This document shows positions 1 through 64,000 of a stretch of DNA of 64,000 nt, in pieces. Every line of letters begins with the position of its first letter. Positions within the stretch are counted from its first letter, which is position 1. Location of the stretch: positions 329,362 through 393,361 of the forward strand of contig JBBHKE010003519.1 in NCBI GenBank assembly GCA_037447655.1. Direction: 5' to 3'. This stretch comes from Zygnema cylindricum (lineage: Eukaryota; Streptophyta; Zygnematophyceae; Zygnematales; Zygnemataceae). The notes below the pieces were generated by a model, which was not told where the DNA came from, did no database searches, and worked only from the letters and a program-made list of their open reading frames with translations. The position numbers were made by a program, and so were the translations under genes.

Positions 1-849
1 TTTTACAGTTCAGTTCCAAACGAAAGAACTTATTTTGTTTGATGAACCCTCTATGTTCTAGTAGTTTGTTTTATTCAAGAAAGCAAACCTTGACTTGACA
101 TTTTACTCGTATTCTCATTTCCAAAGGAAATTCTGGCTAAGTATTGAAGTATATCTTCTTTTAAGTAAGAAGATTTGCTTATCTTCTATATATGTATAAT
201 CTTATCTAGATATGCCGTATATCTAGCTAAAGCGGGAAGATATAGTTTTTTTTCCCTCTATAGAAGATAGAAATCAGGGTTGGATAAATAAAGATTTCGG
301 GAGCTAGAAATTCATCTCCCGTGAACCAGGTTGGTCCTTCAAAATCAACGCTAATTTTTCATTGGCCCGGTCGTGAACCTGATCAAATACATATTTTGTA
401 AAATGCTTATGACGAACCTGGAAATGGAGGAAAACAACTATGGAAAAAAGTCTTTAGAATATCATCAAAAATTCAAAGGCAACCACCATTACAAAACCAC
501 ACCAGTAAGTTTTAACCAAGACGGTATATACCTTTTATCCATTACAAATATTTGCACGAAAACAACTCCTGTCTGATACAAATTTATTTTTTTCCAGTTG
601 CTGATCCTTTTGACGGATGGATCTTTAAACTAAAATCAATGAAAAAAACAAGGAGCTCAGGTAAATAAAATGTATACATAGGACAAGTATTAGCTTACTA
701 GCTAGATGAGTTCCTCTCCCTCTCCCTCTCCCTCTCCCCGTCCCTCATTAAAATGTGTGTCCTCTCCTTCTAATCACAATATGAGAATCAGTAGTCTCTT
801 TCAAGCTATGAAGACTTTTATTGGCTCGTGATTTTTCGGTACTTGTATT
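1..849. other. Intergenic, no gene recognised
   Basis: AT-rich sequence with no convincing coding region. A short CTCCCT microsatellite lies at about 713-737. The right part is the 3' flank of the minus-strand desaturase pseudogene. A similar CT-rich stretch (about 5370-5395) lies just downstream of the second desaturase copy, so the duplicated segment probably extends a little way into this flank. Confidence 0.5.
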
Positions 850-2552
850 TTACCAAAATTTGTCATTGGTAATTTTGGGATGAGAATCTCTAAAGGTTCC
901 CATCGCTCGATCCCACCAAGTAAAGTACAAAGAGCGATTAAACCTCGGATCCAAATGGTGAATGTAATGATGTTTTGGTCTTTGGGCCCAAGGAGTCAAT
1001 AATACTCCTAACGACCCTGGAACATAAACCCAATAAGGAAGTTCGTAACCACAATGGCCCATCATATTGACACTATTAAACGCCCATCCCAAAAATACGA
1101 AGGAGACTGGGTTCCATTGAGGTTGAAATACACCCACGCCATTACGAAAGCGTAAAACGACGGAAAGATAAGAAAAATATCGGCTGTGTCCCCGAAAGCG
1201 GTACTAAAAATTGTGATATCGCCTTTGGATAAATGATGGTGTAAATGAACTTTCACATATAAGGATTTGAAATGGTGCATGGACGTATGGACAAACCAAA
1301 ACCAAGCATCATGGAGAACCATGACCACCCAAGTGAAGGTCAAAGATGTAACAAGGTCGAGCTTGGAAGCTAAAGTCAGCCCTAAAAGAAAAATCAGAGA
1401 AATTAAAGAAGGGTTTTATCCAGCGAGAAGGAGGAAGATCGATCAACGAGCAAGGTTTTCTCGGCTGGATGGGGGGAACCCACATAAAAAAAAAAGATCA
1501 AAGGACAAAAACACTGAGGAAATAGTGAAGGAAGGGGAGAGAGAAGAAAATCTGGATATGTTTCATACATTGGAAAATCAAAAAAGGGAAAAACAGCCAT
1601 AAATAATGGAGACACGGAACATGAAGCTCCAATTTCGGATTTACCCACAATTACGAATGATGTTTCATGCTATTTTTTTTGTATAAAACTACCATACGGT
1701 AATTCAATTTGTAAACAATTGAAACAATTTTCAATTTGAAAGAACAATGGTACTATTATTAGATAGTCATGCAAACTTGTGAGTGAGCTTGTTGGTAAAG
1801 TATGTAAAAAACTATTTACAGAACAAAATTGACCGAGGTAATTCATAATTACACCAATAACCTCATATAAGCCCTTGCTTTCAGTTTAAGATTTTTCAAC
1901 TACCTCATTTTGAGAAGAAAATTTTACTTTCAGTTTTTTCCCTGATTCAATTTTCCCAATTTTCCCTTCCAATTTTTTCATATTCCCTATTCAAATTTCT
2001 CATATTCCCCATTCAAATTTCCAAATTTCCCATTCGAATTTCCAAATTTCCCATTCAAATTTCCAAATTTCCCATTCAAATTTCCAGATTTCCCATTCCA
2101 ATTTTCTCATATTTCCCATTCAAATTTCAAAATTTCCGATTCAAATTTTTAAATTTCCCATTCAAAATCCCTGTAACTCAACAAACATTTCGCTTGCAGA
2201 CAATGTTTTTGGGAAAACTGTTTTTCGTTTCGCATATTAAACTATACGGCTGACAACCGATCCATATCAGGAAAAAAAAAAAAAACGGAAAATCGAAATC
2301 CAGAATAACCAGAATAACCAGATTTTTTTTTTTTTTTTAAAAACTCTCCTTCTGCAAACTTTTCTTTGTGACATCTACAGAGGGAGCCAGTCTCTTTATG
2401 TGCCCTCTATTCTCCAATCCTGACAAAGTATAAAACCAAAGTGTTTCCAAAATTCCATGGCCGACTCCCACCACCAAACCTCCAAGCATTCCAAGCCCTA
2501 TACACACCCAAAATTCATAGAATTTGGGCATAAAATGGGTATAAACAGCCAT
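850..2552 (-). pseudogene. Sterol desaturase / fatty acid hydroxylase family, broken tandem copy
   Basis: This is a damaged duplicate of the intact gene at 5473-6955. The 5' exon homologue (about 2340-2552) starts MAVYTHFMPKFYEF, as in the good copy, but is cut off after KESF. At that point homology stops at a poly-T/poly-A tract, so the last 17 or so codons of exon 1 and its splice donor are gone. The 3' exon homologue (850 to about 1380) keeps the histidine boxes HDAWFWFVHTSMHH, HLHHH and HYIHH. One A is missing in the run at 1125-1128 relative to the second copy, which shifts the frame between the first ~90 residues and the C-terminal part. The residues just upstream of TFTWVV also differ from the good copy. 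With two independent lesions this is most likely a pseudogene; an assembly error could explain the 1-base loss but not the lost exon end. Confidence 0.8.
1935..2170. repeat. 21-bp tandem repeat in the intron of the desaturase pseudogene
   Basis: Direct reading shows repeated units of the type AAATTTCCCATTCAAATTTCC, about 21 bp and drifting, on the plus strand between the two exon homologues. The corresponding intron of the intact copy (around 6360-6440) has only scattered, degenerate relatives, so the array expanded or survived only in the left copy. Confidence 0.7.
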
Positions 2553-2584
2553 TTTTATTGGTCACCAAGAAAAACAAGGTAGTA

Positions 2585-3080
2585 GTTGACAAGTAGCTGA
2601 TGAGTTTGGCGAGGGTCTATAGATTTCGTTTCGCTATCGATTGAAATCTTTTATTTTTTCTTTCTTTTGTCACGCTTCGCTGCCAGCTCCGTAGCCGTTC
2701 TTGCAAGTGCATGCAAGGTTTCGGCGGCTGCAATCGGCGAACGCCACGTCACTACGAATCGCTGGGCGAGGCGAGTACAATTACGGAATTGTTGGCGTCA
2801 CTCTCCGGTAAGTCGAACAAAAATCTGTACGAATCATACAGATTCGTACAGATTTATGTACGATTAAGACATATTTTTGTGCGTTTAGTACGATTAACAG
2901 GCGGCAATGACGGAAATCATATTTTTCATTCGTCACAGATAACTGTACGGACGGAGCGACGAAAGGTTTGCGAAATTTTGTGGGCGAAGAATTCGAGGTG
3001 GAGCAGTGGAACCAAGCTTCGCCGGAAACCACGGTGGAAAGTACGAAAAAGTGCCACGTCGCATTTAAAAAGGTACATCG
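2585..3080. repeat. Duplicated 5' flank, left copy
   Basis: The 5' flank of the desaturase pseudogene is homologous to the flank at 7005-7690. Shared blocks include CACGCTTCGCTG-CAGCTCC, an AACGCCACGTCAC / TACGCCACGTCAC block, GTTACAATTACG-type sequence and a GAACA-AAATCTGT...CAGATTT block, in the same order. This shows that the duplication included promoter-side DNA. It also contains a small palindromic run of GTAC/CAGATTCGTAC motifs at about 2826-2862. Confidence 0.7.
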
Positions 3081-3344
3081 TGTGTACCGAATTTACCGTG
3101 AAGAAAGAGTACCTCTCTCTCCCTCTCGGCTTGTCAAAACGTTTCTGGCCGTTGATATGGGATGGTCTTTTAGGGAGTTCTTGATCCCTCTCTAAACTGC
3201 GCGCCATTCTCGTGGGCCAATCGGATAGAGGGGTCGGCAATGGTCGCTCTCTACTGCCCTCTCCAACCTTTGGCCAGGGCTCTATTGTCAACTCTATTTC
3301 TGGCCAATTCTATACATGTAGGAATGTAGGATCTCGAGCATTTT

Positions 3345-4400
3345 TTATGTCACCAAGATTTGTAGAGATTTCGAATTTTTCGAGATTTCGAATTTGAGAA
3401 GTGTAGAGGTTTTGAATTGAGTTGTGGAGGTTTTTGAGAGAATTGTTGAGGTCCCCAATTTGAAAAACGTCCAAGTTTCCAATTTGAGAATTGTCGAGGT
3501 TTCAAATTTGATATATTGTAGAGGTTTCGAATTGAATTGTAGTGGTTTTGAATTTGAGACTCGTCGAGGTTCGGAATCTGAGAATCATCAAGGTTTCAAA
3601 TTTGAGATTGTGAGGTTTTGAATTGAGTTGTAGAGGTTTTGAATTTGAGAATTCCCGAGGTTCCAAATTTGATAATTATCAAGGTTTCAAATCTGAAAAA
3701 TGTAGAGGTTTCCAATTCGAGAGATGTTGAGGTTTGAAATTTTAGAATAGTTCAGGTTTTCAGTTTGAGGATTGTAGCGGTTTCCAATTGAGATGTAGAG
3801 GTTTTGAATTTGAGACGCACCGAGGTTCCGAATCTGAGAACAATCTAGGTTTCGAATTTGATAAATTGTAGAGGTTTCAAATTGACTTGTAGAGGTTTTG
3901 ATTTTGAGAGTTGTTGAGGTCCAAAACTTGAAAATCATCAAGGCTTCCAATTTGAGATTGTCCAGGTTTCGCATTTGAGAATTGTTGAGGTTTCGAGTTG
4001 AGTTGTAGAGGTTCTGAATTCGGAATGTGTCAAGGTTCGAAACCTAAGAATTATTAAGGTTTGAATTTGAGAATTTTAGAGATTTTGAGTTGAGGTGTAG
4101 AGGTTTCAAATTTGTGAATTGATTTCCGAATTTGAAAACTGTCAAGGTTTAGAATTTGAGAAATGTAGAGGCATCGATTTCAAGAATTGTCGAAGTTTCG
4201 AATTTGAGAATTGTCGCGGTTTCCAATTTGAGAATAGTCGAGGTTTTGAGTTTGAGATTTGTGGAGATTTCGAATCTGAGAAGGGTCGAGGTTTCGAATC
4301 CGAGACGAATTTGAGAATTACAAGGTTCTGTATTTGAGAATTGTCGAAGTCTTGACTTTGTGAGGGGATATAATATAGTGAGGTTTGTATTTTGGTATCT
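3345..4400. repeat. 24-bp minisatellite
   Basis: About 1 kb of diverged tandem repeats with the core GAGAATTGTCGAGGTTTC and a unit of about 24 bp (also 22-25 bp variants). Because 24 is divisible by three, stretches translate as octapeptide repeats on either strand, for example FEFENCRG at 4119-4337. I treat these as by-products of the repeat and not as a gene, because units are interrupted by stops and length variants. Confidence 0.85.
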
Positions 4401-5472
4401 GTCACGGTTGGAGATGAGCGTATACACCTTTTTTCTCGTAAAAACACCACTCTTTGGACTTTAAGCTTCCGCGGATTTTTTCATGAAGACTTTGACAAAC
4501 CAACATTATGAAGTGAAGAAATCAACTGGGAGCATTTTGCATTGTAAAATACGAAAGAGATGGAGATTGAGAGATGGAGATTGTATCTCTAGGTTGGAGA
4601 TACGGTAGAATGTTGGAAAGAGACACAGACAACTATGGATCGCCATGTCCTCTATACCTTTTTTTTGTCATTTTTCATTTTTGTTTTTGCCTTTTTTTGC
4701 TTCAAGTACTCACAGATGTTTTCTATTCTCATTTTTTAGTAAACATTAATTTTAAAGAAGTTAGTTAATCAGCGTCATCACCATATTATTAATTTATTCA
4801 CTTTTTTTTATATCTTGTGTGACGTCTTTTTCACGTTCATTTAGCTCTTTATTTTTTTCGTTTCCATGTCCTCAATCAGTCAACCATCACGAGTCTTCTT
4901 TAAGGTTTATTATTTGGACACTTGTGCATAAACTTCTCAATAATAACAAAAATAAATGATGAAAAGATGACTATCCTAACAAAAATAAAGGATGAAAAGA
5001 TGATTATCCTTCTCAGCATTGGATGAAATTGGAAAATGCAGGAAAACAATAGTCCAAGAATGATTTCAAAAAATGATGAAAACTTTCCTCCACCGGCAAC
5101 CACATTTATAAGAAGAAAAAAATACACCTTTAAGAAGGCCTTCTATGTGCATTGTTGTCCTGTACAGTGTTCAGTTCGTTCTTACTCCCCTTGGATATAC
5201 AGGATTACAAAATGACAAAAAAAAATCATGTCGATAGTCGCTAATGTACAGAATATGGAAACACATTATTTTCTTGTCAAAGGTTGTTAATCCTTTAATG
5301 AATGAATCTTCTAACTAAAATTGATGAATCAAGACAAGAAGATCAACCAGGCTATACATACTAAAGGACTAGACCTCCCTCTCCCTCCCTCTAAAGGAAT
5401 GTGAGAAATTAGTAATAACTTTCGCACCATGTAGATTTTTATGTTCTTGTGCTATTTCCAACATTTGTCATT
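4401..5472. other. Intergenic, no gene recognised
   Basis: Low-complexity, AT-rich sequence between the minisatellite and the 3' end of the intact desaturase gene. It contains a short internal direct repeat around 4950-5005 (AACAAAAATAAA-GATGAAAAGATGA, twice). No coding or RNA feature could be supported. Confidence 0.45.
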
Positions 5473-6955
5473 TTACCAATAATTGTCATTGGTAATTTTG
5501 GGATGAGAATCTCTAAAGGTTCCCATCGCTCGATCCCACCAAGTAAAGTACAAAGAGCGATTAAACCTCGGATCCAAATGGTGAATATAATGATGTTTTG
5601 GTCTTTGAGCCCAAGGAGTCAATAATACTCCCAATGACCCGGGAACATAAACCCATAAAGGAAGCTCGTAACCGCAATGACCCATCATATCGACTCCATT
5701 AAACGCCCATCCCAAAAATATGAAGGAAATTGGGTTCCATTCAGGTTGAAAATACACCCACGTCATTATAAAAGCGTAAAACGACGGAAAGATTAGAAAA
5801 ATATCGGCCGCGTCGGCGAAAGCGGTACTATAGACGGTGATATCGCCTTTGGATAAGTGATGGTATTGGTGAACTTTCATATATAAGGATTTGAAATGGT
5901 GCATGGATGTATGGACAAACCAAAACCAGGCATCATGGAGAACCATGACCACCCAAGTGAAGGTCAAAGATGAAAGAAGGTCGAACTCGGGCTTGGCGTG
6001 GGCTATGAAGCCATGCCTTCATACAAAATGAAAAAAGAAAGAGAGAGAGTGAGAGGGAGAGAGAAAGAGAGAGAGAGAGAGGGGGAAGAGAGAAAGAGGA
6101 AGAGAAAACGCCAAGAGTGAGATGGAGGGAGCATTTTTCAACCAATAATCTTCACTCCATGTCATTTTTTTTCACACTGGGTGTCATTCGTCTCCCTACA
6201 CCAATTTTGTATTGAAACCGCATTTACGGTAATAATTTCTTTACGCAAACAGAGATAGGAATGCACTCTTCTAAACTCCAACTTATAGAAATAATAACCA
6301 ACACATGTTTGCCTTGTTTTTAGAAGAGAATTTTTCTTCCAATTTGTCTTCCGATTTTTGTCAACTTCGTCTTTCAATTTCCCATTTTCCTACTACAATT
6401 TCTCAAGTTTCCCCTTCAAAAATCCCAACTTCCCCCTTAAAATTACATATTTAAACTACTTTAATTGACCATAAATTTTTGAAACTAACCTTTCACTTGT
6501 TAAAAATGTTGGATAAAAAATAAAATGTGGGATATTTATTTATTTTTCTCGATAAATATAACTCATATTATTCACACATAATTCGTTATAAGCAGATTCA
6601 TTTTCCAATATGATTCTAATTAATTCACACTTTATTCATAAAAAAAGAAATGTCATTCCTATAAATGATGTTTTAACAAAAACGATTACCGAAAAGCTGC
6701 CAAGCCGATGAAAATGAACGTATGCGAGATCGCGACAGCCCAAAAACTCTCCTTCTGCAAACTGTTTTTTGTCACATCTATAGAGGGAGCCAGTCTCTTT
6801 ATGTGCCCTTTTTTTTCCAATCCAGACAAAATATAAAACCAAAGTGTCTCTAAAATTCCATGGCCGACTCCCACCACCAAACCTCCAAGCATTCCAAGCC
6901 CTACACACACACAAAATTCATAGAATTTGGGCATAAAATGGGTATAAACAGCCAT
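5473..6955 (-). CDS. Sterol desaturase / fatty acid hydroxylase family membrane protein (2 exons)
   Basis: Inferred structure: exon 1 6955-6690, exon 2 6016-5473, with a 673-bp phase-2 intron (GT at 6689-6688, AG at 6018-6017). The joined frame gives 269 residues, a usual length for this family. The start is the first Met of MAVYTHF, conserved in the duplicate. The C-terminal half has the three histidine clusters of the non-haem di-iron FA_hydroxylase fold: HDAWFWFVHTSMHH, VHQYHHLSKGD and KHHYIHHLD, plus MMGHCGYELP, the position of the GHCGY-like box of C4-methylsterol oxidases. Hydrophobic stretches (GLGMLGGLVVGVGHG, FLIFPSFYAFIM) fit a multi-pass ER protein. By family, it would hydroxylate or desaturate a sterol or lipid using O2 and electrons from cytochrome b5. 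The substrate cannot be told from sequence alone. The left tandem copy is broken, so this is probably the functional one. Confidence 0.85.
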
Positions 6956-7004
6956 TTTTATTAGTGGTCGAAGCAAAACAAGGTAACAGCTGAAGAGCAG
7001 CTGA

Positions 7005-7690
7005 TGAAGTTGGAGAGAATCTATAAATTTTGTTTAGCTATTGATTGGAATCTTTTATTTTTTCTTAACCTTGGTTCTGTGCTCGACAAGACTGCCGACC
7101 TTCTAAACCAGAAAAGGTATAAACAACTGCTCTGTACGCATATAGGTCGACCAGAATCTAAGGCAAAGGACAAAGGCGAGGAAAGAATGTCAATCAAGGT
7201 GGAAATCTGGCGCAGAGAACTGGTTTCAAGCAGGGATTGGATCGTTTTCCTTTTTTTCCTCACGCTTCGCTGGCAGCTCCCCAGCAATTCTTGCAAATGC
7301 ATGCAGGATTTGACGCATGCAATCAGCGTACGCCACGTCACTTATACTTGCTGTTCACACGTACGCAGCTGCTAACAAGGCAGTTACAATTACGAAATTT
7401 TTGGCGTCACTAATAAGTAAAGTGAACAGAAATCTGTTCAAATCGTACAGATTTATATACAAATCGTACAGAAATTGTGTAGGTAGTACGATTAGCAAGC
7501 AGTAATGACGTAATTCCGTGAATATCGTCTCTGATTTGTCCGATAATGGTACGGCCTAGCAGCAAAAGTTTTGCTACTGTACTCTGGTTGGCGAAGCATC
7601 CGAGGTGGAGCAGTGGAGCCAGCTTTGCACTATACGCCGGTGGAAAGATTGAAAAAGTGCACGTTGCACCTAAACAGGTACGTAGGGTGT
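7005..7690. repeat. Duplicated 5' flank, right copy (probable promoter region of the desaturase gene)
   Basis: Homologous to 2585-3080 in the same orientation and block order, but with about 200 bp of extra sequence near 7060-7250. It lies directly upstream of the minus-strand desaturase start, so it probably includes its promoter, although no TATA box or start site could be assigned with confidence. Confidence 0.6.
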
Positions 7691-8667
7691 ACCGACTGCT
7701 ATGGTAGACAGGTAGAGAAATAGTGCCGGCATGGACTGGCGTTGCATGCTGCTACTGATTTGTGCTGACGTGGCGAAGAACGATTTTGTCGAACATCGGT
7801 TCTTGTTTGAGTTTTTGTTGGACCTGGTAAACGTAGAAAGCATTGTCGGTGGTACTGGCAACGCAAATGGACAACTTTCGGGCAGGCGAAGAAATCGGAA
7901 AATGTAAACTTTTTCAAACCAATAAAATTGTAATCTACAGCATTTTATGATATGACGTCATAAATCGTGTATCGGCAGTACAATACTGCATATAATGACG
8001 CCATATATTGAAATATTTGGCCCCAAATTTTCGATGAGGGATTGTCCTTTCATCCTTCACACGTGTGAGTTTGCTTCACGTTTCCCAATCTTGTGGAGCT
8101 CGCTGCCACCTGTCATCCCTGTTTGCAATTTACTTCCTATTTTCATAATGTAGGAAAGCACTGGTTCCCTTCATCCACTTGTCACGCTGCATAGTGTGCC
8201 ATGATTGAAAACCAACGCTAAAATCGTAAAGAAGAAGTACTGTGCTAATAGACGCTGTAACATATTATAGCCAACAGTAGTAAAGAGCACAGTACCGATA
8301 CTTGATGATCACTTTGAGGAACTTTCTGGATCAAGATGCTGCTTGCAGGCAAATCTAGTTACAATAATCCATTGCAGAATATAGAAACTGAAGCGAAATG
8401 GTCTGAATGTTGCCACTGTGTTAGAGAAGGAAAGCTGCAAGTGAATCTTGTAAGTTTTTCAGCAGAGAGAAGTTTAATGAAAGAGAGGTCAATCTTGTTG
8501 ATGACTGTTGACTCTAATAAGACGTTTTTATTTCCAGAAGTACGTTTTTATTCCTTGCAGGAACATCAAAAGGTTCTTTTCACTTAAATTCTTTTCGCTT
8601 TTACAGTAAAGCAGTTGTATTAGCTGGCTATTTTGGAAAGTATTACGACAAAAATTGACTGAGCAAG
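7691..8667. other. Intergenic / 5' region of the HSD-like gene
   Basis: No coding exon recognised. This stretch should hold the promoter and 5' UTR of the plus-strand HSD-like gene. A non-coding 5' exon is possible but I could not define one. The start-proximal sequence TGAGCAAG-ATG at 8660-8670 has in-frame stops upstream. Confidence 0.45.
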
Positions 8668-11600
8668 ATGGAAATAATTCATTATCTTCTCAATTTTACT
8701 CTTCTTCCCTCTTCCATTGGATTTCTTTTTGTCCTTGTTCCGGCACTACTTTTTCTAAGGGCGGCGCGGTACATCTTCCGTGTCTTATTCCCAAAGAGTG
8801 TGAGAGGAAAAGTGGTGGTTGTCACTGGTGCTTCTTCTGGTATTGGCGAGGTAAAGATTATATTATCTATTATTGTTATTAAGTTATTGTATAATACCTG
8901 CATATGGCAGAGTTGAAATTTAGACAAGAATGGTAAATCAATGTTGAGGTAACATTTCAATTTTTTTTATTTTCGGCGATTATTACGATTCATTCACGTC
9001 CTCCAATTTATTGCTCAGTTGGATTTTTATACTCTGTGAATGCTCTTTTGATAAAGGTATTGTTTATAAATTTCTGCGTACGTCTTTCCGTATACTTAAC
9101 GTGGGGAAATTATGATTTATTTATTTTTCTTTGTTTGTTTTTTCTGATGGTTATTTTGCTCGTTATGCTTTTGAAGCCAGTTCAATTGTTGGCAAAAACG
9201 GTAAATTAGTGTTTTGAGTTAAAATTTCAATTTCAGTTTTTTTTTTAATATGATTCCATTCAAGTCCATCAATTTCATCGGCATTTGTTTGCATGTCACT
9301 GTCTCTTGTAACAAGTTCTTTTCCCCAAATATAATCACGTATGGAAACGTAAATGTTACAACTATGCTTCTCAATTGGTCTTGCAATGAAACCAGGTCAC
9401 AAAAATTATGCAGTTTCTTTTTCTTGGTCTATTTTTCTTTCTTCACGTATTATGTTTGTTTCCTTCTTTAGTAAAAATGGCGTACTGATTATTAGTTATG
9501 GCCTCGTCTTGGAACTTATTTTTGAAGTTTTATAACGTTTGCGATAACTTTTGATTTCGTTTTGTTCATCTTTTGCTTCAGCATATTGCCTATGAATATG
9601 CCACAAAAGGAGCCATATTAGTTCTTGCGGCTCGTCGTGAGGATAAGCTTCGTGAAGTCGCGAGACGGGCTCGTCAGTACGGAGCCATGGATGTGAGAGT
9701 GGTTGTAGCCGATGTGTCAAATCCAGACGACTGCAAGAAGCTCATAAATGAGACAATTGACAGTTACCATCGCTGTAAGTTAAAGACAATTAACATTGTT
9801 GTAATTAAGACACTTATCAAGTCAAGACACATTATTGTAAGTGAGGACGGCTATCATTGTTGTAATTTAGACAATTATCATCGTTTGAGGTTAGGGAACA
9901 GAGTGTAAAGTGCTAAGTGTGCTGACTTCAATAATGTTTTTTGCTGATTTTTGCTGATTTTTGTTCTTTTTGTGGTCAGGTACTCTTTGTCGATTGTATT
10001 GTAATTCTGTTCTAATTTGATTTTTGATTCCCACATAGGACAATGACTTTTTAATTTCAACAAATGTCACATGTTTGCAGTGGACCATCTGGTGAACAAC
10101 GCTGGAATTGCGCAATCTTGTCTTGTTGAGGACATCAAGTCCACCGCTGTACACAAAGAAGTGGTACTAAACTGTGGAATTTTTATGTATTATTGACGCT
10201 TATCATTAAGATGTGTATTTTCTATGGATGCAATGTTTCTTTTTCATTGGTTATGTTTTTGTCGCTCATCAGTAATGCTGGTGGAAACGAAAGTACTTGT
10301 CATTACCAACCAGGGAAACTGTTCTTAAACAAAGTGATTGTGATTACTTTCTAGAACATCAACAAGATCTTGTTTTCTAAAACGTGATATTACAGTTTTC
10401 TGGAGATTTGACATTGTTATTTTTATGTTATTTGAAGGATGTAACGTTTTGGGGTGCTATTTACCCAACATACTTCGCTCTTGAACATTTAAAGCGGAGT
10501 CGAGGTCGTATTATTGTCGTCGCATCAATTGCCGCGTTCACTCCATACCCTCGCATGTCCCTTTATAACGTAAGTTCATTTTGAAAAAGTTTTCCCAAAC
10601 AATTTGAACATTGTTGTCTTGTTGTCGGAGTTCATCTTGAGTTGTAGTCAAATTTTACTCCTCATCCTCGCATGTCCCTTTAGAACATTAGTTCCCCTGT
10701 GTATCAGTGACGTAGAGAGTCAGTAAAGGAGAGCGTCTATTGTCGAGTTGCGGTCGACCTTCCTTATTACCGAATGGATGATATTAAAAATATATTCTAG
10801 ACAATAACAATATTTCCTTTTTCCTTGCCCTCTCCCTCTCTCCCTTCCTCTCTTTAATGCAGGCTTCAAAGGCTGGCCTTGTTAACTTTTATGACACTCT
10901 TCGTGTGGAGCTTGGAGGGGACATTGAAGGCATTACAGTTGCCTTGCCAGGCTGGACTGAGTCAGAAATGACAGCTGGAAAGTTCATGGATGAACATGGG
11001 AATGAAGTTTTCGATGAAGATGCTCGTGATGTACGTATAGTCAATTTATCATGGTGTATTGACATGGTTTATAGGGATTTTATGTCGTGCATTTTTCGAA
11101 GGATGTATCGATAGATGCTAGTTCAGCTAAAATTTGTTGCTAGTAATAAAATTTAAAATCTTCAGGAACACATTGTCAACTCAAGATCCAAAGAGAGAGA
11201 CCTCGAGAAAGGTAAATGTTTCGTGATTAAAATACTGTGGATATTTTAAAATTTCAGCTGCTGGAGTTTGTCTATTTGAAAAATTGTAAACGTCTTTATG
11301 TTTCATGCCCTCTCTCCCTCTCCCCCGCCCCCTCCCCTTCCCCCACAACCTCCCCTCCCCTCCCCTCCCCTCCACCGTCCCGCTCCTCCCTCTCCCCTCC
11401 TCTCCTCTCCCCTCTTCCTCCCCTTACCCACTATTGTAAACTTGAGACCTCAGTTTTGAAACGTTTCATGCTTTAAATACTGATGGATCTTCATCCTTTC
11501 AGCCGGATTTCTTCCTTTTTTTTTTTTCTTTCCATCTTTTTTCTTTGTTTGTTTGTCTATTTGCAAGATCTACACATTATGCCTAAAAACGTTTTAACGT

Positions 11601-11936
11601 TTTCATAATTTCATGTTTCATAATGTCCCCTTTCGAGGATTTTTCATTTTGTTTTCCTTGCAGACGACGGTAGGACCTTCTCCAGTTGAACCGGTGAGAC
11701 AGGTGGCAAAGTCTATTGTGAGTGGCGCCGTACGAGAGCAGCGGTACGTGGTTGTACCCGGATGGTACGGAGTACTTCTGTACTATCGAGTTTTTGCGCC
11801 GGACGTACTCGACCTATTTCTGAGGCTGCCGTTCATTTCGACTCCTGGTCGAAAACCGCCGTCGAAAAAAATTTTGGAAGTGACAAAAGCTCAGAATGTT
11901 TTGTACCCTGAAAGCATTACAAAGAAAACTAAATAG
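8668..11936 (+). CDS. HSD1-like: Hydroxysteroid dehydrogenase-like SDR (plant HSD/steroleosin type), 6 exons
   Basis: Inferred exons: 8668-8850, 9582-9774, 10081-10163, 10438-10569, 10863-11030, 11664-11936; all introns are GT-AG and the frame stays open for 343 residues. Residues 1-45 form a hydrophobic anchor with prolines at 14 and 25, reminiscent of the proline-knob anchor of steroleosins. The Rossmann NAD(P)-binding motif TGASSGIG is at 53-60 and NNAG at 131-134. The catalytic set is S183, Y196 and K200 (YNASK, split by intron 4). The tail ends near LYPESI, as in Arabidopsis HSD proteins. By family it oxidises or reduces a hydroxysteroid with NADP(H) at ER or oil-body membranes. A possible small exon at 11166-11211 was skipped because joining 11030 to 11664 gives the family-like DARD-TTVGPSPVE continuity and the right frame. 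The exact substrate is unknown. Confidence 0.9.
11303..11425. repeat. CT-rich low-complexity tract in HSD intron 5
   Basis: Runs of CTCCC/CCCTC on the plus strand, with no coding content. It sits within the last intron of the HSD-like gene. Confidence 0.8.
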
Positions 11937-13796
11937 GGTGTGTATGGACGGTCTTGCGTTTTTGACTTGAAAATAGTCGCAGCAGTTTTAAAATACGACA
12001 GAGAAAATTTTGCAACAAAGGAGTTTCTGGAAACAATCAAAGCTCGGTTGTTTTGTAATTCAAAAGCGTTATAAAGAAGACCAAAAAAAGAGGGTGAAGT
12101 TTTGGACTTGAATTAGTAGTCGAAGTTTTTGCAGTACATCTGGTCGGTTTGGTGTATGAGAAGTTTTTTTTTTTGTTGGACTTTAGGGTTCAGTGTATGA
12201 TAGAGTTTTTTTTCTGGAATCAAGTTTTTTTTCCTCGAATGTGTCCAAGTCTGGAGGGTTTTAGTGTATGAAAGGTTTTTACTTGTAGAATATGGCGGGA
12301 GAGTTGCTCTGGCAGAAGTTGAGCTGGCTGATTGTTAATAAATGTACTTTTAAATGTACTTTTTTGGTAACTATTTCAAGTTTTGTTAGTTCGTTGTGTT
12401 GAGATCGTTCCATACTCTTTTGTTTGTATGTTTTGTCAGTTCGGTTGAAATAGTCCTGAACTCTGTCAATGATTTTTTGGATGCTGGATTGAAAGTTTTC
12501 TTTTCCAATAATAATGATTTCTGTTTAGTGTTGCAGTTTTTTTATAATCTTGCAAATAAACCCGCCGATTGATATGTCCGGTGACCTCCAGTGGATACCC
12601 GAACTCGTCCATATTTGTATTCCGTAATTGCCAAGTGCAATGGATTGTTTGGGTGCTGAGTGTCTTTCCAACTATAATAAAAAGATACATACGAATTGGT
12701 TCCGCCAAGTAATACGATCAGTGGGATGAGTGGACGTCCAAACGGTTGGAAATTTTAATTGATGATTTTTAATAGTGGATATTGGTTTTGTTACAAGACA
12801 ATTTAAACAGGAAAAGAAGTACATCTGCTTTTGTAGTTGGAACACCAGAAAACAAATACGAACATTGCACTTCAAAGTCAAGAAAAAAGGAAGTAACGGC
12901 AAGTTACAATGAAAAAGATGGAAAAAGGTGTAGGAAGATGCACATCTTATTTCCTTTTTTCGGTTAGTTTCTATAGGTTGGCAAGTTGTGTTGTAACGTC
13001 TGCAGTACTTGATAGTCAAACAACAACGGCATAAAGAATTAAAAACCGAAGAAAGGTTATATCTGGGTAACACACGGTTCTCGTGTGTATAGGACTTAAA
13101 AATGAAAGGCTTTGATGTCATATTTTTTTCAGAATTAAGCTGTGTAACAATCTAAAAGAAAAATGAAATGGCCCAAATCTTATGTTATGACTGAAAAGCC
13201 ATCCTCATCAAATAGATTATTCAAGGAAAACCGTTATTGCGTAATCGATTTGCCTACACATAAATCCACTTTTAAGCACGGAAAGCAAAGTTTTACATAA
13301 AGCAATTTTTTACATAAAAATGTGGATTACACAATCATAACAATGATGGTGATTACAGTTCCCAATGTACTGAACACTTTCAAAGCCGAGATTTGTGAAA
13401 GGATTACTCACTTTACAGGTTGACAAATTAGTATAAAGAAAATGTGTAGGCAATTAGAAACACTAAACACCATAGTATACATCAATTCATGACATCTAAG
13501 AACATAACATTTCAGGAACTCCAAGAACATAGAATTTCAGGAACTCCGTGACCAATACTAAAGCAAAGATGTTGCGCACTTCCACTTTCTTCCAATGTTC
13601 GGAAATGCTCTATTTCCTTAATAGGAGCCTTACATATAGTCAAAACAAGTCACAAGGAGTATTCCTATCATCTTAAGCAAGGCAGAACCATCGAACCTAC
13701 TCCAGCTGCCCGGATGTATTCATACCAACTCCAAAATCTGCCCGGAATTTTTTCCAACTGCGCGAAAAAATTTCAAACATTCTAGATTTATAACTC
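11937..13796. other. Convergent intergenic region between HSD-like and COX10 genes
   Basis: This holds the 3' flanks of two converging genes. No domain-bearing reading frame was found; the longest minus-strand frame (12672-13121) has a biased, motif-free composition and looks spurious. T-rich runs at 12165-12240 are compatible with the HSD 3' UTR. A short near-repeat (AAGAACATA-ATTTCAGGAACTCC) occurs twice at about 13498-13548. Confidence 0.45.
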
Positions 13797-16700
13797 TCAG
13801 CGCGAACCATAGTCAGGCAAAGGAAGAAAAGGGAAAGGAGCAGCTGACATAAATGCAACAGGAGGTAATGAACGAGGTGCATTCAACTGCCCTCTCCAAT
13901 CAATTCCTCCATGATTCACCTTTATCCCTTCCTCCAACTCAGAAACCACCTCAGATTCTTTTCTCTCTTTCCTCTTTACGACACCAACTTCTTCGAGATG
14001 ACCTTCAACAAGACCTGACTGAATAGACAAGGAATGTTTTTGAACGTTCGATAGGGAAGAAGAATGAGGTAGCCGGTGGACAAGCATAGCAGTCATAAAA
14101 AGAGGTAAATATATAAGACTGTAACGGAATAAAGTTCTCGCAGATTGTGACGAAGGTTGACGGTAAAAAGTTATAGCACCAGCGGTCATTCCTGCTGTCA
14201 GTACCAAATTCTCATATGCAAAAGTAGTTGTTGTTGTCCCACCTGCGAAATAAAAGCGCATAAAAAACCATCCAGAAAAGGTTTTAGAAACCTAAAGTAA
14301 GCACGAAAAAGTATCCAGAAAAACTTTTAAAAACCTAAGAGTAGGGACAAAAAACTACCCTGAAAAAGTTCTAGAAACATAAAATAATCCAAAAATAGCC
14401 ATTAGGAAGGCCGGCATTTCTAGTACCTCTTCACTAATTAGAAAATCAACTGCAATTCAACAGCATCTACGTCACATTCCACTGAATTCACAAATACAAA
14501 AATTGCAGCTCGAGCCCAAAAAAAAAGTGGCTACCTACACCAAAAAAAAATCTTCAAATCGTTAATTAAAAGCTTCACACACTGCGCTCAGTCAACGAAA
14601 ATTTTCGGCATACATACTAACAAACAAACTAAAAATTAACTTTTATGTTTTTCACACTCATACGGCCCATCATTCTCTTTGTTTCCACTGCGAACATAAA
14701 ACTTGGAAATGAGTAATCTCCGAAAAAAACTAAAGCCTCAGAAAAAATAACTATTGGAACAAACTAAAAAAAAAAAAAATGCTTCTGCTTCATTGATTAC
14801 TGCCCATCTGTGCCTCCAGGAGACAGCCTTGGTGTGCTGTGACCATAAATTTCTAGGTTTTATTTTATTTTTTTATTTTTTTTGTAAGTGTTTTTTTCTT
14901 CATAAATGTTTAAATAAATGTTATTTTTTAGCCAAAATTAAGAATTTAAGAAAAGAAACTAAGATATGAGAAGGAATATGGAACATTCGATAAGAGTAGG
15001 AACTTACAATATGCAGCAAGGAAACCTAGAGGAGCCAAATAGAAACAATTTCGCAAAGCAGCAGCAGCCGTACGACGTCCTGTGGCATCATTTACTGACA
15101 ACATCTTGTATCTGCAAAAAAAAAAATATATATATATATATATAAAAAAAAAACATACCATTTTATAAAATTTTGATCCAATATAAAACACTCCAGTGCA
15201 ATGTCAAAGCTTTCATGCATTTAAATGCTACAGAAACATCAAATGTGATATACATCAAAGATGCTCCATATTGTATGAGGAGAGTGCATCGTATAATACT
15301 GTACATTACACGATATACTCTCCCATAATCACACAACCTACTTAGGATTTCGGCAGAAACAATCCACAAAATTTCAAATTTCCCTTTTAAATTCAGCACA
15401 CATATTTTTCCACTTTAGACTTCCCCCCTTTTATTTTCCCACTATTTCAGCTTGCAATTGGGCCTTTCCATTCACATCAAACAAAAAATAAACTGAAAAA
15501 CAAAAAATAAACTGAAAAACAAAAAAAAAACATACCCTCCTACAATATAATTAGTGTTGCACATCGTATCAACTTTATTACAATATCCCACAATATGATA
15601 TTTTTCCTCTTTTGTATTGGGGTCTCAAGTTCTATTTAGCAATATTGCGCGTGATATTCCTGTAAATACGATATCGATACAATGTCACAACACATTATTC
15701 GTTATTACAAATCTGGTATAATATGCGCAACTTTTCAGTACAACTAGCACTTGGCCCAGTTCGGCCCAGTTCGCGGTTCAAAATAGGTTTTCAAATTTGC
15801 AAAGCAAACCAAGCGGTTCAGGTGGCTGAACTGAACAGGTGAAACCCGCTAAACTGTTTGGTTTGAGCAATGAAACAAACACCCCCTGTTAACCCTGGCA
15901 GCAAAAACCCCCCACCCACTGTATGCCCCCTCCAGCTGCGTACTCCCCCTCCCCCCCCTTTTACCTGTGCCTGGACCTTCCCATACTATCGTACAACAGT
16001 TTAACCGGATTTCGGAGCAACAAATGAAACCAATCGGTTAGTTGGACCTTGAAAAAGGTGGACGACAACAATTTGGAGTGCCAAATCTACTCGTGTAGCA
16101 TGCGTATCTGACACGAGGGCAAGTAACAATGTGTCCTCAATTTCTTAGTGAGTCTGATTTGTAAAATCTTGCGAATATTCGACAAAAGTTTTGTACTTCG
16201 ACGTCCATTTGCAATCGAGCGGCTACATCTTGAAAAATTGAGGAGATTCATACTTTTTATTTTTGATTTGCAGCGGTTGTGTATCGGATATCACGCTCTA
16301 TACAAAAACCAGTAAAACATCGCATATCCAGACCCAAATTAATATCGAGTATTGATAAATATTCCTCTATGTACTTCACTATATATAATCTTTCCAACAA
16401 AGCCGGCCATAAAGTGGGGGATAAAAATCAACAGACTGGAATTATGAAAAAAAAAAAAAAAACATACCCTCCTGCAATATAATCCTTTCGACAAAGCCAG
16501 GCAAGGGCCATAAAGTGAGGGATTTGCCAGAGAAATAGGGCACTTGCAAGAACATATGCTCCCGAATCGAGCTGCCCAGAAGCTGCAGTCCATCTGAGAG
16601 GGAGAGGGGGAGGGAGAGGGAGAGGAAAGACAATCAGAAATTAAACTTAAACAATACACCTACACCCATAAACTGGCAAACACAAATAATAAAGGATTTC

Positions 16701-19150
16701 AATTGCAGAAGCCAGGATGCAACCTTCTAACATAATCAGGAGAACAAAATCAGGCCTATTTCCATGGACACACGCATATGTCTATACGTTTGTATGTATG
16801 TACGTATGTACATATATATACATATACTATATCGATACATATATGTCATGTTTCCTCTTAAAGACACAGGTTCTCCACATAACGTCCAAAAGCACGAAAA
16901 TCAAAAAGTGCCTGAAATTGAGAACTCTACTAAGACAAGTATATAGAAAGCATTAAAGAAACTGCAATTTACCCCATTAATGGCGGAAGTGCTCCAACAA
17001 GGGCTCCGACCCATGTATTAATGGGATGGAGCTGTTTAAGAGGAGTATATAAAAAGGCATAAAGACCAATATTTGCAGCACCTAATCCTGCGGTTAAATC
17101 ATTGGCCTGTATAAAAAAGACGACCAAGTTAGTTGCATTCAATAGTATTAATAAAGCATATTTCCTAACTGATAACTTTGAGTGTTTGTTGCCCTACACA
17201 ATAAGCACTAGCACAATATACAGTACCGAATATTGCTCAGCGATAGGCTTGTGTGAAAATTTATCAATCAAAGCACCATCAGATACCTTAATTATTTGCT
17301 TATTGTTGATATCTTAATGAGCTTGGGGCTGTCATGCAAATCAGTCCAGTAAAATACTTTCTCTCAGAAATACGTCGTTAAAAATGCTGAAAGTCCATTA
17401 CTGCAACAAAATCAAAATTGAACACGAATATACAAACTATGACAATAAACACAAAAAACAACCGAGGATATACTGAGGATATAAGGATAGTCCTCACCTT
17501 ATATGCCAATAGTGATATTCCGGCGGCTCCAATTGAAACTGCCCAAACAAGAGCATGATTCCTTGTCATACGTCCAGAAGGAAGGGGTCGGTTCATTGTT
17601 CTCTTCATGACAGAATCATTACTGGTTTCAAAAATCTGTGCTGCGACACATTTTCCAGTACACCTGTAAGATGAATACTTTATCAATGTAACTATAAGAT
17701 GAACACATTCAGATGAATACATTTTCCAGTCCACCTGTAAGATCCATACACTTCCCATATAGCTTGTAATGTGAATACATATTCACTATTAAAGCTGGAT
17801 GTTTAACAGCTACTCTCACAGCAATTGAATCAATGTCTGGCCCTCTCATAAAAACTCGCAAACACAAAACTTGCAAAAACATGAATGAACTTATGAACAA
17901 AAAAGTTCACACATAAAGTCGAGCAACAAATCACCTCAACCTAAAACAGACTTCTCCAGAAGGCAAGAGTTTTACTTTGTCATTATCAGCCAAACAAAAT
18001 TTCAGGCCAGTATTGCTAAAACTAGAATGGTCCAAGCCTCCAAAGCAAGAGAAATACAGCATTAAGAGAAATATGAGTAAGCGAAGAAAATAAGTGCAAG
18101 TGAACCTGATCAAGCATGCATGATTAGGGACTACGTCCTTCACATACATGTCAGAATACATAAATAACACAAAAAATGTGAGTAAGCGAGGAAAAATAGA
18201 GAAGCGAACCTGATTCAAAGAATTTGCAGAAGCGGCAGCCATCATAGTTCCAAGAGAAGTCCAAACCAACCCAGCTGTGTCAACATTTTCTGGACTTCCC
18301 ATGACATAGCCAGCAGAGGCAGTTGTAACAACCAAAAGGCTGTAACCAGCAAGCAAAAGACAAAAAAAAAGTCAAAATACAAGCAAACTAACATAGAGGG
18401 TAATCATACGCACGCTGTTACTGACGACACTGGCCAGTAATCAGCGAAATTGTACAGAAAAATATATGTTTTTTACAAAATCGTGCAGTTTTCTGGATGA
18501 TTACTGTAATTGCTATGCCAGTACCGCCAGTTAGAGCATACTTGTAATTCCCCTGTTAGTTGACTTTTGGCATGGAGTATGCAACGTCACGGGTCATTAT
18601 TTAGTGTAAATATAGTGAGTTAATAACAAATTCATATAGACAGCCTTTTTTTCAATCACCGCAATTGTTCCTCGTGACAAGTAACATGATAGCATCCAGA
18701 TCTTAATAACAACAGCCATTCACATCGATCATGAGCTAATATTCAGCTTTTGTAACTTTCTGTATCAAAAAAAAAAAGTCAATTCGTCTAAACTGGTGGA
18801 TGATAAACACACCTTAAACGTACTTTTGACAATTCAAAATAACACTGCAACCGAGCCCTGGCTGCTGAAACCATGGCTGAAAATGAGGGCTCGGATACTC
18901 CTGCAAGTTCAATTCTATTTTTAATTCCATTTCCTTCTCTAGCAATGTTGGCTGCTGTAGAAGTAAATCCGTAGGAAGGAACATGTCTCGATCCTTGTGT
19001 ATGTGAATATTCTCTTGGTAAGGAGTTCACAAATCCATCTTTCACAACTGAGGTTTTATCGGAAAAAATAGACCAGAGTCTAAATCTTCCCGAATGAAAG
19101 TTATCTGCAGCAAGACGGCAACCTCTTCTAGCCAAAACTATTCCTGCCAT
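13797..19150 (-). CDS. COX10: Protohaem IX farnesyltransferase, mitochondrial (COX10), 7 exons
   Basis: Inferred exons, in gene order: 19150-18813, 18339-18210, 17635-17498, 17106-16973, 16593-16468, 15111-15008, 14242-13797. All junctions are GT-AG, phases match, and the product is 471 residues. It is a UbiA-family prenyltransferase that converts haem B to haem O, the first step of haem A synthesis for cytochrome c oxidase, in the inner mitochondrial membrane. The first ~100 residues are Arg/Ser-rich, suiting a mitochondrial presequence. Conserved blocks follow: ELSKVRLS (106-113), VTTASAGYVMGSPEN, NQIFETSNDSVMKRTMNRPLPSG (first Asp-rich motif, D163), [44 protein letters not shown] and GGYKM (second motif). 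It converges with the HSD-like gene. The C-terminal tail (about 395-471) is poorly conserved. Introns carry repeats, including a probable MITE in intron 5. Confidence 0.93.
15551..15693. mobile_element. Probable hAT-like MITE in COX10 intron 5
   Basis: A block of about 140 bp with imperfect terminal inverted repeats: it starts near AGTGTTGCACATCGTATC and ends near GATACAATGTCACAACAC. Internal sequence is rich in ATCG/GATAT. Ends of the form GTGTTG...CAACAC with CGATA-rich interiors are common in non-autonomous hAT elements. The flanks (TATAATTA / ATTATTCG) give only a weak candidate target duplication. No coding capacity. Confidence 0.5.
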
Positions 19151-20117
19151 TCTTTACAAAATAAAGACTTTTTTAACCTTTTCAGACTTCCATTACACTT
19201 GCTGATTTTCTCGTTCTTTTCCTCCTTCGTCAAATGTGCACATGATGCGGAATGGAAGCTGAGAAACTAGAATGCCTCCTTCAACTAAGAATAATTCAAA
19301 CCTAAAAGTTTTGAAGGAAGCTACAGTACAGTACTGTAATACTGGGAAGTTGGATGTCTACTTGTCTAGACTTTTGGAAATCTGAATTCCATATTTCATG
19401 GGAGCGAATGAAAAGCGCAGGTTTCTGTGCGGAATAAGCATAACGTGTGAGTTTTCCATGTCAGCATTTAGTGCGCTACGGCAATCAAAGTATAAAACGC
19501 ACGATCTGTGGGAAACTATTTGCCTGCACTGCCCTCAATCGCGTCTAAACATTTTTGGGCAGATAAATGGCGCCAATATTTATGGGAGAGCGTTGGATTT
19601 TCTATGGGGGTGTCACTATTGGAAATGGAAAAGCGTGAAATGAAACAAATTACTTTTAAATGCCCGAAAAATGTTTAACACATAGCAATAACAGTATAAC
19701 ACGGTACATCTGTAATTGTACTGTACAGTACAGTAGTCTGCGGATTCCGCACGAAATTCTCGCATGTTTTGTTCACTGCTTGACGGCCACTCCGTACGAA
19801 AGAAAAACATGCGCTGGATAGATTTGGCAAGAATCAAACCTGCAGCGTTTATGAGATACCGTACACTATTAAATGTGTCAATCGCACACAATCACATCGG
19901 TGAACTGCTCCGACCTTCAATAAGAAGGCCACAATCGATTTTGATGCATATAGGGCTACATCCGTTGAGCTATTTTTGCCTCAGAAAACCTTTCTACTGC
20001 ATATTTCACTCGTCACAAGTTAAGCTACGTAAATGTATTCACGAATTTCACTTCAATTTGTTTAGAGGGGATTCAGGCATGTACCCTCGTTTCGTGGTTT
20101 TGTACAGTTTGTGCTAC
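19151..20117. other. Upstream region of COX10, no gene recognised
   Basis: This should hold the COX10 promoter (minus strand, so upstream is to the right). No coding region with domain support was found. A TACAGTACTGTA-type palindromic stretch occurs near 19322-19342 and related GTACTGTACAGTACAG runs near 19715-19737. Confidence 0.4.
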
Positions 20118-20680
20118 ACCGCCAATCGCTATTAGCGTACAGGTTTCTTTAGCGTGTAAGAATAATTACAGTGATTTACGCTAATTAGGAATTTGAAATT
20201 TTTCAAAAAAAACATACATTCTAATTGTTTACTAATGCTTATTTGGGTCTTTCAAAAAAATATATGCCGGTCTCAAACATGCTTGCACTAATATAGGTAC
20301 TTGTACAAAATCTGACAAACCGTACACAAATAGTACGTTCACACAGTCAAAACGTGGTTGTTGGACGAATATGTGCGAACGTGATATTTGACAGCCCCAT
20401 TTCATCCCCTTTTTAGAGCGCATATTCTCATGCGTCCGCGGTTACTAAAACTCATTAATTATAATTTTTCACTTAAAAAGGTACAATTTTGTACGGTCTA
20501 ACACTTCCCGTACATCACATTATTTAAATGGCAACGTACTTGCGTTTTTACGCCAATTGGAAAAAAAAACCATTAATGGCGTAAAGGAAAAAACGGAATA
20601 ATTTATGATATTTAAGAATTTGGAAAAAAAAAAGCAGGACCGAATTAGCGTTCAAAACGCTAATAGCGATTGGCGGTGGA
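20118..20680. mobile_element. Non-autonomous TIR DNA transposon (MITE-like), about 560 bp
   Basis: The left end ACCGCCAATCGCTATTAGCG is matched in inverted orientation by CGCTAATAGCGATTGGCGGT at the right end, a 20-bp perfect terminal inverted repeat. Sub-terminal sequence on both sides is also inverted in part (ACGCTAATTAGGAATTTG against the AATTTGG...GAATTAGCG region). The interior is AT-rich with no open frame of note. No clear target duplication was identified. Confidence 0.65.
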
Positions 20681-20690
20681 GTTTTGAAAA

Positions 20691-21119
20691 TGGTGTTGTG
20701 TATCGGCAATAAATTTATAGCGATAATACCGATACCGCTAGTTATCGGTTATCGAACGGTGATGGGTCCCGATATATCGCCCCCAGACCAACAACTATAG
20801 TACTTTATAATATACTGTATTATAATTTTCACTATATATAGCGTGGCATACCACGTGTAACAATCTGTTCCGTACTCTGTGTAACGTAATAACGACGGTT
20901 CAGTACGATGCATTAAACCGTACAATTGTAAAGTACGAACCATACATTTATCGCCGATGGTTATCGGTATCGCTGCTATCGCAATAAAAAACCGACCGAT
21001 ATTATCGGTTTTTTATCGGCGATATCACCGGAGTCGATGTATCGTGCCAATATATCGATTATCGAAAAGCCAAAAAAAAATATATCAATTATCGACAAAA
21101 CCATGTCGATACACAACAC
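20691..21119. mobile_element. Second TIR element, ATCG/GATA-rich, abutting the first
   Basis: The left end GTGTTGTGTATCGGCA and right end TGTCGATACACAACAC are inverted repeats with one mismatch. The interior contains many short inverted ATCGGT/ACCGAT motifs able to fold back on themselves (for example 20729-20760 and 20955-21060). It lies about 10 bp from the end of the preceding TIR element, so one may have inserted beside or into the other. No coding capacity. Confidence 0.6.
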
Positions 21120-21931
21120 TACTTAAAAACAAAAAATATATAAATATCAACAACGTTATTACCCCGTCATATTCATTTGTACTTAAATGTGCATGAAATT
21201 AATTTACATTTTTTTTTATATACATTTTTGTTCCAAATGAAGAGTGTGATTAGGAATGGCATTTATAGTATCATGCAATAATGACCCACAAATTTAATAT
21301 AAAAAACAAAGTAATTTACAACATACTACATAAACCCTAATTTTGGATGATGCTTTTCAAAACAATTTAACAAAACAACATGTTAACAAACCTAAAATGT
21401 AGTATGTCTTACGAGTGCCCCACCAAAATATAAGATTGCTATCTCATGTGGAAGAAATTAAGGTTAACTCTAAAAGGTTCATCATTCATGCTTTTTTTTT
21501 TGCGTTTTTTTTTTACTCTTTAATATTTTGTTGTTTTTTTTTGTTTATCGTACCATATCACACAAATATAATCAAACGTAATTCGTCGTCACCCCTTCAA
21601 AGTCCTGCCCCTACCAAGCATTAAGACCAAATTGCATTGTGTTATATATCTTATTCGTTTCAAAAAAAATCTCAAGCTATTCGTTAAAGTGCACAATCTT
21701 TTAGAGTCTTATCAGTATGATATAACAACACTTACCTAGGCTTTTATTCAATCACCGCACATGTTGAATCTGAAGGGCTTTGATGTTTGATATGGCTTTC
21801 GAGGTTGTTCAATTCATACCTATAATCAACCTATTAACGTTAAGGGGTCAATATATACGGATGTGCCTCCACCCGTTCTTACGAGGGACTCTACTTTTGT
21901 TTGCAAATAACCCAGTGGTGTCTACAATAAT
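21120..21931. other. AT-rich intergenic DNA left of the retrotransposon nest
   Basis: Nothing recognisable apart from A/T-rich low-complexity runs. The left border of element G lies at the right end of this stretch. Confidence 0.4.
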
Positions 21932-22930
21932 TTGATGAAAAAAAGAATTTTATATCATATCTTTTTTGGTCTATGGTTATTCTGTGGTTCTCATACTTGT
22001 AGTAGTCAATGAGAACTGGCAGGCAGCCATGGATGTCTCAAGCTTGCCACGGCTATCCCAGGCAGATAAGGAGACAGGCAGAAGACAAAGCCCCTGCAAA
22101 AGAATTCCTGCCGACACCAGGAATTGATCATATAAACTATAAAAGAAGTGTCATACGACGTAGCCGTTCGCTTTATCCAATAAGTCTTGATGGACATAGC
22201 CGTTCACATTATCCAATAGGTCTTGATGGAATGTTGCATACGTTTTATGTAATAAATAGTTAAATAATAACGCGACGAACATACGAAAAAAGAATGAACG
22301 TGAAACGTACAGTAGCGCACGAAATACTGTATCATACGAAACGACATTTAATTTCAACAGACGAAATCAAATGTCGTTCGCGATCGACGGCTCGCAGATG
22401 AGCCGAAATTCCAGAGTGAACATTTGGCGGTTTACAAGCCAATGTCGGCGGACGACACGTGGCTTGATATGGTTGGACAGCGGATATTACGAGGGGAGCA
22501 ACTACAGCTCAAGAACTAACACGCGTCAGCGTAGCGGCCATTCCGTACTATGACCGTTCAAGAAGTACAGCGCTACCTCTACCTTCTTGTACCTTACAGT
22601 CATTTGATTGGTTAGGGTCCACTAGTAGAACGTTATTAGAGGGAGCTTAGGACTATTGAAAAAATAAAAGTAGCCGCCACTCTCCCGGAGTGCTTCTGTA
22701 TTTATAGGCCATCTTTAGCCGGCCATAACTTAATGCTCGGGTGAGTAGTTTCATTGATTCTTTTTGTTGCGGACTCAGGAGAGTTTAGGATACACAAGGG
22801 TGTAATCGGTCTGAATTTTTGCGTGCCAGGGTGGCACTTATACATTGCCAAAGTCAAAAGTGCAAATATTATCTTAGAGGCTTCATATAAGCTGGACATT
22901 CTGTGGACCAATAGAGGTCACATGATTACA
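21932..22930 (+). repeat. Element G 5' LTR (degraded)
   Basis: Related along its length to the solo LTR K at 55486-56580. Shared blocks include TTTTATATC, the ACTTGTAGTAGTCAATGAGAA block, AGGCAGCCATGG, and the closing AATAGAGGTCACATGATTACA. Its start has decayed from TGTTGAAAA, so the left border is accurate only to a few bases. It ends directly at the primer-binding site at 22931. The A-box half of its antisense tRNA-like cassette is duplicated in tandem (about 36-bp unit, 22159-22230). Confidence 0.75.
22106..22192 (-). other. tRNA-like cassette in LTR G (degraded)
   Basis: Read on the minus strand there is an A-box-like TTATTGGATAAAGC (22183-22170) and a B-box-like TGATCAATTCC (22130-22120, 9 of 11 to consensus). 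It is antisense to the element. It is the weakest of the cassettes; alone it would not be convincing, but its position matches those in the other LTRs. Confidence 0.45.
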
Positions 22931-22943
22931 ATTTATGGGCCCA
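22931..22943 (+). promoter_or_regulatory. Primer-binding site of element G
   Basis: ATTTATGGGCCCA directly after the LTR end. It differs at two positions from the GGTTATGGGCCCA found in elements A and C, which is complementary to the initiator tRNA-Met anticodon arm. Confidence 0.6.
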
Positions 22944-23357
22944 CCATTAAAGGTGCCCATTTTCAATAGAACACGGTTCATATAGTGGGAAACCATGATG
23001 AGGGGTGCATTGTTTGAAAAACAGCTATGGGGCATTGTGAGCGATCGTGTGCGTCGACCAACTGGAAAATTGGGAGTTCCACCAGGGTTTGGAGGATCTC
23101 GATTCGCACGAGGATCTACGGAGGCAGAGTTGGTAAAAGATGTTGGAGAAAGCATCGTGTCAGACACAAGGAAGGAGAAGGGGAAGGAGAAACTCATACC
23201 AATGGCTACTAGACCGGTTCCGGTAGCAGATGTTCAAAAAACCGAAGCAAATGATCTTGAAATTTGGGATTTCAACAACACCGTGGCGACTCATTTTATT
23301 CTCAAGCGTCTTACTTAAGCAGTGGCTACACCTCATCTTCATGTGGACAGGTCACAC
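22931..23357 (+). pseudogene. Element G gag, N-terminal part
   Basis: Begins at a primer-binding-site-like ATTTATGGGCCCACC whose ATG is in frame with copia-type gag (MGPP-, then a VPIFN block). Stop codons interrupt it early (TAG at the WE position near 22985). The homology continues as LFEKQLWGIVSDRVRRP, a PPGFGGSRF block, and an FNNTVATHFILKRLT segment ending at a TAA. It breaks at CACAC (23353-23357), the target duplication of element B, and resumes at 48426. Confidence 0.8.
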
Positions 23358-24353
23358 TATTGAAATTAATAGATTTATAGAGTATTTTCTAGGTTTAAAA
23401 TGTTAGTATAAAAGAAAAAGAAAAAAGGACAGACAACCTGCCTACACCTCCTCTCTCTAGCCCCCATACTTGTTGTAGTCACTAAAGGATAGAGAGAGTG
23501 GTTGATCCATGGCTGCCTTAGTTCAACAGGCAGATACTTTTAAGGCTACTAAAAATATACCTGACGGACCCGAGATTTGATCCCGGTACCTGCGGTTCGT
23601 CTAGCTGGCCGATAGTGGTCAGCTTTATCCTACTAGACTAGGACCAATGCTAACTGCTATAGTATGTGATAGATATATATATATTTAGGAAGGAGAAAAA
23701 CCATTTAACTAAAACTGTGTACGGCGTACATGATACAGTTTTATGAATGTACCAATTCAAAACGAATACCACGCATTTTGTTTCGACAACGAAACAAATA
23801 TCGCGCAAGTATTTGTTACTTCAGATTGGCTCACGCATCATCGGCAACCTGAGAAATCTCCGGCGGGCGAAGTGACGCGCACCCTGAGCCACGTGGAGAG
23901 ATGACATTCGGTCATAGGAATTCCGTGGAATGTACGGACGAGTGAAAAGGAGACACGCGTCCGCTTAATAGTCCTGTCCTACATAGGCCGTATAAAAGGT
24001 ACACCGGCAGTAGTACTTTTTAGTACGATAAAGTAATCTGATTGGTCCGAACTTTAGTAGATAGAAGTTATTAGAGGAAATCAAGACTTAAAAATATTTG
24101 GTAGGCAGTCACCTCTCCCTTTGAGAGTTTGTACAAATTGGTATTTTTACTGCCTCATAACTTATCGCCTGGTTGGGCGTTTTCAGAGATTCTTTTTCCT
24201 ACGGACTCAAAGGAATCCAAGCTGCATAGGGGTGCATTCAGATTGTCAGCTTAATTGCCTGGCCAGCAGTGGCTGTGGGTTAAAAGTGGGCTAGTTAACA
24301 ACTATCTAGAGGCTTTCTGTATTCTATAGTCCAATGGAAGACACAGAATTCCA
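23358..24353 (+). repeat. Element B 5' LTR
   Basis: About 996 bp, homologous to 47340-48420. The first bases have decayed from TG to TA (TATTGAAATT). Blocks shared with the other LTRs: ACTTGTTGTAGTCACTAAAGG, CCATGGCTGCC, an antisense tRNA-like cassette, GACGTGG-type GC-box-like sequence, GAGAGTTTGTACAAATTGG, and the closing AATGGAAGACACAGAATTCCA. The last 20 bases contain an ATG that opens a frame into gag. Confidence 0.9.
23562..23648 (-). other. tRNA-like cassette in B 5' LTR
   Basis: Antisense to the element. On the minus strand, TAGTCTAGTAGG (23640-23629) fits the Pol III A-box consensus TRGYNNARYNGG at all 12 positions. GGATCAAATCT (23583-23573) fits the B box at 9 of 11. The latter lies in a potential T arm with stem CCGGG/CTCGG around a 7-base loop ATCAAAT. 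The acceptor stem is not convincing, so this is a tRNA relic and not a clear tRNA gene. Confidence 0.7.
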
Positions 24354-24366
24354 GGTTATAGGCCCA
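24354..24366 (+). promoter_or_regulatory. Primer-binding site of element B
   Basis: GGTTATAGGCCCA immediately after the LTR. It is one base off GGTTATGGGCCCA, the complement of the initiator tRNA-Met anticodon arm; the change turns the ATG into ATA. Confidence 0.75.
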
Positions 24367-24431
24367 CCCTCTGGGGTACCCACTTTCAATGGATCTGGGT
24401 TCATCTATTGGGAAGCCATGATGATGGGAGC

Positions 24432-25320
24432 TGAAATTCTGTGGTCTCCATTGACCCACAGAATGAGCAGCGTATGTAAAGCCTCTAGGATAATATTTGC
24501 CCCTTCTACTTTCCCGCTGAATAAGCGCCGCCCAGGCACACAAATATTCTGACCACTCTCACCCTTGTGAGGACAAGACTCCCCTGAGTCAAACGCAAAA
24601 AGAATCACTGAATTTGCTCACCTGAGCAGTAAGTTATGGCTGGTCAAAGATGACCTTTATAGTTACAAGCTCTCTTAGAGAGAGAGGTACCTAAATATTA
24701 CTAAGTCTCGGTCTGCCTACTCACGACTACCTACTATTAAACCCTAGTCCAATAGGAACACTATAAAGTACAAGAAAGTACAATGGGCGATGTACTTATT
24801 GTACAACCATTGTACGACAAGGTCTACAAGGTGACACCTGTCATATCGGAAGCCATGGTTCCTCCTCCCATCTTCTCCGGTATCAAATAATGTGGCGCCA
24901 CGTGGCACCCCGTGACGCTATATCCGTATGCCGCCAAAAATCTCACTTTGCGTGGCGGCTATAATGGCGACCGTCCGATCAAAACATATTTTACACGGTT
25001 AAGATTCGCGTACATTGAGAAATTGCTCCTTTTGGTTAGTCTGCTGTTAATTAGCTGTTTCGTTAATGTTTATATATTTATGAAACCCGTCACGTGTATC
25101 TCGTAACGCCTTAATGGTTAAGGCGTTAGACTAATAAATAATCTAGAGGTCATAGGTTCAAATCTAGACCTAGGCATCATTTTAGCCAAAATACCCTAAA
25201 ATGCAAAAACTGGCACCTTCTAAATATGGCGGCAGCCATGGCGCGCCTTTGGTCCTCACTCTCTTTCTTTAAAGCGAAACTAAAATAGGGAAGTGAACTA
25301 TTAATTACCTCTTTTCAACA
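24432..25320 (-). repeat. Element A 3' LTR
   Basis: 889 bp; in element sense it runs TGTTGAAAAG to GAATTTCA. Nearly identical to 29751-30641. It contains the antisense tRNA-like cassette at 25103-25176 and the GCCATGGCTGCC block. Confidence 0.95.
25103..25176 (+). other. tRNA-like cassette in A 3' LTR
   Basis: Plus-strand, thus antisense to element A. TTAATGGTTAAGGCG (25111-25125) resembles a D arm/A box. GGTTCAAATCT (25155-25165) matches the B box at 10 of 11. Between them, TTAGA-CTAATAA resembles an anticodon stem and loop of the Ile(AAU) type, but 4 extra bases enlarge the loop. The T stem is poor. The other LTR copy has drifted in the anticodon region. Confidence 0.7.
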
Positions 25321-25328
25321 CTCCCCTT
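25321..25328 (-). promoter_or_regulatory. Polypurine tract of element A
   Basis: AAGGGGAG in element sense, directly against the 3' LTR start TGTTGAAAAG. It is the plus-strand primer site for reverse transcription; the same octamer sits at the equivalent place in element C. Confidence 0.85.
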
Positions 25329-25333
25329 AATTC

Positions 25334-28300
25334 CTAGTCACTTTCCAATTTTAATCCACAATTTTCTCTGCAATAAATCAACTTAGGGGAAGGCACTGCT
25401 TTTGTCATCATGTCTGCAATCATTTCTCTATCTGTTTTATGAACCAGTTTAATAATTTTATTTTCTACCTTCTCTCTGACAAAGCTTAGTCTAATATCCA
25501 TATGCTTAGCTTTGAAGTGATGTTTCGGATTAGCTGCAATCGAGATAGCAGCTTCATTATCACAAAAAACATGTTGAGTTCCAGACTTCATGAACCCAAG
25601 TTCTTCAAGAAGAGATTTAACCCAAATTAATTCTTTGGTGGCAGCACAGGAAGCCATGTATTCAGCCTCCATAGTGGACTGAGCAACTACTTTTTGTTGC
25701 TTGCTACTCCAACAACATGCACCGGATCCAATTTGCAACACATATCCAGTCGTACACCTCCTTAAAGGCACATCTCCATAACTGGCATCACTCCAAGTGG
25801 TGATGTCAGTGTGCTCCCCTCCCAAATGCAACCATAATTCCCTTGTCCCCACCAGATACCTCATCACCCTTTTGGCAGCCTCCCAATCTCTCTTTCTTGG
25901 TTCATTTAGATTTCTACTAAGGACACCTACAGCTGCAGCTATATCCGGACGGGTACAGTTCATAAAATATATTAAACTGCCTACAATATGCCGATAAGGG
26001 ATATTTTCCACAAATTTTCTTTCTATCTCGTCCATCTCATCATTAATGATGAATATTCCTCCCTCTTCACTCCCCTCACTCACTTTCTTCAAATCCATGG
26101 GAGTAGTACATCCGTTTGCTTTCTCCATTTGAAATTTTTCTAGCATATTACCGATTGCTTCTTTTTAAGTGAGTCTTATAATTCTATTCCCTCTATCTCT
26201 CTCCATTTGAATTCCCAAAATGTACTTTGCTTCGCCAAGATCTTTCATATCAAAACTGCTTCTAAGATCCCGTTTTAGTTTGTTAATTTTATCTAAGGAC
26301 TTGCTTAAGACTAACAAATCATCCACATAAATAGCAATAAATATCACTCCATTCTCATCCTCAAATAAATATATAGAGTGATCTGAACTAATTCTGATAT
26401 ACCCCAAACCGGTCAGAAATTCGTCGAGCTTTATATTCCACTGTCGCGGGGCTTGCTTAAGCCCATAGAGTGATTTTATCAGTTTGCAAACTTTGTTTTC
26501 TTCCCCACTTTCCACGAATCCTTTCGGTTGCCTCATGTAAATTTCTTCTTCCAACTCTCCGTGCAAAAAGGCAGTTTTAATATCCATCTGGTGGATTTCC
26601 ATATCCTCCGCTGCGGCTATACTTAAAAGGATTCTAACAGAAGGAAATCTGACTACAGGTGCAAAGGTTTCTTCGTAGTCTATCCCCTCTTTCTGTGTAT
26701 AACCTTTTGCAACTAACCTAGCTTTGTACCTCTCAATGGTATTATCCGGGTTTAATTTAAGTTTAAACACCCACTTACATCCGATCGGTTTTCGGTCCGG
26801 TGGACAATCTACCAACTCCCATGTATTGGCTTCCATGATAGAGGCCATTTCTTCATTTATAGCTGTGATCCACCGGCTACTTTCTGGAGTGTTTATGGCC
26901 TCTAAGTATGTTTGAGGTTCATCTGGGTGAGACATCTTTGTGAGTTGGTTATTTACTTGTCTTTCTTGAAGTCGTTTACTACTTCTTCTTTCCCCTTCAA
27001 AATCGGACGCCGGTATGGAAGGCATTCTTGGGTTTCGTTTTGGGAGATTTTCAGCTTCCCTATCTTCTAATTCCGGTGTCTCATCAAGTTCCTCATCGGT
27101 TTCCACTTCGTATTGTGGCTTTGCCTCGGATGTTGTCCTTTCCTCCTTCTCCTTTGGTAGATCTGCAGATTTTTCTCTTTCTCCCTCTTCCTTCTCTTCA
27201 TTTTCAAAGTCAAAGTCAGAAAATTGATCCGTTTCAAATCTGATTTTGACTTCCTTATTATATTTTGAATGGATCAATGGACTTCTCTTCATTCATCACT
27301 ACTATATGTTTTACCAAAATTATATCTCTCTTTTTCAAGTCATACACTCGGTATCCTTTTGTGCTCTCATCATATCCTACAAGATATCCCGGTTTCCCTC
27401 TTCCCTCTAACTTCCATTTAGTCTTATCGGAATCCAAACTGTAGACTTGACTTCCGAACACTCTCAAACTAAACAAATCAAGCTTTCTTCCTGTCCACCT
27501 CTCATACGGAGTTTCCTCCTTATTTGTTGAAGTTAAGACTCTATTTTTGATGAAATTAGCATAGTTCATAGACTCAGCCCAAAACTGCAGCCCTATCCTC
27601 TTATCACTTAACATACTTCTGGACATATCTCCTAAAGTTCTATTCACTCTTTTTGCTACTCCATTTTGTTCTGGATTATAGGGAACAGTTTTCTCATGAT
27701 GAATTCCTTCTTCTTTAAGATATTCTTCAAAATCCCTTGAGGTGTATTCTTTCCCATTATCACTTCTTATCTCTTTTATTGAGGTTTCATGTAGCTTTTC
27801 ACTCCATACTTTATACTCTTTGAAACATCTTAATACCTCTGACTTATGTCTGAGAAAGTATACCTTCGTGTATCTAGACCAATCATCTGTGATAGTTCAC
27901 ATCCATCTCTTCCCCCCATGTGAAGCATACCTAGCAGGTCCCCAAACATCAGTGTGAACTAGATCTAATACTTTCTCTCTCCTAAATGTGGTTGCCTTTG
28001 GAAATGGAAGTCTATGAATCTTCCCTTGGGCACATCCACTACAATCATCAAAGGTCTCATCATCTTCAAAAGTAATACCCTCCACTATTCCTTTTTTTTT
28101 CATTTTCTTTAATCTATCTAGATGCACATGCCCCAACCTTTTATGCCAAAGCATCATCTCACTTGAACACGAGTAGAGAACACTCTTTTCATTGCAAAGT
28201 AGAATTCTGAACATTCCTTGACTGCCCTTCTCAGCTATGAAATAAACCTCATTATCAAAGCTTGTTGTGAAGATTCCTTTCCTAGTTCCTGTTTCAAACT

Positions 28301-28790
28301 CCTTTTCATCTAGGACAGCTGTTGAGACTAGGTTCTTGCTAAGCTGTGGAATGCAAAGAACGTCTGAGAGTGTTAGAATTGAGGCCTTTCCATCAACTAG
28401 AACCTTCAAGTCAACAGTTCTAACAAGACTTGTGGTTTCTACTCTACCATCTCCGTACTCTATCTCAACTGTTGGGATCTTTCTCAGTTTAGTGAACCAC
28501 CGCTTATCTTTGCACATATGCATTGAAGCCCCTGAGTCTATGATCCACCCATCCTCGGGTGGATCCCTCTTACCTCCGAAAGCACACTTTTGTCTCCGTG
28601 GAATGTCGACATGCTTTTCAGTGTTTTTCGGATTAAGGAGAAGCTCCTCAAGCTCCTCTTCAGGTTCAGTTTTTTCTTCCACTTCCTCATCAAGAACTTG
28701 AGTCAGGAAAGCCTTTTTCTTTCCTCTGTCCTTTGAGGTTCCTTGACCATCTTTCAGTCGAAGATCTGCAAGTGTTACACAATCTGCCAT
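25334..28790 (-). pseudogene. Element A pol (protease, integrase, RT, RNase H), lightly damaged
   Basis: In order: aspartic protease WIIDSGASMHMC; integrase zinc region WHKRLGH...CSGCAQGK and core (HTDVWGP, RSDNG, a PEQNGVA block); a Glu-rich linker; RT with CKWVFKLKLNPD, QMDIKTAFLHG, SLYGLKQAPRQW and the catalytic YVDDLLVL; RNase H with TWSDASYGD, STMEAEYMASC and an FCDNEAAI block. Lesions visible: a TGA just after GGKRWM near 27896, a one-base frameshift in the AAAA run near 27263 between SIDPFK and the linker, and a TAA in the LTQKEA motif at about 26165. Otherwise the frame is open to the natural stop at 25334. These enzymes act in the cytoplasmic particle and the nuclear integration complex. 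Confidence 0.92.
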
Positions 28791-29770
28791 ATAGTGTCCC
28801 GGTTTCTTGCAGAAGTGACATAATCCTCCTCGAGAAGTTCCTCTCCCCTGTCTATCAAATCTGCCACCTCTTTGTCCTCTTCCACCAAAGTGTGATAGGG
28901 ATCTTTCCCTCTCCCCTCATCACGCTTCTGCCAATCAGCTCCTGCAAACAATGCTTGAACACTTGGACTCCCTCTCCTAAGCTCTATGGTGCTTTCTTTC
29001 ACTAAAATCATTCCCACAGTGTCATCCCAATTCCAATTGCTATCTCCTATGTCCTGCAATCGGTTAATGATATTCTCATACTCTTCAGGTAGTTTCATCA
29101 TTAATGTGTTCACTCTTTGTCTCTCAGACCATGAGTTACCTGCACTCTCTAACTCTCCAAACAATGCTCCTAAATCATTGCAATAATTATCCATACTTCC
29201 TCCCTTATAAGTATAAGTTGCAATCTTATTTTCTGCCAACTGTTGCTGCTGCAATGATCCACTCTTATATTTGTTAACTAGTGATATCCAAATCTGAGAT
29301 GACGACTTGACATGCATAAGTGGAATGGCAATGCCCTTTGCTACACTTTTAAGAATTAAGAGCTTAGGAACCTTGTCTTTGTAGTTCCACTTTTCATACT
29401 CTGATCTTTCGGTCTGAACCCTTGTCGTTGCTGCTGGTGGTGCTGCTGGCGGTATCGCCTTCGGCAATGGTGTTACTTGAGTTGCAACTCCTTCCTTTTC
29501 TCCTTCCATGAAAATCTCTTCTCCGTCCTCATCTTCATCCTCGGTGATGGTGGCAGATGTTCTACCAACTGTAGAGGCGGAGGTGCCAGAAAAACGTGTC
29601 CCTCCAAACCCAGGTGGAGGTGGGCATCGAATTTGTCCAGACACTATGCCCCATAGATGCTTCTCAAAAAGTTCTCCCTCCATCATCATTTCCCAATAAA
29701 GAAAGTCTGATCCATCAAATATTGGCACCCTAGAGGGTGGGCCCATAACCTGAAATTCTGTGGTCTCCAT
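28775..29770 (-). pseudogene. Element A gag
   Basis: The open frame begins MET at 29770, inside the 5' LTR end, and reads through the primer site into MGPPSRVPIFDGSDFLYWEMM. It continues as a copia gag with the UBN2-type core (ILKSVAKGIAIPLMHVKSSS, SLVNKYKSGSLQQQQLAENK, KLPEEYENIINRLQDIGDS). Near 28905 a one-base shift throws the frame out, so the Gly/Arg-rich linker and the CCHC zinc knuckle CHFCKKPGHYMADC (C-x2-C-x4-H-x4-C) are read in another frame that joins pol. In related copies the knuckle is in frame with gag, which suggests a single gag-pol frame originally. An alternative start is the in-frame ATG inside the primer site at 29746. Confidence 0.88.
29738..29750 (-). promoter_or_regulatory. 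Primer-binding site of element A (tRNA-Met anticodon-arm type)
   Basis: In element sense GGTTATGGGCCCACC directly abuts the LTR end TTTCA. It is complementary to the anticodon arm of initiator tRNA-Met (around the CAU anticodon), not to the tRNA 3' end. Drosophila copia has the same GGTTATGGGCCCA next to its 5' LTR and is primed by a tRNA-Met half molecule. The ATG is in frame with gag. Confidence 0.85.
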
Positions 29771-30641
29771 TGACCCACAGAATGAGCAGCGTATGTAAAG
29801 CCTCTAGGATAATATTTGCCCCTTCTACTTTCCCGCTGAATAAGCGCCGCCCAGGCACACAAATATTCTGACCACTCTCACCCTTGTGAGGACAAGACTC
29901 CCCTGAGTCAAACGCAAAAAGAATCATTGAATTTGCTCACCTGAGCAGTAAGTTATGGCTGGTCAAAGATGACCTTTATAGTTACAAGCTCTCTTAGAGA
30001 GAGAGGTACCTAAATATTACTAAGTCTCGGTCTGCCTACTCACGACTACCTACTATTAAACCCTAGTCCAATAGGAACACTATAAAGAACAAGAAAGTAC
30101 AATGGGCGATGTACTTATTGTACAACCATTGTACGACAAGGTCTACAAGGTGACACCTGTCATATCGGAAGCCATGGTTCCTCCTCCCATCTTCTCCGGT
30201 ATCAAATAATGTGGCGCCACGTGGCACCCCGTGACGCTATATCCGTATGCCGCCAAAAAGCTCACTTCGCGTGGCGGCTATAATGCCGACCGTCCGATCA
30301 AAACATATTTTACACGGTTCAGATTCGCGTACATGCAGAAATTGCTCCTTTTGGTTAGTCTGCTGTTAATTAGTTGTTTCGTTAATGTTTATATATTTAT
30401 GAAACCCGTCACGTGTATCGTTTCGTAACGCCTTAATGGTTAAGGCGTAAGGCTATAAATAATCTAGAGGTCATAGGTTCAAATCTAGACCTAGGCATCA
30501 TTTTAGCCAAAATACCCTAAACTGCAAAAACTGCCACTTTCTAAATATGGCGGCAGCCATGGCGCGACTTTGATCCTCACTCTCTTTCTTTAAAGCGAAA
30601 CTAAAATAGGGAAGTGAACTATTAATTACCTCTTTTCAACA
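29751..30641 (-). repeat. Element A 5' LTR
   Basis: 891 bp, the partner of 24432-25320. The promoter should lie here. The end of the LTR in element sense, ATGGAGACCACAGAATTTCA, supplies the first codons of gag. Confidence 0.95.
30424..30497 (+). other. tRNA-like cassette in A 5' LTR
   Basis: Same cassette as at 25103-25176, with the B-box GGTTCAAATCT at 30476-30486. Differences cluster in the anticodon region (GTAAGGCTATAAATAATCT), while the A-box-like and B-box parts are unchanged. Confidence 0.7.
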
Positions 30642-31381
30642 GGAGCTTTGTGTGAAAAACGATACTGGGGTATTGTCAGTGGACAAGTGAAACGTCCACC
30701 TTCGGGAACTCCGCCAGGATTTGGAGGAGTATGGTTTTCTGCAGCTGGGACTGCTTCCGCGGAGGAGGCAGATGATGGGGACAGCAGTGTGTCCAAAAAG
30801 GGGAAAGGGAAGGAGACACCCCTCACCCCTATTGCCATAGCACCACGAGCGGCGGCCGTGAAGACAGTGGAGAACGATGTTCAAATGTGGGAAGACATAA
30901 ACATGGCAGCCAAGAACTTCATTCTAAGGCATCTCACTCAAGCATTGGCCACCTCTCACCTTAATATTTACATGGTCGAGGAGTTGTGGGAAAGTTTGGT
31001 GGAGATCTATAGAGTTGGTACCATTCAAGAGCTTCAGTTTGCTGAGAAAAAGCTAGTGAGTTACACACACAAAGGAGGAAAGATGTTAGATTATTGTAAT
31101 GATCTTTCTTGGTTGTATATGGAGATGGAAAGTGCTGATTGGACAAGCACAATGAAAATGAAAGTAAACATTCTCATCATGAAGTTACCAGACGAGTATG
31201 AGAACTTAGTGTACCGAGTACAAGAAATGACTGATAGTTCATGGAAGTGGAATACAGTGGTCAAGATGATACAAGTGCAGGAAAATACCATGGAGATCAA
31301 AGGAGGTGGAAAGAGCGTTCAAGATCTAGCCGCTAGAGGGGACAGGTGGAGACCGGAACCGAAAAAACCATACAAAGGAGA

Positions 31382-32429
31382 TGAAACTCTGAGACCTTCA
31401 TAAGTCCTCAGAGTGGACAGCTTCCAAGAAGCCTCTACGATAATCCTGACCCCTTTGTGTTTAAGCAAAAATAACTGCCACCCTGGCAGACAAAAACTCT
31501 GACCACCTTCACCCTTGTGAAGGCAAGACTCCCTTGAGTCGATAGCAAAAAGAATCTCTGAATTTGCTCCCCTGAGCAGTAAGTTATATAGGGTCAAAGT
31601 TGACCTTTTGCACAGAAGCTCTCTGGGAGAGAGGGTCCTATCTTCTAATTTTTCTAAGTCCTATCTCTCTCACAAACTCTATCTACTGATGTACGGAACC
31701 AATCAGAATACAGTTTCGTACGCAAAAGTACAGCTGCCGGTGTACTTTATGTACGGACATTGTACGACATGGCCTAAATGTCCACACGTGGAATATTCGC
31801 ATTCGCTCCTTTAATCCTTGGAGATGCCGTGCTCCAATGTTACATCGCCACGTGTCATCCGATATGTCGATGCCCACAAACCGCCGAATTATCCTTCCGC
31901 GATCTCGGCGCTAATTCCGGCCGTCCGATTAAACTCGCATTTGATCGTAGCCGTAATAAATACATGCGCGGTATTTGTTTTGCTTACGAAATCAATGCGC
32001 GGTATTGATTTCTTATCCGTACCGCAATTCGTACTTTTACACTACCATATCTATGTATCCCGTTAACAGTTATAGTTAAATGATTTATCCTGCGTGTACA
32101 TGTTTAAATCATTATCGTACTATATGCTATGTAAGACTACTTCTAGACTTAACGGCTAAGGCTACCGGCTATCTATTCTCCAACGGCCGGCAGGTACCAT
32201 GATCAAATCCTGTCGCCGGCACATACCTTTTAGTAATTAATCCCTAGACTAATATAAATTTCCCGTAAACCTGAGGATAGCCTAGGTAGCCATGGCTCTA
32301 GCTTCCTCTCCAATTTCTCAGTGACTGCGACAAGTTTGAGAGTTGGAGAGAGAAGTTAGAGGTAGACTGCCTCGGCTTCTTTATTTCTATTCAGACCTAG
32401 AAAATACTTAAAAACCATTAATTTCTACA
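31382..32429 (-). repeat. Element C 3' LTR
   Basis: 1048 bp, closely matching 36783-37830. In element sense it runs TGTAGAAATTAATGG to GAGTTTCA. It contains the ACTTGTCGCAGTCACTGAG and GCCATGGCTACC blocks and an antisense tRNA-like cassette. Confidence 0.95.
32141..32222 (+). other. tRNA-like cassette in C 3' LTR
   Basis: A-box-like TAGACTTAACGG (32144-32155, about 9 of 12) and B-box-like TGATCAAATCC (32200-32210, 9 of 11). A GCCGGCAGG...CCTGTCGCCGGC hairpin encloses the B box. Antisense to the element. Confidence 0.65.
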
Positions 32430-32437
32430 CTCCCCTT
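32430..32437 (-). promoter_or_regulatory. Polypurine tract of element C
   Basis: AAGGGGAG in element sense, immediately before the 3' LTR start TGTAGAAATT; identical to that of element A. Confidence 0.85.
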
Positions 32438-32442
32438 ATTTT

Positions 32443-34239
32443 TTAGTCAATCTTTAATTTCAGACCACACTTCTCCCTGCAAAAAATTAGCTTAGGGGAA
32501 GGCACAGGTTTGGTCATCATATCTGCTACCATCTCACTATCTGGTCGGTACTCTAAACTGATTATTTTATTTTCTACTTTCTCTCTAACAAAGCTGAGTC
32601 TGATGTCCATATGTTTGGCTTTAAAATGATGTTTAGGATTGGCAGAAATAGCGATTGCTGCCTGATTATCACAAAATATTTTCTGCACACCACTCTTAAG
32701 GTGACCAAGCTCACCAAGCAAAGACTTGACCCACATCAATTCTTCTACAGCAGAGCAAGAGGCCATATACTCAGCCTCCATGGTGGACTGAGCAATAACC
32801 TTTTGTTGTTTGCTACTCCAACAGCAAGCCCCATCACCCACATATAATACATATCCAGAAGTGCATCTCCTCATCGGAGCATCACCATAACTAGCATCAC
32901 TCCAAGTAGAGATGTCAGTATTCTCCCCACCCAAATGCAACCTTAGATCCCTAGTTCCTATGAGGTATCTAAGAACTCTCTTAGCTGCCTCCCTATCGTT
33001 GTAAGTGGGAGCATTTCGACTTCTACTCAGCACTCCTACAGCTGCAGCTAAATCCGGCCGGGTACAATTCATAAAATAGATTAGACTTCCCACTACTTGT
33101 CTTTAAGGAATAGTCTGCATGAACTTCTGTTCATCAGGAGATAATTCCTTGTCTAAGACTATGACTCCTTCTTCCTCACTCCCATCACTTCCCTTCTTCA
33201 ATTCCATTGGAGTTGTACAACTATTAGCTTTATCCATTTGAATTTTTTCAAGCATGTTCCCTATTGCTTCTTTTTGAGTCAATCTTATAATTTTTCTTTT
33301 TCGGTCTCTCTCTACTTGAATTCCCAAAATATATTTTGCTTCCCCCATATCCTTCATTTCAAATCTCCCCTTAAGATCGGTTTTCAGTTTATTAATTTTT
33401 TCCATTGATTTACTTAAAACAAGCAAATCATCAACATAAATTGCAATAAATATAAAACCTTCCTCATCTTCGAAAACATAGATTGAGTGATCTGAGCTGA
33501 TCCGGATATATCCCAGACCGGTAAGAAACTCATCAAGCTTCTTATTCCACTGTCGAGGCGCCTGTTTCAAACCATAAAGAGATTTAATCAGCCGGCATAC
33601 CTTACTCTCCTCTCCTTCTTCCACAAACCCTTCGGGTTGTCGCATGAAGATCTCCTCTTCCAATTCTCCATGCAAAAAGGCTGTTTTGATGTCCATCTGG
33701 TGCACTTCCATGTCTTCCGTTGCTGCCAGGCTGAGAAGTATGCGAACGGAGGGAAATCTGACCACCGGGGCAAAGGTTTCCTCGTAGTCAATTCCCTCTT
33801 TTTGTGTAAATCCCTTTGCCACTAGTCGGGCCTTGTAGCGCTTGATTGTGTTATCTGGGTTCAGTTTTAATTTAAAAACCCACTTACAACCGATTCGTTT
33901 TCGGTTAGGTGGACAATCCACCAGCTCCTAAGTATCGGCTGCCATAATTGAGGCCATCTCTTCAATGATGGCTGTCTTCCACCGATTTTTTTCTGGACAA
34001 GTCATCGCCTCTCCATAAGTTTGAGGTTCATCTTGATGAGATAGTTTTGTTACCTTGTTATTAACCTGTTTTTCTTGCTGTCTTTTACTACTTCTCCTTC
34101 CCCCCTCAAAATCTGAGGCCAGAATAGATGGTTCTCGTGGATTCTTTCGAACAAACTCGGTTTCTCCCCTATCCGTTGATTCCGAATCAATTTCCACCAC
34201 GTCTTCCGCTTCCGGTAGAGTTGTCACTAGAGTTTCCAC
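32443..34239 (-). pseudogene. Element C RT and RNase H
   Basis: Linker (SILASDFEGGRRSSKR, DEPQTYGEAM), then RT with CKWVFKLKLNPD, QMDIKTAFLHG, SLYGLKQAPRQW and YVDDLLVL, then RNase H with TWSDASYGD, STMEAEYMASC and an FCDNQAAI block, ending KCGLKLKID at the natural stop. The frame is broken by a TAG in the NTWELVDCPP motif (near 33925) and a TAA before RQVVGSLIY (near 33103). All catalytic motifs otherwise remain readable. Confidence 0.9.
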
Positions 34240-36022
34240 AGCCGAGTCCTTTTCACTCTAATTTGTACCTGTAAGAATGTCATCGTCTCTAAAACCTGGA
34301 TAGTTAGGAAGCTCAAAGTCATCAGAAATATCTGACTCAAATCTTATTTTTACTGACTTTGTATATTTGAAGGGATCCACAGACTTTCCTTCATCCATAA
34401 CTACTAGATGCTTTACTAAGATTATATCTTTTCTTTTTAGATCATAAACTCTATATCCTTTAACATCCTCATCATATCCTAATAAGTATCCCGGTTTTCC
34501 TTAAGGATCTAGCTTCCAGTTAGACCGATCTGTATCTAGACTGAATACTTGACTGCCGAAAACCTTTAAGTGAGATAAGTCTGGTTTTCGGCCTGTCCAT
34601 CTCTCATAAGGTGTTTGATCTTTTATAGCTGAAGTAAAAACTCTATTTTTGAGGTAATTAGCACAGTTTATTGCTTCTGCCCAAAACCTTTTTCCTATCT
34701 TCTTATCCGACAACATACTTCTAGCTCTATCACTTAGTGTTCTATTTAACCTTTCAGCTACCCCATTCTGTTCCGGATTTTCTGGAACTGTCTTTTGGTG
34801 TTGAACCCCATCTTCCATCAAAAAATCCTCAAACTGGTTAGAAGTATACACTCCACCATTGTCACTCCTTACTCTCTTGATTGGAGTTTCATGGAGTTTT
34901 TTGCTCTATGCTTTATATTGTCTAAAACAATCCTCAACTTCTGACTTGTTTTTCAAAAAATACACCCGGGAATACCGAGACCAATCATCAGTTATAGTCA
35001 TCATAAATCTCTTCCCCCCCGGTGAGGGCACTCTAGCCGGTCCCCAAATATATGTGTGTACTAGATCTAGAAGTTTTTCTCCCTTTTAGGTGGCTGTTTT
35101 AGGAAAGGGTAATCTATGTGCTTAACCTTGAGCACACCCACTACAATCACTTATATCATCACTCTCACTGAACTGAATCCCTTCCACCACTCCCATCTTT
35201 TTCATCTCTCTTAACTTAATCTAGATTCACATGCCCAAGCCTCTTATGCCACATCATAATATCATGAACACCAGCATAATAAAGTTTATTCGTTTCATTA
35301 CTTAAGATCAGCCTAAACATCCCATGGCTACCTTTCTCAGCAATGAAATAGACATCCTCCTCAAAACTAGCAGTAAAGACTCCTTCCCTAGTGCTAGGGA
35401 AAAAACCCTTATCATCTAATGCAGATGTAGAGATAAGGTTTTTGTTCAGCTCCGGAATAAACAATACATCGAAGAATGTTAATATGGATGTCTTTCCTTC
35501 TAATAACACTTTCAGATCTACCGATCCTACAAGAGTAGTGGTGACTATCCTCCCATCCCTGTCCTCTATCTCTACGGTGGGAATCTTTCTTATCTTAGTG
35601 AACACGTGCCTATCCTTACACATGTGCATTCAGGCACCTAAATCTATAATCCAGCCTGCTTCACCTTTCAATCCACCGTAATCACATTTCTGCCTTCGTG
35701 GAATTTCAACCTCAGTTTTCGCCTCTAACTCCTCATCCAAAAGGAGCTCATCGTCCTCGTCCTCGCATTCCGCCTCAAGTACCTGTGTGACAAGGGCCTT
35801 TTTCTTTCCTCTCAGGGTACCACCGGTCTGCCCCTCCTTTAACCGAAGCTCGGTTAGCTTAGTGCACTCTGCCATATAGTGCCCCGATTTCTTACAAAAA
35901 TGACATAAACCATTGGGAGCCCTTGGTTCGAACTCGTTAACCTGTTTTTTTTGCTCCCTAACCCCATAGTTTCCGACTAGTTTCCAAGAATCCTTGTTCC
36001 TCCAATCAGTCGCTGTTGCCAA
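34240..36022 (-). pseudogene. Element C zinc knuckle, protease and integrase
   Basis: The CCHC knuckle CHFCKKSGHYMAEC and a charged linker precede the protease site, which reads DLGA where relatives have DSGA (loss of the Ser of D-S/T-G) and is followed by a stop before MHMC. The integrase zinc region WHKRLGH and core segments (VRSDNGG-type, PEQNGVAERLNRTL) follow, with several stops between 34300 and 35215 (for example at the DP/EGK position near 34501 and after HVNLD near 35216). Confidence 0.85.
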
Positions 36023-36046
36023 GGCTTGGCCACTCTTTCCTCCCCT

Positions 36047-36769
36047 TCAAATCTCAATCGTATTCTCTCGAACGAGAATCATCCCTACCACTGAGTTCCA
36101 TATCCACCTTGAGTCCGCCAAGTCCTGCACACGATTGACTATGTTCTCGAACTCATCAGGTAACTTCATCAGTAAACAGTTAACCTTTTCTTTTTCACTA
36201 AAAACATTTTCGGCACTCTCTAGCTCCATGAAGAGTGTAGCAAGCTCATTGCAAAAATCCAACATATTTCCCCCTTTGTATACATACTCCTTAACTTTCT
36301 GATCAGCCAACTGTTGTTGCTGAATCGTACCACTTCGGTACATCTCTATGAGAGCCATCCAAAGATCGGATGCCCTTTCTACCTACAAATGAGGACATGC
36401 AAGTCCTTGAGTGAGATGGCGTAGGATGAAGTACTTTGCCGCAATATTGTTGAAGTCCCAGGTTTCAGTATCATTCTCCTCGTTCCTCGGAATAGGTGAC
36501 ATGAATGATAAACCAGTTGCTATTGGTGTGGTCGCCTCCTTCTCCTTTCATTTGTCCACCACGTCTCCTTCCTTTGTTTCCTCCGTTGAAGGTGAATCCT
36601 CTTTCCTGGTGAATCTGCTTCCTTTAAACCCTGGAGGAATTCCAAGACTTGATGGACGCCCCAATCGTCCACTCTTTATCCCCCAAAACCTTTTGTCGCA
36701 TAGAGCTCCTATCATCATACTTTCCTAGTATATGAAGCCAGTTCCATTAAAGATTCGTACCCTAGAGGG
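36047..36769 (-). pseudogene. Element C gag
   Basis: Begins in the primer site with ATG GGC CCA (MGPPSRVRIFNGTGFIY), then a TAG at the WE position. The UBN2-type core (36358-36047: ALIEMYRSGTIQQQQLADQK, GNMLDFCNELATLFMELES, KLPDEFENIVNRVQDLADS) is open but separated from the N-terminal part by further stops. Confidence 0.85.
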
Positions 36770-36782
36770 TGGGCCCATAACC
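36770..36782 (-). promoter_or_regulatory. Primer-binding site of element C
   Basis: GGTTATGGGCCCA (continuing ACC) in element sense, directly abutting the LTR end GAGTTTCA. Exact match to element A and to the known copia-type anticodon-arm priming site. Confidence 0.85.
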
Positions 36783-37830
36783 TGAAACTCTGAGACCTCT
36801 ATAAGTCCTCAGAGTGGACAGCTTCCAAGAAGCCTCTAGGATAATCCTGACCCCTTTGTGTTTAAGCAAAAATAACTACCACCCTTGCAGACAAAAACTC
36901 TGACCACCTTCACCCTTGTGAAGGCAAGACTCCCCTGAGTCGATGGCAAAAAAAATCTCTGAATTTGCTCCCCTGAGCAGTAAGTTATATAGGGTCAAAG
37001 TTGACCTTTTGTACAGAAGCTCTCTGGGAGAGAGGGTCCTATCGTCTAATTTTTCTAAGTCGTATCTCTCTCACAGACTCTATCTACTGATAAACCGAAC
37101 CAATCAGAATACAGTTCCGTATGCAAATCTACAGCTGCCGGTGTACTTTATGTACGGACATTGTACGACATGGCCTAAATGTCCACACGTGGAATATCCG
37201 GATTCGCTCCTTTAATCCTCGGAGATGCCGCGCTCCAATGTAACATCGCCAGGTGTCATCCGATGTGGCGATGCCCACAAACCGCCAAATTCTTCTTCCG
37301 CGATCTCGGCGCTAATTCTGGCCGTCTGATTAAACTCGCATTTGATAGTAGCCGTAATAAATACATGCGCGGTATTTGTTTCGCTTACGAAATCAATGCG
37401 CGGTATTGATTTCTTATCCGTACCGCAATTCGTACTTTTACACTACCATATCTATGTATCCCGTTAACAGTTATAGTTAAATGATTTATCTTGCGTGTAC
37501 ATGTTTAAATCATTATCGTACTATATGCTATGTAAGACTACTTCTAGACTTAACGACTAAGGCTACCGGCTATCTATTCTCCAACGGCCGGCAGGTACTA
37601 GGATCAAATCCTGTCGCCGGCACATACCTTTTAGTAATTAATCCCTAGACTAATATAAATTTCCCGTAAACCTGAGGATAGCCTAGGTAGCCATGGCTCT
37701 AGCTTCCTCTCCAATTTCTCAGTGACTACGACAAGTTTGAGAGTTGGAGAGAGAAGTTAGAGGTAGACTGCCTCGGCTTCTTTATTTCTATTCAGATCTA
37801 GAAAATACTTAAAAACCATTAATTAGTACA
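36783..37830 (-). repeat. Element C 5' LTR
   Basis: 1048 bp, the partner of 31382-32429; the two differ at scattered positions only. Confidence 0.95.
37542..37623 (+). other. tRNA-like cassette in C 5' LTR
   Basis: As in the 3' LTR copy. Here the B box reads GGATCAAATCC (37601-37611, 10 of 11), with a T-arm-like stem CTAGG/CCTGT around the 7-base loop ATCAAAT. A-box-like TAGACTTAACGA at 37545-37556. Confidence 0.68.
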
Positions 37831-40800
37831 TGAGAAAGAGTCCAACCTGGAGGATCGAGGCCCCCAAAGGGCCAATGTCATTTTTGCAAAAAGCCAGGGT
37901 GCTTTATTGCGGATTGTGCCAAGCTGGCGGAGCTAAGCTCAAAGAGAACCAAAGAGGGGGTTCTTTCGGAGGGAAGAAAAATGCACTTTTGGTCACAAAG
38001 GTGACAAGAGACACCGAGGACGAGTCCTCTGAGAAGGATGGGGAGATTCTTTTTGACGAGAGTCTGGAGGAGAATAAGATCCCTCGGAGACAAAAGTGTG
38101 CCCTTGGAGCAATTCGGGAAGCTTCACAGAAGGATGGATCATCGACTCAGGTGCATCCATGCATATGTGTCGTGATAAGGACCTCTTCACTAAGCTAAAG
38201 AAAATCCCTACTGTGGAAATATAGTATGGGGATGGGAGAGTTGTTACTACGGATCTAGTGGGATTAGTTGACCTGAAAGTTTTATTGGGGGGTAAGACTT
38301 CTATTCTCACTTTCTCAGATGTACTTTATATTCCTCAGCTGAGTAAAAATCTTGTTTCTACATCTGTTTTAGATGACAAAGAGTTTGATACTTTCACTAG
38401 AAAGGGAGTTTTTACAGCCAAGTATGGGGATGAAGTTTACTTCACTACAGATAAGGATAGCCAAGGAATGTTTATGCTTAACTTGAGTAATGAAAAGAAG
38501 AATGCTTACTATGTTGGTGTCCCAAAATTTATGATTTGGCATAAGCGGTTAGGGCATGTGCATTTTTATAGGTTGAGGGAGATGAAGAAGCTGGGTGTGG
38601 TAGAAGGCATTCAGTTCAGTGATAATGAAATGGTGGATGATTGTAGTGGTTGTGCCCAAGGAAAAACTCACAGATTTCCTTTACCTAAAGGCGCCACATA
38701 TAGGGGTGAAAAGCACTAGATTTTATCCACACAGATATCTGAGGACCAACTAGGGTACCCTCAGTTAGAGGGAAAAAATATATGTTGACAATCACTGATG
38801 ATTGGTCTAGATACTCAAGAGTTTATTTTCTAAAAACAAAGTCAGAAACACCAACTTACTTCAAAGAATACAAAGCCTGGAGTGAGAAGTTGTATGGAAC
38901 CCCCATTAAGAGAATAAGGAGTGATAATGGGGGAGAGTATACCTCTAACCAATTTGAGGAATACTTAAGAGATTAGGGAGTTCAACACTAGAAAACTGTA
39001 CAACATAATATGGAAAAAAATGGTGTAGCAGAAAGGCTAAACCGAACACTAGGAGATAGTGTATGCAGTATGTTGGCTGACAAGAAAATAGGAAAGAGAT
39101 TTTGGGCTGAAGCCATGAACTGTGCCAATTACATTAAAAATAGAGTCCTCACATCAGCAGTCAAAGGTATGACACCTTATGAGAGATGGGTTGGAAGAAA
39201 ACAAGATATCTTTCACCTTAAAGTTTTTGGTAGTCAAGTTTACAGTCTAGATACAGATAAGAAAAACTGGAAACTTGATGCTAAGGGAAAACGTGGATAT
39301 TTTTTGGGATATGATGAGGATGTTAAGGGATATAGAGTTTATGACTTAGCAAAACAAGATATCGTTCTGGTAAAACACCTAGTTGTCATGGATGAAGGAA
39401 AGTCAATTGACCCCTTTAAATATACTAAGAAGATAAGAATCAAGTTTGAGTTCGAGAGTGAGGAGAACTCTGTTTTTCCCTAAAAGGACATGAGTGATAC
39501 AGTGATTGCAAATTCAGGGGAGATCCAAGATACAAGAGAGCTACCAGATACCCCAGATATTCGCGTGGATTTCAAGGAGAAAGAAGAGGAGGAATCGGAA
39601 CCATCTTCCATGAATAAAGGAGCTAATGAGACACTAAGGAGGAACCCAAGACTTCCCTGTATTCTAGCTTCATAATTTGAAGGGGGGAGAAGGAGCAGCA
39701 AAAGGCTACAAGAGAAACAGGTGGCTCATAAGGTAACTAAGCTATCACATCCTGATGAGCCTCAGTCATACTTGGAAGAAACAAGATATCATTCTGGTAA
39801 AACACCTAGTTGTCATGGATGAAGGAAAGTCAATTGACCCCTTTAAATATACTAAGAAGATAAGAATCAAGTTTGAGTCCGAGAGTGAGGAGAACTCTGT
39901 TTCTCCCGAAAAGGACATGAGTGATACCGTGATTGCAGATTCAGGGGAGATCCAAGATACAGGAGAGCTACCAGATACCCCACATATTCGCGTGGATTTC
40001 AAGGAGACAGAAGAGGAGGAATCGGAACCATCTTCCATGAATAAGGGAGCTAATGAGTCACTAACGAGGAACCCAAGACTTCCCTCTATTCCAGCTTCAA
40101 AATTTGAAGGGGGGAGAAGGAGCAACAAAAGGCTACAAGAGAAACATGCGGCTCATAAGGCAACTAAGCTATCACATCCTGATGAGCCTCAGTCATACTT
40201 GGAGGCAGTGAACAGTCCAGAAAAGGACAAATGGATCAGGGCCATAAATGATGAAATGGCTTCCATCATGGAAGCAAATACCTGGGAACTAGCGGATTGC
40301 CCTCTAGACATAAAACGTATATGGTGTAAATGGGTCTTTAAACTAAAACTTAACCCTGACAATACCATCGAAAGATATAAGGCTCGTTTGGTGGCAAAGG
40401 GTTTCACCCAAAAGGAGGGGATTGACTATGAGGAGACATTCGCCCCAGTTGTTCGTTTCCCATCAGTCAGGATTCTCCTCAGTCTAGCACCAGCGGAAGA
40501 CATGGAAATTCATCAGATGGACATTAAGACCGCCTTCCTCAATGGTGAGTTAGAGGAAAAAATCTTCATGAGGCAACCAAAGGGATTTGTGGAGAATGGA
40601 GAAGAGAGTAAAGTCTGCAGGCTCATAAAATCCTTATATGGACTTAAGCAGGCTCCACGACAGTGGAATAAGAAACTATATGAGTTTCTTACTAGTCTAG
40701 GATATATCAAGATCTGCTCTGACAATTCTATCTATATGTTTGAGGATGAGAATGGTGTGGTCTTTATTGGAATTTATGTGGATGATCTGCTGGTGTTAAG

Positions 40801-41145
40801 TAAGTCTTTGGAAAAGATCAATAAATTGAAGAAAGATCTTAGAAGCAGATTTGACATGAAAGATTTAGGGGAGGCAAGATATATTTTGGGAATTCAAATG
40901 GAAAGAGATAGGGGTAAAAGATCATAAGACTCACTTAGAAAGAAGCAATAGGAAATATGCTTGAGAAATTTCAAATGGAGATAGCTAACAGTTGTACCAC
41001 TCCCATGGACTTGAAAAAAGTAAGTGATGGGAGTGTAGAAGGAGGAGTGATAATCTTAGATGATCAGATGAGTCCAGAGGAGAGAGAGTTTATGAAGTCT
41101 ATTCCTTACAAACAGGTCGTAGGAAGTTTGATCTACTTTTTAATC
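37831..41145 (+). pseudogene. Element B pol (zinc knuckle to RT), broken
   Basis: Continues B gag after the C insertion: CHFCKKPGCFIADC knuckle region, then a protease region frameshifted before DSGA (near 38135). The pre-integrase domain at 38258-38719 has WHKRLGH...CSGCAQGK. The integrase core has TITDDWSRYSRVYF, IRSDNGGEYTS and an AERLNRT block, with stops at about 38719, 38974 and 38991. The linker is duplicated in tandem, and the RT (to 40927) has WVFKLKLNPDN, DIKTAFLNG, YGLKQAPRQW and YVDDLLVL. It ends in the GSLIYF motif at about 41145, where a foreign copia fragment F takes over. B RNase H reappears at 46698. Confidence 0.9.
39354..40207. repeat. 427-bp tandem duplication within element B pol
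   Basis: The block starting ACAAGATATCGTTCTGGTAA at 39354 is repeated from 39781 (ACAAGATATCATTCTGGTAA) through the integrase-RT linker, including DPFKYTKK, MSDTVIA and SHPDEPQSY. The junction reads SYLEE-TRYH/KQDII. 427 is not a multiple of three, so the duplication itself shifts the frame. The two copies differ by a few percent. Confidence 0.9.
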
Positions 41146-41570
41146 GAGCAAATAAAGGAAAGGCTCTTGAAAGATTACCTCTTCACATGAATGCTAAGGA
41201 TAAGTCGGTCAATTTTATTTCAGATACTAGAATAAATGAGTTTCTTTTATTGCAATTATTGAGTGAGCTCTGAATGGGGATCCTAAGTCCTATTCACAAA
41301 TTATAGCATCAAGTGATTGGAATCAAAAGTGGAAACCAACTTTTGAGAAAGTGCTTAAGTCTATTATTGATAATGGAACATTTGAAGAAGTAGTTTTACC
41401 AGAGGGAAAGAAAGCTATTGATTGTAAATGGGTATTTAAGACTAAGACAGGTGCATCTGGTGAAATTATCAAATATAAAGCAAGATTAGTTGGTAAAGGT
41501 TTTCAACAGAAATAAGGTATAGATTATACAGAAACATATGCACTTGTAGTTAAGTTTGATACTTTAACGA

Positions 41571-42510
41571 TGTAAGATCTTAAAATAAATAACTCACTCA
41601 AAATAAATGCCCAAACAACATGAAAATATTACACAGCGGAAGCTCATAAAATACAAGAGGATAATCGGCCAAAAAGATATTTAAGTGTTTTTGGCCGCTG
41701 CCTCTTTACACCACTCTTCTCTTCTCTTGTTCTCTCTCTCTTCACTCTTAAAAGATCACTCAATAATGATCACAACCTCTTTTCTCCAAATGGATCACTT
41801 AAGGATCCTCAACAACTTTTAATTGACCACAACGGATCTGCTCTCTCTTAATTAACCACACAAGGTCTTTTTCTCTCTCTCTCTTTATTGATCACAAAGG
41901 ATCTTCCCCTCTCTCTTAATCGATCACAAAGGATCTACATCTTTTCTCTTCAATTGATCCAAAGCTAATACAAGGATAACTCTGCAGCTGAATTATGCAA
42001 CATATATACTTGCAACTCTACACTAAGGGACAACAAGGTAAGACAAGCAAGACTTAGCGTAGCGACAAAGTCTATCCTTATCTAACTGCCGCACACTGCG
42101 ATGAAAGTTCCACGAAGGAAGGCGCACCCACTTCTTCCTTCGAAACGATTAACTCTAAAAGTTGGCTTTACACGTGTTGCTTCACAAACACACCTGCACG
42201 CAAAATCAAACACCTGTGCATGCAAAACAAAAGTCACGCGAAACGAAACGTTCGCTGACTCATCAAATATTGACGCGAAACGAAGCCGTACGTTTCGGCG
42301 CTAAACAACATTTAATCTAAATGTACCAAACTATAAAAGTACATGTAGGCGCGAAACGAGGTCGTACGTTTTGCTGCCAAACCAATATATAAATGACGTC
42401 GAAATCAAACCGTCACAAATAGAATCGTGCGAAGTACTCGCACGAAACATCTCGATTTCAATAAGTACACTCGAAGCGTCACTTCGCGCAATTCAACAAT
42501 GAATCTAACA
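41571..42510 (-). repeat. Element E 3' LTR
   Basis: 940 bp, nearly the same as 45223-46159. It contains clusters of CGAAACG / CGTACGTTTCG motifs and several AAAGGATC-type repeats (about 41770-41960: ATCACAAAGGATC-, ATCACTTAAGGATCC-like). Confidence 0.93.
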
Positions 42511-42521
42511 ATCCCCCTCTC
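42511..42521 (-). promoter_or_regulatory. Polypurine tract of element E
   Basis: GAGAGGGGGAT in element sense, directly before the 3' LTR start TGTTAGATTC. Confidence 0.7.
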
Positions 42522-45205
42522 ATTGGCAGAATCGCCTAAACACCTCGAAACAAAACTCCACGCGATTTCGTCCTCTTTGACGATTCGCAAAATAACGTAA
42601 CAATCCCCCTCTTTATTGTGGGAATCGTCGAACTCAAAATCCTTCCAAAATAAATATCAACGGACAAACGCGACACCGGTCAATCTGCCGATTCACGCAA
42701 AAGTCCAAGATTCTCCTTTGTACTGCGAGAATCTCCTCAAAGCGTAACCAAAATCCAATTTCAGTCGCTCACTCCTCAAAAGGTAAAATAAATGATTGTG
42801 TAATCATACACAAAATTTCCACGTGGCACTTCTTCATTTGTTCGAACATCGTCAAACAATAATCGACTGCCGCTCTAAATTAATGCGTAACCGGCCGTTG
42901 AATTTTTGAAACCAAGGTCGAAAATTGCCGCATCAATCAACGCTATCCAATGAATCTTCACCAATCACAAGACGTGTCCCAAATCAATCGTAACAAAAAA
43001 AAAATATCAAAAGATTTGCTTGACCGTCATGGAATAACTCCTCGCCTGCCAATATATGACGACGACCAAAACGGCCGCCTAAATATCCGGCAACACTTCT
43101 TCTCCAAAGTACACTAGGCGTCCAATCGCCTCTCTTCGTATGAAACGACTTCTCCTCTTGTCAAATGTGACTCCAAAAATAATTCATTTTTCATGGAAAA
43201 AAAAATAATGTCACATGGTACGAGTACTGTACCATAATGGCTTTACGCCACATGATGATATACGCAGACGACACAAAATAAAGATCGCCAAAATATCCGG
43301 TATTCTTCCAACTCTCTTCCTCTCATAATTACGCCATAATCAGATTGTGAAAATATAAATCTCCACGGCACCTTTACTAATCCACATACCAATTAACCGC
43401 AACTCTATTTTAGGAGGCTTTAACATGACCCCCTCTCGGACTTGCAACCGACACATTATCCAAACTTAAATTGGAACACCTCTTTAACTTGCCACCGTAC
43501 AAATAGCCTGCCACTCCTCCAAGTCGCACGCACGCACGAAAATATAACTCCACTTTCTCTTTATCACTCGACATCGAAAACCACTCAAATTAACTCTCAT
43601 GTTTTTCTTCTTCTCAATTCTCTCCTTTTTTGTCGCCTCCATTATCGTTTCTCACTTTCCGAATCCTCTTAATTCAAAATACGACTATGGGCTCTCAGCA
43701 GCATTCTCGCCATCAAAATAGTCAACAAATAAATTTGATTTTCCTCACATCCAAAATAGAATGATGCAAGTTCGAAACCATTTCTCCTTGCCGAAAATAA
43801 GAAAACTTATTCGGCTTCTTCCCCCTCAAAATACAAAAACTCATTCAAACAATTTGTTCTTTTCTTCCTCCAATTCTACAACGTTGAAGCTTAAATGTAA
43901 ATTCAATGTAAAACCCTTTAAATTTCGAGCAATTCAAAATCACTCGGGAATTAAAAATTGAATCACTCCAATCATAAACGTAAATTTTAATGTCACTCTT
44001 CATGTCAACATTTCTCTTCAATTTTCTCTTCCAAATATAGACTTGCAGTTTTTCCTCCAATTCCAAATCCGCAATGTCCGAGAAATCATAAAATTCGAAA
44101 TCTTCATAAAAATCATTTTTTTTTCTTAATCTTCATTCTCCACTTATCGAATCAATCATCAAAATAAAGATATGAAATATGTCGTTGGTATCATTTCCAT
44201 AATCGACATAATTTCCAAATTGAAAATCATCAACACTGCCGCGGTCAATACAAAAAAGGCTTTGGTCACCTCTTGCACAACCTTTTCCCCAAAAAAAAAA
44301 TAAAATCAACTAACATTGAGGAATAATATGTCCTCAAACTCCATAAAAGTCACCTCTCCTCCTCGAAAGTATACGTGACAATTTCCCCTTCTCTTTCTTC
44401 ACAAATTCGTCTACTCCACTCTCATCTCTATCTCCATCAAAAAAAAGGAATCTGAATTATCCGACAGATGATTCTTCCTCTTCTCTCTTGATTCAAATTG
44501 CAATCACGCATCAATATATAACATCAATTTGTCGAACACTTTCGAAAATTGATCTTCCAAATTACTCGGAACTCCATACATCCGAGATTCTTCCTCGAAT
44601 TAAACTCAAATAAAAATTGAATGGTTCCTCCGAACGAACGTCTAAGCCGCCAAGAGGGAAGGAGTACTCTTTTTTCCTTCCGAGAGAATAATCTCTCTCT
44701 ACCTCTATTTCATCTCTACTCTTTTCTTTTTTCAAACCGGAACAATTATCCGATTTCTCCTCTTTTCCATCTTCTTCAATTTAATCAATAATTTTCATCC
44801 TCCTTTTAATCCTCACTCTTTTCTCTCTCTCATCCGCTCCTCCACTGAATGGATAGACAGCTAGATATTGATTCTCTTCCCTTCTATCACTTGTTTGTGA
44901 TTGAAGTTGAGAATCCACATAACGCATCAAAATATCATTTTTTTTAAATTTTCCTCCATGTTCCGATTCTCCTCAAATTGAGCACCAAAATAAACTCTCT
45001 CTCAGTAGTAGGCATGGGGAAAGAAATACTCTTCTTCTTCTTCCTCTTGACTTTCATCAACTCATCCACGGAATTTGCAGAGCGGATCATCCAAATTGCA
45101 AATTTCCCCGAACTTGAAAGGTCCAGCGGAAGAGAACCTTCGAAACGAATTCAATTAAGTCTTCCTCTCTTCTTGCACACACCTCTCTCATAAACTAAAG
45201 CATAA
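42522..45205 (-). other. Non-coding interior of element E
   Basis: CT-rich on the plus strand and GA-rich in element sense, with many short stops in every frame. No gag, protease, integrase or RT motif is seen on either strand. There are several copies of AATCCCCCTCT-like and TCGxCAAA-type short repeats near 42512-42720. Its length and lack of coding put it with LARD-type elements. Confidence 0.8.
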
Positions 45206-45220
45206 CCTGCTCCGATACCA
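45206..45220 (-). promoter_or_regulatory. Primer-binding site of element E (tRNA-Met 3' end)
   Basis: TGGTATCGGAGCAGG in element sense, two bases inside the 5' LTR. Compare TGGTATCAGAGC, the usual plant copia site complementary to the 3' end of initiator tRNA-Met. One mismatch in the first twelve bases. It fixes the element orientation as minus. Confidence 0.88.
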
Positions 45221-45222
45221 AT

Positions 45223-46159
45223 TGTTGGATCTTAAAATAAATAACTCACTCAAAATAAATGCTCAAACAACATGAAAACATTACACAGCGGAAGCTCATA
45301 AAATACAAGAGGATAATCGGCCAAAAAGATATTTAAGTGTTTTTGGCCGAAGCCTCTTTACATCACTTTTCTCTTCTCTTCTTCTCTCTCTCTTCACTCT
45401 TATAAGATCACTCAATAATGATCACAACCTCTTTTCTCCAAATGGATCACTTAAGGATCCTCAACAACTCTTAATTGACCACAACGGATCTGCTCTCTCT
45501 TAAAAACCACACAAGGTCTTTCTCTCTCTCTCTTTATCGATCACAAAGGATCTTCCCCTCTCTTTTAATCGATCACAAAGGATCTACATCTTTTCACTTC
45601 AGTTGATCCAAAGCTAATACAAGGATAACTCTGCAGCTGAATTATGCAACCTATATACTTGCAACTCTACACTAAGGGACAACAAGGTAAGACAAGGAAG
45701 ACTTAGCGTAGCGACAAAGTCTGTCTTTATCTAACTGCCGCACACTGCAATGAAAGTTCCACGAAGGAAGGCGCACGTGCTTCTTCCTTCGAAACGACTA
45801 ACTCTAAAAGTTGGCTTTACACGTGTTGATTCACAAACACACCTGCACGCAAAATCAAACACCTGCGCACGCAAAACAAAAGTCACGCGAAACGAAACGT
45901 TCGCTGACTCATCAAATATTGACGCGAAACGAAGTCGTATGTTTCGGCGCCAAACAACATTTACTCCAAATGTACCAAACTCCAAAAGTACATGTAGGCG
46001 CGAAACGAGGTCGTACGTTTCGCTGCCAAACCAATATATTAGTGACGTTAGAATCAAACCGTCACAAATCCAATCGTTATAAGTACTCGCACGAAACATC
46101 TCCATTTCAATAACTACACGCAAAGCGTCACTTCGCGCGATTCAAAATTGAATCTAACA
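45223..46159 (-). repeat. Element E 5' LTR
   Basis: 937 bp, the partner of 41571-42510; they differ by scattered substitutions and small indels. Confidence 0.93.
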
Positions 46160-46697
46160 AACGATGGTTATTGCGATTGGTGCTGCTAAGAGGAAGCATA
46201 TCCACCAAATGGATGTGGAAACCGCTTTTCTAAATGGAGAATTGGAAGAACAAGTTTATATGAAGATTCCAGAAGGAGTTGCGGGCAAACCTGGACATGT
46301 GTGGAAGTTGAAGAAGTCCCTTTAAAGACTTAAGCAAGCACCAAGGACATGGTACACTCATCTTCATAAGGTACTTTTGGATATTGGCTTTGTTCATACA
46401 TTTTCGAATTTAGGTGTTTAGAAGGAGGATTTGATCAGATTATATTTTGTGTGTATGTTGTTGATTTTATTATGATTTCACACAGTCTTGAAAGGATTCA
46501 TGAATTGAAATGTTTTCTTAGTAAATTCTTCAAAGTTTCAGATTTAGGAGAAGCTAAATACATTCTTGGTATTGAGGTGATTAGAGATTACTTTGGTTCT
46601 TTGAAACTTAGTTAGGAAAAAATATTGTAAGGAAGTCTTAGCTACATTCTCTATGTTGAATGCTTAGCCTTTGAGTACACCTTTCGATCTTAGAATT

Positions 46698-47287
46698 GTA
46701 CACCGCCAAACATAGCGGCAGCAGTAGGAGTCCTCAGTAGGAGTCTCAACGATCCTAGAAAGAGAGATTGGGAGGCAGCCAAGAGAGTCATGAGATATCT
46801 GGTTGGAACTAGAGAATTATGGTTGCATTTGGGAGGGGAGCACACTGATATCACCACTTGAAGAGATGGCAGTTATGGGGATGCACCTTTGAGAAGATGC
46901 ACTTCTCGATATGTTTTGTATGTGGGGGAAGGTTCTTGCTGTTGGAGCAGTAAGCAACAAAAGGTGGTCGCTCAATCTACTATCGAGGCTGAGTATATGG
47001 CGTCTTGTTCCGCTGTAAAAGAACTAATGTGGGTGAAGTCAATATTACAAGAACTGGTATATATGAAGGAGGGAGTGCATGAAATCTTTTGTGATAATCA
47101 AGCTGCAATCGCAATTTCAGCCAATCGAAAACACCATTTCAAAGCAAAACATATAGACATAAGATTAAGCTTCGTAAGAGAAAAAGTTGAAAATAAAATT
47201 TTAAATCTTGTGTATAGACCAAATGAAGAAATGGTGGCTGGCATGATGACCAAACCTATGCCCTCTCCCAAATTAAAATATTGTTAG
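46698..47287 (+). pseudogene. Element B RNase H
   Basis: Resumes at CTPPNIAAAVGVLSRSLNDP after fragment F. Then a KRDWEAAKRVMRYLVGTREL block and the TWSDASYGD motif, here damaged to TT-stop-RDGSYGD (46859-46862). Then SSKQQKVVAQSTIEAEYMAS, FCDNQAAIAIS and KHHFKAKHIDIRLSFVREK follow, ending at a premature TAG (47285) before the usual C-terminal residues. A degenerate polypurine tract AACGGGAG (47332-47339) leads to the 3' LTR. Confidence 0.88.
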
Positions 47288-47542
47288 GAAAAATGCAGGT
47301 TGAAAGAAAAATTAAAATTAGACTAAAAAATAACGGGAGTGTTGAAATCAATAGATTTCTTGAGTATTTTCTAGGTTTAAAATGTTAGTATAAAAGAAAA
47401 AAGAAAAAGGACAGACAGCATGCCTCCACCTCTTCTCTCTAGCCACCATACTTGTTGTAGTCACTGAAGGATAGAGAGAGTGGTTGATCCATGGCTGCCT
47501 TAGTTCAACAGGCAGATATTTTTAAGGCTACTAAAAATATAC

Positions 47543-47630
47543 CTGACAGACCCGGGATTTTATCCCGGTACCTGCGGTTCTTCAAGAAAGCTTATAGTAG
47601 TCAGCTTTATCCTACTAGACTAGGACAAAT
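47543..47630 (-). other. tRNA-like cassette in B 3' LTR
   Basis: On the minus strand: A box TAGTCTAGTAGG (47622-47611, full match to TRGYNNARYNGG) and B-box-like GGATAAAATCC (47565-47555). The T arm has a perfect 5-bp stem CCGGG/CCCGG around a 7-base loop ATAAAAT, better preserved than in the 5' LTR copy. Confidence 0.72.
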
Positions 47631-47647
47631 GCTAAATGCTATAGTAT

Positions 47648-47651
<4 letters not shown>

Positions 47652-47725
<74 letters not shown>
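47652..47725. repeat. TA microsatellite in B 3' LTR
   Basis: About 74 bp of nearly pure TA dinucleotides with one AAAT interruption. The 5' LTR has only about 12 bp at the same place. Confidence 0.95.
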
Positions 47726-47727
<2 letters not shown>

Positions 47728-48425
47728 GGAAGGAGCAAATCCATTTAACTAGAACAATGTCGGCGTACATGGATACAATTTTATAAATGTACCAATTCAA
47801 AACGGATATTACGCATTTTGTTTTGACAACGAAACAAATATCGCGCAAGTATTTATCACGGCCAAGATTGATCTCGCTGCAAATCCAACGGCGCACATCA
47901 TCGCCGAAATCTCGGAGTAGTAAATTTGGCGTTTAGTGACGTGGCATGACCTGGAGCCACATGGAGAGATGACTTTCGGTCATAGGAATTCCGAGGAATG
48001 TACGGACGAGTGAAAAGGAGACACGCGTCCGCTTAATAGTCCTGTCGTACATAGGCCGTACAAAAGGTACACCGGCAGTAGTACTTTTTGGTATGGTACA
48101 GTAATCTGATTGGTCCGTATTTCTGTAGATAGAAGTTATAAGAATAAATCACGACCTAGAAAATTTTGGTAGGCAGTCACCTCTCCCTTTGAGAGTTTGT
48201 ACAAATTGGCATTTTTACTGCCTCATAACTCATCGCCTGGTTGGGTGTTTTTAGAGATTCTTTTTCCTACGGACTGAAAGGAGTACACTCTCCACAAGGG
48301 TGCATTTAGATTGTTAGCTTGATTGCCTGGCCAGCAATGGCTGTGGGTTAAAGTGGGCTAGTTAACAACTATCTAGAGGCTTCTTGTATTCTGTAGTCTA
48401 ATGGAGGACACAGAATTGCACACAC

Positions 48426-49768
48426 GAGTTCAGGAGGCTCTTGTCAACATTTACAAGAGTGGTACGATTCAGCAGCAGAAGCAGGCTGATTAGAAGGTAT
48501 AGGCATATGTGGACAAAGGGGGAAAGATGTTAGACGTTTATAATGACTTGGCGGGGTTATTTAAAGAGTTGGAGACTGCATGGTAAAGCGAGACCAAGAA
48601 AGAGAAGGTGAATACTTTGTCGATAAAACTCCCAAATGATTATGAAAACATTGTTAAAATGAAAACATTGTTAACAGGGTTCAAGCTTTGCCAGATCATC
48701 GATGGATCTGAACTCCGTTGTAGGGATGAATTTGGTTAGGGAAAGCACAATTGAGATTCGGAGAGGAGGAAAGAGTGTTCAAGCATTTGCTGTTGGAACT
48801 AACTGAGGGAATAAGGATTATAAGAAACCTTATGGAAACTTTGGTGGAGGAAGAGGAAACCAATCGGACGGATTTGGATCGAGGCCTCCGAAGGGGCTTT
48901 GTCTCTTTTGTAAGAAGTCGAGACATTACATGGCGGAGTGTACTAAATTGACAAAGCTGAGATTGAAGGAGGAGCGGATCGGAAAAGCAGCTGGAAGAAA
49001 GAAGAAGGCATATGTGGCAACACAAGTCATAGGAGAGGATTTCGATGAAGACGGTGTATAACTCCTCCTCAACGAGGAAATGGCAGTGAAAGGTGAGCCC
49101 GAGATTCCAAAGAGGCAAAAGTGTGCTTTCGGAGAAGTAAGAGAAGCTCCAAAAAAAGATGGATTATTGATTCAGTTGCCTCTATGCATATGTGTAGAGA
49201 AAATCTATTGTTTACCAAAATGAGAAAAATCCCTATTGTAAAGATAGAGTATGGGGATGGGAGAGTTATAACCACTAATTTAGTGGGATTTGCAGATTTG
49301 AGAGTCTTAGTTGATGGAAAGGCATCCATAGTCACTTTCTCTGATGTTCATTTTATCCCAGAGTTGAACAAGAATCTTATCTCCACGTTAGTCTTAGATG
49401 ATAAGGGTTTTGAAACTAGTACTAAGAAAGGAGTCTTTGTTGCTAGTTATGAGAATGAGGAGAATTACATAGCTGAAAATGGTAGCCAATGAATGTTTAG
49501 GTTGAATTTGAGTAATGGAAAGACGGGAGTTTACTATGCCAATGTAAGTGATTTAATGATATGGCATAAAAAAGAGGGACATGTGCTTTAGATAGATTGA
49601 AACAAATTAAGAAAACAGGTGTAGTCGAGGGAAGACATTTTGGAGAAAATGAGACTTTGGATGATTGTAATGGATGTGCTCAAGGTAAGGCCCACATATT
49701 GCCTTTTCCAAAAACCGCAACATATAAGGGTGAAAAGGTCTTAGATCTAGTTCATATTGACATATGGG
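48426..49768 (+). pseudogene. Element G gag (C-terminal), protease and integrase start
   Basis: Resumes G after element B: VQEALVNIYKSGTIQQQ, GKMLDVYNDLAGLFKELE, a zinc knuckle CLFCKKSRHYMAEC, then WIIDSVASMHMC where the protease D-S-G has become D-S-V. Then a pre-integrase region (FSDVHFIPELNKNLIST), a damaged WHKKEGH zinc motif, CNGCAQGK and VLDLVHIDIWG. It carries stop codons at several points (for example 48494, 48584, 49491, 49588). It is cut at ATGGG (49764-49768) by element H. Confidence 0.87.
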
Positions 49769-51035
49769 TGTTGTTTTTGAAAAGTTAGTTTCGTGCGTAC
49801 GCGACATTTTTTGCGCGCGCGACGTTTCGTGCGGAGTTTTAATCTGTAAGTACTAACTTGATTTAACGTGGAGGTTTTAATGAATTTGCGGTTTGGGGGA
49901 GTAGTTGTACGGATGGAATTAAAATGACGTGATGGTCAAATTGGGTGGCGCGAACAAGCATTCGAAATGGACGGCATATCGCGAAGCGATCTGATTTGTA
50001 ACATTACGAAGTGTTTGATATGAAACATAATAAGACAAACATAATTTATGGAAAAGTACGGCACGTCATATAATCTATTTTTGGGACAAGTGTACTTTAT
50101 TTTTGACAGGCGTGTTTACGGTGAAGGTTGAGGTCGCGGTACGAATAAGATTTGGTCGGTTGATGTCGTTTCGCCAAGTGGACTTTGGGATCACATGGGG
50201 CGACATCAAGGATGCCGAATGACATCTACGGACGGGGGACAAAGGCTGCCGTTATTTTTTCAACGAGGGGGACGCGAAATCGCGTCAAATCACAGGATGT
50301 ATTTTTCGACGTCCTAGATGCTTTCGAAAAATTTGAGGACTCACGTTGACTTACTCAACAAAAGATTTGGTGTCACTTAATATTTGGAGCAACAACGTTT
50401 TGTCTTTTGCACATTATAAATAAGTGTTTCACTGTTCTATTAGCGGTAAGTACCAATTAGAGTTTAGACGTACCTCAGGTACATTAGACATACATTATTT
50501 TAATCGTGTACTTTACTTAGTGAGAGGTGGTTCTTTAGGATTAGTGTAGGACCCAGTTGGTTACTCTGTGAGTATAACTTGCAGAACTTAGTTTATTTTA
50601 GTATCACAGTCAAGTTTTATCAAAGTAATGGCAGACCGTTTTCAGCAACTTTGACCGGTTAGTGTGATCACTCTGATTGATGTTTTGATGTGAAACTTTG
50701 TGAATATATTATATGATCTAGAAACTATATAAGTGTGTGTAGTTTCACTTTGTTCTGTTGTCTTTATAGATTTGTGTGAGAGGTTTACCTGGTTAATTGG
50801 TTAAGCTGTCAGCTGTTTTTGGGAAACTCTGGAGCTTGTATCTTCTACATTCCTTTGTGGATTTGGCTGTAACTTTGAGAGTTTGCAATTTATATTGAAT
50901 ACTGCGTATTGGTAAAGTTTAAGGTGATTTTATTTATTGTGAAGCAATCTGTGTTGTTTGAAGCACAATAGATTTTGGGGGTAGTCTATAGTGCTTCCGA
51001 GGGTAATCCATGCCTGAAATAGGCTATGGACAACA
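49769..51035 (+). mobile_element. Element H: LTR-like insertion (TGTTG...CAACA)
   Basis: 1267 bp interrupting G integrase. It starts TGTTGTTTTTGAAAAG and ends TATGGACAACA. Flanks ATGGG and ACGCG are a decayed target duplication (3 of 5), and G resumes with GACTGGCC in register. No gag or pol. It is related to element M (similar start and a shared TTTTTGGGAAACT block at 50816 and 62150). It is probably a solo LTR of a second, non-tRNA-cassette family; the orientation shown is that of M. Confidence 0.7.
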
Positions 51036-51630
51036 ACGCGGACTGGCCAAAGTGCCATCAGTTGGAGGGAAAATATTTATTCTTACTATCAAAGATGATT
51101 GGTCTAAATAATTTAGAGTATATTTCTTGAAAAACAAATATAAGGCTTCGACATACTTTAAAGAGTATAAAGCATGGAGTGAAAAGCTTCAAGAGACACC
51201 TATAAAGAGAGTGAGGAGTGATAATGGGGGGGGATACACTTCTAATGAGTTTGAGGAGTTTTTGGAAGAGGAAGGGGTTCAACACCAAAAGATTGTTCCA
51301 AAGAATCTATAACAAAATGGTGTAGCCGAGAGACTAAATCGTACATTAACTAACAGTGTTTGTAGTATGCAGTGGGGTAAAAAAAACAGAAAATATTTTT
51401 GTGTAGAAGCTATGAATTGTGCTAACTATCTAAAAAATAGAGTCCTTACCTCGGCGGTAAAATGACAAACACCTTATGAAAGATGGACCGGGAGAAAGCC
51501 TAAAATTTCACACTTTAAGGTGTTCGGAAGTCAAATGTTTAGTCTAAATACAGAAAAATCTGATGGGAAGTTAGATGCAAGGGGGAAGCTGGGATACCTA
51601 CTTGGGTATGATGAAAATGTAAAAAGATAT
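51036..51630 (+). pseudogene. Element G integrase core
   Basis: Continues the G integrase: TIKDDWSK, FKEYKAWSEKLQETPIKRVR, SDNGGGYTSNEFEEFL, QNGVAERLNRTL, NCANYLKNRVLTSAVK, FGSQMFSLN and a GYLLGYDENVKRY block. Stops at several positions (51108, 51309, 51463). It breaks at GATAT (51626-51630) where element I is inserted. The rest of G (RT, RNase H, 3' LTR) is not in this window. Confidence 0.85.
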
Positions 51631-52620
51631 TGTTGAAATCAAAAGATTTAGAGGGTATTTTCAAGGTCTGAATAGATTAAGTAAAAGTGCAGGAAGTGTG
51701 CCTCCACCTTCTCTCTCTAGCCCCAATAGTTGTTGTAGTCATTGGAGGTGAGAGAGAGTGGTGGAGCCATGGCTGCCTTAGCTACACAGGCAAGACTCTA
51801 CAGTGACATAAGTCACTCTTAACAAAAAGGTTGAGTTTGTCAGGACTCGAACCTTCAATCGAGCTAGGCGTAGCCATCAGCTCTAACCGGTGTATCGTAG
51901 AAGTTCGTTAAGTATATAGGGTTTGATTGTTATTTAAACATTGCTAAGCAACCTTAACCCGATTAACGAAATTAGAGATTACAAGCATAAAGACTCGTTG
52001 TAATATAGTGCAAACAAAGACCCGCACGAAAAAAATGTACCAGACATTTATTTTAACGGCTAAAATTAAAAGCGCGTTTGGATCCGACGGCACGCATCAT
52101 CGCCGAGACCTCGAAATGGTCGTTTTGGCGGTTTTCGGGCGTGAATGACCTGGCCCCACGTGGCACGATAGAATTGGAAAGCGGGAATCCTGGGAAGCAT
52201 GGGAATAAATCTAGAGGAGACAAACGTCTACTCCATGGCCCCATCGTACACTAGCCGTACGGAAAGGACATCAACCATAGTACCTTTTTGTACTGTACAG
52301 TTCTCTGATTGGTTCGTACATCAGTAGATAGGGATTGTGAGAAGGATTTAGGACTTAGAGGATCGAGAAGGTAGCCGCCTCTCTCCCATTGAGCTTGTAT
52401 AAATATTGTCATCTTTTCCACTTGATAATCAATCGCCTAGTTGAGCAATTTTAGTGATTCTTCATCGTGTGGACTCGAAGGAGTCCAGACTGCAAAAAGG
52501 TGCAATCTCATTGTCTATTTGCTTTCTTGGGTAGCAATGGTCCTAGTTGAAGAAGGGTTAGTCAAAAACTATCTAGAGGCTTCTTGAAATCTGTTGTCCA
52601 ATAGGGGACACATAGTTCCA
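51631..52620 (+). repeat. Element I 5' LTR
   Basis: 990 bp, TGTTGAAATC to CATAGTTCCA. It shares the GTTGTAGTCATTGGAGG and GAGCCATGGCTGCC blocks with the others and has an antisense tRNA-like cassette. Confidence 0.88.
51829..51897 (-). other. tRNA-like cassette in I LTR
   Basis: On the minus strand the B box GGTTCGAGTCC (51853-51843) fits GGTTCRANNCC at all 11 positions. The A-box end GGTTAGAGC lies at 51888-51880. Spacing and the TTCGAGT loop are tRNA-like, but the T stem has only about three pairs and no acceptor stem is evident. Confidence 0.7.
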
Positions 52621-52633
52621 AGTTATGGGCCCA
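52621..52633 (+). promoter_or_regulatory. Primer-binding site of element I
   Basis: AGTTATGGGCCCA next to the LTR; one mismatch to GGTTATGGGCCCA. Its ATG (52625) opens the gag frame MGPPSRVPIFNGS. Confidence 0.75.
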
Positions 52634-53289
52634 CCCTCTAGGGTGCCCATCTTCAATGGATCTACGTTCATTTATTTGGAAGCCATGATGGTAGGGGCTT
52701 TGTGTGAAAAACGATACTGGGGTATTGTCGGTGGACAAGTGAAACGACCATCTCACAGAATCCCACCAAGGTATAGTGAAGTGAGGTTTTTCTGCAGCAA
52801 CATCTGCCCCAACGGAGGAGGCAGACGACGGGGATAATAGTGTGTCTGAAAAGGGAAAAGGGAACGAGACACCTCTCACTTCTATTGCCACGGCACCCGG
52901 AGCGGTGGTTGTGAAGACCGAGGAAATTGATATTCAAACGTGGGAATACACAAACATGTTTGCCTGACATTTCATTTTGAGGCACCTCACTCAGGCTTTA
53001 GCAACTTCTCATCTTCATATTCTTAAGGCCGAGGAGTTGTGGGTGACTTTAGTGGAGATATATAGAGCTAGTACTATTCAAGAGCTCCAGTTGGCCGAGC
53101 AAAGGCTAAGGGATTACACTTACAAAGGGGGAAAATATTGGATCACTGTAATGACCTCTCTTGTTTGTATATGGAGATGGAAAGTGCTGGGTGGACAGGT
53201 ACAATGAAGATGAAAGTCAACACTCTCATCATGAAGTTTCTTGATGAATATGAGAACATACTGTACCGAGTGCAAGAAATGGATGACAG
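52625..53289 (+). pseudogene. Element I gag, N-terminal part
   Basis: MGPPSRVPIFNGSTFIYLEA, ALCEKRYWGIVGGQVKRP, then a frameshifted Ser-rich linker. A gag core follows (RHLTQALATSHLHILKAEEL, LVEIYRASTIQELQLAEQRL, one-base shift near 53140, then CNDLSCLYMEMESAGW and KFLDEYENILYRVQEMDDS). It is cut at GACAG (53285-53289) by solo LTR J. Confidence 0.85.
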
Positions 53290-54461
53290 TGAAGCTCTGT
53301 GTGCTCCATTGCCCACAAAAATCGCAGATCGAAATGAAACTAATCTTGATAGCGCCGACTCTAAGTTGATATAAACCCAAATGACTGACCCTTTGACAAT
53401 CAGTAACTCATTATAGCTTCACCCTTATGAAATAAGACTTATGTGTGCTCAGTTCCACCACATAATGCAAATTTAGAATATGAGTTTTGGACACATTCAC
53501 CCACTTTGACTTTCCCTTAGAAATGCAGCCACCTTGTCAGGTAAAAACTCTGAACGACTACACCCGTGTGTAGTGTGGACTCCCTTGAGTCTGCAGCAAA
53601 AAGAATCACTGAAAATGGTCAAGTAAATTGATAGTTATGAATGGTCAAAGATGACCTTTTGTATAGGAGCTCTCTCGAAGAGAGGCTGCTAACTACTAAA
53701 TTTTCTAAGTCCTATCTCTCTCTAAAAACTATCTACTGACGTACGGCGCCAATCAAATTACTGTGATGTACAGAAAAGTACAGGAGTTGGTGTACTTTCT
53801 GTACGGCCATTGTACGACATGGCCAAAATGTCGACATATGTCATATCCCGATTTGTTCTCATAATCTCCGGAGTTACCGCAATCTAACGTTGTCGGCCAC
53901 GTGTCATATGACGTGGCGATGACAGTAAAACGCCAAAAGTACATATTTTGTGATTGCGGCGCCTATTGTGGGCGTCTGATCAAAACCGGATACAACTATA
54001 GCCGTTGAAAATAAACACGCAGTATTTGTTTCGCGTTCAAAACAACCGCGCGTTATCAATTTCATATAATACATTAAACCGTACATTGTACTATTCAAAA
54101 CTATATCTATGCATTACGTATCTATTTCCCGTTAAATGAACTAGTCTACGTGTAACAAAAGAAATATTTGTCAAACTTATCATATCCTACCACTAATCTA
54201 GACTTATGGGTTAAAGCTAACGGGTGATGTGATAGACGGCAGGTACCCGAATCAAATCCTGGGTCCGTCAAACCTTTTAGGTAACTCTATCAAGATTTGC
54301 CTTTCTGTCCTTTTTGGACAGCCTAGGAAACCATGGATTTAACTCCTCCTCAAGTCTTCAGTGACTGCGACAAGTGTGGGGAATTGAGTGAAGAGTTAGA
54401 GGCAAGCTGTCAACCTTTTATTTTACAATCTCTAAACCTAGAAAATACTTAAATTTCAACA
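53290..54461 (-). mobile_element. Solo LTR J in element I gag
   Basis: 1172 bp, TG...CA. It is related to the LTR of element C (shared AAAAAGAATCACTGA, the ACTTGTCGCAGTCACTGA block and CCATGG) but clearly diverged. No internal region is attached on either side; gag resumes in register on the right. Flanks GACAG and AGCAG are a decayed duplication. This is the product expected from recombination between two LTRs. Confidence 0.82.
54196..54270 (+). other. tRNA-like cassette in solo LTR J
   Basis: A-box-like TAGACTTATGGG (54199-54210, about 10 of 12) and B-box-like GAATCAAATCC (54249-54259, 9 of 11). Antisense to LTR J. The T-arm loop ATCAAAT is kept, with a partial stem. Confidence 0.66.
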
Positions 54462-55485
54462 AGCAGTTCTTGGAAGTGGAACATAGTGGTTCGGGTGATA
54501 CTCGTGCAGGAGAATACTATTGAGATTTCGGAGAGGAGGAAAGAGCGTTCTAGCTCTAGCTGCCGGAACGAATCGGTGGGGGAAAGAGTCGAGGAAGCGT
54601 ACGGCAAACTTCAAAGGAGAGAAAGATCAATCTGGAGGACCAAGGCCCCCAAAGGGTCTTCTCATTTCTGCAAAAAGTCGGGACAATTCATAGCGAATTA
54701 CACTAAGTTGTCGCAGCTGAGGCTCGAAGAGAACTGTGGAGGGGGCTCATTCGGAGGAAAGAAGAAGGCACTTGTGGCCACACAAGTGAAAAGGGAGACC
54801 GAGGAGGACAAGGTCTTTGAGGAGGAGGAGGGGGAGCTCTATAACGAGAATCGGGAGGAGAGGGAGATCCCTCGGAAACAGAAGTGTGCTCTTGGAGCCA
54901 TTCGAGAAGCTCCACAAGAAGGATGGATCATCAATTCAGGTGCATCGATGCATATGTCTCGTGATAGGCACCTCTTTACCAAACTAATAAAGATCCATAC
55001 TGTAGAGATAGAGTATAGGGATGGGAGAGTAGTTACTACAGATCTAGTGGGTTTAGTAGATATGAAATTCCTAGTGAAGGGTAAGACTTATATACTTACT
55101 TTCTCACATGTACGAGTTTGGGATATATACGAATCAGTTCGGACCATTCCATCTATCTATTTAAAGACGAGGAAGGTATAATTTTCATTGCCATCTATGT
55201 TGATGATTTGCTTGTTTGGAGTAAATCAATGGAGAAAATTAATGGATTGAAAAAGGATCTAAATAGTATAATTGAAATGAAAGACTTGGGGGAAACAAAG
55301 TATATTTTGGAAATTCAGATGGAGAGGGATAGAGAGAAGAAAACAATTAGACAAACTCAAAAGAAAACAATAGGAAATTTTCCTAAAAATTTTCAAATGG
55401 ATTAAGCAAATAGTTGAACGACTCCTATAGATTTAAAGAAAGGGAATGAAGGGAGCTCAGAAGAGGGAGTCTTGATCTTGGATAA
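54462..55485 (+). pseudogene. Element I gag end, protease and RT remnant with internal deletion
   Basis: Continues SSWKWNIVVRVILVQENTIE, then a frameshifted stretch, then the knuckle (HFCKKSGQFIANY, degraded) and a protease reading INSGASMHMS (the catalytic Asp of D-S-G is Asn here). At about 55111-55118 pre-integrase sequence (ILTFSHV) passes directly into RT (GYIRISSDHSIYLFKDEEG, YVDDLLVW, DLGETKYILEIQMERDR). The whole integrase and the first two thirds of RT are therefore deleted. It ends at GATAA (55481-55485), the insertion point of solo LTR K. Confidence 0.87.
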
Positions 55486-56580
55486 TGTTGAAAAGTGATA
55501 TTTTATATTCTACCTTTTTTGGGATCTTGCAGTTCTCATACTTGTCGTAGTCACTGAGAATTGACAGGCAGCCATGGCTGCCTTAGACAGATGAGAAGAT
55601 AGACAGAAGACAGGGCTCCTACAAAAGTTAGGTTGTAATAGACAGGATTTGATCCTGTGACCTCCAGCCAAAGATGTACGATTAGCAGTCCGCCATATCC
55701 ATTACGGCTTGATGAATCGATACATGTACTACATTTGATAAGTATTTAAAAACAACACAACGATATATTCTTTTTAACTACTTATAGAACGAAACGAAAC
55801 AAGGAACGTATGGTACCGCACGAAATAAATGAAACAACATTTGATTTCGACGGACGAAATTAAATGTCGCGATCGACGGCTCGCAAAGGACGAAGGAATT
55901 TTAAATGGTCAACACGGAATGTTGACCGTCGAAATTCAACGGTCAACACCGAACATTGACCGGTGAATTTCAACGATCAACATTTATTCAGCGCGCCGTT
56001 AGATCGAACGGCTGAAATTGATCGCCGGAAAAAGAACGGACGGCACGCGTGAGTGTCAGTATGCCAGGACGATTACCTGGGAACAACTCGGCGAAATGCA
56101 AGGAAATGACACGTGGCATCATCTTATGGAATAACGAAAGAGAAAAGAAACAAAATAACGTTGACCTATTAGCCACGTGGTAGACCGAAAGTGGTGTAGA
56201 ATATATCCGTACATAAAGTACGGCGGCTGGTGTACTTTGTATGTACAATAATTAGAGTACTTTAATTTTGATTGGTTAAGAGTAGCTATTAAGAGGTTTT
56301 CAAGACTAAGACCAAATTTTGAAAGTCCTCTCTCCCAGATGCCATCTGTATAAATATGTCGCCTTTGAACAACCATAACTTAATGCTCAGGTGAGCAAAT
56401 TCAGTGATTTTTTTTGCACCAGACTTAGGGGAGTCCAGGCAAAACAGAGGTGTAGTCGGTCAGAGTTTTTCCGCGCCAGGGTGGCACTAATTAATTGCCA
56501 AAGTCAAAAGTGCAAATATTATCTTAGAGGCTTCATATAAGCTGGATATTCCATGTACCAATAGAGGTCACAGAATTACA
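55486..56580 (+). mobile_element. Solo LTR K (G-type) in element I
   Basis: 1095 bp, TGTTGAAAAG to CAGAATTACA. Flanks GATAA and AATAA (one mismatch), and I coding sequence continues across (LDN-ELSLNENEFMQT). It is the same family as G's 5' LTR. It contains the best-preserved tRNA-like cassette of the window. Confidence 0.88.
55634..55705 (-). other. tRNA-like cassette in solo LTR K, Ser(GCU)-like
   Basis: On the minus strand (5' at 55705) the ends GTAATGG and CTATTAC form a 7-bp acceptor stem with one G-T wobble, followed by an unpaired A. The T arm is ACAGG/CCTGT with loop ATCAAAT, all five pairs intact. The centre GGACTGCTAATC matches the anticodon loop CTGCTAA of tRNA-Ser(GCU), followed by a long variable-arm-like stretch. 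The D arm is shortened and the anticodon stem has only two or three pairs, so a working tRNA is unlikely. Antisense to the LTR. Confidence 0.72.
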
Positions 56581-57268
56581 AATAATGAGTTAGGACTTAA
56601 CGAAAACGAGTTTATGCAAACTATTCTATAAACACAAGTTGTAGGTAGGTTGATCTATTTTATAAAACTGTACTCATCCTCAAATAGAACCTGCTGTAGG
56701 GATATTTAGTAGGAGTCTGAATGATCCTAGGAAGAAGGATTGGGAAGCGGCCAAAAGGGTCATACATACTTGAAAGGAACGAGAGATCTCTGGTTGCATT
56801 TGGGAGGGGATAATACTGACATCACCACTTGGAGTGATGCCAGTTATGGGGATGCTCCGATGAGAAAGTGTACTTTTGGATATGTGTTGTATATTGGGAA
56901 TGGGGCTTGTTGGTGGAGCAGTAAGCAACAAAAGGTGATTGCTCAGTCCACTATGGAGGCTGAGTATATGGCTTCTTCTTTGGCAGTGAAAGAATTAATG
57001 TGGGTGAAATCTTTGCTTCAAGAACTTCGATAAATGAAAAGTGGAGTGCAAAAGATATTCTGTGATAATCAAACTGCGATTGCAATTGCACCAAAATCTA
57101 AGCATCACTTTAAAGCAAAGCATATTGATATTCGGTTGAGCTTTGTTAGAGAGAAGGTTGAGGATAAAATAACTAGTTTGGAATATAGACCGGATGGAGA
57201 AATGGTAGCAGATATGATGACTAAGCCGGTTCCTTCTCCCAAATTGATATTTTGTACGGAGAAGTGTG
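56581..57268 (+). pseudogene. Element I RNase H
   Basis: ELSLNENEFMQTI then a stop, damaged sequence through the GSLIYF region, then WLHLGGDNTDITTWSDASYG, CWWSSKQQKVIAQST, MEAEYMASS, FCDNQTAIAIA, KHHFKAKHIDIRLSFVREK and DMMTKPVPSPKLIFC. A TAA splits it at 57031-57033. It runs into the TGTTGAAA start of the next LTR at 57269 through a short shared TTGAAA; the usual C-terminal residues and polypurine tract are lost. Confidence 0.87.
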
Positions 57269-58270
57269 TGTTGAAATAAATAGTTTTTTGGTATTTTCTA
57301 GGTCTTAATATATTAGCGGAAAAAGAAACATGTAGGCAACTTGTCTTCATCTCTTCTCTCTTACCCCCATACTTGTTGTAGTCACTGAAAGAGAGAGAGA
57401 GTGATGGAGCCATGGCTTCCCCAGCTCCATAGACAAGGTTAGAGAGTGACCTTAAGTCACTCTCTACAAAAAGGTTGAGTCTAGCAAGACTCGAACCCCC
57501 GACCGATAGAGCGTGGCGTAGCCGTCCGCTCTAACGAGTATGTCGTAGATGTTTGCTAAAGTATATAGGGTGTGATTTATATTTAAACGATGTTACATCC
57601 CCTAATCCGATTAACAGAAATATAAATGTAACATCATAGAACAGGGTAAGATTCAGTGCGAAACAGAATCCCGCACGAAACAAATGAATCTGACATTTGT
57701 TTCGACGGATGATATTTAATGTCGGTTCTTATCCAACGACATACGTCCTCGCCGAGATCCCAAAAAGGTTAATTTGGCGTTTTGTGACGTGGCATGACCT
57801 GGAGCCACGTGGAAGGATGACATTCGGTCGTAGGAATTGCGAGGAACGTACGGACGAGTGAAAAGCGGACACGCGTCCACTTACTAGCCTTGTCGTACAT
57901 AGGCCGTACAAAAGGTACACCGGCAGTAGTACTTTTTTGGTGCGGTACATTAATCTCATTGGTCCGTACTTCAGTAGATAGAAGTTATTAGAGGGAATCA
58001 GGACTTAAAAATTTTTGGTAGGTAGTCACCTCTCCCTTTGAGAGTTTGTACAAATTGACATTTTTTATTGCCTCATAACTTATCGCCTGGTTGGGCGTTT
58101 TCAAAGATTTATTTTCGTGCGGCTCAAAGGAGTCCAGGCTGCACAGGGGTGCAGTCAGATTGTCTTTTTGTCTGCTTGGGTAGCAAGGGTTGCCATTGAA
58201 AGTGGGTTAGTTAATAACTTTCTACAGGCTTCCTGAATTCTGTAGTCCAATGGAGGACACAGAATTGCAA
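57269..58270 (+). repeat. Element L 5' LTR, mosaic of I-type and B-type
   Basis: 1002 bp, TGTTGAAATA to CAGAATTGCA. The first ~450 bp (including TAAGTCACTCT, AAAAAGGTTGAGT and the tRNA-like cassette) resemble the I LTR. From about 57740-57770 onward (GGCGTTTTGTGACGTGGCAT, GGCCGTACAAAAGGTACACC, GAGAGTTTGTACAAATTG) it matches the B LTR. This supports recombination between LTR families. Confidence 0.82.
57473..57543 (-). other. tRNA-like cassette in L LTR
   Basis: B box GGTTCGAGTCT (57497-57487, 10 of 11) and A-box end GTTAGAGCGG (57535-57526) on the minus strand, preceded by TCGGGGG. Same type as in LTR I; antisense to the element. Confidence 0.7.
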
Positions 58271-58283
58271 AATATAGGCCCAC
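58271..58283 (+). promoter_or_regulatory. Primer-binding site of element L (degraded)
   Basis: AAATATAGGCCCA after the LTR end; the core TATAGGCCCA is one base off the TATGGGCCCA of the intact sites, with further changes at the first two positions. Confidence 0.55.
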
Positions 58284-60094
58284 CCTCTAGAGTGCGCATC
58301 TTCAATGGATCAGGGTTAATCTATTGGGAAGCTATGATGTCAGGGGCTTTGTGTGAAAAACGATACTGGGGTATTGTTAGTGGACAAGTGAAACGTCCAC
58401 CTCAGGGAACACCATCAGAATTTGGTGGAATAAGGTTTCTGTAGCAACATCTCCTACAGCAAAGGAGGCAGATGACGGGGACAGCAGTGTGTCCAAAAAA
58501 GGGAAAGAAAAGGAGACACCTCTTACTCCTATCGCTCCTATTCCCACAACATCTGTAGCGGCGATCGTGAAGACCGTGGAGACCGATACTCAAATGTGGG
58601 AAGACACCAACATGGCTGCCAAGAACTTCATTCTAAGACATCTCACACAAGATTTAACAACTCCCCACCTTCACGTTTACTAAGCCGAGGAGTTATGGGT
58701 GAGTTTGATGGAGATCTATAGAGCTAGTAGAATTCAAGAGCTCCAGTTGGCAGAGAAAAAGTTGGGAAATTATACTTACAAAGGGGGAAAGATGTTAGAC
58801 TACTGTAATGATATTTCTTATTTGTATATAGAGATGGAGAGTGCGGGATGGACATGTACAATTAAGATGAAGGTTAACACTGTCATCATGAAGTTACCCG
58901 ACGAGTATGAGAATATAGTGAACACGGTACAGGGAATGACTAATAGTTCATGGATGTGGAAAACAATGGTCCGCATGATACTTCTGCAGGAGAACACAAT
59001 TAAAATCAGAAGAGGAGAAAAGAGCGTTCAAGCTGTAGCCGCCACAAGGGAGAGGTGGAGACTAGATCAGAAAAAAACCATACAAAGGACAAAGAGTTCA
59101 GCCAGGAGGACCAATGCCCCCAAAGGGCCTATGTCATTTTTGCGAAAAGCCGGGACACTTCATCGCATATAGTGTCATTTGTCGGAGCTGAGGCTCTAAG
59201 AGAATCATGGAGGGGGTTTTTCCAGGGGGAAGAAAAAGGCACTTTTGGTCACAAAGGTGATAGGAGACTCCGAGGACGAGTCCTCTGAGGAGGATGGGGA
59301 GTTCCTTCTTCACGAGAGTTTGGAGGAGAAGGAGATCCCTCAGAGACAGAAGTGTACCCCTGAAGCAATTCGGGAAGCTCCACAAGAAGGATGGATCATT
59401 GACTCAGGTGCATCCATACATATGTGTGGTGACAAGGACCTCTTCACTAAGCTAAGAAAAATCCCTACAGTAGAAATAGAGTATGGGGATGGGAGAGTGG
59501 TTACTACAGATCTAGTGGGATTAGTTGATCTTAAAGTCTTAGTGGAGGGTCACACTTCTATACTCACTTTCTCAGATGTGCTCTATATTCCTCAACGGAG
59601 TAAAAATCTTGTCTCTACATCTATTTTAGATGACAAAGAATTTGATACCTTCACTGGAAAGGGAATCTTTACAGCTAAGTATGGGGATGAGGTTTACTTC
59701 ATTGCAGATAAGGGTAACCAAGGAATGTTTAGGCTTAACCTGAGTAATGAAAAGAAGAATGCTTATTATGTTGGTGTCCCAAAGTTGATGATTTTGCATA
59801 AGGGGTTGGGGCATGTGCATTTTGATAGGTTGAGGGAAATAAAGAAGCTTGGTGTAAGGGAAGGCATTCAGTTTAGTGACAATGAAATGGTGGATGATTT
59901 TAGTGGCTGGCCCAAGGAAAGGCTCACAGACTTCTTTTTCCTAAAGGCGCCACATATAGAGGAGAGAAGGTACTTGATTTAATCGACATAGATATCTGGG
60001 GAACAGCAAGGGTACCCTCAATTGGAGGGAAGAGGTATATGTTGAGAATTACTGATGACTGGTCTAGATATTCTAGAGTAAACTTCCTAAAAAC
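58271..60094 (+). pseudogene. Element L gag, protease and integrase start, truncated
   Basis: Gag opens in the LTR (MEDTELQNIGPPSRVRIFNG) and stops at 58441. The core continues (NMAAKNFILRHLTQDLTTPH, LQLAEKKLGNYTYKGGKMLD, MKLPDEYENIVNTVQGM). Frameshifts around the knuckle region (59140-59240) follow, then WIIDSGASIHMCGDKDLFTK with an intact D-S-G. The pre-integrase domain reads HKGLGHVHFDRL and has lost a CxxC cysteine (DDFSGW). TITDDW-type core reads LRITDDWSRYSRV. At 60094 the integrase is cut and joined to the middle of a B-type LTR. Confidence 0.87.
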
Positions 60095-60907
60095 CTACGG
60101 TTCGTCAAGTTGGCCGATAGCGGTCAACTTTATCCTATAAGACTAGGACCAATGCTAAGTGATATAGTATGTGATGGATATATATATATTTAGGGAGGAA
60201 CAAAATCTAATTAACTAAAATTTTATACGGCATGCATAGATACAGTTTTATGAAAGTACGAAGTATGATTCTATTTTAAAACAGATGCCACGCATTTTGT
60301 TTCGACAGTGAAACCAATGTCGCGCAAGTATTTATAACAGCTCAGATTGCGTCTCGCTGCAAATCCAAAAGCGCACATCATCGCCAAAATCCCGGAATGT
60401 TCACCTTGGCGTTTTGTGACGTGGCATGACTTGGAGCCACGTGGAGAGATGACATTTGGTCATGGGAATCCGAGGATTGTACGAACGAGTGAAAAGCAGA
60501 CACGCATCCGCTTAATAGCCATATCGTACATAGATCATACAAAAGGTACATCGCCAATAGTACTTTTTGGTACGGTACAATAATCTGATTGGTCCGTACT
60601 TCAGTAGATAGAAGTTATTAGAGGGAATCAGGACTTATAAAATTTTGGTAGGTAGTCACCTCTCCCTTTGAGAGTTTGTACAAATTGGCATTTTTATTGC
60701 CTCATAACTTATCGGCAGGTTGGCCATTTTCAGTGATTCTTTTTGCTACGCAATCAGCGGAGTCTAGGCTGTATAAGGGTGCAGTCAAACTTTCACTTTG
60801 CCTTCTTGGGACAGTAGTGGTTGTGGCTTGAAGTGGGTTAGTTAAATACTATCTAGAGGCTTCCTGCTTCCTGTATTCTGTGGTCCAATAGAGGACACAA
60901 AATTGCA
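60095..60907 (+). repeat. Element N 5' LTR, 3' portion only (B-type)
   Basis: Begins in mid-LTR (CTACGGTTCGTCAAGTTGGC matching B's CTGCGGTTCGTCTAGCTGGC) and runs to ACAAAATTGCA. The first ~250 bp of the LTR are missing through a deletion that fused it to L integrase. Only the A-box half of the tRNA-like cassette (TAGTCTTATAGG, 60145-60134, minus strand) is left. Confidence 0.85.
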
Positions 60908-60920
60908 GATTATAGGCCCA
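60908..60920 (+). promoter_or_regulatory. Primer-binding site of element N
   Basis: GATTATAGGCCCA after the LTR; two mismatches to GGTTATGGGCCCA. Confidence 0.6.
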
Positions 60921-61526
60921 CCCTCTAGGGTGCCCACCTTCAATGGATCTCGGTTCATCTATTCGGAGGCCATGATGATAGGAGCTTTGTGCGAAAAATG
61001 AAACTGGGGTATCGTTAGTGGACAAGTGAAACGTCCACCTTCGAGAACTCCACCAGGATTTGGAGGAGTAAGATTTCTTGCAGCAACGGTTGCCTCAGCC
61101 GATGAGGCAGATGATGGGGACAGCAATTGTCCGAAAGGGGGAAAGGGAAGGAGACACCCCTCACTCCTATTGCCACAGTCCCGAGATCGGCAACCGTGAA
61201 GACCGCGAAGAACAATACTCACATGTGGGAGGATGTAAACATGGTTGCCAAGAACTTCATTCTGGGGCACCTCACTCAAGATTTGGCCACTCCTCATCTG
61301 CACATTTACAAGGCCGGGGAGTTGTGGGTGGGTTTGGTGGAGGTTTATAGACCTGAAACCATTCATGAGCTTCAGTTGGCTGAGCAAAAGCTAGTGAGTT
61401 ACACTTATAAAGGAGGAAAGATGTTAGATTAGTGTAATAATCTTTCTTGTTTTTATATGAAGATGGAAAGTGTCGTATGGACAGGTACAATGAAAATAAA
61501 AGTTAACACCCTTATCATTAAGTTAC

Positions 61527-62404
61527 TGTTGTATTTGAAAAGCTTTAAGTCTCAGCAAATCTATATAGACACGCGTCATCACCTGAATCAGAGTACAGGT
61601 TTTAGAATGGCACCGACAACGCAGCTGCGACGCAGATGGAACAAGCGCAGCTGCGGTTATTTTTGGTCTGTACGGACAAACGCAGCCTGCGACGCAACGG
61701 GTCAAAACGCAACTGCGGATATTTTGGTATATAACAGCGCAGTTGCTACGCAACAAGACAAACGCAGTTGCGGCGAACTTGTGTATGTGATAACGCAGCT
61801 GCTACCAAGCTGCGGATATTTTTGAATGTAATCAGGAATTGGACTGCGCTACTGCGGTTGATTCAAATCAAGTCAACGGACGAGATTCACTAAGCTAGGC
61901 GATAAGTATTTGATTAAATAACCTGTACAGGATTCTCAGTCATATTGAGTGTGCAATGATAGATTAGTTTTAGCGTGATCAGGTACACTTAGACCTTAGT
62001 GGGAGTTTAGTTCTTTTGGACGTATCTTGTAGGAATACTTGTATCGGCGGTACACACTATGTTGAAGTACAACTAAGTGAAGAAGTATAAGACTTAGGAC
62101 GTAGAACATTTTATGTATCCAGACTTCCAGACAGTGTAATCTGCAGACAGTTTTTGGGAAACTTTTGAGTTGCATATCTTGGTGTATGTTGGATCAATTG
62201 AGCTGAAACTTTGGGAGTTGTCAGTCTTTGTGATATTCTATATTGCTTTATAGTTTGAAGTAGTTTGGTTCATTGTATCAGATTTGGTGAGTTGTAGAAT
62301 ACAGCTGTTTGATAGGATTCTAGATAAGCTTCTGTGAGTGAGATTATGTCTACTTCCACTACTACTGCTGATGCTCCACCTGCTCCAGTGGTTGTAGAAC
62401 AACA
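61527..62404 (+). mobile_element. Element M: LTR-like insertion (TGTTG...CAACA) in N gag
   Basis: 878 bp with perfect target duplication GTTAC (61522-61526, 62405-62409). Starts TGTTGTATTTGAAAAG, ends GTAGAACAACA. Related to H by its start and by the TTTTTGGGAAACT block. Its 5' third is an array of CGCAGCTGCG-like palindromes. Its last ~60 bases open a frame (ATG at 62346) that continues in frame into N gag. Most simply a solo LTR; it could also be a short non-autonomous element. Confidence 0.85.
61615..61835. repeat. Palindromic GCAGCTGCG repeat array inside M
   Basis: About six degenerate units containing ACGCAGCTGCG or variants (CGCAGTTGC, CGCAACTGCGG, GCAGCCTGCGACGC), several followed by a GATATTTTGG-like run, spaced roughly 35-65 bp. 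Each core is self-complementary. Confidence 0.7.
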
Positions 62405-64000
62405 GTTACCAGATGAGTACAACAACATAGTGTACCGAGTACAGGAAATGGGTGATAGTTCACGGAAATGGAATACAGTGGTCAAGATGATACTTGTGCA
62501 GGAAAACACAATGGAAATTAGGAGAGGAGGAAAGAACATTCAAGCTCTAGCAGCAAGAGGGGACTGATGGGGGAAGGACCCGAAAAAGCCGTACAAAGGG
62601 GAAAGACATCATTTTGGAGGACCGAGGCCCCAAAAGGGTCTTTGTCATTTTTGCAAAAAAGCGGGACATTTCATCGCAGATTTTGTCAAGTTGTCGGAGC
62701 TGAGGCTCCAAGAGAACCGTGGAGGGGGTTCTGGTGGAGGGAAGAAAAAGGCACTTGTCATTACAAAAGTGACAAGAAAAATCGAGGATGCGTCTTTTGA
62801 GCAGGATATGGAGCTTCTTCTTGACAATAATCTGGAGGAGAAAGAGATCCCTCGTAGATAGAAATGCGCCTTTGGAGCAATTGGGGAGGCTCCACAAAAA
62901 GGATGGATCATGGACTCAGGTGCATCGAAGCATATGTGTCGTGATAAGGAACTCTTCACTAAGCTAACAAATATCCTTACCGTAGAGATAGAGTATGGGG
63001 ATGGGAGAGTGGTTACAACAGAACTAGTGGGATCACTAGATCAGAGAGTCTTAGTGGAGGGTAAGACTGATATACTTACATTCTGAAATGTGCTCTACAT
63101 TCCTCAACTGAGTAAAAATCTTGTCTCTACGTCTGTGTTAGATAACAAAGAGTTTGATACCTTCACTAGAAAGGGAGTCTTTTTAGCTAAGTATGGGGAT
63201 GAAGTTTATTTCACGGCAGATAAGGGTAGCCGAGGAATGTTTAGGCTTAACCTGAGTAATGAAAACAAGAATGCTTACTATGTTGGTGTTCCTAAATTGA
63301 TGATTTGGCATAAGCGGTTGGGGCATGTACATTATGATAGGTTGAGGGAAATGAAAAAGCTTGGGGTAGTAGAAGGCATTCAGTTTGGGGATAATGAAAT
63401 GATGGATGATTGTAGTGGTTGTGCTCAAAGGTAAGGCTCACAGACTTCCCTTTCCCAAAGCCGCCACATATAGAGGTGAGAAAGTGTTAGATTTGGTCCA
63501 CACAGATATTTGGGGACCTGCAAATGTACCTTGGGTTGGAGGAAAAAGGTTTATGATGACAATAACCGATGACTGGTCTAGATACTCTAGAGTATAATTT
63601 CTAAAAACAAAGTCTGAAGCATCAACTTACTCCAAAGAATATAAAGCATGGAGTGAGAAGTTGCATGAAACCCCCATTAAGACGATAAGGAGTGATAACG
63701 GGGGAGAATATACCTCTAATCAGTTTGAGGAATACTTGAGAGATGAGGGAGTGTAGCACCAGAAAACTGTACCACATAATCAAGAGCAAAATGAATTAGC
63801 TGTGAGGTTAAACCGAACACTAAGAGATAGTGTAACAGTATGTTGGCTGACAAGAAAATAAGAAAGAGATTATGGGCATAAGCCATAAACTGTGCCAACT
63901 ATATTAAGAATAAAGTCCTTACCTCAGCTCTGAAAGGTACGACACCTTATGAGAGATGGGTTGAAAGGAAACCGCATATCTCTCACCGTAAAGTATTTGG

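Follow-up and report, generated by a model that had tools for sequence, protein, structure and literature searches.

LTRs and their host elements

Eleven LTR 5' ends were mapped in the window (the whole 64-kb stretch of DNA analysed), namely E 21932(+), G 23358(+), G3 47340(+), K 51631(+), J 55486(+), M 57269(+), and N 54461(-), together with B3 25320(-), B5 30641(-), A3 32429(-), and A5 37830(-); these letters are our own and differ from those of the original prediction. Two elements with gag and/or RVT_2 frames, element B (24432-30641, about 6.2 kb) and element A (31382-37830, about 6.4 kb), are bounded by LTR pairs. The features of element B, together with similar primer-binding sites in the window, are as follows.

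25321..29750, minus strand: element B internal region, domains in separate stop-to-stop frames
28775-29803, minus strand: gag, own stop-to-stop frame
27897-28916, minus strand: Pol_BBD and gag_pre-integrase, own stop-to-stop frame
26165-27292, minus strand: RVT_2, own stop-to-stop frame
25334-26164: frame without a Pfam match
29736..29750, minus strand: primer-binding site, GGTTATGGGCCCACC
22931-22945(+), 24354-24368(+), 36768-36782(-), 52621-52635(+), 60908-60922(+): similar primer-binding sites

The primer-binding-site motif has six matches, as against a mean of 0.68 in shuffles, none of which (0/100) reached six. We take this site to be complementary to initiator tRNA in its anticodon region, as in half-tRNA priming.

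Antisense tRNA-like modules in the LTRs

On the strand opposite to the element, each of the eleven LTRs contains (i) an A-box-like block that starts 213-285 nt from the LTR 5' end, (ii) a B box that ends 156-220 nt from it, and (iii) a TTTT or TTTTT run 14-18 nt past the B box, the box positions having been chosen by eye. The original prediction of an A-box-like and then a B-box-like block, antisense to plus- and minus-strand elements alike, thus holds in 11/11 LTRs, with a run of four or five T residues in addition and the whole lying 156-285 nt from the LTR 5' end; the truncated twelfth copy that it described, with the A-box half only, is present as well. One box had been misread, in that TAGTCTAGTAGG, named as a B box, is really the A box of its family.

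22098..22194, minus strand: module of LTR E (element plus; LTR about 21932-22930), the weakest case
22195..22235, minus strand: extra A-box half in LTR E, a tandem copy (18.9 bits, module profile)
23551..23651, minus strand: module of LTR G (element plus; LTR 23358-24353); A box TAGTCTAGTAGG, B box GGATCAAATCT
25098..25184, plus strand: module of LTR B3 (element minus; LTR 24432-25320), top match of the tRNA profile in the window
30417..30505, plus strand: module of LTR B5 (element minus; LTR 29751-30641)
32134..32231, plus strand: module of LTR A3 (element minus; LTR 31382-32429)
37535..37632, plus strand: module of LTR A5 (element minus; LTR 36783-37830)
47533..47633, minus strand: module of LTR G3 (element plus; LTR start 47340); B box GGATAAAATCC
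51822..51909, minus strand: module of LTR K (element plus; LTR 51631-52620); B box GGTTCGAGTCC
54192..54278, plus strand: module of LTR N (element minus; LTR about 53433-54461)
55623..55721, minus strand: module of LTR J (element plus; LTR 55486 to about 56580)
57466..57557, minus strand: module of LTR M (element plus; LTR start 57269)
60092..60156, minus strand: truncated module with its A-box half only, the LTR being cut at 60093 (30.5 bits, module profile)

Run over the window, the module profile found the truncated copy and the half copy beyond the modules, and nothing more. Among eight representatives, the chance of a T-run at the observed distance is 0.005-0.102 per LTR. A TATA-like motif starts 38-43 nt ahead of the A box in nine of the eleven modules (6/8 representatives; chance 0.067-0.139 each) and is lacking in LTRs E and N. 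The A boxes are poor in several families, where their register is ambiguous, and the box spacing is near-canonical in the K and M modules. Outside the boxes, tRNA-like features comprise, at the position of the anticodon loop, a T that never varies and a C and an A that hardly do, a variable-loop AGGT in most families, and a CA at the 3' end.

The layout of a Pol III type-2 promoter (A box, B box at tRNA-like spacing, and at least four T residues) was evaluated by scoring a textbook A box, B box, and T4 run against shuffles of each LTR. The antisense strand scored above shuffled versions of itself (p<0.05) in 10/11 LTRs (E, 0.054), the sense strand did so in 0/11, and neither of the control LTRs C3 and C5, which belong to an unrelated element in the window and lack the module, passed on either strand (0/2). 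The combined Fisher p of 3.6e-9 overstates this result, because the groups share descent and are not independent.

Moreover, the motif GGWTCRANTCY, whose W was picked after viewing the sequences, has seven matches in 64 kb, all of them inside modules and antisense (shuffle mean 1.14; 0/100 reach seven), and is missed by one base in four modules (E, G3, N, and A3). Exact GGTTCRANTCY occurs four times in the window, each time in a module, and with one mismatch allowed it shows no window-wide enrichment (21 matches vs a mean of 16.35, reached by 17/100 shuffles). A general tRNA profile gave modules as its eight best matches over the whole 64 kb, all antisense, from 18.7 down to 7.7 bits, as compared with a best score of 7.5 on 60 shuffled windows. 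The best four matches of a second profile, made from 14 E. coli tRNAs, were modules M, B3, B5, and K; module N was matched by neither.

Loss of the tRNA fold

Intact tRNA genes in the LTRs were ruled out, as neither ARAGORN nor the Rfam tRNA model at its gathering cut-off gave any match, and only LTR J showed a full-length, sub-threshold Rfam match (55634-55705; 18.5 bits vs a cut-off of 29). In narrow stretches, the Rfam model found no match in B5, M, or G3. The modules lack the paired acceptor stem and cloverleaf of a tRNA gene, and RNAalifold returned no common cloverleaf, with four T-arm pairs kept at -0.61 kcal/mol. A cloverleaf covariance model placed J and B3 at the top, but with E values of only 0.071 for J and 0.26 for B3, and among the matches that follow, one overlaps G3 on the wrong strand. 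The covariation score was reached by 5/500 shuffles, and a one-column slide scores nearly alike (0.216 vs 0.220). Folded singly, six modules had z values of -4.76 to -0.04 and no shape in common. The tRNA fold has decayed, while the signals of protein-binding type and the stop signal have stayed.

The closest isotype varies by module (Arg, Cys, Asn, initiator Met, and, for module M, plastid Arg), as judged from short, degenerate matches; for module E, the isotype match is not significant (p 0.29). A tRNA-Arg source, at first suggested by the D arm, is not upheld by the scores for all modules.

Conservation and descent of the modules

Mean pairwise identity is 0.71 in the box columns, 0.35 between the boxes, and 0.48 in all other columns, and two U3 islands outside the module are conserved equally or more (0.86 and 0.77). 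Leave-one-group-out profiles recovered the left-out modules with E values from 2e-12 to 0.04: six of the seven groups were found by profiles of the others at E 5e-6 or better, in every copy, and the K/M pair resembled the rest weakly (E 0.033 and 0.036). The truncated copy was found by all of these profiles, at E 0.054 without group G and otherwise at 3e-8 or better. Among viral contigs, a single scan returned 17 matches to the pattern and no relative. Judged by their sequences, the modules are homologous across families, less surely so for K and M, and are very probably tRNA-derived.

Since profiles from other groups find the module of a left-out group, a single capture in the common ancestor of the LTRs fits these data and is, we consider, very probable. 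Of the origins first proposed, one ancestral capture is upheld, whereas replacement many times over is unsupported as a general rule, only K and M being distant enough for it to be possible. Given this homology, the constant orientation represents one inherited event, not eleven, and loses the weight of independent evidence that it had been given, because LTRs of one ancestor must share orientation.

Proposed explanation and alternatives

We propose that the module is probably a degenerate tRNA-gene Pol III unit, which a half-tRNA-primed Copia lineage took into its U3 in a single capture and has kept as an antisense Pol III/TFIIIC site. The common ancestor of this Copia group very probably captured the unit, and its descendants inherited it, as their homology shows (K and M less surely). 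In the U3 of each LTR of the group, the unit would lie upstream of the Pol II promoter and point away from it, with its predicted parts, namely a TATA-like motif, A box, B box, and T-run terminator, following one another antisense to the element. TFIIIC/TFIIIB and Pol III would still bind it, and an ability to recruit Pol III/TFIIIC is, on sequence grounds, likelier to persist than to have been lost. Because the blocks are tRNA-like, antisense in 11/11 LTRs, and conserved as promoter blocks, we favour, as a still unproven reading, that promoter activity for Pol III on the antisense strand has been selected.

The likeliest benefit would be an open-chromatin boundary that separates flanking silenced repeats from the promoter of the element itself; an antisense RNA of roughly 90 nt, ended at the terminator, would be its product or a by-product. 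As the unit in the 3' LTR would run against the end of the genomic RNA, antisense dosage control is our second choice; if the unit is active, we lean slightly towards the boundary over a role of the antisense RNA. A priming aid, also among the roles originally suggested, is unsupported, because the primer-binding site, whether read directly or as its complement, shares at most 7 nt of exact sequence with a module.

More tentatively, and with rather less than even confidence, these LTRs may represent a two-polymerase arrangement in a full-length Copia lineage, in which every LTR would carry, upstream of and antisense to the Pol II promoter, a live and divergent Pol III gene derived from a tRNA. 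Diverged families would all have retained this gene as a portable chromatin boundary, which would also yield a short antisense RNA directed at the 3' end of the element mRNA. If the modules are active, then the uptake and retention of a tRNA promoter extends from miniature retrotransposons to complete, coding ones, where it is used against the direction of the element's own transcript. They would offer a testable case of a mobile element that brings along a boundary or a signal limiting itself. They would also give rise to spurious or new Pol III units throughout a plant genome and could mark a Copia lineage in seed-free plants, which have been little studied.

The alternative that survives best, although we regard it as unlikely, is a passive relic, in which a tRNA pseudogene or tRNA-derived SINE was inserted antisense in the ancestral LTR, is functionless now, and has boxes that are alike via recent shared ancestry. 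Descent alone, as seen in the leave-one-group-out homology, would explain the constant orientation and place, and the module fold is lost. Moreover, the LTR pairs, with few changes in total, show no slower change inside the module than outside (2/92 vs 14/796, and 3/102 vs 39/946) and give no sign of constraint; for Helenus, too, a SINE insertion is the origin that Kojima proposed (PMC10886601). Against this, the identity of the boxes is twice that of the sequence between them, within one stretch, and in 11/11 modules the tRNA-like 3' end is followed at once by the T-run. Such a place fits a tRNA gene better than a SINE head, as a SINE body must be read through from its tRNA head. No SINE body or tail was recognised on inspection of the alignment.

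Distinctly less probable than a relic is that the conserved blocks serve Pol II as regulatory sites on the sense strand of the U3 and resemble Pol III boxes only when read backwards. Such sites are common in the U3 of LTR elements, and the other, equally conserved U3 islands need another cause. However, general tRNA profiles choose the modules first from 64 kb, and the parts outside both boxes (the anticodon-loop T, C, and A, the AGGT, the CA end, the T-run, and the TATA-like motif) fit a tRNA gene too.

Independent captures, by which separate families would have acquired differing tRNA sequences at one place, are very improbable. The differing closest isotypes speak for them, as do the weak similarity of K and M to the others, their near-canonical spacing, and the closeness of M to plastid tRNA-Arg; on the other side, the isotype calls depend on short, degenerate matches, and the homology among six of the seven groups extends to every copy. 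Finally, chance matches in AT-rich LTRs, to which the unenriched loose B-box count and the borderline LTR E alone (0.054; p 0.29) would point, are rejected as the origin of the modules by the GGWTCRANTCY count, the A/B/T4 test, the module profile, the leave-one-group-out homology, and both tRNA profiles.

Comparison with known systems

Our literature search found no published Copia lineage defined by an antisense tRNA-like LTR module, in agreement with the original prediction; a related idea has been published for Helenus (PMC10886601). Helenus (TRIMp3; Kojima 2024) comprises non-coding TRIMs of 311-1263 bp, whose LTRs contain a tRNA-like sequence with A and B boxes; in fungi, it has Copia partners with a primer-binding site that matches the anticodon loop of initiator tRNA (PMC10886601). 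Long autonomous partners are expected there to rely on Pol II and to have LTRs of another kind, and not a few Repbase LTRs are said to resemble part of a tRNA, of which only TRIMs under 1000 bp were followed up (PMC10886601). Helenus is the closest published case, sharing with our elements (i) A and B boxes of a tRNA-like sequence within the LTRs, (ii) conservation centred on the boxes, with an RNA fold that does not support a working tRNA, and (iii) in its fungal Copia partners, a primer-binding site matching the initiator-tRNA anticodon loop. The modules here differ in element size, coding capacity, and orientation: Helenus is short and non-coding, whereas elements B and A are about 6.2 and 6.4 kb long with gag/RVT_2 frames, and its tRNA-like part is presented as the element's own promoter (on the same strand, as we gather from the text of the paper), in contrast to the antisense position in 11/11 LTRs.

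Cassandra, which is short and non-coding, has a 5S-derived Pol III promoter in its LTR, where the element's own transcription starts (PMC10886601). It resembles the present case as a plant element with a conserved LTR Pol III promoter and terminator, here predicted from sequence, and differs in its 5S rRNA origin, its length, its lack of coding capacity, and its use of the promoter for the element itself, as against a tRNA-like, antisense module in a coding element. In the parts of the source consulted, Osser, Bryco, and part of Gymco-II are plant Copia lineages primed by half-tRNA-Met, and no tRNA-like LTR part is mentioned for them (PMC6317226). They share with our elements a reverse transcriptase of Copia type and a primer-binding site to which one half of the initiator tRNA is complementary.

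At extra-TFIIIC sites and tRNA-gene insulators, B-box DNA is bound by TFIIIC or Pol III and acts on chromatin. The modules share this B-box DNA as predicted binding sites, whereas those sites are host loci and not parts of LTRs.

Antisense tRNA-gene-like modules in the Copia LTRs

Nested LTR elements occupy the window from ~21.9 kb onward. Self-comparison identified, besides the LTR pairs of elements B and A and of an unrelated control element C, several diverged LTR copies on the plus strand, nested within each other. Eight stop-to-stop frames in the region of the elements were submitted to Pfam; seven match Copia-type gag, Pol_BBD, gag_pre-integrase, or RVT_2, and one (25334-26164) has no Pfam match; the coding parts of element B sit in separate frames. 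Most LTRs start with TGTTGA or a close variant, and the 5' end is readable in 11 (plus strand: E, G, G3, K, M, and J; minus strand: N, B3, B5, A3, and A5). The pol region of element G also contains a 425 bp tandem duplication (39352-40203; copies 95.5% alike).

LTR pairs, conserved islands, and primer-binding sites
24431-25320 and 29750-30641, minus strand: LTR pair B, 97.8% identity (self-comparison)
31382-32429 and 36783-37830, minus strand: LTR pair A, 96.0% identity (self-comparison)
41576-42511 and 45228-46160, minus strand: unrelated LTR pair of element C, 94% alike, ~2.7 kb in between, without the module
55530-55585: example site of islands GGCAGCCATGG and TCAGTGACTACNACAAGTATG, U3 of module-bearing LTRs (alignment conservation)
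22931, 24354, 29736, 36768, 52621, and 60908: primer-binding sites like GGTTATGGGCCCACC (sequence match)

The antisense A-box-like and B-box-like blocks of the original prediction were recovered in all 11 LTRs, where an A-box-like block, antisense to the element, is followed by a B box (spacing, 33-46 nt) and a T4-5 run, at a distance of 156-285 nt from the 5' end of the LTR. Nine of the 11 modules have a TATA-like motif (TTTAAATA, TTTATATA, or TATATATA) that begins 38-43 nt upstream of the A box, with none ahead of the A box in E and N. Among eight representatives, all carry the T-run (chance expectation 0.005-0.102 for each) and six the TATA-like motif (0.067-0.139 for each). Invariant or near-invariant alignment columns include (i) GG-TA--GC on the A-box side, (ii) a T flanked by C and A at the anticodon-loop place, (iii) B-box letters, and (iv) CA immediately 5' of the T-run. 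The observation stands and is more specific than predicted, with a TATA-like motif and a terminator besides both boxes. Taken together, the sequence features are best read as those of a working antisense Pol III unit, which we consider probable. In LTR G3, a long TA run (47650-47720) lies exactly at the TATA-like motif; in G, its sister LTR, the run is short.

Plant tRNA genes are described as having upstream TATA and CAA motifs, internal A and B boxes, and downstream poly(T), although no more than 22-32% of the genes carry TATA and 67-72% poly(T) (PMC11700998); TATA, boxes, and poly(T) are the same parts as in the module.

Controls against chance

A textbook A box + B box + T4 search, compared with shuffles, reached p<0.05 on the antisense strand in 10/11 LTRs and on the sense strand in 0/11, and both LTRs of element C failed on either strand. 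The Fisher combined p of 3.6e-9 (eight representatives) is overstated, because the representatives share kinship. GGWTCRANTCY, its W picked post hoc with the sequences already known, occurs 7 times in the whole window against 1.14 expected (equaled by 0/100 shuffles), and GGTTCRANTCY allowing one mismatch shows no enrichment there (21 versus 16.35; equaled by 17/100).

A profile of 18 tRNAs, run over all 64 kb plus 60 shuffled windows, gave 21 matches, of which the top 8 are modules, all antisense, with K 10th, E 13th, and N unmatched; the top score was 18.7 versus 7.5 for the best among the shuffled windows. A profile of 14 E. coli tRNAs gave 16 matches, led by M, B3, B5, and K, with J 7th and six modules unmatched; only M, B3, and B5 exceeded the best shuffled score (8.5).

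Intact tRNA genes were ruled out, as neither ARAGORN nor Rfam at gathering score found any; Rfam tRNA also gave none over 20000-64000 at E up to 10. In narrow-stretch Rfam searches, J matched tRNA over the full length at 18.5 bits, under the cut-off of 29, and B5, M, and G3 gave no tRNA match. A covariance model from 13 E. coli tRNAs (21000-64000, filters off) ranked J first (13.5 bits, E 0.071) and B3 second (11.6 bits, E 0.26), followed by a K fragment and then by matches that are not correctly oriented modules. Pairwise scores against 21 tRNAs were significant in 10/11 modules (p of 0.025 or less; module E, 0.29), the best-scoring isotype varying from module to module. The RNAalifold consensus has four T-arm pairs only, and, when pairs were counted, all 11 modules had GC as the outermost pair of the D stem.

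Common origin, placement, and conservation

The window was scanned with profiles from which one of seven groups had been left out, and E-values for the omitted group were 8e-10 (E), 3e-12 (J), 1e-11 (N), 1e-7 and 5e-6 (G), 4e-8 and 4e-6 (B), 2e-12 and 1e-11 (A), and, more weakly, 0.033 and 0.036 (K/M). Judged by these matches, the module is homologous across at least six of the seven groups, so that its constant antisense orientation is inherited; this favors the predicted ancestral capture, less firmly for K/M, and removes the argument that the orientation had held eleven times. With the full module model, we found the 11 modules, a truncated copy (60092-60156), and a half copy (22195-22235), and no other match in the window at E up to 10.

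In LTR G, a Pol II TATA box lies at LTR position 634, ~350 nt downstream of the module, which places the module in U3 and hence, by general LTR anatomy, outside the 5' end and inside the 3' end of the genomic RNA. The module would be directed away from the element in the 5' LTR and against the genomic RNA end in the 3' LTR, a geometry by which it presumably cannot drive the element's own RNA.

Mean pairwise identity among the eight representatives is 0.71 over 37 box columns, 0.35 over 22 between-box columns, 0.45 upstream, and 0.53 downstream. These values would suit selection on protein-binding signals rather than on RNA. However, two U3 islands closer to the LTR 5' end, GGCAGCCATGG and TCAGTGACTACNACAAGTATG (antisense reading), are conserved at least as well as the boxes, and the proposed rate comparison between LTR pairs revealed no slower change in the module, both of which count against such selection. 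The main rival reading, that the module is a passive relic, appears unlikely to us, and we retain the working Pol III unit as the preferred one.

Priming and published relatives

Six primer-binding sites fit GGTTATGGGCCCACC with 0-2 mismatches; we take this to be the complement of the initiator tRNA anticodon region, so that the sites would fit a half-molecule initiator tRNA. The site of element C, TGGTATCGGAGC, is unlike these six and presumably fits the initiator tRNA 3' end. Among plant elements, Osser, Bryco, and part of Gymco-II are reported to be primed by half-tRNA-Met (PMC6317226).

The closest published case is Helenus, a group of 311-1263 bp TRIMs whose LTRs are tRNA-like, with Selaginella as the single plant case (Kojima 2024, PMC10886601). 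In that paper the word "antisense" is absent, long autonomous partners are held to require Pol II and to be unlikely to have such LTRs too, and not a few LTRs are said to resemble part of a tRNA; as the study was then limited to TRIMs, longer tRNA-like LTR elements may sit unreported in Repbase. Within open-licence papers, an antisense tRNA-like unit in a coding Copia element was not found.

Other features of the window

For a fatty-acid-hydroxylase frame near the elements, 36 relatives were found in the database, many of them without a name; those that are named belong to algae, lycophytes, ferns, and a liverwort, and none to a seed plant. The host is therefore probably a land plant without seeds or an alga closely related to land plants. 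A stretch present in two copies (778-1366 and 5398-5990; 88.5% alike), the second of which encodes a minus-strand fatty acid hydroxylase domain, looks like a tandem gene duplication. At 17381-18371, two minus-strand frames match UbiA prenyltransferase, one strongly and the other under the Pfam cut-off, and are probably host gene exons. A diverged short tandem repeat array spans 3357-4363, with start-to-start steps of ~24 and 91-94 nt.
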